Origin: Closterium sp. NIES-65
Lineage: Eukaryota; Streptophyta; Zygnematophyceae; Desmidiales; Closteriaceae
DNA: 64,000 nucleotides
Reading direction: 5' to 3'
NCBI GenBank assembly: GCA_948144175.1
Contig: CANXME010002125.1
Coordinates: forward strand, 249,001 to 313,000
Made by a program: the position numbers and the translations under genes. Positions 1-64,000 of the stretch are shown here, in pieces. Each line of letters opens with the position of its first letter. Within the stretch, counting starts at the first letter, position 1. The notes below the pieces were generated by a model. It worked only from the letters and a program-made list of their open reading frames with translations, ran no database searches and was not told the DNA's origin.

Positions 1-30
1 CTGGTCATTTCGGTACTTGATTACACACGA

Positions 31-199
31 GTATCCAAATCTCACCGGTCGAGTTGTCAATGGTCACCAGCTCCTATGCGTTCCCCACGCAGTACCGTAA
101 ACACGCCCTCTGGTTACCATGTAACGACTTGAGTAGCTGATTCTCAGGGTACCCAAATCTCACCGGTCGAGTTGTCAATGGTCACCGGCTCCTCTGCGT
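31..199. repeat. Tandem copy of the exon 2 tail and donor (exon echo)
   Basis: Bases 31-80 and 150-199 are near-identical copies about 119 bp apart. The right copy is the 3' end of exon 2 plus its donor. The left copy keeps the same donor but has lost the upstream half of the exon. The partial copy lies downstream of the intact exon in gene orientation. Confidence 0.8.
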
Positions 200-1236
200 C
201 CGCGGACGCACGTGGCGCCACCCGGTTGGCTCTCCTCGCGACCCCGCTGCCGGGCGTGCGCGCGCTGCGAGACACGGGGCTGCTGGCTGTGGTCGGGGAA
301 GGAGGCGGATCAGGCGGAAGATGCGGAGGCGGAGGAGGCGGACGGAACGGGAGCAGGCGGAAGAGGCGAAGGCGGAGGGAGGTGGAGGGGACGGAGAAGG
401 CGGACGAGGCGGGGGAAGTTAGGAACGGGAAGGGGAGGGTGGGGCGGGGACGAAAGTAGGGAAAAGATGGGTGGAGAGGGAAGCAGGGTGGGGAGAAGGA
501 GAGGCAAGCGGAGAAAGGGAGGGGGCGAGGGCCAAAACGCGTTAAGGCCAAACAATGGCGCGCGTGAGGCATCACGGAAAGAGAGGAGTAGATACGATCG
601 CATGGCCACGTGACAGCATCACCACATGACCGAATGTAAACGCATAACCACGTGAACACACCGCCACGTAAACGAATGGTCACGTGGACACGTGGCCCCT
701 GCAGAGGAATGGCTAGAATGAACGAACTGAAGAGCCACCGGCAACCTCAAGGGGTTAAGAGGCGAAAAAGTGGTCAGGAAAACGGACTCACCGGAGAGAC
801 CAGCGACTCTGGAGGGGAAAAGAGCCGCTGCGGAGGAGATCCGTTCGGTACGAACGCTGCCATTGCCTGCGAAGGAGCAGCGGATAGAATGAAGGGATTC
901 TTATTTTCCAAAAATGACCAGAGCATTGGAGGGAGTCTTATTTTCGTGCCAGTGCGGGTGTCCTTCTTATACATATAACTAGATACGGAAGATGCTTGCG
1001 CCAGAGCCGAACATGTATAAATAAGGCGCGAGGATTCTAGAACGGCGACATCTCCTCATGTTCCTACTTTCATTACAATAATTAACTAACAGCTGAGACC
1101 GGAGAACGGATACGCGAATCTTGTGCATGGACAGGCTCCATAGACCAGAGCAATCGGACTTGCCAGCTAGCACTGTCTTACTTTGAAGCGCAACGGCGGC
1201 CTGAGCAACGGACGCGGAGAGCGTTGAAGCGGCCAT
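164..1236 (-). CDS. Probable chloroplast-targeted protein, 5' exons only (runs off left edge)
   Basis: I do not recognise the mature protein. Exon 1 (1236..1091) opens with a Met-Ala-Ala start and an N-terminus rich in Ser, Ala, Val and Lys with almost no acidic residues, the composition of a plastid transit peptide. It ends at a GTTAGT donor in phase 2. Exon 2 (264..164) follows a pyrimidine-rich intron and a CAG acceptor, continues the frame through Arg-rich sequence ending 'APRASADAEEPVTIDN' (a plausible cleavage zone followed by the mature start), and ends at a GTGAGA donor in phase 1. Later exons lie beyond base 1. The intron (265-1090) is purine-rich on the plus strand around 290-540, that is, a long polypyrimidine tract on the coding strand. 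The frame also stays open if exon 2 is extended upstream, so the acceptor choice is inference. Confidence 0.42.
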
Positions 1237-1947
1237 TTGGTAGAATAGGACAGAACCTCGAAACGGTTCTGAATGTGTGGAGGATGAGAGGAGTAAGTCC
1301 AGGAAAGCTAGCCTCTCAAAATAGATTCTGAAGGCATAAACCAGTGAGGTATTTCTCAGACGAATGCAAGGCTGGTCAGAAAGCTGAAGATGGAATGCGT
1401 AGTGAGTGTGAAGAGGTATTCCAGATCGTTGGTAGCAGAACGTCCCGATTTCGGATCACAAGATTCTGAACCTGTGAATCCAGTGATCCGAAATTGAAAT
1501 GCAGTCATACTGTGAAGTACGTGGCCTCCTGTGGTGACAGGTCTTTCCAGTCGACGATTTGCTCTGGAAACGCAACCCAGCACAATCAGGAAAACGAGGT
1601 TCAAACCAGTATTTGAAACTCTAGTGTGAGTACGCCCCTAAATTTTGGAAAGGAGCTTTAGTAAGAAATCTGAGGCATGTCAGGCATTCTCATCAGTGAA
1701 ATACGAATGGGAAGCGATGCTGGATTGCCCCGAGATCCACACGTCATAAATTTCACACGTCACCTCGCCTTTGATTGGCAGTCAATCCTGAACGACACGT
1801 CGCACCGGGGATAATGACCCACACCACAAATTGTTTGAACCACGCGTTAAAAGCATTCGATTCCAGTACTACCATTTTTCACAATTTTTTCTTTGTCATT
1901 TCTAAGTCAAGACACACCATATTGTTCATTAACAGACTACCGTAATA
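1237..1947. other. Intergenic stretch between the plastid-protein gene and O-fucosyltransferase-like gene A
   Basis: No convincing coding region. It should hold the promoter of the leftmost gene and the 3' end of gene A. The only structure I noticed is an inverted repeat with perfect 12-bp arms at 1448-1459 and 1483-1494 (ATTTCGGATCAC), separated by 23 bp. Confidence 0.5.
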
Positions 1948-4900
1948 CTAAAAGGGTTTCTCCCCGGCAGCCCATCTAACAAAATCTAGCCTTTTATTCA
2001 AGCTGTCACGGTGAAGTAATATATCTTTCTCGAAACCCCGGCCACCTCCACAAGATATGGAGCCGGCAAGGAAGATGCTTGACCGCGCACAAACCAGCTT
2101 GTCTAAAATGGCCACGATGCCTGCCAGGAAATATCGCAAAAGACGTCAAATGTAGCCACAACTTCACAAAAAATAGATAATGGGTGAAAAATGATAAGTT
2201 TGACGCACCTGGGTCGAGGCTGTTTGCCGAAGGCATAAGCTCATCAATCATGACAGTCCCTTTCACTTTCTTGCGCAACCAGGACAGCCAATAGTGAGGC
2301 ACATCCGACACATTGTTATCTCCAAACGCCCATTTCAGAGCGTCCCATGACTCCGACCGAGGCGTGACGCCGGACTGATTGTACGGAATATCGGCTGCCA
2401 GAAATACGGTGGATGCGTTGTGCCTGTTTTTTACTTTGTTTATTTTCTGGGCAGCTTCTTTGGTGCACCACCTGGTGCGATCCTTGAGAATTTTCAGCCT
2501 CTCCTCGACTGGGATGTCGGTTCTGTTTTCACCTGCCTGATGACGGTGATGGGGATGGTGATGGGGATGGTGATGGGGATGGGGATGGGGATGGGGATGG
2601 GGATGGGGATGGGGATGGGGATGGGGATGGTGATGGTGATGGTGATGGTGATGACAATGGCGATGGCGATGGGGATGGGGATGGTGATGGTGATGGGGAT
2701 GGTGATGGGGATGGTAATAGTGATGGTGAGTGGATGTTGCAAAGGAACAAATCCCAAGAGCGAAAGACAGTGACACTAAGCCTTGCACAGGAAAAATAAA
2801 CACACACACATACACAAAGGAGGTGGAACCAAGATCGTGGAAACTCTCCCTCTCAAGAGGAGACAAAGGAGGGAACACGCCTCTCTAGCATCCGTATGGC
2901 TCTTGAGGCGCCCAAGAAGCGACATATGGGGAGCATACCAGCCTGAAGGCAATGATCTCGGAGCGGTAATGCACTCCAATGAGCGGCTTGGACAGGCAGG
3001 CAACAATGCGCTTGGCAGCGAGATGCCACTCTCGGGCATTCGGCAGCAACACCACATGTGACACAACACCACATGTGATGAGACACAACACCTTTGTCTG
3101 TCTCCCTCTCGAGGACAGACAAGGGAGGACATGGGCTCCTCCTACTAATAGGGGTACGGCTTTTGAGAGCCTCAAAGGCGATGGATGGGAAGCATGCATA
3201 CCAGCCTGAAGACGATGAACTCGGAGCAGTAGTGCACTCCTATGAACGGCTTGGGCAGACGGGCAACGATGCGCTTGGCAGCAAGGTGCAACTCTCGGGC
3301 ATACGGCAGCAACACATGCGCCATGTAACGTCGACCGTCTCATCTTGCGTTGCGCTCAAGAAAAGACAAGCGAGGGAACAGCAGGCTTCTACTAGCAAGG
3401 GCACGGCTATGGAGACACCACAAAAGCGACAGATGGGGAGCGTACCAGGCGGAAGGCAATGAACTCGGAGCGGTAGTGCACTCCTATGAACGGCTTGGGC
3501 AGACGGGCCACGATACGCTTGACGGCTAGGTGCCACTCTTGGGCATACAGCAGCAACACATGCGCCATGTCATGTCGCCCGTCTAACGCTCAAAGCCTCA
3601 GCAGCAAAGAAGGGGCAGCATACCAGTCGGAAGGCGATGAACTCGGAGCGATAATGGACGCCGATGAAGGGTTTCGGAAGGCGGGCCACGATGCGCTTGG
3701 CAGCGAGGTGCCACTCTCGGGCGTACGGCAGCAACACATGCGCCATGTCGTCTGTTTCCCGATCGAAACGCTCATATGTGTTCTTGGCGTATATCACCAC
3801 ATCCCTGTGCTTCCTGCAAGGCGGAGGAGAGGGAAGGGGGGAGGGGGGAGGGAAGGAGGAGCGAATGGAAGAAAGGGGAAAAGCGGGAAGGGAGGGCGAT
3901 GGGGAGAGGGGAGACGAAAGAATAGGCCACTCGCGGTCATACGGCAGCACTGCATGCGCCTTTTGAGGCGCCTCAAAACCGCGAGACAGGAGATGACTTT
4001 TGAGGCGCCTCAAAACCGCGAGACAGGAGACGACTTTTGAGGCGCCTCAAAACCGCAAGACAGGAGACAACTTTTGAGGCGCCTCAAGAGACGAGAGACC
4101 AGGCCACTCGTGGGCAGACGGCAGCAGTGCATGCTCCTTGTCGCCCGTCTTGCAAACAGAACGCTTGTATGTGTTCTTGGCGTATACCACCACCACCACG
4201 TCCCTGTGCTTCCCGGAGAGGGGGGTAGAGTTTTGAGGCGCCTCAATGCTCGAATGTGTTCTTGGCGTATACCACCACCACGTCCCTGTGCTTCCTGGGG
4301 GGGGGAAGCGGGGAGGGAAAGGACGGGATTTGTGGTAGGAGAGATGCAGCACCATTTATCGTGTGCTCGAAACGCTCGTATGTGTTCTTGGCGTATACCA
4401 CCACACCACGTCCCTGTGCTTCCCCAGTGGGTGCTTCCCCAGTAGGATGAATGTAGATGAGAGCTTGGATTGTGGTTGGTAGGTGTGTGAAAGGATGGTG
4501 TGCGCCATGTCGCCTGCCCCGCGCACTACCCTCCATGTATGTGCTCTTGGGGTACATCACCACCACGTCCCAGTGCTTCCTGGGGGGAGGAGGCCGGTAG
4601 GGAAATGAGAAAATGGGATTGTGGTTGGTGGTGATATGCTCGGATGTGTTCTTGGCGTCTATCATCACATCCCTGTGCTTCCTGCAAGGCGGAGGAGAGG
4701 GAAGGGGGGAGGAAGGAGGAGTGGGGGCAAACAAAACGCTCGGATGTATTCTTGGCGTATATCATCACATCCCTGTGCTTGCTGCAGAGGGGGGTAGAGA
4801 AGAAGCAAGAGAAGAGAACAACTCATGGCAGACGTGCGTGGGAGGACAGGTGTGCGTGGGAGGACAGGCAGGTGTGTGTATGAGACATTGACTGTCTCCC

Positions 4901-6427
4901 GCTTAAGCAGTCATGTGTATATCTATCACTACATCTCTGAGCTTTCTGCTTTCTGCAGAGGGGGATGGAGAAGAACTCTCCTGCTCACGCAGACACATGT
5001 TATATTTTTGGGGTATTTGGTGATAAGAGATGAGTATTCCACTCCATCTCACCATGCCCCACTCTGGCCGGCTCACCATGCCCCACTCCGGCTCACCCTT
5101 TCCCACTACCATCTTACCAAGCGTTGAGCAGGGACTGGATCTGGTCGAAGCGGGCAGGCATGTGCAGCCAGATGGTGTTGCCCCCCGTGGGTACATGCCC
5201 CATGCCACATGCCCCATGCCACATGCCCCATGCCACATGCCCCATGCCACATGCCCCATGCCCCATGCCGCATGCCGCATGCCCCATGCCCCATGCCCCA
5301 TGCCCCATGCCGCATGCCCCATGCCCCATGCCCCATGCCAAGACACGAGCATTGCGCTTCCCCCCAGCAACTCACCAAGCGTTGAGCAGGGACTGGATCT
5401 GGTCGAAGCGGGCAGGCATGTGCAGCCAGATGGTGTTGCCCCCCGTGAGTACATGCCCCATGCCACATACCCCATACCACATGCCCCATGCCACATGCCC
5501 CATGCCACATGCCCCATGCCACATGCCCCATGCACCATGCCGCATGCCGCATGCCCCATGCCCCATGCCCCATGCCAAGACGCGAACATTGCGCTTCCCC
5601 CCAGCAACTCACCAAGCGTTGAGCAGGGACTGGATCTGGTCGAAGCGGGCAGGCATGTGCAGCCAGATGGTGTTGCCCCCCGTGAGTACATGCCCCATGC
5701 CACATACCCCATACCACATGCCCCATGCCACATGCCCCATGCCACATGCCCCATGCCACATGCCCCATGCCACATGCCCCATGCCACATACCCCATGCCC
5801 CATGCCGCATGCCGCATGCCCCATGCCCCATGCCCCATGCCAAGACACGAGCATTGCGCTTCCCCCCAGCAACTCACCAAGCGTTGAGCAGGGACTGGAT
5901 CTGGTCGAAGCGGGCAGGCATGTGTAGCCAGATGGTGTTGCCCCCCGTGGGTACGTGCCCCATGGCCAGCGTGAACACTGCCCCCAGACTCCCTGCAATT
6001 TCCGCTGCTCACGGGGGGTTGGGGAGCATTTGTGGGGAGGATAGATTGGGGTGGGATTGGGTTAGCAGCAGGTGTTGCCCCCCGTGGGCGCGTGCCCCAT
6101 GGCCAGTGTGAACACGGCCCCCAGACTCCCTGCAATTTCCACTGCTCACGGGGCAAGGTTAGGAGCAGCGGAGATCGCAGGGAGGACAGGGGGCGGTATA
6201 CAGATATAAACGAATGCAAGTTCTGTAAATGTACTGTCTGTCTGTCATGTGACTGACAGCACAACGACGGAACGTAATGTATTAGTGCATTCATGGAATT
6301 GCCCTCTGAGAATTATGACTGAACTGAACAACAAACAGAACGTAATGAAGTAGTGCATTCATGGTATTGCTCTCACTATCAAGCTTAGAATTGTTAACAC
6401 ACACACATACGCGCGCGCGCAAGCGCG

Positions 6428-6480
<53 letters not shown>

Positions 6481-7448
6481 ACACACACACACAAAGGTAG
6501 AAGGCAGCTCTTGAAACGCTCGCATCCGTACTAATCTCCCCCCCCTCTCTCCCTACCACGAATTTGAAGAAGGATTTTGAGACGTCTCAAAACCCTTCTT
6601 CAAACACGCTCGCATCCGTACTAATCTCCCCCCCTCTCTCCCTACCACGAATGCTCACTTGTGCCAAAGCAGGGCCGGCCAAGCTCGGGAGTGTCAACAC
6701 AGAGGTATCCCATAGAGCCCGTGAACGGACTAGAATAAAGCAATCGTCAGGCAGGGCCTTGACTCACTTGTGCCGAAGCAGGGTCTGCCGAGCTCAGGTG
6801 TGTCAACACAGAGGTAGCTGACGGTGGGGTGGGAGAAGGCAGGCCTTGACACGACTACAATTGTGCTCTCTTCCTGGCCTTGACTCACTTGTGCCGAAGC
6901 AGGGTCTGCCGAGCTCGGGAGTGTCAACGCAGAGGTAGCTGACAGTGGGTTTGACGAAGGCAGCCCGGGCGAGGAGAAGAAAGAACTCGGGGGAGACCCA
7001 CTCGGTGGCGTTGAGATAAGCCAAGTCGCAGTAGGCACACATGGGCATGGATCGACCCAGCGACAGATGGCTGTGGGACCCCTGAGAAGGAGCGGGTGGG
7101 TAGGGTACGGAGGGAGGCAGGGAGGGAGTGAGGGAGTGAGGAAGGGAGTGAGGGAGGGAGGGGTTGCAACGGCTGCAAGTCGCAGTAGGCACACATGGGC
7201 ATGGATCGACCCAGTGACAGATGGCTGTGGGGCCAATTCACGAGAGTATGACAAGCGTTTAGATCACTGAGGTACCTTGGGCAGCACGAGGATGCGGTTG
7301 GTCTCTCTGGCCACCCGTGCGGCCTCAATGACATGGATCTTGGCGTTGGTGAGCTGCTCCTCCACCGCTGCAAACACCAGATACCTGCGATTGGCAAAGT
7401 CCTGCATCGAAACATACACACACACACACACACACGCACACACGCACA

Positions 7449-7487
<39 letters not shown>

Positions 7488-8916
7488 ACACACACGCACG
7501 CATGCAAACACACACACACATACACACACACACACACAGACACACACGCACACACACAATAACATAAACAGAAACAAAGAGGAAGAGGGGAAGGGAATGA
7601 GGGGGTTTGTAGGTTGCTAGGGATGAGATGAGAGTGGGTTGTCAAGAGATGCATGACATGCATTCACAGCGAGGAAACGGAGGAAGAAGCGTGGGGGAGG
7701 GAGGGAGGGAGGGAGAGAGGGTAGCTTTTGTAGACATTGCTCAAGGAAGTGAATGAAATGCACTCACAGAGAGATGGGAAAACGGCATGCCAGGCACAGG
7801 CCAGCATGCCTCAGGCCAGTGGTTGCAGGGACTGTCTGGGTCACTCGGACTGCTGCCGCTGCTATTGCTATCGTTCCCACTGCTGCCGCCGCTGCTGTTG
7901 CCGCTACCGCTGCTGCTGCTTCCAGCGTAGCTCTTCCCCATCAGCCGTTCAACGTCCTCCACCTTATCGCAAATCGAGTCCACGCCAGCTGAAATACTCT
8001 CCAAAGTAACCCGCTCTTTCTTAAACGCGCGGGTGAGGAAGTGGCTGCCAGGCACACGGTCCAAAAGGCCCTGCTTCCACGCTCGGCTGCACACCACACC
8101 CACGTCCCCCTGCTGCTGCTGCTCCTCCACCTCGTCGCGGCTCAACGGTCGCTTCTGCTGGATTGCAAGTGGGTTCAGTGAACCTGAACCTTTACCTGAA
8201 TCTGAACCTGAACCTGAAGAACCTGAACCTGAATCTGAACCTGAATCTAAACCTGAACCTGAATCCAAACCTGAACCTGAACTAGGACCCGAAGCGGGTT
8301 CTTGAGCTGCGGTAAGTGCTCGCTGCGATGCCTGATGAGCTAGGTTCTGCATGTCTTGGCATAAGGTTACGCTGCACTCCGTGAGCTGAATCGGCGTGAA
8401 CTTCGTTTTCGCGCCAGGGAGCCTGGCTGCTGATTTCAGGACCTTAATGCATGATTCTGATATATTGAAAGCTGCACCTAAGGAAGTCCGGTTGACGTTT
8501 GCTACCGTCGGATCGTCGCCACTCGCCGTCAGTAACCGGCGGAGATTCGCTCCTGGAAACCCGCTGAAGATCACACCGTAGATTAAGCAGCAGACGAAGA
8601 TTCCGAGCAGGATGATCGGGAGTAAAACGGATCGGATTGAACGCTGAACGGCCATGGATTGTGATCCAGCCAGCCACGGTCGCCGTCGGAAGAATTTGCT
8701 AGGGGACTCTCCGAGCGCGGACGGCGGGCGAAAGAAGGCGTCTCGCTGATCTGAGAAGCTGATTTCGTCCAGGTCGGACGGGTCCGACGGGTGCGACGGG
8801 TGCGACGAACGATTGTACGTCGTCGGCTTTTGAGTCGACGCAAAAGCTGGCGGACTTGAGAAGCTGATTTCGTCCACGTCCGATGGGTGCGATGGCCGAT
8901 TGTACGTTGTCGACAT
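1948..8916 (-). CDS. O-fucosyltransferase-like Golgi type II membrane protein, copy A
   Basis: Exons 8916..7768, 7401..7276, 7081..6889, 6004..5878, 3813..3624, 2536..2209 and 2120..1948 join into 761 codons plus stop, with phases identical to paralogue B. Residues about 97-116 form one hydrophobic anchor after an Arg-rich stretch. This is followed by a Ser/Gly/Asp-rich stem encoded by an imperfect repeat (about 8175-8300), then a catalytic region. Exon 2 encodes '[19 protein letters not shown]' and 'LVLPK', and exon 5 encodes '[15 protein letters not shown]', resembling the GDP-fucose protein O-fucosyltransferase family (PF10250). By analogy it would transfer fucose in the Golgi lumen. The acceptor substrate is unknown and family membership rests on motif resemblance. 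Introns 2 to 5 are swollen by partial exon copies and minisatellites. Only one copy of each exon has both splice sites in phase, and that copy was chosen. Codons 1-55 contain an internal duplication around a palindrome. Confidence 0.72.
2537..2735. repeat. GGGGAT/GGTGAT hexanucleotide array at the intron 5 acceptor
   Basis: About 30 hexamers end directly at the acceptor of exon 6 of gene A. On the coding strand the array reads ATCCCC/ATCACC, so it replaces or extends the polypyrimidine tract. It happens to be open in all frames: in the exon 6 frame it would read as a His/Pro run. This is intron, not protein evidence. Confidence 0.9.
2918..3585 (-). repeat. Three echoes of the 3' half of exon 5 (gene A)
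   Basis: Copies at about 2918-3058, 3185-3330 and 3438-3585 match the donor-side half of exon 5 (3624-3813), including the splice donor after the Leu codon, but lack the 5' part and the acceptor. All lie downstream of the intact exon. Degenerate versions of the TTTTGAG palindrome occur between copies (about 2901-2918 and 3161-3177). Confidence 0.85.
3961..4089. repeat. Four palindromes TTTTGAGGCGCCTCAAAA in a 37-bp tandem array
   Basis: Copies start at 3961, 3998, 4035 and 4072, exactly 37 bp apart. The first three are perfect 18-bp palindromes and the fourth has its last bases changed. The 19-bp spacer (CCGCGAGACAGGAGATGAC-type) is repeated with them. The array sits between exon 5 echoes in intron 4 of gene A. 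Confidence 0.97.
4231..4246. repeat. Solitary GGCGCC-core palindrome at an echo junction
   Basis: TTTTGAGGCGCCTCAA, followed directly by a new exon 5 echo. The echoes on its two sides share a repeat spanning the acceptor region, so the palindrome lies at the seam of a tandem duplication. Confidence 0.85.
5114..5877. repeat. Three exon 4 3'-half echoes, each followed by a CATGCCN heptamer array (gene A)
   Basis: Exon 4 donor-side halves with their donors recur at about 5114-5197, 5369-5451 and 5606-5690. Each is followed by 120-150 bp of the heptamer CATGCCC/CATGCCA/CATGCCG (5198-5338, 5452-5576, 5691-5840). The composite unit is about 240-255 bp. All three lie downstream of the intact exon 4 (5878-6004). 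Confidence 0.92.
6071..6148 (-). repeat. Echo of the 5' half of exon 4 (gene A)
   Basis: This fragment matches the acceptor side of exon 4 ('[12 protein letters not shown]' region) and lies upstream of the intact exon. It ends before the donor. Confidence 0.8.
6388..6652. repeat. (CA)n tract followed by a duplicated 47-50 bp segment with a GACGTC-core palindrome
   Basis: A CA/CG-rich microsatellite covers about 6398-6492. A segment beginning CGCTCGCATCCGTACTAATC then occurs at about 6517-6562 and again at about 6606-6651. Between the copies is TTTTGAGACGTCTCAAAA (6575-6592), nested in a longer near-perfect palindrome of about 42 bp (arms TTTGAAGAAGG). Confidence 0.9.
6653..6844 (-). repeat. 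Two echoes of the 3' half of exon 3 (gene A)
   Basis: Copies at about 6653-6715 and 6756-6844 repeat the end of exon 3 ('[13 protein letters not shown]' region) with donor-side sequence. They lie downstream of the intact exon 3 (6889-7081). Confidence 0.85.
7175..7232 (-). repeat. Echo of the 5' half of exon 3 (gene A)
   Basis: This fragment matches the acceptor-side part of exon 3 ('[13 protein letters not shown]' region) and lies upstream of the intact exon, separated by a G/A-rich spacer. Confidence 0.85.
7411..7560. repeat. (CA)n microsatellite in intron 1 of gene A
   Basis: CA dinucleotides with occasional CG or TA start 10 bp upstream (gene orientation) of exon 2. A similar tract sits in the matching intron of paralogue B (22083-22152). 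Confidence 0.95.
8828..8845. repeat. GTCGAC-core palindrome inside coding exon 1 of gene A
   Basis: TTTTGAGTCGACGCAAAA matches the family with one arm mismatch and is translated as part of 'FASTQKP'. The coding sequence on its two sides is duplicated: '[18 protein letters not shown]' and a longer '[10 protein letters not shown]...LDEISFS' copy. Confidence 0.85.
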
Positions 8917-9688
8917 AGTCCGCAGCTAAGACGCGATCACATGGGTACGACGGTCGAAATGCAACGATTGAACTTTCGCCACGAGACAACGCTTTCCGAC
9001 GTGGCAGTAGCTATTCCGTACAAAAAGCTAGTTTCTGATGCCGGCTAAAGTTTAGTATTGTCGTCGTGTTAAACTCCTGCTGGAAAAAACAAATATTGTC
9101 ATCGTGTTAAACTCCCGCTAAAAAAGGCTTTTCAAGGCATCTTGTGTCTACGTTTCACACCATGCGTGAGTCAAGTTTATCTGCTCAACGAAATTGCTTT
9201 TGGTGATCCCTAAATCCACTTGACAGTATAGACTTCTGTAGTACAATGCCTTGCTAGCCGCATCCTATCCGACTATAAGTCTACGGGGTCGAGACGTCTT
9301 CAACGCGAAGTAGTCGACTGAAGTAAGCATCAACTTTCTCCAAGGCGCGCGACCGGACACGAAACGAATCGGTACCTCATCTGTCATCCCGTTCCTGTGT
9401 CAGCAACCTGAGTGAGAACTGGATCATCTGTCAGCCATTACTAAACGTTCTGGAAGGAAATCCAGTGTCCAGCGCAACCCTGTCGGGGAGGGTTGGACAG
9501 AGTCAAAGGTAAGTAATGCGATACTGCACATTTTAAAACGGTAGAGCGCGATTGATTATAAACTGCTGTATGTTCCCACATCTGTGTGATAAGTTGAGTT
9601 CAGTACACTAGCACTGTAGTCGCGAGTCGTTGAAAGGCTTGCGAACTGACAATTTACGACAATTCACGACACGAGGGTGTAGTTGATC
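8917..9688. other. Upstream region of gene A up to the LTR element
   Basis: No coding potential that I trust. It must contain the promoter of gene A. An imperfect local repeat (TATTGTCRTCGTGTTAAACTC) occurs twice, at about 9056-9077 and 9094-9115. Confidence 0.45.
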
Positions 9689-12600
9689 TGCAAGGATTTC
9701 CAGAATCCTTACTGAGGCACTCGTTAGCGAGATCATTCCAAGGGTCACGCGACGAACCTGTCCTTCCTATTTCGTCGCACCGAACCACTCCTGAGTCGCC
9801 TCCGCTCCAATCGCAACCATCACCGAGCCATCCTCGCCCAACCTCCCCGCCTAGCTAGGACTTCCCCTATTTAGTCGTGCCTTTCTCATTGTATCGTCAT
9901 TCAGTAATTCGGTAATCAGTTCATTCTCGTTATTCGATATTCTGCACACTCTGCAAGTTCATTCATAACACTTGGTATCAGAGCTACTTTCCTAGGCTAC
10001 CCCGCTTTTTTGGGTGTAATACGGACGAGGAAGGATGTCTCCAGGAGTTGCGTAGGCCGGCCAGGAGAACGAGTTAGTTGCTCCTCGCGGCCATGGTTTT
10101 ACGAGTACTCCTTCGGCACCGCCAGATCCTTGCCTCGAACGGTCGCGATCGACCGTCGCCTCCCTCCCCCCGGGCAACGGGCAGCTGTAGCTGTTGCGAC
10201 GTTAATGTGAGTAAATTTCCGCTGCAATTTACCGACGATTTCGGAAGTTTTGTGTGGAAGCTGGCGTCAGCGGACCTGCGTCGGCACCTGCAAAAAATTC
10301 GCGGAGTCGTCAACGTGTGTGGCAGTTGACGCCGTCGGACCTGGGTCAACAGCTGCGCGACAATTTCGGAGTTCATCTGATGCGGCAATTTACGACGGTG
10401 TCTCGTCGTCATTTTGCGCGCATGACTCGCAACATGTGCTTCGGCAGCTGGTGACAGGGGACGTGCGTCACTGTGGGCGACAATTTCGGAGCAACTGTGG
10501 AGAAAAAGTCAGCTGGGGAACTCGCCAGGCGCAAATGGAGTTTTGCGTCCGAAAATATCGGTGGACGAGGAGAGACGACACGCGAATTGCCCGAATTGTG
10601 CGAGGTCAACTGTCGTCCCGGCTTTTACTGCATGGCGGGCGCGTCATCGAGTATTTCGGCAGGAGTGAACGTGGACAGACGGGAACTTAAGACCCGCCGA
10701 CACTTACGGGTTGCAACAGAAAACGGAGTGGCTAAATCGCACTCAGGAGTAGTGGGACGCAGGCGGCGAGGGCAATTCGGGCCCATACACCCCGAAGAAC
10801 ACTCGGATGACGCTGCGTGCCTAGTACTGTTGACTGCTGGCTGGCAATTTCGAGAGTGGATTCCCTGTAAGGAAGTCATTTTCGGGGACAGCCTCAACAG
10901 CCCACGATTAAACGGTGTTCAAGGTACCACGCCGACAGTTACGGAGGAGAGTGGTACAGGCCGCCGGGACACACGAGAAGAAACTGCCCGACGGCTAAGC
11001 GGGGGTTGAAGAACGGCGTGAAGGGCAGGTTAAAAGCCGGTGTGAACGATCTGTGACCTTCCGTCGCCCGAACCTCACCATCCCCACCAAGTTTCTAGTT
11101 CTGACTCATGCAGTCAACTTACTTGGCCGAATAACGGGGGTGAACACGGGCCTACCCTGCGCTAGTTAAAGGCACCTGGGTTGGTGCTCGTTCAACAGCT
11201 GTACAGAAAAAAAAAAAGGTGGAGTTGCGGCACTGTTCTACTCCGACAAAAGCGGACGGGGTGAACAGCACGCGAAAAAATCGGGGCGCCGCATGACAAC
11301 AATGGTGCAGTTTGCTGGTTTCTCCTGACCCGGGCGTCTACACGAGGTGACGGCGCAGCGGCGGAGCTGAACCGGGAGCTGTGGAGTTTTAGTGGCGCGA
11401 CGGCACGGTGGGCTGCAAAGCGGTTGGGAATGATTTCCTTTTAACTAAGCTAAACCCGACTCCGATAGACTTTTCTTCTCCACCGTGGCTGGGTTCGTGC
11501 GGGCAACAACGACTATACCTCATCCGAAAAATGCGGACGCTGGGTGAACGGCGGGAAGCGGAATTATCGGGGGGTGAAACTACCAAAAAATTATGAAGCT
11601 GCGGGTATTTCTTCGCTTCTTAGAGTGCTATTGAGTCGTTGGGGGACTTCGCCTGAAAGGCACTTTTCGAAGTTGCCTGGCAAGAAACACAACGGCAAGG
11701 ATACCTAGGACCCCCGGTGTTTAAACGCACACCTCGGGAAATTCTTCTAGAAAAAAGGGAGCGTGGAAGCAGTCGTAGCTTCGGGAACTTATCGACCGGC
11801 GACGAGCGATGCGGTGAAACATCTGCAAAGCGCAGGTGGGAGAAACATGGGTTTTTGTTAAACAGCATCGGCGAGAGCAGTTTCGACTACGGAGTCAACG
11901 GCGTTGATGCCTCTAGGTTCCGTGAAACTCGGTCTTGGAATAACCCAGGGCAGTCCCCGGTTCTCGATTGAACCCACATGCTGGGGTCGGGTAGCCGACG
12001 GAAACTGATGGTGACCGAGTGGGCGGCTATAGCACGTCCGAGGTTTCGGAGGCGAACTGCAACTGCAACTGCGGATTTACGGGGTTTGATGTGAGCGACA
12101 ATTTCGGAGAGTTTTCGTGGGGACTTACCGGTTTTACGGCAAGGAGCGCCGACAATTTCGGAGGAGAATTCGGCGTTTGGTTAAACGCGCGCGTCAAACG
12201 GAGGGGGACAGCACCGCGAGATTTACACAAACTTTTTCAGGGGTACGAAGGACTTACGACGAACCGAGGAAGGCGGCAGCAACAGTGAAGGGGGGGAGCG
12301 ACAGCTGTGAAATTTCATCCCTGCCCAAGAATCATCGACACATTACGACAAAACTCTCGGAGAAACCATTTCCAACTCTGCTACCGACAACTCGCCTTCG
12401 ACCCTCCCACGACAACTGCATTAATTCTCAACCACGTCAGGAGCTGCCAACTGCAACTGCTGAAGATATCGGCTGATTCTGGCGATGTGAAGACAAAACG
12501 GTTCAGTTCGAGTATTCGATGATTTTAGTTTCAGTTTCCGGTCTACATCTTCGGGTTTTCCCTCGAAGAAATTATGGGCACGTAACACCTGGGATTCGTC

Positions 12601-15600
12601 ATCGAGTTTCCACACCGACGCAAGTTTCACCTGGGTCTCTACGCTCACCAGTCTTCTCAGTGGGACTTCACACCTGGTTTTGTTGGTTTTCATCTCGGCG
12701 CAGCTGCGAAACTTTTATGTGGAGCATTTCTTGAAAGGGGGGGGAGAAAGTGCTTGGCACTATTTCTTTCCTTGGTGTTTTCTCGAGTTTCTTCTTGACT
12801 TTGTCAGGTTGCGTCAGCACGACGGACGATCGCGATCACACCGACACGATCAACGGTTTCTGCAACATCGCGATTGAATTTCGCGTCAGCAGGTTCCCTC
12901 CAATCTCGCGTCAGTCTTCGACCGTCAGATCCATATCTGCTTCATCAACGGCCCACATTCCAACTTCAACTTCATTTTGGGCTAGTTCATCTTCGACCGT
13001 CCGATCGAAATCGGACTACATCAACGGCCTACCTTCCAACCTTTTCAAAAATATTATCGAAGGCATTTCGGCCGTCGGATTCAGCTGAAGGAGAGATCTA
13101 CGTCAGCCTTGCTAGTGTGGGGTCCGTTTTCAGTACAGGGCTGCCTTTTTTAGAAGGTGGGAGAGTGTAAGGATTTACAGAATCCTTACTGAGGCACTCG
13201 TTAGCGAGCCCATCCCGAGGGTCACGCGACGAACCTGTCCTTCCTATTTCGTCGCCCCGAACCACTCCCGAGTCGCCTCCGCTCCAATCGCAACCATCAC
13301 CGAGCCATCCTTGCCCAACCTCCCCGCCTAGCTAGGACTTCCCCTATTTAGTCGTGCCTTTCTCATTGTTGTTGGAAACAATAAGTCTAAATGCACTTCT
13401 GTCGTGTCAAAACCCAAGACACTAGCGAATCAGTCCGAATCGAAGCATCGAGTCAAACCTCGGAGGTTAGGGTAACCGCCTGGAGGTTACGGGAAAGTCA
13501 AAGGTCAGCGACCTTTGACTCGACAATTACAGCGCGACAGTTAAGGACACACAACTGACTCGTTACAGAGCAGTTGCCCGAGTCGCACTGTATCGAATCG
13601 CAACAGAAATACAGTTATCTATCTCTTCGTATTCCCTGTACTCTTATATAAAATCTTGTATTTGCTTGTTTAATTTAATCTACTTTGCTCTCACACACTA
13701 GTGCAACGAGGGTTCACAAAGCTTCATTAAACGCTTCCGCTATTACAAAGTATCCTACCCAGAGTTATCCTCTGTAAAGATTCTTAGGGCCTTTTTCAGC
13801 CCAACATGGTATCAGAGCTGACAGGGGAAACTCTAGCTTTTTTTTTTTACAAGACATGGCAACAAACAAGAAAAGAAGCTCCCCTAATGGCTCCTCGGGC
13901 ACTACTCCTACTCCACCGCCAGCCTCTGGCCTGCAGACAGAGGAAGGCACGGCAGCAAGACCAAGGGGAACGTCAACCGAGACCCCCACGAACCATCCTT
14001 CTGACTTCGACCAGAGCATGATGGAGAAAATTTTCTCCTTCATGTCCTTCTACGAGCAACACCAGCAGTCGGGACCTGCACAGACACACAACAGCAACAA
14101 CGGACCGACACCCATGAGCCTTGATGGGTCGTCATATGCGCGAGGGAATCAACAGCAGCAACCCACCTTCGCCCCGTACGAGCGCGGGTCGATCAGCTTC
14201 CTGCCTCAACCTCCACCTGCGCAAGACAAACCAATGGACGCATTACAAGTTCAGTCGCAATTCGCGCATGTCTTGAAACTGCAAATATCAAGACCTATTG
14301 ACGGAAAAGACTTCTTCACCTGGTCCTTTGAATTCGAGCTAATGATGAAGGGCGCGCAGATACTCGGTTTCTTCGACGGATCCCTGCAGTATCCAGCAAA
14401 CGGCACACAGTATGAGAAGCAGCAGTATACGTATCAATCGATGATGGCGTATACTATTCTACTGAGAAACATCACACCAACTCAGCAGCAGAACATTCGC
14501 TCTTACCGGACCTTCGGCAACTCGGCGGAACTCGCGTATGGCCATCTGAAGAACCTGTATCAAGCAACAGACAATGTAAACCAGAGCAGGTTAATGGCGC
14601 AATTGACAACAGTTGAAATGAAACCAGGAGAAAAGGGATTGGCGTATATCAGCCGATGTCGCGAATTGCGCGACAAGCTTCTTCGATGCGGAGGATCAAT
14701 CTCTGAAGACGCCTTCGTGACAGTCATCATCGGTGGCCTCGGTCCTCAGTGGCGCGCCACCAAAGCAATTCTTTGAGCCCACGGAAGAATTTCTGAAGCA
14801 GCACTCTGCGCCGAAATACACGCCGAGCAGCAGGACATGGATCTGCAAGAAGAACGACACAAACGAAAGACGACAACGTCAGAATTCGCTTTCCATACTC
14901 AGCGACGACACAACAACTACAACAACCGACAGCAGCAGCCGAAGCCAGTACCTCCGTTTTGTCACATCTGCAAGACATCAGGACATCCACGCACGCATTG
15001 CCCGTTCCGTCAGACAACACCACAGCGACAACTGCGGCCTTCAAGCTCCCAAGTTGCTTCGACACAAGCAAGTCCGACAACCACGATTCAAGCTTCAACG
15101 ACTTCAACTGGACAACCTGCACAAGGAGCAAGAAACATAGTCAACTTCATGGCCAAGATAAACGATTCTTGCATAACAGAGTCACCACCCCACTACTCAC
15201 CAGAAGAGGAGCTCGACAACAGGACGCCCCGCCGCGAATCACTCCACCCGAATCCGACTTACGCCGCCATCGCTCAAAGTGAACCGTCCGGCCAAGACAC
15301 TTGGTTTTTGGATAGTTGCTGCGGGCAACACATGTGCTCGTCCGGACGCTTCGTACAACGCGAACACCGACTCCAACGAGAAGTTGTTATCACGGTCGCC
15401 AACAATCAAAACCTGCGCACACGACGACAAGGAGTGGTACAGCTTCAGTCAAGAGAAACAAATGTCATACTGCACATGTCAAAGGTACTCATCGCTGAAG
15501 GACTCGGTTACAACTTACTGAGTGTTAGCCAGTTGATGGCGAAGGGGATTCACCTGGAAGCCGACAGCACCACCCAAGAGTTCAAGCTATACCACGGGAG

Positions 15601-18600
15601 AGGCGGCCTCTACATCGGGAAGGCAGTGCTGAAGAACAACGTCTTCGTCCTCGACTTCGTTCCTGACCTGGGCACTGCAGACAGCGACGCCATCGTGAAC
15701 TTTACCGACTGGACACACCGTCCGGATCTCGACCCCGACTTCAGCCCGGGAGGTTTCTGGTACTCCCACACTATCCCTGAAGCAGAACGAACACGAGCGT
15801 TAGCAACGATTCAACAAACACCAGAAGCAGAGACAACATCGACAGCAGCAACAACATCGGCAGCAGCAACAACATCGGCAGCAGCAGAGACAACATCAGC
15901 AGCAGCAGGAACAACGACACCAGTCACAGTCGACGAAGCACCACCAACACCCGCGCAACAGCTGAATCCAACTCAACGTGAAGTCCACCGAAGCGCCAAC
16001 TTCGTCGCCAGTTTTTACTCCAACTCCGACGCATACCAACGTTCACCCGGACACCGCGCCTCTGAAGAAATTTGGCACGCACGCACAGGACATCCAAGCA
16101 ACACGGTTTTAAACAACGCGATAAGAGCAGGAGTTCTTGACAAAGACTCCCTACTTCTACCCGACGGCAGAGAACTCCAAAAGGCACGAGGGACTTGCCT
16201 TATATGCCCCGAAGCTGACTTACCTCATCGACCGTTCGCTCCACATCACAACCCGAGCGCTCCAGCGTACGCACCACTCGAAAAGGTCTACAGCGATATC
16301 CTCTACAATCGCGAACCAGGACAAGTCAACTACAACTACACCATCACCTTCATCGACACCGCCACTCGATACGTCTGGCATCGTAACCTACCTAGCCGCG
16401 ACATGGCGCTCGCAGCATTCGCCGCCTGGCTACCGATAGCAGAGAGAGAGTCTGGAACGCAACTAAAAAGCTTCCAGTCAGACGGAGGTGGCGAGTACAC
16501 CTCTCAGCGCTTCAAGCAGTTCCTGGCGGAAAGGGGGATCAAGCAACTCCTCTCCCTTCCCTACGCACATCAGCAGCAAGGTGTTGCAGAAAGAATGAAC
16601 AGGACTCTGCAGAACAGCATGCGCAAACTGTTACGTGGCATGCGGCTACCCAACCACCAGTGGCCAGCAGCAATGGACCATGCTGTCATGCTGCACAAAT
16701 TGTTGTCGTCGTCGTCACTCCCGAACAACGCATCACCGCATCTGCTGTGGACAGGGAAGCAGGGCAGCACAAAAATGTTACGAGTCTTCGGGTGCATGGT
16801 ACAGTACAGACCCCCAGAAGCACGAGCGGGAAGATTTTCGCAACGGGCACAGTGGGGACTACACCTCGGCATCGAGAAAAATTACAACGCGTGGAGAATC
16901 TTCGACGTCCACACAAAAGAAACAGTAGCAGCACGTGATGTGATCTTCTACGAACGACTCACCCTTCAGACGTACCTCGCCGACTTGCATGAGAATCGGG
17001 ACCTCACCGGTGGTTTTCGTGGTGACCGAGCCTTCGCGCCAGAAGCAGATGAAGCAGACTGGGACGAGCAGAACGTCGACAACGCATCGGAGGAAGCCGG
17101 ACCTCTTCCGTACTGCTCCGTCGACGTGCCCATGGATGAGGATGATCCTCGCGACACTAACAACGCCGAAGTCTTCTACCATTTCGCCGACAATGGTTAC
17201 GTAACACCTGCGACAGTCAACACCAGCGAGGCAGAAAGGGTAGGGCCAAATTTCATACCCGACCCAGAAGCGGGAGACGAAGCAGCTTATCCCGAGGATC
17301 CAGAACTCCCTCGATACTCACAGACTGGGCTGCAAATCCTTGGCCTCGTCACTGCAGTCCATGGCGTCGCCATTCCTAAGAAGCCTGCGACAGTTCAACA
17401 GGCTCTGGGGGGGGAACATAAGGAGAAATGGCGTGAAGCCATGGACAAAGAGCTGAAGGCACTAGAGGAGCGCAACACCCGGAAAATCGTTCCCATCGGC
17501 GTAGCACAAAACAAGACTATTCTTACCGGAAAGTGGGTCTTCCGTGTGAAGACGAAAGCTGACGGCACCAACGACAAATTCAAAGCTCGCTGGGTCGTAC
17601 GCGGCTTTGACCAGGAGCACGGAAGAGATTACATCGAAACCTTCGCTCCGGTCTGCCGTCACACCTCACTCCGAATCCTCATCGCCGTCGCCGCCATGAA
17701 GAAAAAGAAACTGCGACAAATCGATGTCACAAACGCATTTCTCTACGCACCTGTGGATGCATAAATCTTCGTCGAACTCCCGCACGGCTCCCACGGCGAA
17801 CCCAACCGAGTCTGTCAATTGCTTAAGTCGCTCTACGGGATCAAGCAGGCACCGCGACTGTGGCAGCAGTACCTACACGCCCGCCTCATCCGCATCGGTT
17901 TCAAACAACTCCCGCATGACCAGGGCATGTATCGCCTAACAAAGGGAAGTGACTACGTTCTCCTAATCGTCTATGTGGACGATCTCCTCTACATTGGGTC
18001 AACCGACGGCATCGCCACGTGGTTCGAAGGGGAGCTTTAGAAAGACCTCACGCTCACGGTCTCTTCTACCGTTACACAGTACCTCGGGCTCAACATCCGC
18101 GAGGAAGAAAACGCAATCTATCTAAGCGCCGAGAAGTACGCCGACACCGTCGCGAAACGATTCAGCCTCACACCAAGCGCCATCTCCACGCCTTACCGCT
18201 ACACGTCAGGAACCGAAAAGGGACGATCTACCCTACTCAAGCCCGCCGGCATACGCGACTATCAGAAGAAGCTCGGATGTCTTCTCTTCGCAGCAGTCAC
18301 ATGCCGTCCCGACTTATCCTACTCCGCGAGCCAGCTCGCCACCTATCTCAAGAAGCCTGAAGCAGAGCATCTGGCGGAACTCGATCGCGCTCTCCACTAT
18401 TTCGTCAGCACCGCGACGACCGGATTAACTTATCACAAAAACGGAACTACACCGACCAAGCTAATCGGCTACGTCGACGCCGATCACGCCGGCGACACCG
18501 ATAACAGGCGCTCACGCACCGGCTATGTATACCGCCTCGAGCCTATCGGTCCTATCTCCTGGCAGTCGAGTAAGCAGGAATTAATCGCACTGTCTTCAGT

Positions 18601-19480
18601 TGAAGCGGAATATATCGCACTCTGCTCAGCCACCAAGGAGGGACTTTACCTTCGCGAACTGCTGGAAGAAGCGAAGTTAGCCGAGTTACCCAGCTTCACC
18701 GTGTTCTGCGACAACCAGTCAGCAATTCGCATCGCCAACAAGAACGGCTTCGCAAACAGAACGAAACACATCGCCCTGCGCTATTTCTTCGTGAAGGACG
18801 AGATCGAAAAGGGGAAACTCGATCTGTCATACTGTCCCACGTCTGAGATGGCAGCCGATTACTTGACCAAGAAGCTCGGAAAGCAGAAGTTCGAATACTG
18901 CATGCTGCTGACTGGACAAGGCCACGTCACCTGCGGCGACACTCCAGAAGCGAAGGGGAGTGTTGGAAACAATAAGTCTTAGTGCGCTTCTGTCGTGTCA
19001 AAACCCAAGACACTAGCGAAGCAGTCCGAATCGAAGCATCGAGTCAAACCTCGGAGGTTAGGGTAACCGCCTGGAGGTTACGGGAAAGTCAAAGGTCAGC
19101 GACCTTTGACTCGACAATCACAGCGCGACGGTTAAGGACACACAACTGACTCGTTACAGAGCAGTTGCCCGAGTCGCACTGTATCGAATCGCAACAGCAA
19201 TACAGTTATCTATCTATTCGTATTCCCTGTACTCTTATATAAAATCTTGTATTTGCTTGTTTAATTTAATCTACTTAGGTCTCACACACTAGTGCAAGGT
19301 CGGTTCACAAAGCTTCATTAAACGCTTCCGCTATTACAAAGTATCCTACCCAGAGTTATCCTCTGTAAAGATCCTTAGGGCCTTTTTCAGCCCAACAATT
19401 GTATCGTCATTCAGTAATTCGGTAATCAGTTCATTCTCGTTATTCGATATTCTGCGCACTCTGCAAGTTCATTCATAACA
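9689..19480 (+). mobile_element. Non-coding LTR retrotransposon (LARD-like), interrupted by a nested copia element
   Basis: The 5' LTR is 9689-9970 (282 bp). The 3' LTR is split into 13166-13369 and 19403-19480 by the nested element and also totals 282 bp. The LTRs differ at about 10 positions, so the insertion is moderately old. A tRNA-Met type primer binding site (TGGTATCAGAGC) begins just after the 5' LTR, and a purine tract (AAGGTGGGAGAG) precedes the 3' LTR. The 3.2-kb interior (9971-13165) has no recognisable gag or pol, so it is a non-autonomous large derivative. The word GACAATTTCGGAG recurs through the interior. I see no matching target-site duplication. It lies between paralogues A and B. 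Confidence 0.85.
13370..19397 (+). mobile_element. Ty1/copia LTR retrotransposon inserted into the 3' LTR of the LARD-like element
   Basis: LTRs are 13370-13806 and 18961-19397 (437 bp each, about 14 differences), flanked by the 5-bp target duplication ATTGT (13365-13369 and 19398-19402). The primer binding site TGGTATCAGAGC follows the 5' LTR directly, and a GAAGGGGAG purine tract precedes the 3' LTR. Parts in order: gag (about 13856-14790), zinc knuckle (about 14960-15010), protease (about 15300), GAG-pre-integrase and integrase (about 16065-16770), reverse transcriptase with a YVDD box (about 17420-18010), and RNase H (about 18460-18930). This is copia order. It is a fossil with a small number of breaks (about two or three). 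It is younger than its host element, because it interrupts it. Confidence 0.95.
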
Positions 19481-19697
19481 TGCAACAACTCAACCCAACC
19501 CAACCCAGGCACGCAGCTGCCGATTTACAGGATGCTCGAAGTGGGTTGAGGAGGCCGTACAGGTACATCCCTGCTTGTCATGGACGCAACATTCATTAAC
19601 AAAGCAGCTTACACATAAAAACAAATGCAAATAAATATAGGTGTCCCACAAAAGAATAACCACATATCATAGAGCCACCCTGTTGGAGCCAATAAAT
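19481..19697. other. 3' flank of gene B
   Basis: A short stretch between the LTR element and the stop codon of gene B, containing an AACCC-rich run near 19490-19507. It probably holds the 3' UTR and poly(A) signal of gene B, so the LTR element landed just behind this gene. Confidence 0.4.
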
Positions 19698-22600
19698 CTA
19701 AAAAGGGTTATTTTTTCTAGGCCACCGGGGAATAGCAATCCATTTGCCCAATATGTTCTTACGATGAAGAAGAATGTCTTTCTCAAAATTTCGACGACCA
19801 CCACATGATGAAAGGCCAGCCATGAAGACTGGAGCCTGTGCACATATTAGCTTGTCCACAATGGCAACAATTCCTGCAGGACCACAATCAAACACATCAA
19901 CGATAACACTTAGGTCCAATTCAAATAACACAATCAACTCCAAACGACAATGCCACCAAATTAAGGCGCGCTCCTTAACACAAACATTTCTTACCTGGGT
20001 CTTGGTCATTTAACGATGGCATCACCTCGTCAATCATAACAGTCCCTTTGACATTATCCCGCAGCCAGGACAGCCAATAGTGAGACACCTCAGTCAGCGA
20101 GCCATTCCCATACGCCCAGGCCATTCCTCCCCAAGACTCAGAACGGGGTGTTGCATCTGACTTGTTGTACGGAATGTCAGCGGCAATAAAAACAGTTCTG
20201 GCATTACGCCTCGCCTTCACACGGTTTATCAACCATGCAGCTTCTCTCGTGCATCGCTCCATGCGCTTTCCCAGAATCTTCAGCTTATCTTCAGCTGACA
20301 GACCAGCCTTTTTCTCCTCTGCCTACAGCAGCCATTCACACAGTGAGCATGAAGAATCAACTGTATAAATTAGTCCAAAAACTGGACTACCCAACGATTC
20401 TATGATTTCTGCAACAAACCAGAAAAGCCAGCAGGATAGAATGAAAGTGCACGCGATGAGTTCCAAGTCAAGCTTACCAGGTTATACGCGATGAATTCGG
20501 AGCGGAAATGTATGGCAATGAACGGCTTTGGAAGCCTGGCAACGATTCTGTCAGCCACAGCATGCCACTGCTTCGCATAGGGCATGACTTCATGTGCAAT
20601 GTCATCTGTTGCCCTGTCAAAGCGATCAAACGTGTTCTTTGAGTAGATCACCACGTCTTTGTCATCCCTGACAGCAATGGGAACGTTGGACATAGGAGAT
20701 GATATTGACAAGTGCTGTTTGCAAGGCCATCTATGTTGACTGCGATGTCATCTGTTGCCCTGTCAAAGCGGTCAAACGTGTTTCTTGAGTAGATCACCAC
20801 GACCTTGTCAGCCCTGACAGACCGGGGACAGGGGGAGCATTGTGGACAACAAACAGGCTGGGAACGTGGCCACAACGAATGGGATGGTAGCATGACCCAT
20901 GCCCCATACCCCATGCCCCATGCCCCATGCCCCACGACCCATGGCAAATGGCCAATAGCTTATGGCCCATGGCTCATGGCTCGCCACTGCACGAGAATGG
21001 CTTTAGAGTTGAGTGGCTATACGACTCACTGGAAGACTCACCACGCATGGACCAGCGAGCGGATCTGGTCGGGGCGAGCAGGCATGTGCAGCCTGACAGT
21101 GGTGGTCCGTGAGGGAAGCTGACCCATGCCCAGGGTCAGCAACGCCCCCAGGCTTCGAATAATCTCCTCTGGGAGGGGTACATAGGGGGATGTGGGATCA
21201 GTACATGGTGGTTGGTCACTGCAGAATTTTGTAAGATTAATCATAGTTTTAGTCTGCAGCACTGCAAAATCTGCACTGGGCCATGAGCCATGAGCCATGG
21301 ACCATGAGCCATGATACTAAGCAAGGCTGACGATAGCTTTCTTCCGTTATAAGCTCACTTGTGCCGAAGCAGGGCCGGCCGAGCTCAGGTGTGTCGACGC
21401 AGAGATATCCCACAGAGGGGTGGATAAAGGCAGCTCGGGCGAGGAGAAGAAAGAACTCGGGGGAGACCCACTCGGTGTCGTTGAGGTGAGCCAAGTCGCA
21501 GTAGGCACACATGGGCATGGATCGACCCACAGACAGATGGCTGTGGCCGCCCTGGGAAGCACAGGCAGCGCAATATGAAAACACATACAAAACAAACAAA
21601 CAAACCAAAAAAAAAAGGGGGGGGGGGGGGTGGGGAGGGGGGGGTTTTGTGCGGGGAGGGGTGAGTGGAGGAAGGCCAAGGAACAAAGATTGGAATTCTA
21701 AATCTGGATGACCAGGTCTTTTGAGTGATGTCATGGTGCAAAAGCATTGTGTGCAAGTGGTTGATGTGGTAGCTCAGCAAGCATTGAACTTGGTTCAGAT
21801 CAAACAATCTTGGAATATTGAGAGGTTTTTTCTTCTACTCAAAGCATGGAATGGGCTGAGAGGCGTGAGAACCCAGGAGTGTGCGAAAAAATGTTTTAAA
21901 TCACAAATTCACCTTTGGGAGGACGAGGATGCGGTTGGTCTCTCTAGCGACCCGTGCCGCCTCAATGACATGGATCTTGGCGTTGGTGAGCTGCTCCTCC
22001 ACCGCTGCAAACACCAGATACTTGCGACTCGCAAAGTCCTGCATCGAAACAACAACAATAAGGAGGAATTTGACAAACAATAACACACACGCATGCGCAC
22101 GCACGCGCGCGCGCACACACGCGCGCACATACACACACACACACACACACGAGGGACAAGAGAGGTGTACAATATTCCGATGTCCTAGAGTCCTTTTCAC
22201 ACAGCAATAACGTAACAGAAATTGGAATCAGTTGGAACAGCTAACACATGACCCGGAAATGTACCCAAGACCAGCAGGTGCAGCTCGTGTGCTTACCGTG
22301 AGTTTGGAGAACGGCATGCCAGGCACAGGCCAGCACGACTCAGGCCAGTGATTGCACGGACTGTCCTGATCACTTGGATTGCTGCCGCTGCTGCTGCTGT
22401 TGCTGCCGGTGGTGGTGTTGATACTACCCTCATCTCGTTCTGTGGAGTCCTGTAAGAGGTCTTTCGTATAGTTCCTCTCTATCTCTTGCACTTTCCCGCA
22501 AAGAGAATCGATTTGGGCAGAAACGTTCGACACCGATAACTTCTGGGCTTTAACGCCTCGCTTAAAGAAATGGTTTTCAGGGAAGCGACTCAGGAGATTG

Positions 22601-23289
22601 TGCTTCCACTCCTTGCTGCACACGATTCCTAGATACTCATTTTTAATGTTATCCACGTCAGCAGGAGTTACAGAACCGACATGGCTAACTGAAGCTGGAG
22701 AGAAACTTCGGTCTTGGTTCTGGATCTCTATAGCCGCTCGCTCTGAAGCTTGGATCGCAAGTTGCTGCATCGCCGAGCATAAACCGGCTTTGCACCTAGT
22801 TAAGCGCGACGGATTAAATTCAGTCCTCGTGGCACCAGGGAGGTTAGCGGCTGCTTGAAGAACATCCACGCAATTGATTGTGATGTTCAAGCGAACGCCT
22901 TTTAGGCTGTTGTCCTCAATCCGCGATACAGCGTCGATCTTCTCGGGTATAAGTCTCCATGTTCCATTGACGTCGCCTTTTAAATCCCGCGTTGCGAATG
23001 TGGCGCTCGTTGCATTCATAGCAGAAAAGCGTAGAACGCTGGATTGAAACGAGTAGCCCAGGAGTAAGGCAGTGAGAAGGCTCAGAAAGAGGAGCAGCTT
23101 GGAAATACGCGACGTGGCCAGTTTGCGGGGATTGGCCAGCCATGGTCGTCGCCTCACGGATTTGCTTGGGGTTTCAATGGTCGAATAACACTCGCTTCGG
23201 TCACCGCTACGCGAATCCTTGAAGCCGCTATCGTTTCCGCTGATTGTGTTAGTACTAGCGGAAGCTATGCGACCAAGTGACCCTGTCAT
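19698..23289 (-). CDS. O-fucosyltransferase-like Golgi type II membrane protein, copy B
   Basis: Exons 23289..22297, 22038..21913, 21551..21359, 21168..21042, 20667..20478, 20322..19995 and 19873..19698 give 710 codons plus stop. The N-terminus has a cytosolic Arg/Lys patch ('RRRPWLANPRK') and a transmembrane anchor at about residues 64-80. Catalytic-region motifs follow: '[19 protein letters not shown]' (exon 2), '[15 protein letters not shown]' and '[14 protein letters not shown]' (exon 3), 'HMPARPDQIRSL' (exon 4), 'KPFIAIHFRSEFIAYNL' (exon 5), '[20 protein letters not shown]' (exon 6), and 'KLICAQAPVFMAG' (exon 7). The layout matches plant O-fucosyltransferase-like enzymes. Junctions and phases equal those of copy A, so the two are tandem duplicates that diverged mainly in the N-terminal stem. 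Exon 6 begins after a TAG acceptor. The introns are compact, with only one partial exon copy. The specific reaction is inferred. Confidence 0.75.
20733..20827 (-). repeat. Echo of the 5' half of exon 5 (gene B)
   Basis: This is a copy of the acceptor and first half of exon 5 ('VVIYSRNTFDRFDRATDDIA' region), directly upstream of the intact exon (20478-20667). It is the only partial exon copy I found in gene B. Confidence 0.9.
20896..20982. repeat. CATGCCC/CATGGC heptamer cluster in intron 4 of gene B
   Basis: A short array of CATGCCC, CATACCC and CATGGC-type heptamers lies in the intron that corresponds to the large heptamer arrays of gene A. A second small cluster of GCCATGA units lies in intron 3 at about 21275-21315. 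Confidence 0.8.
21601..21660. repeat. Homopurine run in intron 2 of gene B
   Basis: A run of A followed by G-rich sequence (about 21608-21650), which reads as C and T runs on the coding strand. Confidence 0.8.
22083..22152. repeat. (CA)n microsatellite in intron 1 of gene B
   Basis: CA/CG dinucleotides occupy the same intron as the CA tract of gene A. Confidence 0.93.
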
Positions 23290-23538
23290 ATCTTAGCGGA
23301 GTGAATGGCGTAGCTGAGGAGGTTGTGAATCGTGATAAGAGGCTGGTAGTCGGTGATAAGCACGCACCAGGACGAGCATTCACAACCTATCCTCCATAAA
23401 AGGTGCTGGGAATGGATCTTCTAGCTTTGAGAATGTTTGTTCCAGCCATTCCGTATCTACATTTTAAAAAGACTGCATACAAGCCTAATTTGTTCCAATT
23501 GTGATGGAGTAACAATCTTAGGCACATACATCAACAGA

Positions 23539-25202
23539 TTAGCATGATTTTATCAATATTTCGTAATCATGCTGCTCGTCCTGCACATAGCAATATCACC
23601 AGGTAATCAGCAGCCATAAAATTATGCTGGGTGAGGTATGCGAGTGAGAAAGGTTGGCAATGCTGTACCTTTGAAGGTGAATGATCTGCGGTTTGGAACC
23701 TGCAAAGAGGGGAGAAAGATGATGTATCAGTTGAATACATAAGACTGGGAGACCTGGAAAGCCAACGTTAGAAGTGCATCAGCAGCGAGGTGGTGCGATG
23801 AAGAACCACCACAAACAAAGCAGGGGCATGGTAGGACACAGGGTGTTCAAGGACTGCACAACATTCTACCAGTGGTCTAAATTCTATGAACAGAATCCTT
23901 GCAGTAGCCCCTTTGAAAGCAGCCTGATTTTGATGTTTCTCACCCTAGCTTCTCCATGTAGAATGCTCTGGCAGATGTATTTTCCTTCTGGACCGTAAGA
24001 AAGATGGCTTCGAGCTCACACTGATAAAACAAAATGGATACAAGACGGTGAAAAGAACACAGAAGGTGAGAGATGGAGAAGCTTAGAGAAGAACAAGACA
24101 TATGATAAAATAACATTGAAACAGTTGTCAACACCACAACATTGATAGCTGAGAGCAGAAAAATGAAACCCGAAAGTCACATATCTGAAATTGGTTCAGC
24201 TGTCATACCTTCTCTGCCATGAGTTCAGCAATCCTCATTAGCTTGCTGCCAATTCCCATCCCTTGATATTCAGCCTCCACTTGTAACTCATACACGTACA
24301 GAGAGGCCATCTCATTCTCCTCAACAATGCGGAAGTGCATAAAGCCCACATGCTTGCATTCTGTGGTGCCATCTATTCCCGTGCATCCCCCATTCATCGC
24401 TTGATACGGGAAATTAGCATTCTGCCGTTGGCTCTTGACACTGCGTGCTGCTCTTGGGTTGAATGGTTTTTGGTGCTGAACCTGTTGTTGAAAACATCTA
24501 TCCTCCTGCATCTGAAGTCTGGAAGACTGGCAATCTTGAAGCTGTGAAGGGTTAGCAGGAGTCATGCTCCCTGAAGCCTCTGTGCTTCTGGCCTCAACCA
24601 TGCCTTGAACCATGCTCTCTGCAGTTACAATTTGCACACCTGTGGTTGCTTTGTTGGTCTTCGGCTGCTTGAGAAAGAGATAAACTGCGCCAGGCTCCAT
24701 TGCTTCTGTCAGCTTGCCAGAAAGCACTTGGGGCCAAATGGATGGTGCAAAATGCTCCTCCATGTTTCTCTGCCACGGTTATTGGAGGAGCCAAAGATGT
24801 ATAGCACATTCCGTAAAATTCTCCCTCGGCTTTGCAACTCTTTGCGCCTAAATGAGCAATCCACAGTAAGTCAAACAAGAACCGGGGAAGCTAGATGCGA
24901 CGGTCGTACCTTGAGCAAATCTTTCACCCAAATTTCCTCATCATGAGTCAAAGCTCTGCTCTGCTTTTTCTCCAGCTGGAAAGCCATTCCTGCAGCGGAG
25001 AACGAGCAGCTGAAAACGTGCAGATGTCTCCTGACGATAGTGCGACTTATTATCTGTTGAGAGCTGATCTCCAGCGCATTTCCATTTTTCGTCAATCCGC
25101 ACGCAGCTCACCGTTTCTGGTCATCATCTCTCGTGGTAGTTCCATAATTTCCACATTCTTGACAGCGCTTTTGATTCGTTGACGCAAGCTCTTGCGAGCC
25201 AT
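23539..25202 (-). CDS. NAA40: N-alpha-acetyltransferase 40 (NatD) family protein
   Basis: Exons 25202..25112, 24989..24910, 24769..24209, 24020..23944, 23699..23669 and 23580..23539 give 293 codons plus stop. In other eukaryotes NatD acetylates the N-terminus of histones H4 and H2A. The protein starts 'MARKSLRQRIK'. It has the family segment around 'HDEEIWVKDLL' and then the GNAT core: 'VGFMHFRIVEENEMASLYVYE', the acetyl-CoA loop 'EYQGMGIGSKLM' (about residues 223-234), 'FLTVQKENTSARAFYMEKLGF', 'SPSK', and the family end 'DYEILIK'. Exon 3 carries an insertion of roughly 70-80 residues rich in Gln, Ser and Pro before the core, of a kind also present in plant homologues. The gene is head-to-head with the LC8 gene. 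No echoes or minisatellites are seen in its introns. Confidence 0.88.
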
Positions 25203-25754
25203 GTAGGATGTCCTATAACTGCAGCGCAAAGGCCTTCACGTTAGGTGCAGAAGCTAGCCCAGACGTGTCTAGTAGGGGCAATACAACTTCAAAGGACCTA
25301 CTGTCGTACGCTCTGATAACTCTGATCTGACTGTCAAAACCAATCTGGGGCAAACCTCTTCCGCGAAGAGTCGGAACTGAACCTTTTCCTGGCGTCACGA
25401 AAACGTCACGAAACCCGGAGGGATACCCCATGCATTCGCGAACTGAATTTCACGCCACCTGAACATTGGTTATTTTCCTGTCCGAATCTTCGCGAACTTG
25501 CTGCCGGGGTAGTGTTCGCCAATCCCAGGGGTTCCCTGCGGCGCGAAATCTGGGTCTTCCATATTCCAAGCGTCCCCTCACTGAAATCTAGGTTCCTGGA
25601 AATCTAGACTACAAAGCAGCCTAGACTTCATTTCGACCACGAAGTTGCTGAAATTTCTTCCTTCGACTTTCACTTTTACGAAGCAAATCCATCTGCTCTT
25701 ATCCTTTCTTCCAGCCAACCGGACATTTCGTGCGTTTTATATATGGTCCTCGCA
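25203..25754. promoter_or_regulatory. Divergent intergenic region between NAA40 and the LC8 gene
   Basis: 552 bp separate the two start codons and must hold both promoters and 5' UTRs. A TATA-like TTTATATATGG lies at about 25736-25746, too close to the LC8 start codon to be a normal TATA box unless the leader is very short. No other element is identified. Confidence 0.5.
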
Positions 25755-26194
25755 ATGGCTGCAGAAGCACAAATCAAGAAAGCTGACATGTCTGAGGAGA
25801 TGCAGAAAGACGCCATTGCAATAGCGTCTGAGGTTAGCCACGTCTGCAAATTAAGCTTCCGATCACCGCTCTGCACTATTGGCTAACATGCTGTGCATCA
25901 TGTCCAGGCAATGGAATCAAAAACATCTCAACAAGACATTGCTCTCCACATAAAGACGGCGTTCGATGAGAAGCACACGGCCGTCTGGCACTGCATCGTT
26001 GGGAAGAACTTCGGTGAGGAATTATGAGAGTCTCTCGGATGTATCTTCGGACCGCGGATGTGGAACACGGCCATAAGAACTCCATTGTTGTCACTGCAGG
26101 GTCGTACGTGACGCATGAGGAAAAACATTTCATTTACTTCTTTCTCAAGGGCCATGCGATCCTGCTCTTCAAGGCTGGTTTCGCCAACACATAA
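25755..26194 (+). CDS. Dynein light chain LC8-type (DYNLL)
   Basis: Exons 25755..25832, 25908..26013 and 26100..26194 with GT-AG introns give 92 codons plus stop, the usual LC8 length. The protein reads '[18 protein letters not shown]', then '[20 protein letters not shown]', '[20 protein letters not shown]' and '[13 protein letters not shown]', an almost canonical LC8. LC8 is a homodimeric hub that binds short linear motifs and is a subunit of dynein motors. Streptophytes that have lost dynein heavy chains still keep LC8 as a hub, so its presence does not prove motile cilia. It is the only host gene on the plus strand here. Start choice rests on family length and a purine at -3. Confidence 0.95.
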
Positions 26195-26568
26195 CTTCGC
26201 TGAAACCAATATGGCGAGTCATGTCAAGGTGGCAAGAGATGCTATCTCTTTGGCAAAGGCTGTGCCATTTCAGACAGAGTCTGCAAGAAATGTTCAAACT
26301 ATTGCTTAGCACTCCTGTGTACATTATGAATCACTTTGTAACATGCAGAGGGTTAGAGAAAAAGACGCGAAACCATCCATACCGCCTTCAGGAGTGACAC
26401 AGGCCCTTGAGATGAGCCTGAGACCCAATTGGCTGACAGAAGAGGGCAGTGTCACACTATGCCATGCTACCATAGTGGCCTACGGAATCATTAACAATTT
26501 ATAGACCTTAACCAGAGTGTTTTGGCACCGAGACTTTTGTCATGAACCTTCAGAGACTAACTAGCTCG
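26195..26568. other. Convergent 3' region between the LC8 and DUF3133 genes
   Basis: 374 bp without coding potential. It should contain both 3' UTRs. Confidence 0.5.
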
Positions 26569-29500
26569 TCAGTTAGATTCAGGGACCTTCATGCCGCCAC
26601 CCCGCTTCCTTGTTTCCAGCCTGCGACACATAACATGGCGCCAAAAAGACATACATTACACAAGTTTTGATGGCTCTTATCCATCACACACTCTATCTTG
26701 TGACACACCCATTCAGCACCTTTTCCACCCACTGCCCCTTTTCCACCCCACATGCTCCTGGAAAGCCCCCACTCTCTCTCCCATCTCTACCTAAGATTCT
26801 ACAACCACCCATATGTGTAAATCAAGGAAAAACAAACACACAAAAAGGTACTCACGAGGGTGCGAGCTTCCCCAGGCTGAGGAGGTAGTCACCCGTCTCC
26901 TCATCATACACGCTCCCATTGATCTCCACTCGGTACGACATGTTGGGCTTCGATGGTAGCCCTCTCTTCATGAGCCGATCCAGGTCCTTCTTGTGCAGCT
27001 CCCTCCCGTTCACATACACCCGCGTCGCGCCTCCCGCACAGTCCACCGGGATCGGCGTCCCAAACTCAATACCCGGCTGCTCAAATAGAACGCACACAGG
27101 CAGTGGAGGGAAGGGAATAAACAGAAGTGGAATGAGGAGAGAAATGGAATTCGAGGGCTTCCAGTTGCCTCGTTATGAGCCCATGTCCCAAACATAATCT
27201 CTCAGGAAAGGCAAGGTGGAAGGTTCCAGGAAGATGGGGTTGTAGGAGGTCAAGGAGATGGTTCAACAAGAAAGGGGGCAGACAAGAAAGTGGATCAAGG
27301 AAGCTCCGTGGAAAAAGGCGTGGGGAATTGGCAGGACATGGAAATGCATAGGTGGGTGAGACTTGGGAGGAAGACGCAAGAGGGAACGGCTCGAACATTT
27401 TTCTGGAGAGATGGGAGGTCCATGGGGCGTGCATGGGTAGCATACGTGGGTTATGCATGGGTAGCATGCAGCGGGGGTTTTATATGTAGCATGCGTGGTG
27501 CACGCATGGGGTATGCATGGGGAGAACGCATGGGTTATGTATGGGGAGGATGCATGGCGTGTGCATGGGGTATGCATGGGGGTATGCGTGGGGGTATGCG
27601 TGGGAAGCATGCATGATGTATGCATGGGGAGCAGCATGCATAGGGTATGCATGAGCAGCACTCCTCGCACTCACTGGGATGATGCCGAGGCATTGGCCGC
27701 CCATCTCGACCCAGAACCCAGACTCAGTACACCATCAGCATGCAAGTTCTCAAAGCATGCATGGGGGCAGCATGCATCAAGCACAGCTCTCCTGGCACTC
27801 ACTGGGATGATGCCGAGGCATGGGCCGCCCATCTCGCCCCAGAACCCTGCGACCTGGTCGTACCTGCAGCAGCATCATTCCCACACCCAGGAGAATTAGA
27901 AATCAAAGCAGACTTATGTCACTTTCCTTGGAATATGTAAAGCAAAACGGCAGGAAGGCGTAACACAGACATGCAGAGGCAAGCAATTGGGAAAACAGAT
28001 GCTTCATAATACGTTAAAGTGGAGAGCGAAAAAAAGGAGAGGAAAGGGGGGGAAGAGGAGTGGGGGGAGGGGGAATGGGAGGGGGGGGAGGGGGAGGGGA
28101 GAAAAGGCAAGATTTAAAAGCATGCAAGAAACTAATTGATTTTCTGAATTCCTGCACTCACCAGTAATTGCCCGGGTGAATGTTCCCTGCTCGTTGCTCC
28201 ACCACAGAAACATAGTCATCCCGAATTGGCTCCCCATTCACAATCACTCTCCGCGCGTACGTTGCTCGCTCCTCCCCCCCACTCCCCCCTCCCCCCCCCA
28301 TGCCACCCCCCTCCCTCGGCCCTCGGGGGGAAGGACTCGGCATGCCTCCACTGGAAGACATGTCTCCAGATTCAAAGCTGCTCTGTCGCTGATAGATCAT
28401 CCTTCTTGACCCGCTCACCCCTCCCCCTCTCCCTCCGCCTCCCCCTCTTCCGCCTCCCCTTCCGCCCCCATACCCCTCTGCTCCGCTCACAGGGGAGCTA
28501 AGATCCGATTCTGATTCTGGCCGCATGTGGTGGTAGAAACTGCCGGCCGCGTGCCGCCCGGCCGACTCCTGGCGAATCACAACAGTGCTCTCCGAATCCG
28601 CGTTGGACGGCGTGCGCCCGTGCTGACCTGGATTGTGCATCTGCTGACCGCCAAACCCCCCACCGGGACGCTGCATGCGAGGAGAAAGCGGGGGCGCTCC
28701 CCCTCCGCCTCCCCCTCCCCCCATCCCTCCCCCCATGCCTCTCCCAAACCCTCCCCCGCTAGGCAACCCTTGCAGCAGCCTAGGAGACCTGGGAGGCTGC
28801 TGCTGCTGCATATAATCATTCTGCTGATACTCACTCCCGCTATCCGCCACGTCAGGGTTATCTGAAAACCCCTCCCCGCCGCTAACCCCGCCGGCAGCAG
28901 CAGCAGCGGCAGCAGTGCGTGGGTCTGCTGGGTTGACTCGGAAGCGTGAGACGCGCATGCACTTGCCGCAGCGAAGCTTCTGAATGCCCTTCTTGGCCGG
29001 GGGGAGTGCTGCTGGGACTTCTAGAAGCTGGGAGCAGCGCTGACACTGGTGGGGGTGAGGTGAAGGGGCGAACAGGGGAGGATGGGAGAGAGGGGAGAGG
29101 AGAAGGGAAAAAGAGGGATGGAGAGGGGAGAGGAGAGGGAGGGGTTGGGAGAGAGGGAGGAGAGAGGGAGTGAGACGCGCATGCACTTGCTGCAGCGCAG
29201 CTTCTGAATGCCCTTCTTGGCCGGCGGGAACGCTGCTGGGACTTCCAATGGCTGAGAGCAACGCTGACACTGGTGGGGGGGAGGTGAAGGGGCGAAAACG
29301 GGAGGAGAGGAGAGAAGGGAGAGGAGGACGGGAGAACAGGAGAAGCGAAGGAGAGAGGTGGAGGGGAAAGGGGGAGGAGAGGGGTGGGGGATTGGGGAGG
29401 GAAAGAGGGATTGGGGGAAAGGGAGTGAGACGCTCTGAATGCCCTGCTAGGACCAAAGAAGTGAGACGGAAAGAGGGATTGTGAGGGGCTTTTAGAACCT

Positions 29501-30029
29501 AAGAGCAGTGTGGGCGCTGGTGGCTGGGTGGGTGTGCCTGGGAGGGGGGAGAGGGATGGGCTGAATTGGCAGGTTCGGCATTTGTATGAGCAACTCGCGG
29601 CGCAAGGGCGAGCAAGAAACCAATTGTTCGTTATGGAGTCTTAACGAAAGCGACGCGAAACGTTGCGTGCCTGTAACCAATGAGGCCGTGACTGTAACCA
29701 ATGAGGCCGTGACTGATGAGGTTGCGCGAAGTGGAAAGACCCAACCTCGCGAAACTCGCAAAGGTCTGCAACCAACTAGGGTTCTTTCCGTCTGAGAATC
29801 TTTAGCTTGCTTCGCGAAAGCAGCTTTGTTCGCAACTGAGTTCGTTGTGGCATCCCGCGAGTATTTGTTTCGCAACTACTTTTTTGCCGCATAGAACTTT
29901 GTTTGTTCTAACAGGCTTTTCTTAATTTCGCAACAGACTGCCCGCTAACTTTTTTCTTCGTCGTTCGTGCGAAAGCACTCTCTTGCCACGTTTTGGGCTC
30001 CGAACTAACCAGGGATATCAAACTTGCAG

Positions 30030-30062
<33 letters not shown>

Positions 30063-31643
30063 CAATATCCGTTTCCCAACTAGTATAGTCAAATCGAGAT
30101 AGAAGATCGTCAAGCGTGGTTTGTGCGAGTGCGCGAGTGCGCGAGGGGGAAAGAGAAAGAACGAGAAGCAGGCGATCAGAAAGATAACTATAAAAAAGCG
30201 GAAAGAAGACAGGCAGGGGAATAGGAGGCAACAGTAGAAATGACTATAGAGAGGAAAGGAGAGGATATGAGAGGGTAAAAGCAAGAGCTCGTACCTGGAC
30301 AACTTGCGGGTGCGGGTTGCCCGGAGGAAAGAGACGAGGGAGAGAAGATTTTATATGCAGTGACAAGGGAAGAGTAAGTGCGCGAGAGCTCTTGCCTGCA
30401 CAACTTGCGGGCTGCCCGGAGGGGGAAGCATGGGGAGTTCCGACGGGTCCACCTCCGCCTTCCCCGCCTTCCCCTGCGGCGCCATCCCCCCTGCGTCCCC
30501 CGCGCCCTCTAAGCGCGGATTGACCGACCGGCTGCGCGGATACGCTCCCCCGCCGACCCCCCCTTCCGACGCGTCCGACGTATAGTAGTGCTCTTCCCCC
30601 ATGCTCACGCGCCCTCCTCCCATTCCCCTTCCGCCAGGCGCATGCGGGGGCATTCCGCCGCCCATTCCCCCCATGGCCATTCCCCCGCCCGCCATGCGCC
30701 CGCCTGCGCCCATCATCCCCAAGCCGGTGGATCGCGACCGTTGCATGTTCTGGTGGTAACCGTCTTCGCCGTACATCCCGTCGCTTTCGTCGGTGTACTC
30801 TCCGCCGCCCTCCATGTACCCGCCTTGCGAAAACCCGCTCCCCGCGCGTTGGCGGTACGGACTGCCCGGACCCGCCCCCATTCCCCCCATTCCGCCCATT
30901 CCGCCGCGCCCTCCGCCCGCCACCATCTGCTGCGCCTGGGTCCTCCGCGGGGTGATCATCCCCCCAACGCCCATTCCCCCCGTCGCGTGCGGGTTCTGTC
31001 TTAACGGCGACCGGTGCCGGCCGTCAGTGGCAGTCAACGACCGTCCGATCTCCGGCTCTCCGCCGCCAAACTGCCCGCCTCCGCCAGCGCCTCTCCCCGC
31101 ACCAGGTCCGCGCGGAGTGGGCGCTTTATTTCCGACCGTCATGCTCCGCCCGAATTGATCCGCCAAGGGGTCTTCCACCCCCGCGCCCACCCCCCTGCGC
31201 ATTCCGCCGTCCGGTCCGCCGACGGAAGACGAGTGGGGAATCTTCCCCCGCCCGCCCCTCCCCGCGCCCATGCCTGGCCCTCCTGCATGCGCCCCCCCCG
31301 CGCCTGCTGCTCTAACTCCGCGCGGAAGGGTTTTGTTGTTCGGCGCGGGGGCGACCATAGACATAGTGCGCTTATAACGGGGCTCTGCCGGTTGTTCTTC
31401 TTGCTGTGGAGACGGCTGGTAGATCATCGAGTTAATCCGCGTGAATTGCGCCTGAGGCGCGCCGCCGCCGCCGCCAGCTACGCGGCGTCCGCGGCCGGGG
31501 TTGCGCGCGGGGGGACCGTCCCCCCCTCCTCCCCCTCCGCCGGGGGCCATTCGGCGGGGCTGCGCGTAGGGGGACATGGGCCCGCCTTGCTCCTCTCCGC
31601 CTGACAGTGGTTGAACGTAACCACGTTGCCGACTGGTGGCCAT
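26569..31643 (-). CDS. Extra-large G-like protein with DUF3133 zinc ribbon
   Basis: Exons 31643..30396, 29045..28162, 27863..27803, 27076..26856 and 26620..26569 give 821 codons plus stop. Exon 1 encodes a long Gly/Met/Pro/Arg-rich, probably disordered region. The zinc ribbon opens exon 2: Cys417 and Cys420, 'QLLEVP', then Cys442 and Cys445 ('KLRCGKCMRV'), the arrangement of the plant DUF3133/EDR4-like family. The C-terminus carries 'VIVNGEPI', 'HPGNYW', 'GFWGEMGGPCLGII', 'RVYVNGRELHKKDLDRLMKR' and 'GKLAP', the module resembling the N-terminal part of plant extra-large G proteins. No G-alpha domain follows. The function is unknown; Arabidopsis relatives are annotated only by this resemblance. 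As drawn, exon 1 ends at a GC donor (CAG|GCAAGA), while a nearby partial copy keeps GT. An upstream Met seven codons earlier is possible. Confidence 0.82.
27418..27730. repeat. GCATGGG-type array and echo of exon 3 (DUF3133 gene)
   Basis: TATGCATGGGG-like units fill about 27418-27655. At about 27663-27730 is a diverged copy of exon 3 with its donor ('GGQCLGIIP' in place of 'GGPCLGIIP'). It lies downstream of the intact exon 3 (27803-27863). The acceptor side is not conserved. Confidence 0.85.
29165..29535 (-). repeat. Two echoes of the 5' end of exon 2, the zinc-ribbon exon
   Basis: A good copy (about 29165-29272) repeats the acceptor, the first Cys pair and 'KLRCSKCMRVS' and then stops being exon-like. 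A more decayed copy lies at about 29430-29530. Both are upstream of the intact exon 2 and are separated by G/A-rich spacers. Confidence 0.88.
30030..30059. repeat. Homopolymer run of 30 A
   Basis: This lies in intron 1 of the DUF3133 gene and reads as poly(T) on the coding strand. It could be an expanded polypyrimidine tract or the tail of an old insertion. I see no element body next to it. Confidence 0.9.
30294..30335 (-). repeat. Echo of the exon 1 end with a GT donor (DUF3133 gene)
   Basis: CCCGCAAGTTGTCCAG followed by GTACGAGCTC mirrors the true exon 1 end (CCCGCAAGTTGTGCAG, then GCAAGAGCTC) about 100 bp away. The echo has the canonical GT donor and the upstream copy has GC. Confidence 0.85.
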
Positions 31644-34455
31644 CTGGTTACCACAACCCAACAAATATCTATTCTTTTTAACAACAGAACGTTGAATAAA
31701 TTGAGTGTATTTTTCAGGCAGAGCGTTGATACTATCGTTAGTGGGAAGCTGCCTCTTGAAATAATTATCGGAACGGATACTAGACGGTGGGAAAGAGAGG
31801 ACGTAAGCTACTGGAATGACTCAAGACACTTGCCAACCCGTGGCTGACTAGAGTGAGACGACTCAAAACGGTTCTGCTAGGAGCCGTAACTGTGAGAACT
31901 AGGAAAGCTTAGGAGGGCCGAAAGCGCCATTGCGCGGTACGCTTCTATTGTAATGAAAGAGGGAACAGAAATGGAAGGCCGATCGTAAAGCGGGCAATTA
32001 GTGACCCCGCTAACAGTTCTGCAACGAAGCACGACAAGATCGTCAAGTGCTTGACAGCTAGTAGTTCGATATTCTTAGGGACCGGTTTGGAGTGAAGCGT
32101 TTGCGGATTGACTGCTATCAGCCAGTTTTAGACGCACGTGAACTGTAAGTGTAGCTTCATAAATACAGCTCGACAAGATCGTCAGGCGACGCGACTCCAG
32201 CTAGTCTCTTATGTACTGGCACAGCAAACTAGGTCTACGGTTTCGCGAGAAAGTTAGCAAATTGCTCACTGTCTACGCACAGGCGAACACTAAGGAGGAG
32301 CCAAGGAAGGAAACTACAGCGGAGAGTGACCTAACAAATGTGCTGAAATCGCATTGGTTTTGAACTAGTGGTTAGGTTAGGAGACTCCGTCCCGTTTTTA
32401 ATGAACACTCCAGTCCAGTGGCACAACGCCTCGAGTTGCCGCAACTATTGGCGTGGCATCCAGCTCATACCCTGCTGGCTTCCGCAACGAGACAACACTC
32501 TCCACCTACTTTCACTGGACCTGCCCAAAAGAGCAGAACCTATCAGCCTGCCAGTGATTGGGTCCGTGCGTGTATGCGTGCTGCTCGAACTCCTCTCTGC
32601 TCTCCTCCTCTTCTAATTTTCTCATTTTGTGGAATGACAGTGGTTGTTTGTGATGTGGAGAAAACAGAGGCAGGAGGGGGTGCTTTCAAGGCAAGGTGTG
32701 AGAGAGAGAGTGCGGAAAGTGAGGTTTTCCAGGTGAGATGCTTACATTTGTCGGTTCTGTGCCCGTCATTCTCCTCGACATGTTATCTCACATCCGTTCC
32801 ATACCACCCACCATCCCACTGGTGGTAATGCTTAGTTTTCCCACCCGAATGTTTTCTTTTGGCTTCTCTCGTCCATTTTCCGTAAATCGGAAAGTTCAAA
32901 GTGTACAGACTCCATATTTCACATACGGCAGGGAGGGGTTCCCAATATCTAAAATGTGTTCCTAGGAATTGAAAACAGTACTTTCGAGAAAGTGTTCAAT
33001 TTGGAACCCTCCATCCTCGTCAACCATGATTGTCGTCTCCCGTTCCTCCATCCTCCCACACTTTGGCCACACTGATCTGCACCAACCATCAGCTTCGCTT
33101 CGCATTCCCCTCAATTCCCCCAAACCGCGTTGGTTGAGGGGCCAAACCTCTCTCGGGAAAAGATCATGCAGGGGCCGAACAGTGCCAGAGGGGTGATCGT
33201 TCAAGGACCAAGAGGCCCGAAAACTACCAAACCGCTGCAAAAAACGATATTAACAAAGAGGTCTCGTTTGTTGCACGTAATTCTGTTACTAGTGGCATGC
33301 ACTGGCAAGCATTTTCGCTCGCGTGTCTTTTAGCGAGCCGACTCTGCTGGGAACTCTTAGGGCAGCAAAAAAAACTAAAACCCACAGGGAATCTGGATAC
33401 ATTTCCGGGATGGATCAACTCTAAAAAAGGGGACCTTCCTGGTATTCAGGGCTGATGCCTCCCGAGGCGCATCCGTTTCCGAATGGGTATTTTTTTTACT
33501 GTGCGTTTTCGATCGTGTTGGTGATATGTATCACCCATAATATAATATGTTGTTACGTACTCACGATTTGACACGCCGAATTTTAATTCCAGAACAAGGC
33601 GACGCGCGCGCTGTAGTTGACGGCGGTCAAAACCCTTATTGAATAAGTTTTACACGCATTTCTGTTTCTTCAGCAATTCTCTTTAACTCACGGCTCGGCT
33701 TGTTCGCCCAGCCGTGCGGGCAGCTCCGGGTCGAAATCCTACGGTCGATATTTTTCAGCCCTACTTCGATCACCTCTCTGGCACTGTTCGGCCCTAATAT
33801 GATCATTTCCCAGGTCTCTCTTTGGTACCGATCGACGTGGAGAACCTTGACGCGCGCGCATTGCAATGTATGCGCTGCGCGCATCATTCCGCTCCAGCGC
33901 CTGCTAGCTTGACATCCACGACGTGCGCGGAATGGGTTCGCAGCGCGGGGGAGTAGCCAACCACTGCTGCTGCTCTCAGAGAAAGGACAGCCACAATTGG
34001 TTCTGACAAGTGATGTTTCGGGAAAGCACTATGCTCCTTTCACAGGGCGCCACGTCGTACTGAGATCAGGAGCAGGACGGTTGAGGCTGCATCACGTATC
34101 TCGTTATGGGGTCAAGTTTGTGCTAATGTGGGTTCACATATTTTATTCTATGGGAGAACTGTCAACTACATTCGTCAACTAGACATATTTATAGATATAT
34201 CACGGATCAATGTCTTCCATATTTGTTACAAAACGCAGCCTAGTGAATTATTTTGCAAAAGTTGCCAACCTACACCAATTCTACAAAACTGATGCTGAGA
34301 GTGATCCATCCATGCGAGAGTGATACCAGCCGTAAGGGTTGCTTCCTTCCAACTCATCACCAAGTCTCCCCCTCCAGCACGAAGTGTGCTTGGTTCCCTG
34401 ATACCGTATACAAGAGCCCTTCCAAGCAACCTGCTGACAAGTTTGCATCCCTGCA
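31644..34455. other. 2.8-kb intergenic region
   Basis: It holds the promoter of the DUF3133 gene and the 3' end of the RETICULATA-related gene. Short open frames (for example 32418-32828, plus) show no family I recognise. A sequence around GGGCCGAACAGTGCCAGAG occurs on the plus strand at about 33140-33200 and inverted at about 33745-33815. This is an imperfect inverted repeat of about 45 bp, perhaps an old foldback insertion. Confidence 0.45.
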
Positions 34456-36744
34456 TCACTGCACTCCTGCCATCCGCGCCCAATCCACAAACTGACTGCT
34501 GCCATAGATGTTATTAGCAAACCTCACAGCCACTGTAAACGAGCCTGATAGCCATGGCAGGCTCCGAGCCACCGTCGAGCCATCAACCAGCCTCTCCAAA
34601 CCTGTGACGACCTGGTACCTGGGGTTGGAGGAAACTGCCATGAATGCTCCCCAGAGGAGGGCTGTTTTGAAGAGCGGTGGTGGTTTGACGTGGCTGTCCT
34701 TTGTATGAGCAGGCTCATCGCCCTTCTGACGCACACTTCTGAAACAAGGGGAGGAAAGAAGGGAAATACTGGCAAAATTATGCTGGAGGTTGAATAGAGT
34801 ATGCAAGTTTACATTGAATGTTCAGGTAGGATGCATGGGATAAACTTTGGAGCAATGGAGGATCATTCTTTTAACACGAGCATATGAGGAGCTACTAACA
34901 CGAGCATTGTCAACACCTCCGAGTGAACAGTGCCTCGTGTGGTTGTAACAGGCATTTGCTACCTCTTAAAAACGGAACCACAGCGTACCTCTTCAGGGTC
35001 ATCATGCCGTTAGCGATCCCCTGACCCAGAAGGCCCGATGCGAAGCCAAACCCTCCATACTCAACGCCCTGCCATTGTGAACAGAGGGAGGAAGCAGGGA
35101 AAGGAAGGAGAGGAGGGGACGGAGGTGGATGAGGAGAGGACAATTTTTGGAAGGCAAGCTGAGGACGATTGGAGGTGTTGGGGGAAGAAGAAACTACGGC
35201 TGTAAGTTTGATGGCCATGTAGCAAAGTTTAGACCTTTTAAGTTACCAAACGTGTCCCTGGCAGGGCAGCGAGGGAATTGATGGACGAGGGAGAGAATGA
35301 AGGGCTTTGGGCGAGAAAGTTTTGGGTTGGGATACGCGGGCAGGTTTATCACCTTGACGAAGAGGGTGACAGTTCGTTGGGCAGCCGAGAACTTTCGACC
35401 CGGAAGGGATGCCTCAAACACACTGTTATTGAGAAGAGGGAGGGGAGGGCGACAACGGGACATAAGAAGGGAAGGAAAGTAAGAATCAGCCATACATGAC
35501 AAAATGTACACAGTGGATCAAAGCTGTAATGGAATAAGGGTTTCATTAACCTTAACGGTTCACTGTTCTGACCTGCTAGGGAGCGCCGAGAGCGCAGCAG
35601 AAACCCCACGTGGCAAGATGCGTGGCAACCGTCCACCAGCTGCTGACGTGGCGAATCTCGCGGCTGGCGCGAGCGAGCCCACGACGGCGCCGCCCATAAT
35701 GATTCCGACGAGCATATCCGAGAGGTAGAGGTCGAACTCCTTCCAGAAATCGTCGCCTCGCTTCTGCACCTCCGCGAACGTCGCGCACGCGCAGTCGATG
35801 GCGATCTGACAAAAACAAAACATTCGCGAAAATGTCAGTAGGATGTGGTAAGTCGAGTGAAACAGCGAATGACGAACGCGAGTTCGCAATTGACCTCCAA
35901 CAGGCACCTCCGTTAACCATGCAACTTGCGTACCCGACTCGATCGAGTTACTCACCTCCGTAAAAACTTTGAACAGGAACGAAGGGTCCATCAAGAGCCG
36001 GTTACGAAGCGCCGCGCAGTTGCTTATAGCGGGGCCCAGAGACGAGTTCTGCAGGTCCATGAACCTCTGTAGAATCACTTCCGATATACCGTGCTCCCGT
36101 GCGTGTAGCAGCATATCTTCTGGAAGCGTTAAGCCCTTCCGCAGCAGAACCGCCTCGACGCGCGGCCATCCCAATAGCGCGCCGAAATCTCTGCCCCTTC
36201 CGCTCTCATCTCCGCCAGCGTCTCCCCCGCCTCCTCCGCCTCCTCCGCTTCCGCCCGACCGCCCGTCCCCGTTGTTTCCGCCGTCTTCGCCGTCTCCGCC
36301 CCTGAACGATCCGCCGTCTCCCCCTCCTCGGCCCGTGTCCGTCATCGCTTCTGGCTCTTCCGCGACGGGCGGCGGCGGCGCAAGGATGGCGGCTTGCGCG
36401 CGGAGAGTGGTTCCGCGGTGGCCCCCGTCCTTCCGCCAGCTTTTGCCGGAGTTACCGGCGGGATTCGCGCCGGAACTGACGGCGATGTCGCGATCCAGAT
36501 TTGAGAAGACGACGAAGTTGACGGCGGCCGGTGAGGCTGTGACGGTTAGCCGACTGGAGAAGCTAGCGGAGAACGAGCAAACGTCAACTCCGGGCATCCG
36601 GGGGGTGCTACCGAGCGCGGAAACACAGACGGAACCTTGAGCCGCTGGAGGCGCGGAACGACAGGCGACGACGGGCGCGGGGAGTGCTGCGGAGTGTGTT
36701 CCGCGCATGTGCGCGACCGAGGAAACGTTGACCCGGACAGCCAT
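34456..36744 (-). CDS. RETICULATA-related chloroplast protein (DUF3411)
   Basis: Exons 36744..35956, 35805..35573, 35422..35353, 35068..34989 and 34738..34456 give 484 codons plus stop. The family sits in the chloroplast envelope. Arabidopsis RETICULATA affects leaf mesophyll and amino-acid balance, and the molecular activity is unknown. The N-terminus (MAVRVNVSSVAH) has transit-peptide composition, followed by a Gly/Asp-rich linker that is probably disordered. DUF3411 signatures in order are 'NRLLMDPSFLFKVFTE', 'CATFAEVQKRGDDFWKEFDL', 'LSDMLVGIIMGGAVVGSLAP', 'VFEASLPGRKFSAAQR', 'GLLGQGIANGMM', 'KPPPLFKTALLWGAFMAVSS' and 'FTVAVRFANNIYGSSQFVDW'. Length is typical. An in-frame Met 19 codons upstream also exists; the chosen start gives the cleaner transit peptide. 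The introns are short and free of exon echoes. Confidence 0.9.
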
Positions 36745-38654
36745 GGCTATAATGGGGATAATTTCGATGAACGGGTGTCGTAAGAAAACTAAATTTCTCA
36801 CAAGTGGTTAGAGATAATATACGTTGCTGCCCTTCTTGACTGATGCCTCAACGCTTCGGCTTAGGCAGAATGCGAGCTTACGAGGAATTAAACATGGCCA
36901 CGAGGTGAAGTACGGAGGCAGTTATCTAAGGTGTTTCACTCTGGTGCTCCAAGCGCTGCGACGTTCAGTGCAGTCGCAGCGAACGTGGATTCACTGCCGG
37001 ATCGACGTGTGACGTGTAACTTGCAACCCCTTCCGCGATTCGCTTCCGGAATCCTGGGAAGATTCGATCCACGTTTTGACTACGTCCCGTTTCCGTTTCG
37101 CAAGGCCGTCCGCTTCGTTTCTGTCGAGGTAAGACCTCCGCGGTACGCGACGCAAGCTCCTTCCAGCTACAAATGTTCACACTTCACGTCGGGTACGTTC
37201 GTCGACAGCAGTAGCAAAGGAGGAGTTACTTAAATTAGATTGGTCGAAGGCTACCAAACGACGCGAAAGCAACTCGATTGAAGCGACGAAGAGAGCCTTG
37301 CGGAACGTGCGTGCACTATCTAGGTTGAGAGTTTGAAAAAGGACCGGATGGTCTGGCCTTATGAAATCGTGGGAGCAATTTTGCGTTGTGATCAGGTGAA
37401 GCCGAAGCATATACCATCAACACGACATGTGATCAGAAACGGACCAGGAGCGGAAAGAGCAAATGAAAGACGAGCAGCGATGAACGAGAGGGACGAGGAT
37501 GACCGACTGACCAGCCATTGGCTGACATGCCATTTCTTGTGGCGGTGGCTGGTGCTGCTGCCATGTGGGAATTTGCGAACAAATCTGAACCAGCAGTGCG
37601 CCAGGCGCCGATAATTCGCCGACCTGAAGGGAACCAACCTGGGTTGCAGAACCACCAATCGCGTCGTAAGCGAAATTTTCTGGCGAATTAACGCCGCACG
37701 ATGGCCAAGCGAAAGTGTCGATCTGGAAACTGGAGGCTGTGATACACAATTTCAGCGCGACGCGAAAATTTGCGGCCCGATGGAGGGATGTGGTGTGATG
37801 GGGTAAGGTTATGCTGACTCATTTCGCCGCTGCGCGGCTGGAAACGGGGACCACGTGCAAGGTGATCAAGGGAGCAGTGAGCCCAGTTCCCAGCTTTGCT
37901 GGAGCTGGCTCGAGTGTTGACGTGGCTTCGCGAGGTCGACTCGAAGACTTATGTGGATGACAATTCGATATAGGAATCGCGGTAAATGTATTAGGTAGCA
38001 CACCAGAATTTGAACACGACAGCCATGTTAAAACAGGTTTGCCGAGTTACCCACATCCACATCCAGAGTTTTACATATGATGCATGATGTTCACCATGTC
38101 TTGCACAAATGGGCACATGGACGCTGTTGGGATGGAAAATCAGTCAGTACCTTTCCGCAACCATAAGTTGCTGATGTGCTGTCCATCTACCTTTGCAGAG
38201 ACCCAATTCCATCCATGCCACTCTCATTGCTGTACTGATCATTAGCTACCAGCATAGTGATAAATGGGTGAGTATACCCCACACAAGCCTCCCACGAACT
38301 AACTCATCGTGCAAACACTCAGGCACCTCAGAAACTACCACATTTAACCTAGACCCAGAATTCTCACAAAAGTTTTTTACCACTCCTGCCAAGCACTTCA
38401 GCGTGTCTGTACTCTTGACCGCAAGGCCTTTTGTTCCATACCATGCCCTTAAGTGGACTCCTAGGCACGCTCTTGGCACGTCGTTGTCCCAGAGACCCGA
38501 CTTTCGCCATCATGGTGTGCCATCTCATCTCCTCCACATCTCTCCCCACCCCACTCCCCCCCCCTTCCCCCCTTCTCAACCCTCTCCCACCACGCTTTCA
38601 CTGATGCTCCATCATGCTTCCTTCCTACCATCTTAGCACCCCCCTCCCCTTGCG
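36745..38654. other. Intergenic region between the RETICULATA-related gene and the EXO70 3' end
   Basis: This 1.9-kb stretch lacks recognisable genes. Minus-strand frames around 37392-37749 and 38246-38479 are open but match no family I know. It contains the promoter of the RETICULATA-related gene and, at its right end, 3' sequence of EXO70. Confidence 0.45.
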
Positions 38655-39010
38655 TCACTTGTGTTTCCCCACGGGACCGCTGCTGAGGGAGCCTGCCAGC
38701 ATCGTCTCCACCTCCTCACACGCCAGCACTGGTCTCCCTGACCCCCATCTCCTTCCCAACTCGCCCCCCCCCTCTACAAACACACGCACCACCCTCACTT
38801 GTGTTTCCCCACAGGACCGCTGCTGAGGGAGCCTGCCAGCATCGTCTCCACCCCCTCACACGCCAGCACTGACCCCTATCTCCTCTCCTCCCCACCATCC
38901 CCCCTCCCACCCCTTAGCACAAGCCTCTCCCTTGTGCTTCCACACGGGTCTGTGCTGAATGAATCTGCCAGCATCGTCTCCACCTCTTCACACGCCAGGA
39001 CTGGTCACCC
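38655..39010 (-). repeat. Three echoes of the EXO70 terminal exon, each with its own stop
   Basis: Copies at about 38655-38740, 38795-38885 and 38920-39010 repeat the 3' part of exon 13 ('VLACEEVETMLADS', then a Gly-Pro-Val-Gly-Lys-His-Lys-like end and stop). They lie downstream of the true exon and so would normally be 3' UTR or flank. T/C-rich spacers separate them. Confidence 0.88.
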
Positions 39011-39080
39011 TGACCCCCATCTCCTTCCCAAAACACCATCCCACCGCTCCTGCTTTCCCCCTCAATACAGATCACCACCC

Positions 39081-42000
39081 TCACTTGTGCTTCCCCACGG
39101 GACCGCTGCTGAAGGAATCTGCAAGCATCGTCTCCACCTCTTCACACGCCAGCACCCGCACGTCCAGTGACCGCTGGTTGCGCAGAATGTTGCTGCAGAG
39201 GGAGGGAATGAGAAGGTGAAGGTAAGGAGTGAGTTGGAGAGGGAGAGGAAGAGTGTTGGGCGAGAGCGGAAGAAAGCAAAAGTTGGATGGAACCAGCCCA
39301 CTTCCTCCCATGCCAGCACTTGTACGCCCAAGGGAAGGCGCAGCACAAGAGCAGAGAGCAGAGAGCAGAGCAGAGCAGAGCAGAGAGCAGAGCAGAGCAG
39401 AGCAGAGAGCAGAGCAGAGCAGAGCAGAGCAGAGCAGAGAGCAGAGCAGAGCAGAGCAGAGAGCAGAGAGCAGAGCAGAGCAGAGCAGAGCAGAGCAGAG
39501 CAGAGCAGAGCAGAGAGCAGAGCAGAGCAGAGCAGAGCAGAGCAGAGCAGAGCAGAGCAGAGCAGAGCAGAGCAGAGCAGAGCAGAGCAGAGCAGAGCAG
39601 AGCAGAGCAGAGCAGAGCAGAGCAGAGCAGAGCAGAGCAGAGAGCAGAGAGCAGAGCAGAGCAGAGCAGAGAGCAGAGCAGAGCAGAGCAGAGCAGAGAG
39701 CAGAGCAGAGAGCAGAGCAGAGCAGAGCAGAGCAGAGAGCAGAGCAGAGCAGGGCATAGCAAGAGCAACTGAGACAAGCCTCCCTCCCTCACCCATGTCA
39801 AACGATGAATTCACGGTGTTTGTCGAGTGAGCCTGAGAGCGTCTTGGCCTACACGTGCCATTGCCTGGCACCAGGGACCCATATCAATGACCAGAAAGTG
39901 ACAGCCCAGATTCTGACATGACAACCTACCCGTGTCGGATGATGAACTTGCGGTATTTGTCCAGCAGGCCTGAGAGGGTCTTGGCCTTGACATGCCATGC
40001 ATGCCCCCCCCCCTCCCCCCTTTCCCCCATCACTCACCCGTGTCGGATGATGAACTCGCGGTGTTTGTCCAGCAGGCCTTGAGGGTCTTGGCCTTGAGGG
40101 TCTTGGCCTTGAGGGTCTTGGCCTTGAGGGTCTTGGCCTTGAGGGTCTTGGCCTTGAGGGTCTTGGCCTTGAGGGTCTTGGCCTTGAGGGTCTTGGCCTT
40201 GAGGGTCTTGGCCTTGAGGGTCTTGGCCTTGAGGGTCTTGGCCTTGAGGGTCTTGGCCTTGACGTGCCATGTGATTCCAGTTGCCAGAAGAGGATCAACC
40301 ACTCACACACCACACCGCTACTGCTAGAGAGGAAACCCTGACCTGACCCTGACAACCCCTCCCTCACCCGTGTCGGATGATGAACTCGCGGTATTTGTCC
40401 AGCAGGCCCGAGAGGGTCTTGGCCTTGACGTGCGCGCGCAGCTCGCGATTGGTGATGGTCCATGCCATGTGGCGCTGCCTCATTTGCTCCAGGATGATGT
40501 TGAACGTCTTGAGACTGAAGGAGAGGGGGAGGTGGAGATGGGTGCAGAGGGATAAGGCAGGGCAAGGCATGGTTGGTGTTGGTCCATGCCATGTGGCGCT
40601 GCCTCATTTTCTCGAGAATGATGTTGAACGTCTTGAGGCTGGAAGGGAGGGAGAGAGCGGTGGAGATGGGAGGAAGGAACGGGGGTTGAGGGCATTGCAA
40701 GTCGTAATACCCCATATGCATGCCAAACGGAAGGTACAGTTGAGAAGTGCACTAGAACAGCATAGACAGACAAGGTCAAGAGAGCAAGTCTTGAACACGT
40801 CTAGGGGCTGATTTGATCAGAACGACGTGACGCACGCAACTCTTGAACCAAGCACTCACCGCTTGACGAGGGAGGCGGAGTCGAGGCGGTCATCCGAGGA
40901 GAACACCACGTCGAACTGCGATGCAGGAAGGGGGGCGGGGAGGGGAGGGGAGGGGAGGGGAGGAAAAGCGGGAGAGGGTTGAGGGGGAAACAGGAAGCTG
41001 CGAAGGGCGGATAAGGAGGCGGAGTCGAGGCGGTCATCCGAGGAGAACACCACGTCGAACTGCGATGCAGGGAGGGGGGCGGGGAGGCGAGGGGAGGCGA
41101 GGGGAGGCGAGGGGAGGCGAGGGGAGGGTAGGGGAGGGGAGGGGAGGGGAGGGGAGGGGAGGGGAGGGGAGGGGAGGGGAGGGGAGGGGAGGGGAGGAGA
41201 GGAGAGGGGAGGGGAGTCGAGGAGAGGGTAGGGGAGGGGAGGGGAGGGGAGGGTAGGGAGGGGAGGGGAGGGGAGGGTAGGGGAGGGTAGGGGAGGGGAG
41301 GGGAGGGGAGGGGAGGCGAGGGGAGGGGAGGGGAGGGGAGGGGAGGGGAGGGTAGGGGAGGGGAGGGGAGGGGAGGGGAGGGGAGGCGAGGGGAGGGGAG
41401 GGGAGGGGAGGGGAGGGTAGGGGAGGGTAGGGGAGGGGAGGGGAGGGGAGGGGAGGGGAGGGGAGGGGAGGGGAGGGGAGGGTAGGGGAGGGGAGGGGAG
41501 GGAGGGGAGGCGAGGGGAGGGGAGGGGAGGGGAGGGGAGGCGAGGGGAGGGGAGGGGAGGCGAGGGGAGGGGAGGGGAGGGGAGGGGAGGGGAGGAGAGG
41601 GGAGGGGAGGTAAGGGAATGGGGAAGGGGAGGGGAGGGGACGTAAGGGAATGGGGAAGGGGAGGGGAGGGGAGGGGACGTAAGGGAATGGGGAAGGGGAG
41701 GGGAGGAGAGGGGAGGGGAGGTAAGGAAATGAGGAAGGGGAGGGGAGGGGAGGGGAGGAGAGGGGAGGGGAGGTAAGGGAATGGGGAAGGGGAGGGGAGG
41801 GGAGGGGAGGAGAGGGGAGGGGACGTAAGGGAATGGGGAAGGGGAGGGGAGGGGAGGGGAGGGGAGGGGAGGGGAGGAGAGGGGAGGGGAGGTAAGGAAA
41901 TGGGGAAGGGGAGGGGAGGGGAGGGGAGGAGAGGGGAGGGGAGGTAAGGGAATGGGGAAGGGGAGGGGAGGGGAGGGGAGGAGAGGGGAGGGGAGGTAAG

Positions 42001-45000
42001 GGAATGGGGAAGGGGAGGGGAGGGGAGGGGAGGAGAGGGGAGGGGACGTAAGGGAATGGGGAAGGGGAGGGGAGGGGAGGGGAGGAGAGGGGGAGGGAGG
42101 TAAGGAAATGGGGACGGGGAGGGGAGGGGAGGGGAGGGGATGGGGAAGGGGAGGGGAGGGGATGGGGAAGGGGAGGTAGGGCAGGAGCGGGGTCAGATGG
42201 GAAACGGAGCAGTGAAGGGAAGAGTAAGAAGAGTCGAGGAACACCACACCGAGCTGAACAGACAAGGAGAGAGCAGAGGAAGGGGGGGACGGGGATTGAG
42301 GGATGGGAAGCAAGGGATATAGGAGGGAGAGAATGAGAAGGGGTAGGTGGTAACACGGGGAGCAGTGAAGGGGACGGGAAAGTACCATGCTGAAGTGGGA
42401 CGGGGGGCGAGCGAGCGAGGGGCAGAGAAAGGAGAGGGGGCAGAGGGAGCAGGTGAGCAACAAAGAGTGGAGAGGAGAGAGAAACGGAGAGTAGGGGGTC
42501 ATCTCACAAGACAGGTCCAAAATGGGGTGACCCTACTCTGATTAGTGGGTACCTTGGCGAGTGTGTGCATGATAAATTTGTCCCTGTGATTGTCCACCAT
42601 CGCTCCATATGTGCCGATCCATGCCGTACCAAGCAGCCGCCCGGCATCAGACCTGGAAGATCGGCAGAAGAGGCAAGGCAGCAGGGGCAAAGAGAAGGGT
42701 ATATGTGCATGTGTGTGTGCACATCAACCTTAGTGAAGTGAGCACATCAACCTTAGTGAAGTGAGCACATCAACATTAGTGAAGTGAGCACATCAACCTT
42801 AGTGAAGTGAGAACATCAACCTTAGTGAAGTGAGCACATCAACCTTAGTGAAGTGAGCACATCAACCTTAGTGAAGTGAGCACATCAACATTAGTGAAGT
42901 GAGCACATCAACCTTAGTGAAGTGAGCACATCAACCTTAGTGAAGTGAGCACATCAACCTTAGTGAAGTGAGCACATCAACCTTAGTGAAGTGAGCACAT
43001 CAACCTTAGTGAAGTGAGCACCCCACGCATCAACCTACTTATGAAGAGCCCCGCCAGGCTGTCATGTCTTTTGAGACGTCTCAAAAGCCAGGCTGTCATG
43101 TCTCCGCATCACGCGCCCCTCGCATCACGCATCCCATGCTGGCATTCCATAAGTACCCCTCACATCCCACATGTACCCATCACATTCTACATGTACCCAT
43201 CACATTCCACATGTACCCATCACATCCCACATGTACCCATCACATTCCACATGTACCCATCACATTCCACATGTACCCATCACATTCCGCATGTACCCAT
43301 CACATTCCACATGTACCCATCACATTCCGCATGTACCCATCACATTCCACATGTACCCATCACATCCCACATGTACCCATCACATCCCACATGTACCCAT
43401 CACATTCCACATGTACCCATCACATTCCACATGTACCCATCACATTCCGCATGTACCCATCACATTCCACATGTACCCATCACATCCCACATGTACCCAT
43501 CACATCCCACATGTACCCATCACATTCCACATGTGCCCATCACATCCCACATGTACCCATCACATTCCACATCACATCAGAAGCTTTTGAGTCGACTCAA
43601 AAGTCATTCCACATGTATCCCTCACATTCTCAAAGTTATTTCGAGCGGTTCACCCCGAGATGGATATACATCGGAAGCTTATGCTGACTGATATTGAACA
43701 ACAACATTCCACTCACGCATCAATCTTACTGAGCACACAGGCGAGGCTGTTCATCACAAAAATCTCAACTAGCGTCTCGTCTCGACTCATGCCAATTTCC
43801 TGCACTCTCGCCGGCAGGCGTGCACGTCCCACCCACACACAACCACACACTCACGCATCAATCTTAGTGAGCACGTATGCGAGGTTGTTCATCATAAAGA
43901 GCTCTGCCAGTGACTTGCCTCGACTCATACTCATGTCTAGCACTCGCACACACACATACACACGAACACTCGACTCACACACACACACTCTCACACACCC
44001 ACACACTCACGCATCAATCTTAGTGAGCACGTATGCGAGGTTGTTCATCATAAAGAGCTCGGCCAGCGTTTCGTCTCGTAGCATCACCGCCCGCTGCCCG
44101 AGGTTCGTCTTTAGTGCGTCCACGATGCGGGCGGCGGCGAATGCCAGCCGGCCCTGCACACGTGGCGTCACGATACTGGCTGCTGAGTCGCTGGCGTTGC
44201 TGACCATATCCTCAAACACACACTCGAGTATTTGGAAGTAGGGCAGCTCGCTGCGTGTGCACATGAGGGTGCGGGAGGGTCGGGGAGGGGGGAGAGGACA
44301 GGGAATGGAGCATGAAAGGAGAACCGGACTGTGCAGAGCTCCTGGCGCTGCTAACCATACTCGAGTGCTAAAACACGCAGTCGAGTATTTGGAAGTAGGG
44401 CAGCAACCACATACTAACACAACCTCCACCACCCCATCCCCCTCCCCTTAACATCCCCTCCCATCCCCACCTGTTGCAGAGCAGAAGAAGGTAGTTGACC
44501 ACGTAGCTCGTGATTGGGTGGATGTCCCCTGTGGAGTGGGCGGCAGCAGCTGACGTGGACGTCATCGACGCCACCTCACTTGCTGAGTCATCGCCCTTGT
44601 GCATCATCCTGGCAGGTGGGGAGGGAATGGCGAGGAAGGAGGGACAGAGGGTGAGAGGGGGATGTTGGAGGAAGAAAATGGAGGAGGGAAGGGCGAGCGA
44701 CTTACTGAGTCGTCCCCATGTCCATCATTCTGTCAGGGTGGAAGGTGGGGGCAGGGCGAGGGAGGAGGAAGTGAGGGGAGGGTGGGGGGTGTCGCAGTGA
44801 GTGTCAATCATTCAAGTCATTTACTCCACCTCCACCTCCTGGCAGGCAGGGTAAGGGAGGGGAAGATATATATATTTTTGACTGGGCAACTTTCTACTAG
44901 CCCTCCCTTCTTCTCTTGTTGGATCCAACAAGGAATTTAGAAGAGACAGGGGTTCTAGAACCAGTACAAAAATAAATTAAAAATATAAAGAGTAAAATGT

Positions 45001-48000
45001 TAACCCCCTTCGTTTTCCACAAGCACCCCACTCCTCACTCACTTCTTCAGCCGACCCACCCCCCCAACCTCCCCCCTTTCATCCTTCATTCCACGCAAAC
45101 CAACCAAACCCAACCCTCCCTCCCCATCATTTCCCCCACCCACCCTCCACTCACTTCTTCAGCCGTCCCAGAAGCCCCCCTCCGCGCAGCTCACTCCGTC
45201 CAAACCCTCCTCTCCCACTCTCGCTGGCAGTGGGGCTGGCAAGAGCGGGATACCCCCCTCCTCCTCCCGGCCCGCCCTCCTCTGGCGTCGGCGGTGCCTT
45301 CACAGCCTCTTCAAACTTCTCAAACGTCGCCCTCGCTGCTTGCCCAAGGGTCTTGAGAAGGTGCTGGTACTCCCTCCGCATCATCTCGCCCTCAGGTCCT
45401 TTAAATAGCTCGTCCACCTGCAAGTTTCAGTGGGGAGATTGTGCAGGCAGAGAGGGGAAAGGGAAGGAATACAGGGGCGGATGGGTAGAGAAAGGGGAAG
45501 ACAGACAGACACAGAGGGGGATAGAGGGGCACAGATGAGCAAGGGGGGAACACATGTGCCTTCACGGCCTGGCTGCTCATGTTCAAACTTCTCAAACGTC
45601 GCTGTGGCTGCTTGCCCAAGGGTCTTGAGAAGGTGCTGGTACTCCCTCCGCATCATCTCGCCCTCAGGCCCCTTGAATAGCTCGTCAACCTGCGAGTGTC
45701 AGTGGGAGAGGGGTAAAGGTGGCAGGGGGGAGAGGAAGGAGAAACGAGGGGAAAGGGGGGGAAACAGGCGGAACGGGGGCAGACAGGGTGAGAGGAGGGA
45801 ACACAGGTGCCTTCACCGCCTCTTCAAACGTGTCAAACGTCGCTCTGGCCGCTTAGCCAAGGGTTTTCAGAAGGTGCTGGCACTCCCGCCCGCCGCATCA
45901 TCTCCCCTTCAGGCCCCTTGAATAGCTCGTCCACCTGCGAGTGTGACGTGAGTGGGGAGTATGTGAGGTGAGGGCAGAGCGGGAAAGATGAAGGAGCACA
46001 AGGGCAGATGGAAAGACAGAGGGAAAGAGGGGCAGGAGAGCGATAAGCCCGAGGGTCTTGAGAAGGTGCTGGCACTCCCGCCCGCCGCATCATCTCCCCC
46101 TCGGGCCCCCTTGAATAGCTCGTCCACCTGCGAGTGTTGCATTAGCGGGTGACAGGGAGTGCCATAGAGGGGGAGTGATAAGGAAGGAAGGAAGGAAGGA
46201 AGGAAGGAAGGAAGGAAGGAAGGAAGGAAGGAAGGAAGGAAGGAAGGAAGGAAGGAAGGAAGGAAGGAAGGAAGGAAGGAAGGAAGGAAGGAAGGAAGGA
46301 AGGAAGGAAGGAAGGAAGGAAGGAAGGAAGGAAGGACGGACGGACGGACGGACGGACGGACGGAAGGAAGGAAGGAAGGAAGGAAGGAAGGAAGGAAGGA
46401 AGGAAGGAAGGAAGGAAGGAAGGAAGGAAGGAAGGAAGGAAGGAAGGAAGGAAGGAAGGAAGGAAGGAAGGAAGGAAGGAAGGAAGGAAGGAAGGAAGGA
46501 AGGAAAGGGGGAAAGATGGGCGCCTTCGCAGTCTCCCCAGGCGTCTCAAACGTCGCCCTGGCTGCTTGTCCTCGGGTCTGTAGCCTTGGGATGGGACCAG
46601 AAGGGGCTGTTCTAGGGTCTTCATCTCCCCCCCGGGCCCCTTGAACAACCCCTTACGGTCCGGCGTTGTCTCGTAATCTCGAGGCAAGGAGTTGTTCTAC
46701 GGGTTGAGGAGCCGTTCGGACGGGCGTCTTCTTGATCTCGTGCGTGGAAGCAACATCATTGACTAGCGTTGACTTGACTACCATTGACTTGAGTCAGAAC
46801 AGCACATACCGTGCACTTGAGGTCGAGCGTCGTCTCGTACATATCCAGGAAGGAGAACAGTCGTTCAGGGGTCTTCTTGATCTCGCTCACGGCCTCGCCA
46901 AAGCCAGCGAGCAGTGGGGTGGTGGGGGAAGAGGGGCTGTGACCTGGAAAGGAGCACAGCCCCACTGAGGTCAGTATGTGTATGTGCTGCCTCACGTACC
47001 GTGCACTTGAGGTCGAGAGTCGTCTCGTACATGTCCAGGAACGAGAACAGCCGTTCAGGGGTCTTCTTGATCTCGCTCACGGCCTCGCCAAAGCCGGCGA
47101 GCAGCAGCATGGAGGAGCGCGAGAGGTCCACAAAGCACTGCTCGCCGTAGGGGCCCAGCCCGTCAAACACCTCGTCACACGCCTCCCTCTCCCCCGCCAC
47201 CAGAATCATCTGGCGTGGGGTTGTGGGGGGGGGGCGGGTACGAGGGAGGGTTGAGGGGGAAGAGGGGGGAAGGTGGGGAAGGGGAGGTCGAGCCCGTCAA
47301 ACACCTCGTCACACGCCTCCCTCTCCCCCGCCACCAGAATCATCTGGTAGGGGTGGGGGGTTCGGAGGGAGGTGGGGAGAGTGGGTCGGGGATGGGAGGG
47401 GGGAGGGGGAGTCAGAGGGAAGAGAAAGGGTGGTTGATTGAGAATTAGTTCCCCTCGCCGCATGGGCCCAGCCCGTCAAACACCTCGTCATACGCCTCCC
47501 TCTCCCCCACCACCAGAATCATCTGGCGTGAGGGGGGGTTGGGGGAGTGGTGTGGAAAGCAGAGGGAAGGGGTTGGGAAGAGGAGGAGGGGGGGGAGATC
47601 AAAGGGAAGTAAGAATATGCTCGCCGCACGGGTCGAGCCCGTCAAACACCTCGTCACACGCCTCCCTCTCCCCCGCCACCAGAATCATCGGGTGTAAGGG
47701 TGGGGGGGAGGGGGGGGGGTGGGGGCGGGGGCAGGAACGAGAGGGGAGAGAAGGGGAAGGGAGCAGGGAAGTGGGGAAGAGGGATTTGGAGAGGAAGAAG
47801 GACCTCCACTGTGCATATGTTCCCCCCCCCCTCACCACTCACCCCCAATGTGCATGTGTTTTCCCCACTGCCCCATCCGCTGCTCTCCCCTCTCGAATGG
47901 TCCTCTCGAATAATCCTCTTCTCGTTCCCTCTCCCTCCTCTCCTCCTCCGCTTCTTCCCTCTCTCACTCACCCCAATGTGCATGTGCTGTGCTCGCTCCA

Positions 48001-51000
48001 CCACCTCATCCAGTGCTCTCCCCTCTCCCCTCTCCCTCTCCTCTCCTCTCCTCTCCACTCCTCTCTGGCATCTCCCTCTCTCCCTCTCTCACTCACCCCA
48101 ATGTGCATGTGTTCACTCCACCGTCTCATCCGCTCCTCCAGCTGCGGCCACGGGGTGCTGTGAATCTCCGCCTTGGTCATCGACTGCACGCCCAGCCGCT
48201 GGAAGTTCCTCCTCAACGCTGCCTCTCTTTTCTCCCTGTTGGCAAGGCAGACATACGAAGGAACGAGGGGAGAGGGAATGGAGCTGTTATGGTGCTGTGG
48301 ATCTCCGCCTTGGTCATCGTCTGCACGCCCAGCCGCTGGAAGTTCCTCCTTAGTGCTACCTCCCGCTTCTCCCTGATTGCAGGACACACATACAAGGGAA
48401 CCGAGGGAAAAGGGGAGGATGCTCATATGCTGCTGAAGCTCTCAACTGAGGCTCTCCGCTGAGGCTCTCCGCCTTGGTCATTGTCTGCACGGCCCGCCAC
48501 TGGAAGTTCCTCCTCAATGCGGCCTCTCGTTGCTCCCTGTTTGGTTGGTTACGGACACGGGGACCCAGGGGGCAAGCAAAGGGGGGTGCATGGGGCCACG
48601 GGGTGCCGTGGATTTTGGCCTTGGTCATCGGCTGCATGGCCAGCTGCTAGGATTTCCTCCTCAATGCGGCCTCTCGTTGCTCCCTGTTGGTTTGCAGGTC
48701 ATGAAAACCAAAGGGGAAAGTTAGGGGGGCCTTTGGGGTGCAGTGGTGTGGATCCCCCCCTTTGGTTCTGTCCGCCATTAGGAAGCCAACAACCAACAGG
48801 CACAAAACCAACAGGCACAAAACCAACAGGCACACAACCAACAGGCACAAAACCAACAGGCACAAAACCAACAGGCACACAACCAACAGGCACACAACCA
48901 ACAGCCACACAACCAACAGCCACACAACCAACAGGCACACAACCAACAGCCACACAACCAACAGCCACACAACCACACAACCACTTCTATAGCTCTCCAG
49001 AGTTTTTCCACACCCCCTTCTCCGCCTCCACTCCCCATCCCTCTCCCTCCTCCCCCTTCCTTTCCCCCTCCTCTCGCCATCCTCTCCCTCCTCTCCCTCC
49101 TCGCCCCCTCCTCTCCCCGTCATCTCCCCATCCTCTCTCTCACTGTCCTCCCCTCCAAACACACACACCCAGAGCCTACTTGTAAGCGTGAGTGCAGTCG
49201 GTCGCACATCCATTCTCCACCAGCCGCCAAGCCATGGAGTGCATCCTTGGTTTCCCTCCCTCCCCAGCCAATACCCACCTGCTACCTCCACCACCTCACC
49301 CCTTCCACCGCTCCCAGCACCCCCACCCCCGTCCAATCCCTCCCCCCCCCAGCACACACACCCAGTGCCTACTTGTAAGCGCGAGTGCAGTCAAACGCAC
49401 ATCCGTTCTCCACCAGCCGCCGAGCCATGGCGTGTGTCCCCCTGTTGTTGCCTCTCCTCCCAACCAGCACCCACCTGCTACTTCCCACACCCCATCCTCG
49501 CCACCCTTCCCCACCCTTCCCCACCACCCCCACTCCCTTCAATCCCCCCGCACACACCCAGAGCCTACTTGTAAGCACGAGTGCAGTCGGTCGCGCAACT
49601 GTTCTCCACAAGCCGCCGAGCCATGGCGTGCAGCTTCGGCAGCGCAGCCTCGGCAATCATCTCAGGGGGCGTGATCTGGTCCGGCGACTCCTCCGACAGC
49701 ATCGCCTCCCGAAGCTCGTCCAGGTCCGGAAAGAGGCTGGAGGGGGAGGAGGGGAGAGGAGGGAGAGGGGGGGGGGGGGAGGGGAGGGGGTGGGTGTGAG
49801 GGGGAGTGGGTGGGTTGGGACGATTGGTGAGGGATTGATGGGGGATTGATGGGGGATTGGCGGCAAGGGAAGCACAGAGACGCAGAGGCCCATGGGATGT
49901 GCAGCCTCCCGTGCTATATGCCATGCCGACATCGACTGGAAGGTCTTCAAGCTGTCAAGGATAGAAAGCTAGACCTAACCTTGGAGACTTCTGAATCAAC
50001 CCAACCCAGCAGTCACCTTGTCTCGTTGTCTCCCGTCCTGTTTGCTAACATTGAGTACAAGGTACTCAAGCTGTCAAGGATAGAAAGCTAGCCCTAACCC
50101 AGGTGACTTTCGAATCGACTCAAGAAGTTACCTTGATTCATAGTCTCCCGTGCCATATGCCAGCATCGATAGGAAGCTCTGAAAGCTGCCAAGCGCACAA
50201 AGCTAGCCCTAACCTGCTGTTCCCCTTCCCCATCTGCTGTTCCCCTTCCCCATCTGCTGTTCCCATCCCACCATTTGCTGTTCCCGACCCCCATCTGCTG
50301 TTCGTTCCCCCAGCTGCTGTTCCCCCCCCCCCAGGTCTGCTGTTCCCCTCCCCCCATCTGCTGTCCCCTTTCCCCCATCTGCTGCCCACCTTCCCCCACC
50401 AGCTGTCCGCCTCCTTTCCTTGCTGTCCGCACTTATTCACCCCGCACCCCCCACACCTCCAGCCCGCCTTCCCCCTCTTGCTGTCCGCCACACCCTAGCC
50501 CCACCCACGCCCCACCCCTCTGCACACCTGCTATCTGCGAGCAGCCAGTGGAAGTCCGCCTTCAAATTCTCCATGGCCCGCGCGATCAGGTACCGCCCGG
50601 GCTCCCCCCATGCCACCCACCCCCAACCTGCTGTCCGCCATTCCTCACCCCACAACCCCCACCCCACCCCGCACTCCACCCCTCCGCACACCTGCTATCC
50701 GCGAGGAGCCAGTGGAAGTCCGCCTTGACACTCCTCATGGCCTGCACGATCAGGTACCGCACGACTATGAAGGCCCCCCTACCAACCCACCCCACCGCTG
50801 CCCACCGTTCGTCACCCCACAGCCCCCACCCCAATCCGCACTCCACCCCTCTGCACACCTGCTATCCGCGAGCAGCCCGTGGAAGTCCGCCTTGACATTC
50901 TCCATGGCCCTCATGATCAGGTACCGCCCGTTGCGCAGCTCCTCCTCAATGAACCGCACTGCACCGTTCAGCCGATCCACAGCGTCCAAATACGTGTAGT

Positions 51001-51677
51001 ACGCGTCGCTGTTGCGATCTGGACCGTCCATTATGACATCCCTGACCTGGAGCAGCAGTGTGGGCCGTATCAGTGAAGGAGGGAAAGATGACGGCCAGGA
51101 AAACCGGGAAAGGCAGAACTGACGGACAGAGGTAATAAACTACCAGCTAAAACATGATTGAAACGAAACCGAGAAACGGCATGAATATTACTGAAGACCC
51201 AGGTGCGTTTTGAGTGTACTGGAAGGGCGTTGATGCCATTGACTTGACCTTAACACCATCGACTCTCAAAGGGGGCCATCGTGCATGGTTCTTGACTGCT
51301 GTTTCAACCTGAGACCATTTCTGAGTCGACTCAAAAGAGGTGACTTTTGAGTCGACTCAAAAGTCATCTCAAATGGGGCCATCGTGCATGGTTCTTGACT
51401 GCTGTTTCAACCTGAGACCATCTGAGTGAACGGATCTCAACATAACACCTGGTTGGGGACCTCTACACGCGATGAAGGAACTGGAGGCTCTCCCTTCCAT
51501 GAGACATTGCAACATCTACGCATGGTCAGCAACCTCGTGACTGAATGAAATTCGTTTCTTAATCGTAAATGCGAATTTTGTTATAATTACCTGGTTGGGG
51601 ACCTCGATATGCGTTAGAAGAGCGGCAGGGTCTGATAGGCGAATGCCGGGACTCGGCAGTCCCTGCTCTGCCGCCAT
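39081..51677 (-). CDS. EXO70: EXO70 exocyst complex subunit
   Basis: Thirteen exons (51677..51591, 51046..50859, 50185..50132, 49736..49569, 48235..48097, 47209..47000, 45417..45155, 44608..44471, 44250..44011, 42652..42553, 40915..40860, 40514..40368, 39192..39081) join in phase to 633 codons plus stop, close to plant EXO70A (about 640). EXO70 binds plasma-membrane phosphoinositides and tethers secretory vesicles with the exocyst. Family segments in order: 'YLDAVDRLNGAVRFIEEEL', 'LRRNFQRLGVQSMTKAEIH', 'EHMHIG', 'GEREACDEVFDGLGPYGEQ', 'MLLLAGFGEAVSEIKKTPER', 'LFSFLDMYETTLDLK', 'ATFEKFEEAV', 'IHPITSYVVNYLLLL', 'LAELFMMNNLAYVL', 'LLGTAWIGTY', 'KTFNIILEQMRQRHMAW', and the C-terminal basic end. 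The N-terminal coiled-coil part looks shorter than in land-plant relatives. A Gly/Ser-rich loop is inserted in exon 7. At least 25 partial exon copies and six large arrays inflate the introns. Confidence 0.9.
39350..39755. repeat. AGAGC pentamer array (about 400 bp)
   Basis: AGAGC/AGAGAGC units occur in the last intron of EXO70. The coding strand reads GCTCT, pyrimidine-rich. The array has no coding meaning even though all frames are open. Confidence 0.97.
39785..40280 (-). repeat. Three EXO70 exon 12 3'-half echoes, one carrying an 18-bp exon-derived minisatellite
   Basis: Donor-side copies of exon 12 end near 39785-39860, 39925-40005 and 40030-40280. In the last, the codons for Lys-Ala-Lys-Thr-Leu are amplified into about ten copies of an 18-bp unit (GGGTCTTGGCCTTGAGG on the plus strand, 40077-40262). 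The intact exon 12 has the same motif once. All three lie downstream of it. Confidence 0.93.
40575..40645 (-). repeat. Echo of the 5' half of EXO70 exon 12
   Basis: This copy of the acceptor side of exon 12 ('FNIILEKMRQRHMAWT' region) is placed upstream of the intact exon. Confidence 0.88.
40925..42180. repeat. GGGGA pentamer array (about 1.25 kb) with a nested exon 11 echo
   Basis: The array fills intron 10 of EXO70 and reads as a TCCCC pyrimidine tract on the coding strand. Near its exon-proximal end is a nearly complete copy of exon 11 with acceptor (about 41003-41078). Its distal half (about 41605-42110) shows a longer period of roughly 50-70 bp marked by GTAAGGGAATGGGGAAGGGG. Confidence 0.95.
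42719..43022. repeat. 23-bp minisatellite resembling the end of EXO70 exon 9
   Basis: About 13 copies of ACATCAACCTTAGTGAAGTG plus AGC. The unit is close to the exon 9 3' end on the plus strand (CATCAATCTTAGTGAGCAC), differing mainly by a 5-bp internal duplication (AGTGA). Confidence 0.93.
43053..43103. repeat. GACGTC-core palindrome abutted by identical 16-bp direct repeats
   Basis: TTTTGAGACGTCTCAAAA (43069-43086) is flanked without a gap by GCCAGGCTGTCATGTC on the left (43053-43068) and the same 16 bases on the right (43087-43102). Confidence 0.97.
43150..43602. repeat. 20-bp minisatellite ended by a GTCGAC-core palindrome
   Basis: About 21 copies of CACATTCCACATGTACCCAT with C/T and A/G variants, then TTTTGAGTCGACTCAAAA (43585-43602). 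The array sequence resumes briefly after the palindrome (CATTCCACATGTATCCC). Confidence 0.96.
43700..44405 (-). repeat. EXO70 exon 9 echoes: two 3'-half copies and one 5'-half copy
   Basis: Donor-side copies at about 43700-43800 and 43850-43945 lie downstream of exon 9 (44011-44250). An acceptor-side copy at about 44335-44405 ('YFQILDCVF' region) lies upstream. CA-rich spacers sit between the downstream copies. Confidence 0.88.
44700..44735 (-). repeat. Short echo of the EXO70 exon 8 start
   Basis: This piece matches the acceptor and first codons of exon 8 and is placed upstream of it in gene orientation. Confidence 0.65.
45560..46640 (-). repeat. Four EXO70 exon 7 5'-half echoes and a (GGAA)n array
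   Basis: Acceptor-side copies of exon 7 ('VDELFKGPEGEMMRR' region) occur at about 45560-45694, 45805-45939 and 46030-46130, and a fragmented one at about 46520-46640. All are upstream of the intact exon (45155-45417). A GGAA tetramer array fills 46177-46505 with a small island of GGAC units near 46333-46364. Confidence 0.9.
46690..46912 (-). repeat. Two EXO70 exon 6 3'-half echoes
   Basis: Copies at about 46800-46912 and 46690-46748 match the donor half of exon 6 ('KKTPERLFSFLDMYETTLD' region). The first keeps a GTATGT donor. Both lie downstream of the intact exon. Confidence 0.9.
47288..47692 (-). repeat. Three EXO70 exon 6 5'-half echoes
   Basis: Copies at about 47288-47346, 47455-47525 and 47628-47692 repeat the acceptor and 'MILVAGEREACDEVFDGL', then break off. 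All lie upstream of the intact exon 6. Confidence 0.92.
47830..48020 (-). repeat. Two EXO70 exon 5 3'-end echoes
   Basis: Copies of the His-Met-His-Ile-Gly end of exon 5 with its GTGAGT or GTGAGG-type donor occur at about 47830-47886 and 47965-48020, downstream of the intact exon. Confidence 0.85.
48290..48692 (-). repeat. Three EXO70 exon 5 5'-half echoes
   Basis: Copies at about 48290-48380, 48460-48546 and 48598-48692 repeat the acceptor and 'EAALRRNFQ...MTKAEIH' region. A short remnant may follow at about 48735-48760. All lie upstream of the intact exon 5 (48097-48235). Confidence 0.9.
48785..48985. repeat. 15-bp minisatellite (ACAAAACCAACAGGC)
   Basis: About 13 copies with A/C and G/C variants, in intron 4 of EXO70. 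Confidence 0.95.
49177..49440 (-). repeat. Two EXO70 exon 4 3'-half echoes
   Basis: Copies at about 49177-49240 and 49370-49437 repeat the end of exon 4 ('MARRLVENGCAFDCTRAYK' region) with its donor. They lie downstream of the intact exon 4. Confidence 0.9.
49890..50085 (-). repeat. Two diverged copies of the EXO70 exon 3 region
   Basis: Copies at about 49890-49970 and 50030-50085 include the acceptor and much of the short exon 3 but no good donor. These are the only echoes that do not fit the simple upstream/downstream rule, because a copy with the acceptor lies downstream of the intact exon. Confidence 0.7.
50210..50760. repeat. TGCTGTTCCCC-type repeats and two EXO70 exon 2 3'-half echoes
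   Basis: Units of about 20 bp (TGCTGTTCCCCTTCCCCATC-like) fill 50215-50420. Exon 2 donor-side copies lie at about 50519-50592 and 50688-50760, both downstream of the intact exon 2 (50859-51046). Confidence 0.9.
51272..51490. repeat. 47-bp direct repeat with two GTCGAC-core palindromes between, and an exon 1 echo
   Basis: The 47-bp repeats are 51272-51318 and 51375-51421. Between them are a palindrome with one mismatch (51319-51336) and a perfect TTTTGAGTCGACTCAAAA (51345-51362). About 51441-51490 repeats the end of EXO70 exon 1 with a donor, downstream of the intact exon. Confidence 0.95.
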
Positions 51678-52475
51678 GTCGAACAACGCGGCGTGATATT
51701 AGCGAGTATGAAGGGTTGGTTTGCGAGCTTGTAACGCGTACTAAGTCAAAGTAGCTCTATCCTCGTTAAAAAGGTCCATTGACGGTTGCCGAGAGTAAAT
51801 GATACCCTAACGACTAAAGGAGTCGACGATTACTACAATGTAACGACTGCAAGCCCAGGAGCTCTCGAGATGGCTACACGCCGTAGGGAAACGAAAATAT
51901 ATAAAGGGCTGAGAGAGTGACAAGAAGACGCAGGCAGAATGCGCTTTACACTCGGACTATCGAGACCGCTAGGTGAAAAGGTCTGAAAACGCACGCGAAG
52001 AAATGAACGTTATTATAAAGCGCGTCCAGTGATCAGCAGCGACTAGCAAGAAAAATGGCGACGAGTCGAGGCATCAGGGACTCAGCGCTCTGAAAGCGAT
52101 ATCTGTACTCTCAGGACCACATACGCAAGTGACGGCATTGCGAAACCGTGAATATGCCTAAGTTAATTAGTTCTTGGACGAATTATTTATCAGCAGGCCG
52201 TGGGAAAATAACGATGCGAGTGAAAGGCTCCCGGCGGATGCTTGTCTTATGTGAGAACTAAGCAGAAGACTGGAGAAAGGCTGCTAGGCTGGTTAGTGCT
52301 GCAAGCGGGATACCCGTGAAAATGCCTTGGGATTACCTTCGGACTCGTGAAAGCAGTTTTTCAGAAAAGCAATACTGTGGGAAAGGAAAGCCACATTGAG
52401 TGCTGATGACTACATTCCAATACTTTTGTCCGTTACAAAAATACAGACATATCTTTTTTTGCTTATATGAGCTAT
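51678..52475. other. Upstream region of EXO70 up to the gypsy LTR
   Basis: No genes recognised. It should hold the EXO70 promoter and 5' UTR. No repeats or palindromes of the family described elsewhere were seen. Confidence 0.45.
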
Positions 52476-53904
52476 TGTTACGGGTGCAATGAATCGAGGT
52501 AGCGAGGATTGCACTAAGTTTCAAACGAGTACAAAATGTGAGCGAAGGCATGCGCGAACATTTATACGCGAAACATGCAAACGGTAACGCGGTGCGTGTG
52601 AGCTAGTTGGTGCTACGCTCGCAGTGAGGTTCGGGCTAGTCCCGAAGCGTAGGCCGACACGGCCGGGCCAGCAGTGCGAGGTTTGGTGAAACAGTGCGCG
52701 CGAAGTCGGCGAAGCCCCGTTAGCAGTAACGGGCGAAGAACGGCTGCTGCTGTACACGATGTTGCTGGATGCGCTAAGGAATATCGAGAAACTTCCTTAC
52801 ACTACCCCTCCCCCCCCCTTCAAGAAGCCCCCTCCGCTACGCGAGTGCGTGCATATCGCGGAAACCCCGGCTCCTCAGGTACACTTGCAGGGCAGGGTGG
52901 TTTTCGATGTTGGTCAGGGGCACCCAGTTATACTCAGTTGGCGTGCGGTCCTTTCAGCGAACGAGGAAATCGATCCTTCAGATTCCCATGGGGTGTCGAA
53001 TCCGATGTCTCCGATTTTTTTCGGGCTCGATGACCGGCTCCGATGTAGGGCGACTCATGGATGGCGGGCGGTGACGCGGCAGTTGGCTCGTGATAGGGAT
53101 ATATGGGCGAAGGAGGCTGACGTGCAATGATGGGCTGATGTACCAGTCTGTCGGCAACAGTAAATAAGCGGTTACTGGGGTGATCATGTGGCTGATTTGG
53201 AAGGGTCCACAGTAGCGCGGTCGTAATTTCGGGACGATGGGCGGTCGTAATTTCGGTACGTGACTAGGCGGTGGTGGCGGTCAGCGTTGCGCTTAGCGAT
53301 GACATTTGCTTCTTCAATTGCTTCAGCGGCTCTGGTGCAGGCTGCTTGCAGAATCTCGGCGAATTGTTGTGCGTGTGGTGTTGGGTTGTCTGGACTCGGA
53401 GTCATGGGCACTGTAGGGTTTTGTCCGTAGTTCAGGTAGAACTGGGACTTCTGCGTCGTCGCTGACGTGACGTTGTTGTACACGAACTCAATCAGCGGCA
53501 GCTGCTGCTCTCAAAATGTCGGGTCGTCGCACGTGGCACGAATCAGCTACTCCATCGTCTGATTCGTCCGCTCCGTTTGACCGTCGCGCTCGGTGTGGTA
53601 CGACGAGCTGAACTGTAGCCTGGTTCCGAGCTGTTCCCAAAGGTTCTTCCAGAAGTTGCTGGTGAACTTCGTGTCGCAGTCGCTGATTATCGTGGCTGGT
53701 ATCCCGTGCAGTCGAACGACAGCTGCGATGGACAGGCGAGCGATTTCTTCGGCTGAGATCGATTTCTTGCACGCAGCGAAGTGTGCCATCTTCGTCAACC
53801 TGTCAAAGACGACCATAACCGCGTCGTTACCCCCAGGGTTCGAAGGTAACCCTGTGACCAAATCCATGATAACCTGCTGCCAGGCGAGCTCGGGCGGTGG
53901 AATC

Positions 53905-54579
53905 TGTCAGAATATTATTCTTATGTTCTAGCCTGTAGTGGGGTGCTCTATAGCGAGTACAACCCTTCTAGGGTTTGCTATTTGTATCCCCATTTCTGCT
54001 AGTTCATTCCTCTTTCTTTCTTCTAATTTTGTCATGCTATCAGGGCAGGTCGATCCCCTTGGATCGATCCTGTGGGTGGGTTTCCACCTCGCTTCCGCTG
54101 CTACCTTTCCTTCCCGCCGTGCGCCCCGAGGCGCGCGGCGGTTTTCTGCCCGCCGTGCGCCCCGGGGCGCGCGGCGGTTCTTTGCCCGCTGTGCGCCCCG
54201 AGGCGCGCGGCGGGTGTCTGCCCTACCGTCGCGGCCCCGCCCTGCGTCGCGGCCCCGCCCCTCGAAGCGGCCCTGCCCTACGTCGCGGCCCCGCCCCGAC
54301 CGTCGCGGCCCCGCCCTACAGTCGCGGCCCCGCCCTACGTCGCGGCCCCGCCCCGACCGTCACGGCCCCGCCCTACGTCGCGGCCCCGCCCGACCGTTGC
54401 GGCCCTGCCCTACGTCGCGGCCCCGCCCTGACCGTCGCGGCCCCGCCCTACGTCGCGGCCCCGCCCCTCGAAGCGGCCCTGCCCGACCGTCGCGGCCCCG
54501 CCCCTCGTCGCGGCCCCGCCCCTTGTCGCGGCCCCGCCCTCCAACCAGGCCCGTGGTGGGCCCCTTTCACCACACCGCC

Positions 54580-54629
<50 letters not shown>

Positions 54630-55474
54630 CCCTGCCATTTCCCGTCGTCCGTCGAGGCGACCTGAGGGGGCCGCTTGCGGCCCCCTCAGGTCGCCTCGAC
54701 GGACGACGGGAGGGGCGAGCTGTGGGGTGGCGGGTATGGGGGTGGCCGGTGTGCCTTCCTCCCTTGCTCCTCCTCCTCCTTCGTCTCCCACTGCTGCAGC
54801 TGTCGCTGAGGGGGGTGGTTGTGTGGGAGACTGGGGTTTAGGGTTTAAGGGGGGTGCGTGGGAGTAGAGCTAGCGGTGTAGTAGTGGGTGTGTATCAGGG
54901 GGGTGGGACTGTTTGCGGGAGGTTGAGCGGAGGCTGCCGGCTTGTCGTCCGCAGCACCTGTAGTCCGGGGCGCTGTCCCGGTAGCCCACTCGTAGCCAGC
55001 TGTGCCAGCCGCCCGTGGGTCCGTTGCCCGTCCGCCGCTATTTGAGCCGCGGGGCGTGTTACTCCTGTAGTCCGGGCGCTGTCCGGTAGCCGCTGTGCCA
55101 GTCTGCCTCCTGTTGCCCGTGTGTCTGCAGCTTCAGCCGTCGCCTCCTGTCTCCTCTCCCCTCACTCTCCCTCCTCCTCCTCACTTGCCCGTTGTGACTA
55201 CCACTAGCTTTGCTTATAATTGTGAACTCTAAACTATTTCTTCTTGAACTTGTGCTCAGAATGTGTGGTGACATTGTGATCCACCCTGAGCTTGTTTTGC
55301 TTTGCCTGCTCTGCTGATTACACCCCACTTTGGCTATGGGGGTGTGTCAGAATATTATTCTTATGTTCTAGCCTGTAGTGGGGTGCTCTATAGCGAGTAC
55401 AACCCTTCTAGGGTTTGCTATTTGTATCCCCATTTCTGCTAGTTCATTCCTCTTTCTTTCTTCTAATTTTGTCA
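53905..55474 (+). mobile_element. Non-autonomous short-LTR element (TRIM-like) inserted in the gypsy element
   Basis: The LTRs 53905-54034 and 55345-55474 are 130 bp each and identical. The target duplication GAATC is at 53900-53904 and 55475-55479. The interior (1.3 kb) codes for nothing recognisable. It has a degenerate tRNA-Met primer site (TGCTATCAGGGCAGG), a CGGCCCCGCCC-rich repeat leader (about 54120-54560), and the purine tract TATGGGGGTG before the 3' LTR. It shares that tract and its LTR style with the copia element at 56292-63766. Identical LTRs mean a very young insertion. Confidence 0.92.
54581..54710. repeat. C homopolymer (46 nt) next to a 70-bp perfect hairpin
   Basis: Bases 54581-54626 are all C. 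The perfect inverted repeat has arms 54641-54674 and 54677-54710 (34 bp each) and a TT loop, beginning CCCGTCGTCCGTCGAGGCGA. It lies inside the TRIM-like element. Confidence 0.97.
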
Positions 55475-55849
55475 GAATCCGCTGCAACTGACCCGCCTTT
55501 CTTTTTTGCGACCTCTTCATCACCTGACACGTAGGACGCGAGCCCACGTGGTGCTGTACGTTGGTCAACAGCTCCGGCCAGTAGTAATACCGCTGCACTG
55601 GAAATATGGTCTACACAAACCAACAGCCCAAAGGCGTACGTAGGAAACACGTTACTTCCTTATCCAACTGATAACCTCCAGCATGGCTGGGGAGTGCTCT
55701 ATGCAAAAAAAATGTGAGGGGTCTACGGGAGGTGAAAGGGGTTTCCAAGAAGCCATGACGAGCGAAGATCTGGGTGGATAGATGGGTTGCCGTTAGGATA
55801 AAAAACAAGGAGACGTAATCGGGTGGCCAGCTTAAGACGAGTGGCTGAG

Positions 55850-56240
55850 CGTTGTTATTTCTTAACTGATTGTTTCTTCCTCCTCCACAAGAAGATTTTG
55901 AAAGCTAGGAGGAACTGAGCCAGGATGAGTTGGAGAATTTCGAGACAGGAGGAGGGTGATTCGTGGAATTTATGGTCGCAGCGCGCATTCCAAATGGCCT
56001 TTGCCGAGGCACCACCAAAAGGCTCAAGGGGGCGACCTGGCCAGCTCTCGAAGCGAGCGGAAAGAGCAAGAGCTAAGGAGGAGGAAAGCAGTGGAGGTGG
56101 CGGCGAGTGACCGAGGAGAGGGCGGAAATAACCGCAGGGGCCACCCCGCATTCGTAGAAGATGTGTGAAATAGTCTCAGTGGGAGTAGTAGGGCAGAGAA
56201 ATCATGTCCCTCGGTTGGTTGGTGCCTGTCTTTACGTAAT
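55850..56240 (-). mobile_element. LINE-like fragment (zf-RVT region) in the gypsy element
   Basis: Minus-strand frames read 'LCPTTPTETISHIFYECGVA' and 'KAIWNARCDHKFHES', resembling the zinc-binding zf-RVT tail of plant non-LTR retrotransposon ORF2. The two lie in different frames and no reverse transcriptase core is adjacent, so this is a short decayed 3' piece. No poly(A) end or target duplication was identified. Confidence 0.45.
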
Positions 56241-56291
56241 AGACTCCTTGTGCTTCTGCTAGTTGCTGTGAATTTCCGGTCGTGAAAAATG

Positions 56292-59200
56292 TGTCAAACA
56301 TTATATATGTTGTGTCAGTTTAGGCTACAGTGGGTTAGCCTATAGGGGGTACACAATTCTAGGGTTAGGTACTTGTACTCATTTCACTGCTAGTTCATTC
56401 ATTCCTGTTCAGTGATTCCAACATGGTATAGAGCAGGTCCTTCCTAGGACCGAAATTTTCTAAGGGCCCACCACTACGTGACTACCTACCTACCTACCTA
56501 CCTGTGCCCTAGGGCGCCTTGGCGTGTCACGCCCCTAGAGGCCCCTCTTGACGGCCCCGCGCTAGCCCCGTTCAGGCCCCGTCGGCCCCACGCCCGCTCT
56601 CCCTAGCGGCCCCGTTCAGGCCCCGTCGGCCCCTTTAAGGCCCCGTTCAGGCCCCGCGCTAGCCCCGTTCAGGCCCCGTCGGCCCCGTTTCAGGCCCCGT
56701 CGGCCCCGCGCTAGCCCCTCTCAGGCCCCGTCGGCCCGCGCTAGCCCCGTTTCAGGCCCCGTCGGCCCCGCGCTAGCCCCTCTCAGGCCCCGTCGGCCCG
56801 CGCTAGCCCCGTTTCAGGCCTCGTTGGCCCCGTTTCAGGCCCCGTTGGCCCCGCGCTAGCCCCTCTCAGGCCCCGTCGGCCCGCGCTAGCCCCGTTTCAG
56901 GCCCCGTCGGCCCCGCGCTAGCCCCTCTCAGGCCTCGTCGGCCCCGCGCTAGCCCCATTCAGGCCCCGATCGGGCCCGCGCTAGCCCCGTTCAGGCCCCG
57001 TCGGCCCCTTGCTAGCCCCGTCAAGGCCCCGTTTGGCCCCGCGCTAGCCCCGCTCAGGCCCTGATCGGCCCCGCGCTTGTCCTTCTAGGGCCCCAACCGG
57101 CCCCGTGCCGACCTCGCCGACCCGTGCCCACCACCTAGAGGCACCGGGCGGCCTGTTCCCGCCGCAACACACGAGGGAGAGCGGGCGGCCCGTCCCCGCC
57201 GTGACCCGAGCCGCGCGACCCGAGCCACGCGCCCCGAGCCGAGCCGCGCGCCCCGAGCCGAGCCGCGCGCCCTGAACCGAGCCGCGCCACCCAGCCGAGC
57301 CGCGACCCGACCTGAACCGAGCCGCGCCGCCCTGCCCTACCTGGTTCGTCCTACCTGCTTCTCCTACTGCTACTGCTGCTATTTCTACTGTTCCTATGGC
57401 TAGCCCACAGGTTCTCGTGTCCGATGCTGAGGGCCGCCCTGTGAAGTTTGACACCTGGCTCCATGACCTGCACCTCTACCTATAGCTCACAGCCAAGGAT
57501 GACATCTCACTGTACGATCACGCCCTAGGCCATGTCACTGCCCCTGCTGCTACTGCTGACAACACTGCTCGCTCACAGTGGCAGACTCGTGATGCCCACG
57601 CTCGCTTCGCCATTCGCAACTCCCTGCCGATAGACGAACGCGAGCACTTTGGTCAGCACAAGACTGCACAGGCACTGTACACAGCTGTAGTTGCTCGCTA
57701 CTCCTCACCTGCCTCTGCCGCACTAGGCCGTCTCTCCCTCCCCTACCTGTTTCCCGACCTGGCCTCCTTTCAGACAGTCGCTGACCTCATCACGCACCTC
57801 CGTACTAGTGAGGCCCGCTTCCGTGCCGCCATGCCTGCTGAATTCCTTGCCACGCACCCCCCTCCACTCTGGCTCACTCTCTACCACCTAGTCACCCGCC
57901 TCCCTGACACACTGCGTGCTGTCAGGGACCACTTCCTAGCTCATTGCCCCACTGAGCTCACCATTGCCCTCCTCGAGAAGGAGCTACTTGCAGCTGAGAC
58001 TAGCATAGTCGCTGTAGGTGCCTCTCGTGGCGACCCCCGTACCCCGTTCTTTGAGGGGTGTTCTCCTTCCCCCCTTCTTCCCTCTGTCGCCTCTGCTGCT
58101 GCTGTCGACCTTCTTGGTACTGAGAAGGTCGGCGCTGCGTCTGCCTCGAGCGGACGCCGCAGCGGCAAGGGCAAAGGGGGCAAGGGTGGTGGCGGTGACG
58201 GCGGGGGAGGCAGCGATGGGGGCGGTGGAGGCAGTGGGGGTGGTGGCTCGGCTGGAGGGGCGAGTGGTAGCGGTGGGGGTGGTGGCGGCAGCGGCGTGGG
58301 AGGTGGCAGGAGTGGAGGCGGCGGTTGGGGTGGCGGTGGACGAGGCGGCGGCAGGGGTTGGGGTGGTCGAGGAGGTGGCAGCGGTGGTGGTGGCCGTGGA
58401 GGCACTGGCGGTGGCCAGGGCTAGCAGCACACTCCCTCGCCCCAGGAGGTCCGTGAGTGGTACTCTCAGCACGGGGGTGGGGGTGGTCTTAGCTGCACGT
58501 ACGTCATTCGCACTGGTGACCGCACTGGTCAGCAGTGTGGACGACCGCACGCCACATAGTGCTGCTTCTCTCGTCTCGACGACGCTTGGCGTGTTCAGTT
58601 CCCTCAGGCCACTAAGCTGCCCCGCTGGCTTGATCTCCTGAAGAAGGGGATTGATATCTATGCTCTAGACTTTGATGCTATTCTATCTGCCATGTATGTG
58701 ATGTCTACTAGTGGAGAGGGTGCTGAGTACTTGTGTGTGCCGCCCGACCCGGGCATTAGGGCCAGTGCGTCTGCCGCTCCAGGTACTCGCGTGTCGGCTA
58801 CCCCAGGTGCTGGTGAGGCTGCTGCTCTAGGTGCTCGTGTGTCTCCCCCCCTTGGTACTGCGTCGACTGCCGCAGTGCACACCTTCACCCCGTGCTTCTT
58901 TCGTGACCGCACTGCCCTTGAGCCGCTTGCTCGGCCAGTTGCTGTCTCCCTTGCTGACCCCTCTGGGGGTCCGGTCATTGCGACCTCTTCCACTGTCCTT
59001 CCCTGTCCTGCGGTCCCGTCGGGCACACTGTCAGGTCTCCACCTCCCCTCGTTCTCTACGAACTTGGTGGCAGGATGTGCACTCCAGGACGGGGGTGTTC
59101 ACCAGTTCACCCCTGCCTACGAGCGCGTGACACACTGCACGTGTGCTCGTACGCGCCGCCACTTGGCTACCTTCACTCGGCAGCCGGGGTCGGACCTGTA

Positions 59201-62200
59201 CACACTGACTACTGAGTCCCCTCAGGTAGCTGCGTCTGCGTCTGCGTCAGGTCAGCTGTCGGCCCCCTGCTCGTGTCGCTCTTTGGCACACGAGACTGTC
59301 CTCTGGCACCACCGCCTTGGCCACCCGTCTGTGCAGCGGCTTCGTGCCATGCACTCGCGGTACCTTGTCTCTGGCCTGCCCAGGGTCCTTCCTGCCCTCC
59401 CACCCTCGCCTCCTCCTACCTGTCTCCCCTATGTCGAGGGACGGCAGCGCGCCGCTCCTCACTCCTCCTCGTTCCCCCCGACGACTGCTCCCTTGCAGAC
59501 ACTCCACATGGACGTGTGGGGCCCAACCCGCGTCCGTGGTCAGGGTCAGGAGAGGTACTTCCTGATAGTTGTTGACGACTACTCGCGCTACACCTCGGTC
59601 TTCCCCTTGCGCACCAAGGGTGAGGTCCCTGATGTCTTGATCCCTTGGATCCGCAGAGCCCGTCTCCAGCTCAGCGAGCGTTTTCACTCGGACTTTCCTG
59701 TCCTGCGCTTGCACTCTGACAGAGGTGGTGAGTTCTCCTCCGACCTCTTGGCAACCTACTGTGCTGAGCACGGCATTGAGCAGTCGTTCACGCTTCCGGC
59801 TTCTCCACAGCAGAATGGGGTTGCGGAGCGCCGCATTGGCCTGGTCATGGAGGTCGCTCGTACCTCCTTGATCCATGCGGCTGCCCCCAAATTTCTGTGG
59901 CCGTTTGCGGTCCGTTACGCTGCGCATCAGCTCAACCTCTGGCCCCGTGTCTCCTTGCCGGAGACCTCGCCCACGCTGCTGTGGACGGGGGAGGTTGGCG
60001 ATGCGTCGCGTTTCCGGGTCTGGGGGTCTCGAGCTTTTGTCCGCGATTCGTCTGCGGACAAGCTCTCCTCCCGTGCTGTTCCCTGCGTCTTCCTCGGCTT
60101 TGTCCCGGACGCGTCTGGTTGGCAGTTTTACCACGCCACCTCGCGCCGAGTCTTGCCCTCCCAGGACGTCACTTTTGACGAGTCCGTCCCCTACTACCGC
60201 CTCTTCCCCTACCGCACTGCCCCGCTCCCCCCCCCGCCTCTCTTCCTCGCGCCAGGTGCTGCTGTTGCAGACCCCCTCCCCCCTCAGGGTGCCGCTCCCT
60301 CAGGTGTGTCTCAGGTAGACCCGGTTGAGCCTGTTGAGGTAGCTGTCGACTCTCGTCCTGCTGGGGGTGCTGAGCCTGGGGGTGCTGAGCGTGGGGGTGT
60401 GGAGCCTGGGGGTGTGGAGCCTGGGGGTGTGGAACCTGGGTGTGTGGAGCCTAGGGGTGTGGAGCTTGAGGGTGCTGAGCTTGGGGGTGTGGAGCCTCGT
60501 GGTGCTGAGCTGCGGAGTCCGGAGTCTGGGGGTTCTGAGTCTGGAGGTACTAGGCCTGGGAGTCCTGCACCTGGAGGAGCCCTCTCCTCGGAGCAGCTGC
60601 GTGCGTGGTACTTAGAGTACTGCAGCCTCCGGAGAGGTACCGCTCGAGCCGGACGTACTACTGGGACTGGTGCTAGTGCTTCTTCTCCCGTTCGGGAGCT
60701 CCCCTCCCGCGAGCGGATCCGTGAGTGGTACGAGCGGGGCTGCACTCTTCGGAGAGGCGTGCCTCGTGTTACGGACCCCGCTGCTGTTGGAGCTGCTGCT
60801 GGTGCTGAGGACCCGGGCGTTGGAGCTGCTGCTGGTGCTGAGGACCCGGGCGTTGGGGCTGCTGCTGGTGGTGAGGACCCAGGCGTTGGAGCCGCTGCTG
60901 GTGCTGAGGACCCGGGCATTGGAGGTGCTTCTGGTGCTGAGGACCCAGGCGTTGGAGCTGCCGCTGGTGCTGCGGAACCGGGCGTTGGAGCTGCTACTGG
61001 TGCTGAGGACCCGGGCGTTGGAGCTGTCGCTGGTGCTGAGGACGTGGGCGCTGGAGCTGCTGCTGGTGCTGCGGACCCTGGTGCGGGTGTCCCTGCTGGC
61101 TCTGGTGTCGCTGCTCGGTCTCGGCCGTACTTTGTTCCGCTCCTTCAGCAGGTTCTTGGTCAGCTTCCTCCTCCTTTTCCTCCTCCCTCCTTAGCGTGTC
61201 CTCCGCCTGTCTAGCTACAGTCGGCGTTACCGTCTGCCTCCTCTCTCCCTGGTCCTGCTCCTTACACTGGTCCGACTGGAGGTCTTACTGAGCGGCGTGA
61301 GCCTGCGTCTCGTCCTGCGTCGCCTGAGTCTCGTCCTGAGTCGCCTGTCCGCACTGCTCTCTCTAGTAGTCGAGTCCAGCGTCAGCGTCTTCCTGCTGTC
61401 CCAGGCACTCACCGGATGGCGCTTCGTCCGTCCATTGCTCCACAGCGTGTCCCACTGCCGTCTCCTCCTGCTTCCTCTCTTCCTGCTCTTGCTGACCCTG
61501 GGTCAGACTCTCTTCGTGCTACCAGTCCTACTGTCACGCGTCTCCTGGCTACTGTTGTCACTGACCCTTCCTTTGAGTCTGCTGCTGCGTCTGCCTTAGT
61601 TGCTGAGCTTGTCGACTTTGCTGCTCGCTGTCGTCTAGACTACGCTGCTAGCCTAGTTGCTGAGTCTGAGTCTGTCTGTCCTCCGTCCGTCTGGGGTGAG
61701 TGTGCTCTTGCCACTGACGTCCTTGAGGACAGGCAGGAGGAGTTTGAGTGCTTTGCTGCCGCTTTGCCCCATCTCGTGTCCATGCTTGTTGCCCCTGAGG
61801 GAGACCCGGATGCACTTGACATCCCGACCCCACGCTCTTACGCAGAGGCGATGGCCGGTCCCTACTCCTCTCAGTGGCAGTCAGCCATGGACACAGAGAT
61901 GGCTTCCTGGAAGTCCACAGGCACCTACGTCGACGAGGTTCCCCCACCTGGGGCGAACATCGTCAGTGGCATGTGGATTTTAAGGGTGAAGCGGCCGCCG
62001 GGCTCTCCGCCTGTCTTCAAGGCGCGTTACGTTGCACGAGGCTTCAGTCAGCGAGAGGGAGTTGACTTCTTCCAGACCTTCTCCCCGACCCCGAAGATGA
62101 CCACTCTTCGGGTTCTGCTGCACGTCGCCGCTCAGCGTGACTACGAGCTCCACTCGCTTGACTTCAGCACTGCTTTCCTGCAGGGCAGCCTGCACGAGGA

Positions 62201-63766
62201 GATCTGGCTGCGCCGTCCACCTGGCTTCACTGGGTCGTTCCCTCCTGGTACCCAGTGGAGCCTCCGACGGCCAGTCTACGGTCTCCGCCAGGCGCCTCAT
62301 GAGTGGCACGACACACTGAGGACTACGCTTGCGGCTCTTGGGTTCGCGCCTTCTACTGCTGACCCGTCGCTGTTTCTACGCACCGACACCTCACTGCCGC
62401 CGTTCTACGTCCTTGTGTACGTCGACGACTTGGTCTTTGCTACTGCTGACACTGTGGCACTCGCCCACGTGAAGTCGGAGCTGCAGAAGAGACACACGTG
62501 CACAGACCTGGGTGAACTGACAAGCTATCTTGGCTTGCGGATCACCCGGGACAGAGCACGCCGCACCATCACCTTGACTCAGTCACACATGGTGCAGCAG
62601 GTCCTTCACCGCTTCCGCTTCACGTACTCCTCGCCTCAGCCCACTCCACTGCCTACCGGTCACTCGCTCTCAGCTCTGCCTTCGGATGAGTCCGTAGAGC
62701 CGAGTGGCCCGTATCCAGAGCTTGTGGGTTGCCTCATGTACCTGATGACCTGCACTCGACCAGACCTTGCATACCCTCTCAGCATTCTTGCACGCTATGT
62801 CGCTCCCGACTGTCACCGGAAGGAGCACATGGATGCAGCTAAGAGGGTGTTGTGCTACTTGTGCAGTACGTCGGGCATGGGGCTAGTGCTTGGAGGGCGA
62901 GTCCCAGTTGTTCTCACTGGGCACTCAGACGCTTCTTGGGCAGACGACCAGGCTACTCAGCGGTCGTCTCAGGGTTACTCCTTCAGTCTTGGCTCTGGTT
63001 CTGTTTCTTGGCGTTCTACTCGCTCTTCTTCTGTTCTCAGCTCCAGTTGTGAGGCTGAGATCTATGCCACAGCCATGGCGGCCCAGGAGCTACGCTGGCT
63101 CACCTACTTGCTGACCGACCTTGGAGAGCAGACTCGTTCTCCTCCAGTGCTGTACGTCGACAACAAGGCAGCCATTGCCTTGTGTGAGGAGCAAAGACTG
63201 GAGCACAGAACGAAGCACATTACTCTGCGTTACTTCCTTGCTCGAGAGCTGCAGCAGCGTGGTCAGCTTCGCCTGCGTTACGTGGCCTCTGAGGCCAACA
63301 ATGCTGATGTGTTCACCAAGGCGCTTCAGCCTTGTGACCATCAGCGCTTTTGCACTCTTCTAGGCCTTGTGCCTACTGGACCTCACTTGCTTACTTCTTG
63401 AGTCTGTTTGTACTGTGATCTCTATATATATACCTGCATGTTTACTCTTGTTAGGTTGTGATCATTGTACCTTTTGCTCTATTATAAACCTGCATGTGAA
63501 CTGGTCTTGTGACCACTTGCTTGTGCTCGGAATTTGTGTGGTATCCTTGAGATCCACCCTGAGCTTGTTTTACCTTGCTTTGCCTTGACTGGTCTTGTGA
63601 CCCCTAGTTCTCCCCCACTTTGCCTATGGGGGTGTGTCAAACATTATATATGTTGTGTTAGTTTAGGCTACAGTGGGTTAGCCTATAGGGGGTACACAAT
63701 TCTAGGGTTAGGTACTTGTACTCATTTCACTGCTAGTTCATTCATTCCTGTTCAGTGATTCCAACA
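56292..63766 (+). mobile_element. Ty1/copia LTR retrotransposon with 132-bp LTRs, inserted in the gypsy element
   Basis: The LTRs 56292-56423 and 63635-63766 differ at one of 132 positions, and the target duplication AAATG is at 56287-56291 and 63767-63771, so it is young. The primer site begins TGGTATAGAGCAGG and the purine tract is TATGGGGGTG. A leader of GGCCCCGTCGGCCCCGCGCT-type repeats spans about 56510-57090. Parts in order: gag (about 57400-58440) with a long Gly-rich tail, GAG-pre-integrase and integrase (about 59285-59960, 'HRLGHPSVQRL' and 'LHSDRGGEFSS'), a Gly/Glu/Ala-repeat linker (about 60350-61090), reverse transcriptase with a YVDD box (about 61850-62500), and RNase H (about 62910-63380). 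It looks nearly whole, with a few breaks. It is likely the autonomous partner of the TRIM-like element nearby. Confidence 0.95.
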
Positions 63767-64000
63767 AAATGGGTCGGTACTGTATCCGTGGGTGAATAGG
63801 CATGTTAGTAGTGGGTTGGTTTGGGCGAGTAGGATGGCGTGGAGTTGGGCGGTGGGGCGTGTGAGAGCGTCGGCGATGTTGGACGCGCCTTTTTTGTATG
63901 TGACCGTGTAGTGGAAGTTGGACTCCAGATAGTCCAACCAGCGGATCTGTCGCGGATTGAGATTCGGTTGGGCGCGAAGGTACTGTAGTGATCGGTGGCC

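Follow-up and report, generated by a model that had tools for sequence, protein, structure and literature searches.

Plant cases of small tandem duplications have reportedly been described by Vaughn and Bennetzen, and also by Puchta's group. Such duplications arise from the fill-in of staggered breaks followed by end joining, and the available text of one account describes short units lying head to tail (PMC8355091). In potato RdRp, one duplication across an intron-exon boundary has been described, the reported unit comprising the 3' part of the intron and the 5' part of the exon, again head to tail, with the acceptor and exon start doubled (PMC4974935). Duplication internal to the gene also underlies tandem and mutually exclusive exons, according to the accessible part of that work (PMC9013439), while the Drosophila account, as far as its available text goes, links novel intron positions to sliding or tandem duplication, with duplicated coding segments near splice sites (PMC2891723). 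Likenesses in the arrangement of the units, their place within a gene and their nearness to splice sites are found in a set of partial exon copies (hereafter echoes) within a 64,000-nucleotide stretch of the Closterium sp. NIES-65 genome (the window). The echoes are very probably decaying relics of short head-to-tail duplications that recur within and close to certain genes of the alga, and no function is needed to account for them.

Polarity of the partial exon copies

Exon models were derived by spliced alignment of Closterium proteins to the DNA (Table 1), and each exon, extended by 120 bases, was searched by blastn (E<=1e-4) against its own gene and 1.5 kb on either side. In EXO70 and genes A and B this search recovered 46 partial copies that extend to the end of an exon. 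The 22 copies of an exon 5' part all lie upstream, and the 24 copies of a 3' part all lie downstream (13 and 16 respectively in EXO70, 8 and 8 in gene A, 1 and 0 in gene B). None of the 46 blastn copies in these three genes was anti-polar and none was inverted; like small tandem duplications, they lie close together in the same orientation. Nor did any of the 46 in the window span a whole exon with both splice sites, as in tandem exon duplication. The copies differ from their exons by about 3-30% and belong to 22 exon ends, of which 21 are exon-intron boundaries and one is a stop-codon end. Three internal pieces beyond exons (EXO70 exons 6 and 11, gene A exon 5) and four rows (two pairs) within gene A exon 1 stand outside this tally. 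Within gene A exon 1 the two repeats have spacings of 105 and 63 bases, each divisible by three, which agrees with the duplications proposed below, though one of the repeats precedes the start codon used by one relative. The gene termed EXO70 has a coding length of 615 codons plus stop and gives a weak Exo70_N match, slightly below the cut-off.

The polarity claimed in the original prediction was thus borne out by all 46 copies. Its exon-by-exon patterns also match, although exon numbering differs between the two sets of models: in the present numbering, upstream and downstream counts are 3+2 for EXO70 exon 4, 1+3 for exon 11, 3+1 for exon 5 (plus one fragment spotted by eye) and 6+3 for gene A exon 5 (plus one internal piece). 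The single echo foreseen in gene B was likewise found. For the gene annotated there as DUF3133, copies occur at an EDR4 zinc-ribbon exon, one contiguous and one a decayed remnant; the contiguous copy also carries about 120 bases of pyrimidine-rich sequence ahead of a putative acceptor. In the leftmost gene a single 51-base direct repeat is present, a candidate for the one exon copy described there.

Table 1. Gene models, echoes and related repeats in the window.
Feature	Positions	Strand	Basis or remark
Leftmost gene, 51-base direct repeat	31..199	-	94%
Gene A, O-fucosyltransferase-like by relatives	1951..8925	-	spliced alignment of P0010-P0012; PF10250 precomputed on these proteins
Gene A exons	8655 (or 8925)-7768, 7401-7276, 7081-6889, 6004-5878, 3813-3624, 2536-2209, 2120-1951	-	exon 1 start uncertain
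Gene A exon 3 5' part, upstream copy without acceptor	7176..7234	-	blastn 97%
Gene A exon 3 3' part + donor, two downstream echoes	6654..6845	-	blastn 73%, 91%
Gene A exon 4 5' part, upstream echo	6071..6153	-	blastn 94%
Gene A exon 4 3' part + donor, three downstream echoes	5100..5699	-	blastn
Gene A exon 5 5' part, six upstream echoes	4103..4799	-	blastn; AG lost in two
Gene A exon 5 3' part + donor, three downstream echoes	2928..3571	-	blastn 83-86%
Gene B, gene A paralogue	19701..23286	-	introns 121-374 bases
Gene B exon 3 end, looks collapsed	21354..21404	-	comparison with sister contigs
Gene B exon 5 5' part, upstream echo	20741..20820	-	blastn 91%
EDR4 zinc-ribbon exon 5' part, contiguous head-to-tail upstream copy	29170..29389	-	exon boundary by eye
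EXO70, 12 exons	39081..51677	-	spliced alignment of NIES-68 protein P0005
EXO70 exons 1-6	51677-51591, 51046-50859, 49736-49569, 48235-48097, 47209-47000, 45417-45155	-	
EXO70 exons 7-12	44608-44471, 44250-44011, 42652-42553, 40915-40860, 40514-40368, 39192-39081	-	
EXO70 exon 2 3' part + donor, two downstream echoes	50488..50763 (50763-50575, 50599-50488)	-	blastn 82%, 86%
EXO70 exon 3 3' part + donor, two downstream echoes	49162..49434	-	blastn 77%, 89%
EXO70 exon 4 5' part + acceptor, three upstream echoes	48291..48690	-	blastn 72-83%
EXO70 exon 4 3' part + donor, two downstream echoes	47829..48011	-	blastn 72%, 83%
EXO70 exon 5 5' part, three upstream echoes	47291..47761	-	blastn 70-81%; AG lost in one
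EXO70 exon 5 3' part + donor, downstream echo	46803..46914	-	blastn
EXO70 exon 6 5' part + acceptor, three upstream echoes	45582..46135	-	blastn 77-93%
EXO70 exon 6 3' end, short downstream echo	45027..45058	-	blastn, 32 bases, 87.5%
EXO70 exon 7 5' part, upstream echo	44700..44786	-	blastn 73%
EXO70 exon 8 5' part, upstream echo	44342..44404	-	blastn; acceptor AG lost
EXO70 exon 8 3' part + donor, two downstream echoes	43710..43910	-	blastn
EXO70 exon 10 5' part, upstream echo	41015..41107	-	blastn 97%
EXO70 exon 11 5' part, upstream echo	40573..40670	-	blastn 87%
EXO70 exon 11 3' part + donor, three downstream echoes	39782..40097	-	blastn 81-96%
Last EXO70 exon end around stop codon, three downstream echoes	38655..39001	-	75-92%; no splice site

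Across the window, self-comparison at all distances gave 120 direct vs 7 inverted pairs. Cover by local direct repeats is about 60% in the introns of EXO70 and gene A vs 6% in those of gene B. The neighbours said to be free of echoes proved to be so by this measure, with 0% cover at 23300-27600 (a GNAT acetyltransferase match, earlier called NAA40) and at 31901-38500 (a RETICULATA-like match, in the region of the gene earlier called LC8). A repeat pair lies between these two stretches, at 27620-27847. An introner or other mobile element would need the same sequence in unrelated genes; the 38 exon-by-region comparisons of EXO70 with genes A and B, and the reverse, yielded no match, which speaks against this candidate among these genes.

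Elsewhere in the genome, the best 30 of 135 kinesin matches represent 15 distinct exon cores, five of which have a same-strand boundary copy, exon ends here being the ends of profile matches rather than of exon models. The supposition that echo density is far beyond that of ordinary genes therefore holds against the immediate neighbours (60% vs 0%) but not within the genome. Same-strand boundary copies at kinesin loci were polar in 25 of 25 cases. Six stretches were added to the kinesin set, and since two of them (C741, C957) were already known to contain copies, the rates in the enlarged sets (14/33 and 7/16) are biased. Among the 14 cores, one (L050, 4413980-4414078) proves to be an echo, and this accounts for the sole "whole" kinesin row. 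At one kinesin locus sister copies differ by a 138-base unit, and another (L018/L045) contains one inverted copy. GC content, considered as a possible cause of the echo density, correlated with it at 0.45 over 16 kinesin loci, a set that is not unbiased.

Proposed duplication geometry and array turnover

In the explanation we favour, short head-to-tail duplications would recur in and around certain genes, each probably starting from a break whose filled-in ends are joined end to end. Where one breakpoint lies inside an exon and its partner in the intron beside it, gene function would be kept only via the unit still joined to the remainder of the exon. The spare 5' part would stay upstream and the spare 3' part downstream, because a head-to-tail duplication with one exon breakpoint leaves the spare part on that side. 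Arrays would then expand and contract by gain and loss of units, while spare copies would drift and some would vanish by collapse onto the exon. These breakpoints had been proposed originally, and the contiguous EDR4 copy and the differences in unit number between sister copies support them. Copies are spaced about 85-270 bases apart.

The sister contigs carry a nearly identical set of copies, C1405 repeating those of all three genes and C214 those of genes A and B, its end falling inside EXO70. Differences between them point to turnover of the arrays. The window has one echo more than the sister contigs in the gene A exon 4 donor array (net 265 bases), and an EXO70 intron of C1405 contains a further four units, each about 118 bases long, along with a 39-base duplication with a 14-base filler. 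At the end of gene B exon 3 the sister contigs are longer by 128 bases, comprising an echo and a spacer; in the window this echo has apparently been absorbed, its base now lying in the exon. It is conceivable, though less likely than not, that echoes serve as a shuttle that replaces exon ends, an intron copy drifting and then recombining back to supply the last bases, the donor and the intron start. Gene B exon 3 would be one such step between sister copies, and the synonymous excess common to all echoes of a family (see below) could be its trace. If this reading is true, the ends of exons and their splice sites would be renewed through repeated rounds in which echoes arise and collapse.

Some observations fit the duplication explanation less readily. 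With uniform placement of units, 53-55% would fall on one exon boundary in a compact gene layout, in keeping with the explanation, but only 19% in the present EXO70 layout; the observed boundary share of duplications was judged roughly, from the window self-comparison. An over-representation of exon ends is striking against the present long introns, yet fits the compact layout, and was not retained as a separate feature. Given the 19% of today, the number of echoes therefore calls for ancestral introns shorter than the present ones, or for some other bias. Unit junctions are contiguous in the EDR4 copy and carry filler on C1405, while spacers occur elsewhere, among other places at the end of EXO70 exon 5. 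Contiguity is absent from several echoes that look young: that of the EXO70 exon 5 end, whose five differences over 105 exon bases are all synonymous, matches only 7 intron bases besides and is preceded by a 78-base unrelated spacer. Plain tandem duplication does not yield spacers, which counts against our explanation and leaves them not fully explained, although they may derive from fillers or later indels.

Templated insertion, in which breaks within introns are filled by sequence copied from the vicinity, would give both spacers and occasional inverted copies. Besides the non-matching spacers, it is favoured by a 247-base insertion in a TA repeat of C1405, which holds an inverted, non-tandem copy of an exon 6 echo, and by the inverted copy in the kinesin locus; because of these two inverted copies, tandem duplication is not the sole source. 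Random insertion, however, would not give polar same-strand copies in 46 of 46 and 25 of 25 cases. We thus regard it as a rather improbable general explanation, but as a likely minor contributor beside tandem duplication.

Sequence decay and the proposed role of selection

A function for the echoes as alternative or recursive splice elements under selection appears highly improbable, despite several features in its favour. Their splice dinucleotides are mostly intact (38/43, compared with 345/425 control exon dinucleotides), all five losses being acceptors and donors being kept in 21 of 21. The nearer exon 8 downstream echo of EXO70 is apparently included as a 69-base exon in the deposited NIES-65 protein P0001, as judged by spliced alignment to C1405; this protein suggests that echoes may mislead gene prediction. 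Echo-exon pN/pS was 0.25 over 22 exon ends, whereas simulated means were 0.44-0.55 in eight settings, and none of the 300 runs in each setting was as low, a result that also counts against the duplication explanation. Changes common to all echoes of a family were 23 synonymous vs 6 nonsynonymous, and those private to an echo 37 vs 50, in ten gap-free families (omitting the EXO70 exon 4 donor, exon 6 acceptor and gene A exon 5 acceptor families, together with a single echo from exon 11 and another from exon 12). Private changes are therefore near neutral, though not fully, with 57% nonsynonymous vs a neutral expectation of 72-77%. This split weakens, but does not remove, coding constraint on the echoes as the cause of the low pN/pS, which is only partly explained. 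Against a function, the exon parts of the echoes contain six stop codons, and 12 of the 46 have gaps there; in 9 of these 12 the summed gap length is not divisible by three. At 83 residue differences between EXO70 exons and echoes, relatives carry the exon residue in 68 (NIES-68), 79 (Yama58-4) and 73 (NIES-53), and the distant paralogue P0006 in 54. The number of echoes also varies between sister copies.

The original prediction attributed the side rule to selection, with all arrangements arising, whole-exon copies being purged and the survivors being limited to those that carry one splice site. The absence of whole-exon copies among the 46 agrees with this, but the side is forced by geometry. 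From observed spacings and exon lengths, whole-exon copies would make up 8% of boundary-plus-whole events, or 1.78 (~1.8) in 22, giving P(0)=0.16, where copy spacing is taken as unit length (23 spacings, one from a sister contig) and the 22 ends are treated as independent. Purging is therefore not needed, and the calculation can hardly decide the matter in either direction. A decoy acceptor lying upstream would moreover compete with the true acceptor, so the surviving side is not plainly harmless; the stop-codon-end echoes of the last EXO70 exon behave alike without a donor; and echo splice dinucleotides are not depleted relative to the control counts above. We consider it very unlikely that selection makes the rule. 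An assembly artefact of long-read arrays, to which these repetitive, GC-rich introns might seem prone, is very unlikely given the divergence of the copies from their exons, the recurrence of nearly the same copies on C1405 and, in the case of genes A and B, C214, and an assembly stated to use linked reads as well as PacBio Sequel reads with an N50 of 30 kb (PMC10407611).

Comparison with described systems

In listings of the open-licence literature we found no account of genes whose exons mostly have partial copies, splice sites intact, on their flanks. The echoes provide dozens of natural decoys with intact-looking splice sites in local sequence much like that of the true site, and therefore make it possible to examine which cues beyond the site itself direct splicing. 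They illustrate, too, a route by which introns may grow; mean intron length is 780 bases in gene A vs 243 in gene B, and repeat cover 58% vs 6%.

Tandem and mutually exclusive exons, in the available part of their description, are whole exons that are copied and used (PMC9013439), whereas only exon parts are copied in Closterium. In the accessible Drosophila text the intron moves or is new (PMC2891723), while in Closterium introns lengthen and their true splice sites seem to remain in place. The fill-in duplications share the short head-to-tail units, and filler is present in one fresh case on C1405, but Closterium units often exceed 100 bases and recur densely in certain genes, unlike those of PMC8355091. 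The potato RdRp duplication is, in the portion of the report available, a single case with a new intron spliced in (PMC4974935), compared with 22 exon ends in three genes, plus the kinesin loci, and no known new intron in Closterium. Single boundary duplications are thus known, and the echoes represent this known class of mutation at high density.

Polarity and origin of the exon echoes

Exon models of EXO70, gene A and gene B were obtained by spliced alignment of Closterium proteins. The top protein match for EXO70 is the deposited NIES-65 protein P0001. The O-fucosyltransferase-like assignment of genes A and B derives from PF10250 precomputed on three relatives, the window itself giving only a sub-threshold match. 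Comparison of each exon with its own gene yielded 46 exon-end copies (echoes), all on the side given by the original prediction: 22 of 22 with a 5′ part lay upstream and 24 of 24 with a 3′ part downstream, and none of the 46 was anti-polar, whole-exon or inverted. They fall on 22 exon ends, of which 15 are in EXO70 (10 of 12 exons), six in gene A (three of seven) and one in gene B (one of seven). As a cross-gene control, EXO70 exons gave no matches in genes A and B, nor did the reverse comparison. A repeat with a donor-like end occupies part of the interval separating the zinc-ribbon exons from the acetyltransferase gene.

Head-to-tail duplication of a segment running from a point in an intron into the following exon would produce two units. 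The second, still joined to the exon remainder, would be the working one, while the first would be a spare 5′ part with its acceptor, necessarily upstream; the donor side would be the mirror image, with a spare 3′ part downstream. Polarity thus follows from the geometry of tandem duplication, and the rule signals tandem duplication, not selection. The EDR4 zinc-ribbon exon, whose 220-base unit directly adjoins its partner, illustrates the proposed tandem origin most clearly. The claim that selection creates the side rule is not supported: geometry alone enforces the side, and the last EXO70 exon, whose stop-codon end recurs three times downstream where no splice site is involved, obeys the rule too. 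Polarity is no new rule.

Whole-exon copies, suggested to have been purged by selection, are indeed absent among the 46, but their absence does not need purging. Given the exon lengths and copy spacings seen here, uniform placement predicts that they form 8% of boundary-plus-whole events (1.78 of 22), and the probability of zero among 22 is 0.16, taking copy spacing as unit length (23 spacings, one from a sister contig) and the 22 ends as independent. Some weak purging may have occurred.

Coordinates of features (window positions unless a contig or locus is named)
Feature	Location	Strand
Gene A	1951..8925	−
Gene A, exon 3 comparison	6884-7089	
Stretch between genes A and B	9690-19486	
Two direct repeats	13370-13813, 18961-19405	
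Gene B	19701..23286	−
Gene B, exon 3 comparison	21354-21559	
Stretches with no local direct repeats	23300-27600, 31901-38500	
Repeat with donor-like end	27620-27847	
EDR4 zinc-ribbon exon copy	29170..29389	−
EXO70	39081..51677	−
Simple-sequence/minisatellite arrays	39362-39598, 40075-40239, 41168, 42722-42977	
Site matching C1405 insertion	44875	
Kinesin L050	4413980-4414078	
Inverted kinesin pairs (G000, same genome)	C511:712945-713361, C1052:556971-557362	

Sister copies and turnover

The window's contig (C1827) belongs to an assembly totalling 874 Mb; Kawaguchi et al. (2023, PMC10407611) describe a NIES-65 genome of 876 Mb, sampled in the haploid phase, in which duplication affects more than half of the shared gene groups and introns average 485 bases. 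Second copies of the locus on contigs C214 and C1405 differ from the window by 0.8–1.5% substitutions, consistent with the copy-number variation known for NIES-65. C1405 EXO70 carries 16 + 13 echoes, as in the window, plus one inverted copy, and C214 and C1405 show 7 + 8 in gene A and 1 + 1 in gene B, counts limited by C214 stopping inside EXO70 and by two gene A exons lying beyond the end of C1405. The stretch between genes A and B has no match of at least 300 bases in the sister contigs, which have another stretch of ∼5.6 kb there; it holds a retroelement that, judged from open frames, appears to be copia-type, and it contains two 445-base direct repeats of 96% identity.

The gene A exon 4 array is longer in the window by a net 265 bases. 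In an EXO70 intron, C1405 has four additional units of ∼118 bases, besides a duplication of 39 bases that carries a 14-base filler. A 247-base insertion in a TA repeat on C1405 holds a copy of the EXO70 exon 6 echo in inverted orientation, and therefore non-tandem copying also occurs. The motif CAGTCAAAATATA flanks this insertion on both sides. Part of these differences could be losses in the opposite copy. In EXO70 introns, the window and C1405 also have simple-sequence and minisatellite arrays of different lengths.

At gene B exon 3, sister copies have an echo and spacer that are absent from the window. By eye, the start of their intron is similar to the one in paralogue A, and the echo's presence therefore looks ancestral. 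In the window, exon end and intron run on like the echo (one diagnostic base), which we read as a probable collapse of the exon onto its echo, a single case. Genes A and B are 88% identical in exon 3, against 80–84% in stretches of exons 1–2 and 72–78% in later exons, an excess that suggests exchange between the paralogues.

Are echoes used?

Echo-versus-exon pN/pS was 0.22 for all 46 echoes and 0.25 with one per end; simulations in which the exon is constrained and the echo free gave means of 0.44–0.55. Across ten gap-free families, changes common to all echoes used were 23 synonymous and 6 nonsynonymous, against 37 and 50 private to one echo, so much of the low-pN/pS bias sits on shared changes. 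Shared changes include exon-lineage changes; private ones are nearer neutral, yet short of it. At 83 differing EXO70 residues, relatives agree with the exon at 68 (NIES-68), 79 (Yama58-4), 73 (NIES-53) and 54 (a distant paralogue); in gene A the exon is favoured at 52, 34 and 34 of 52. The echoes contain six stops, and 12 of the 46 have gaps.

Of 43 echoes, 38 retain the splice dinucleotide, and the five losses all concern acceptors; among control exon dinucleotides, 345 of 425 are intact. There was no sign that decoy splice sites are being disabled. Alignment to C1405 suggests that the deposited NIES-65 protein P0001 takes in the exon 8 echo as a putative exon of 69 bases.

Echoes beyond the window

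Kinesin exons were sampled without regard to echoes. The 30 best of 135 matches formed 15 distinct cores, five with local copies. Adding six longer stretches gave copies in 14 of 33, not an unbiased rate as contigs C741 and C957 were known positives. Same-strand boundary copies were polar in 25 of 25 cases (13 and 12), the ends being those of profile matches, not modelled exons. Other rows comprised four internal, one inverted and one ‘whole’ copy, the last explained by locus L050, one of the 14 and itself an echo. Inverted kinesin profile pairs ∼11–90 bases apart occur on two contigs. Three chaperonin genes (contigs C1626, C43 and C1052), each with a sister copy too, have overlapping same-strand profile matches in the same arrangement by eye.

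Local direct repeats cover 60% of intron bases in EXO70, 58% in gene A and 6% in gene B, and none were found in two window stretches (Table); cover was zero at seven of 16 kinesin loci and above 10% at seven, in a sample that is not unbiased. Echo load is very uneven across genes. Exon-end echoes are a real, well-marked feature of four gene families in the NIES-65 genome. In kind they are most probably ordinary short tandem duplications, dense in particular genes, and echo-rich genes offer a natural test for splice-site choice and for intron growth.
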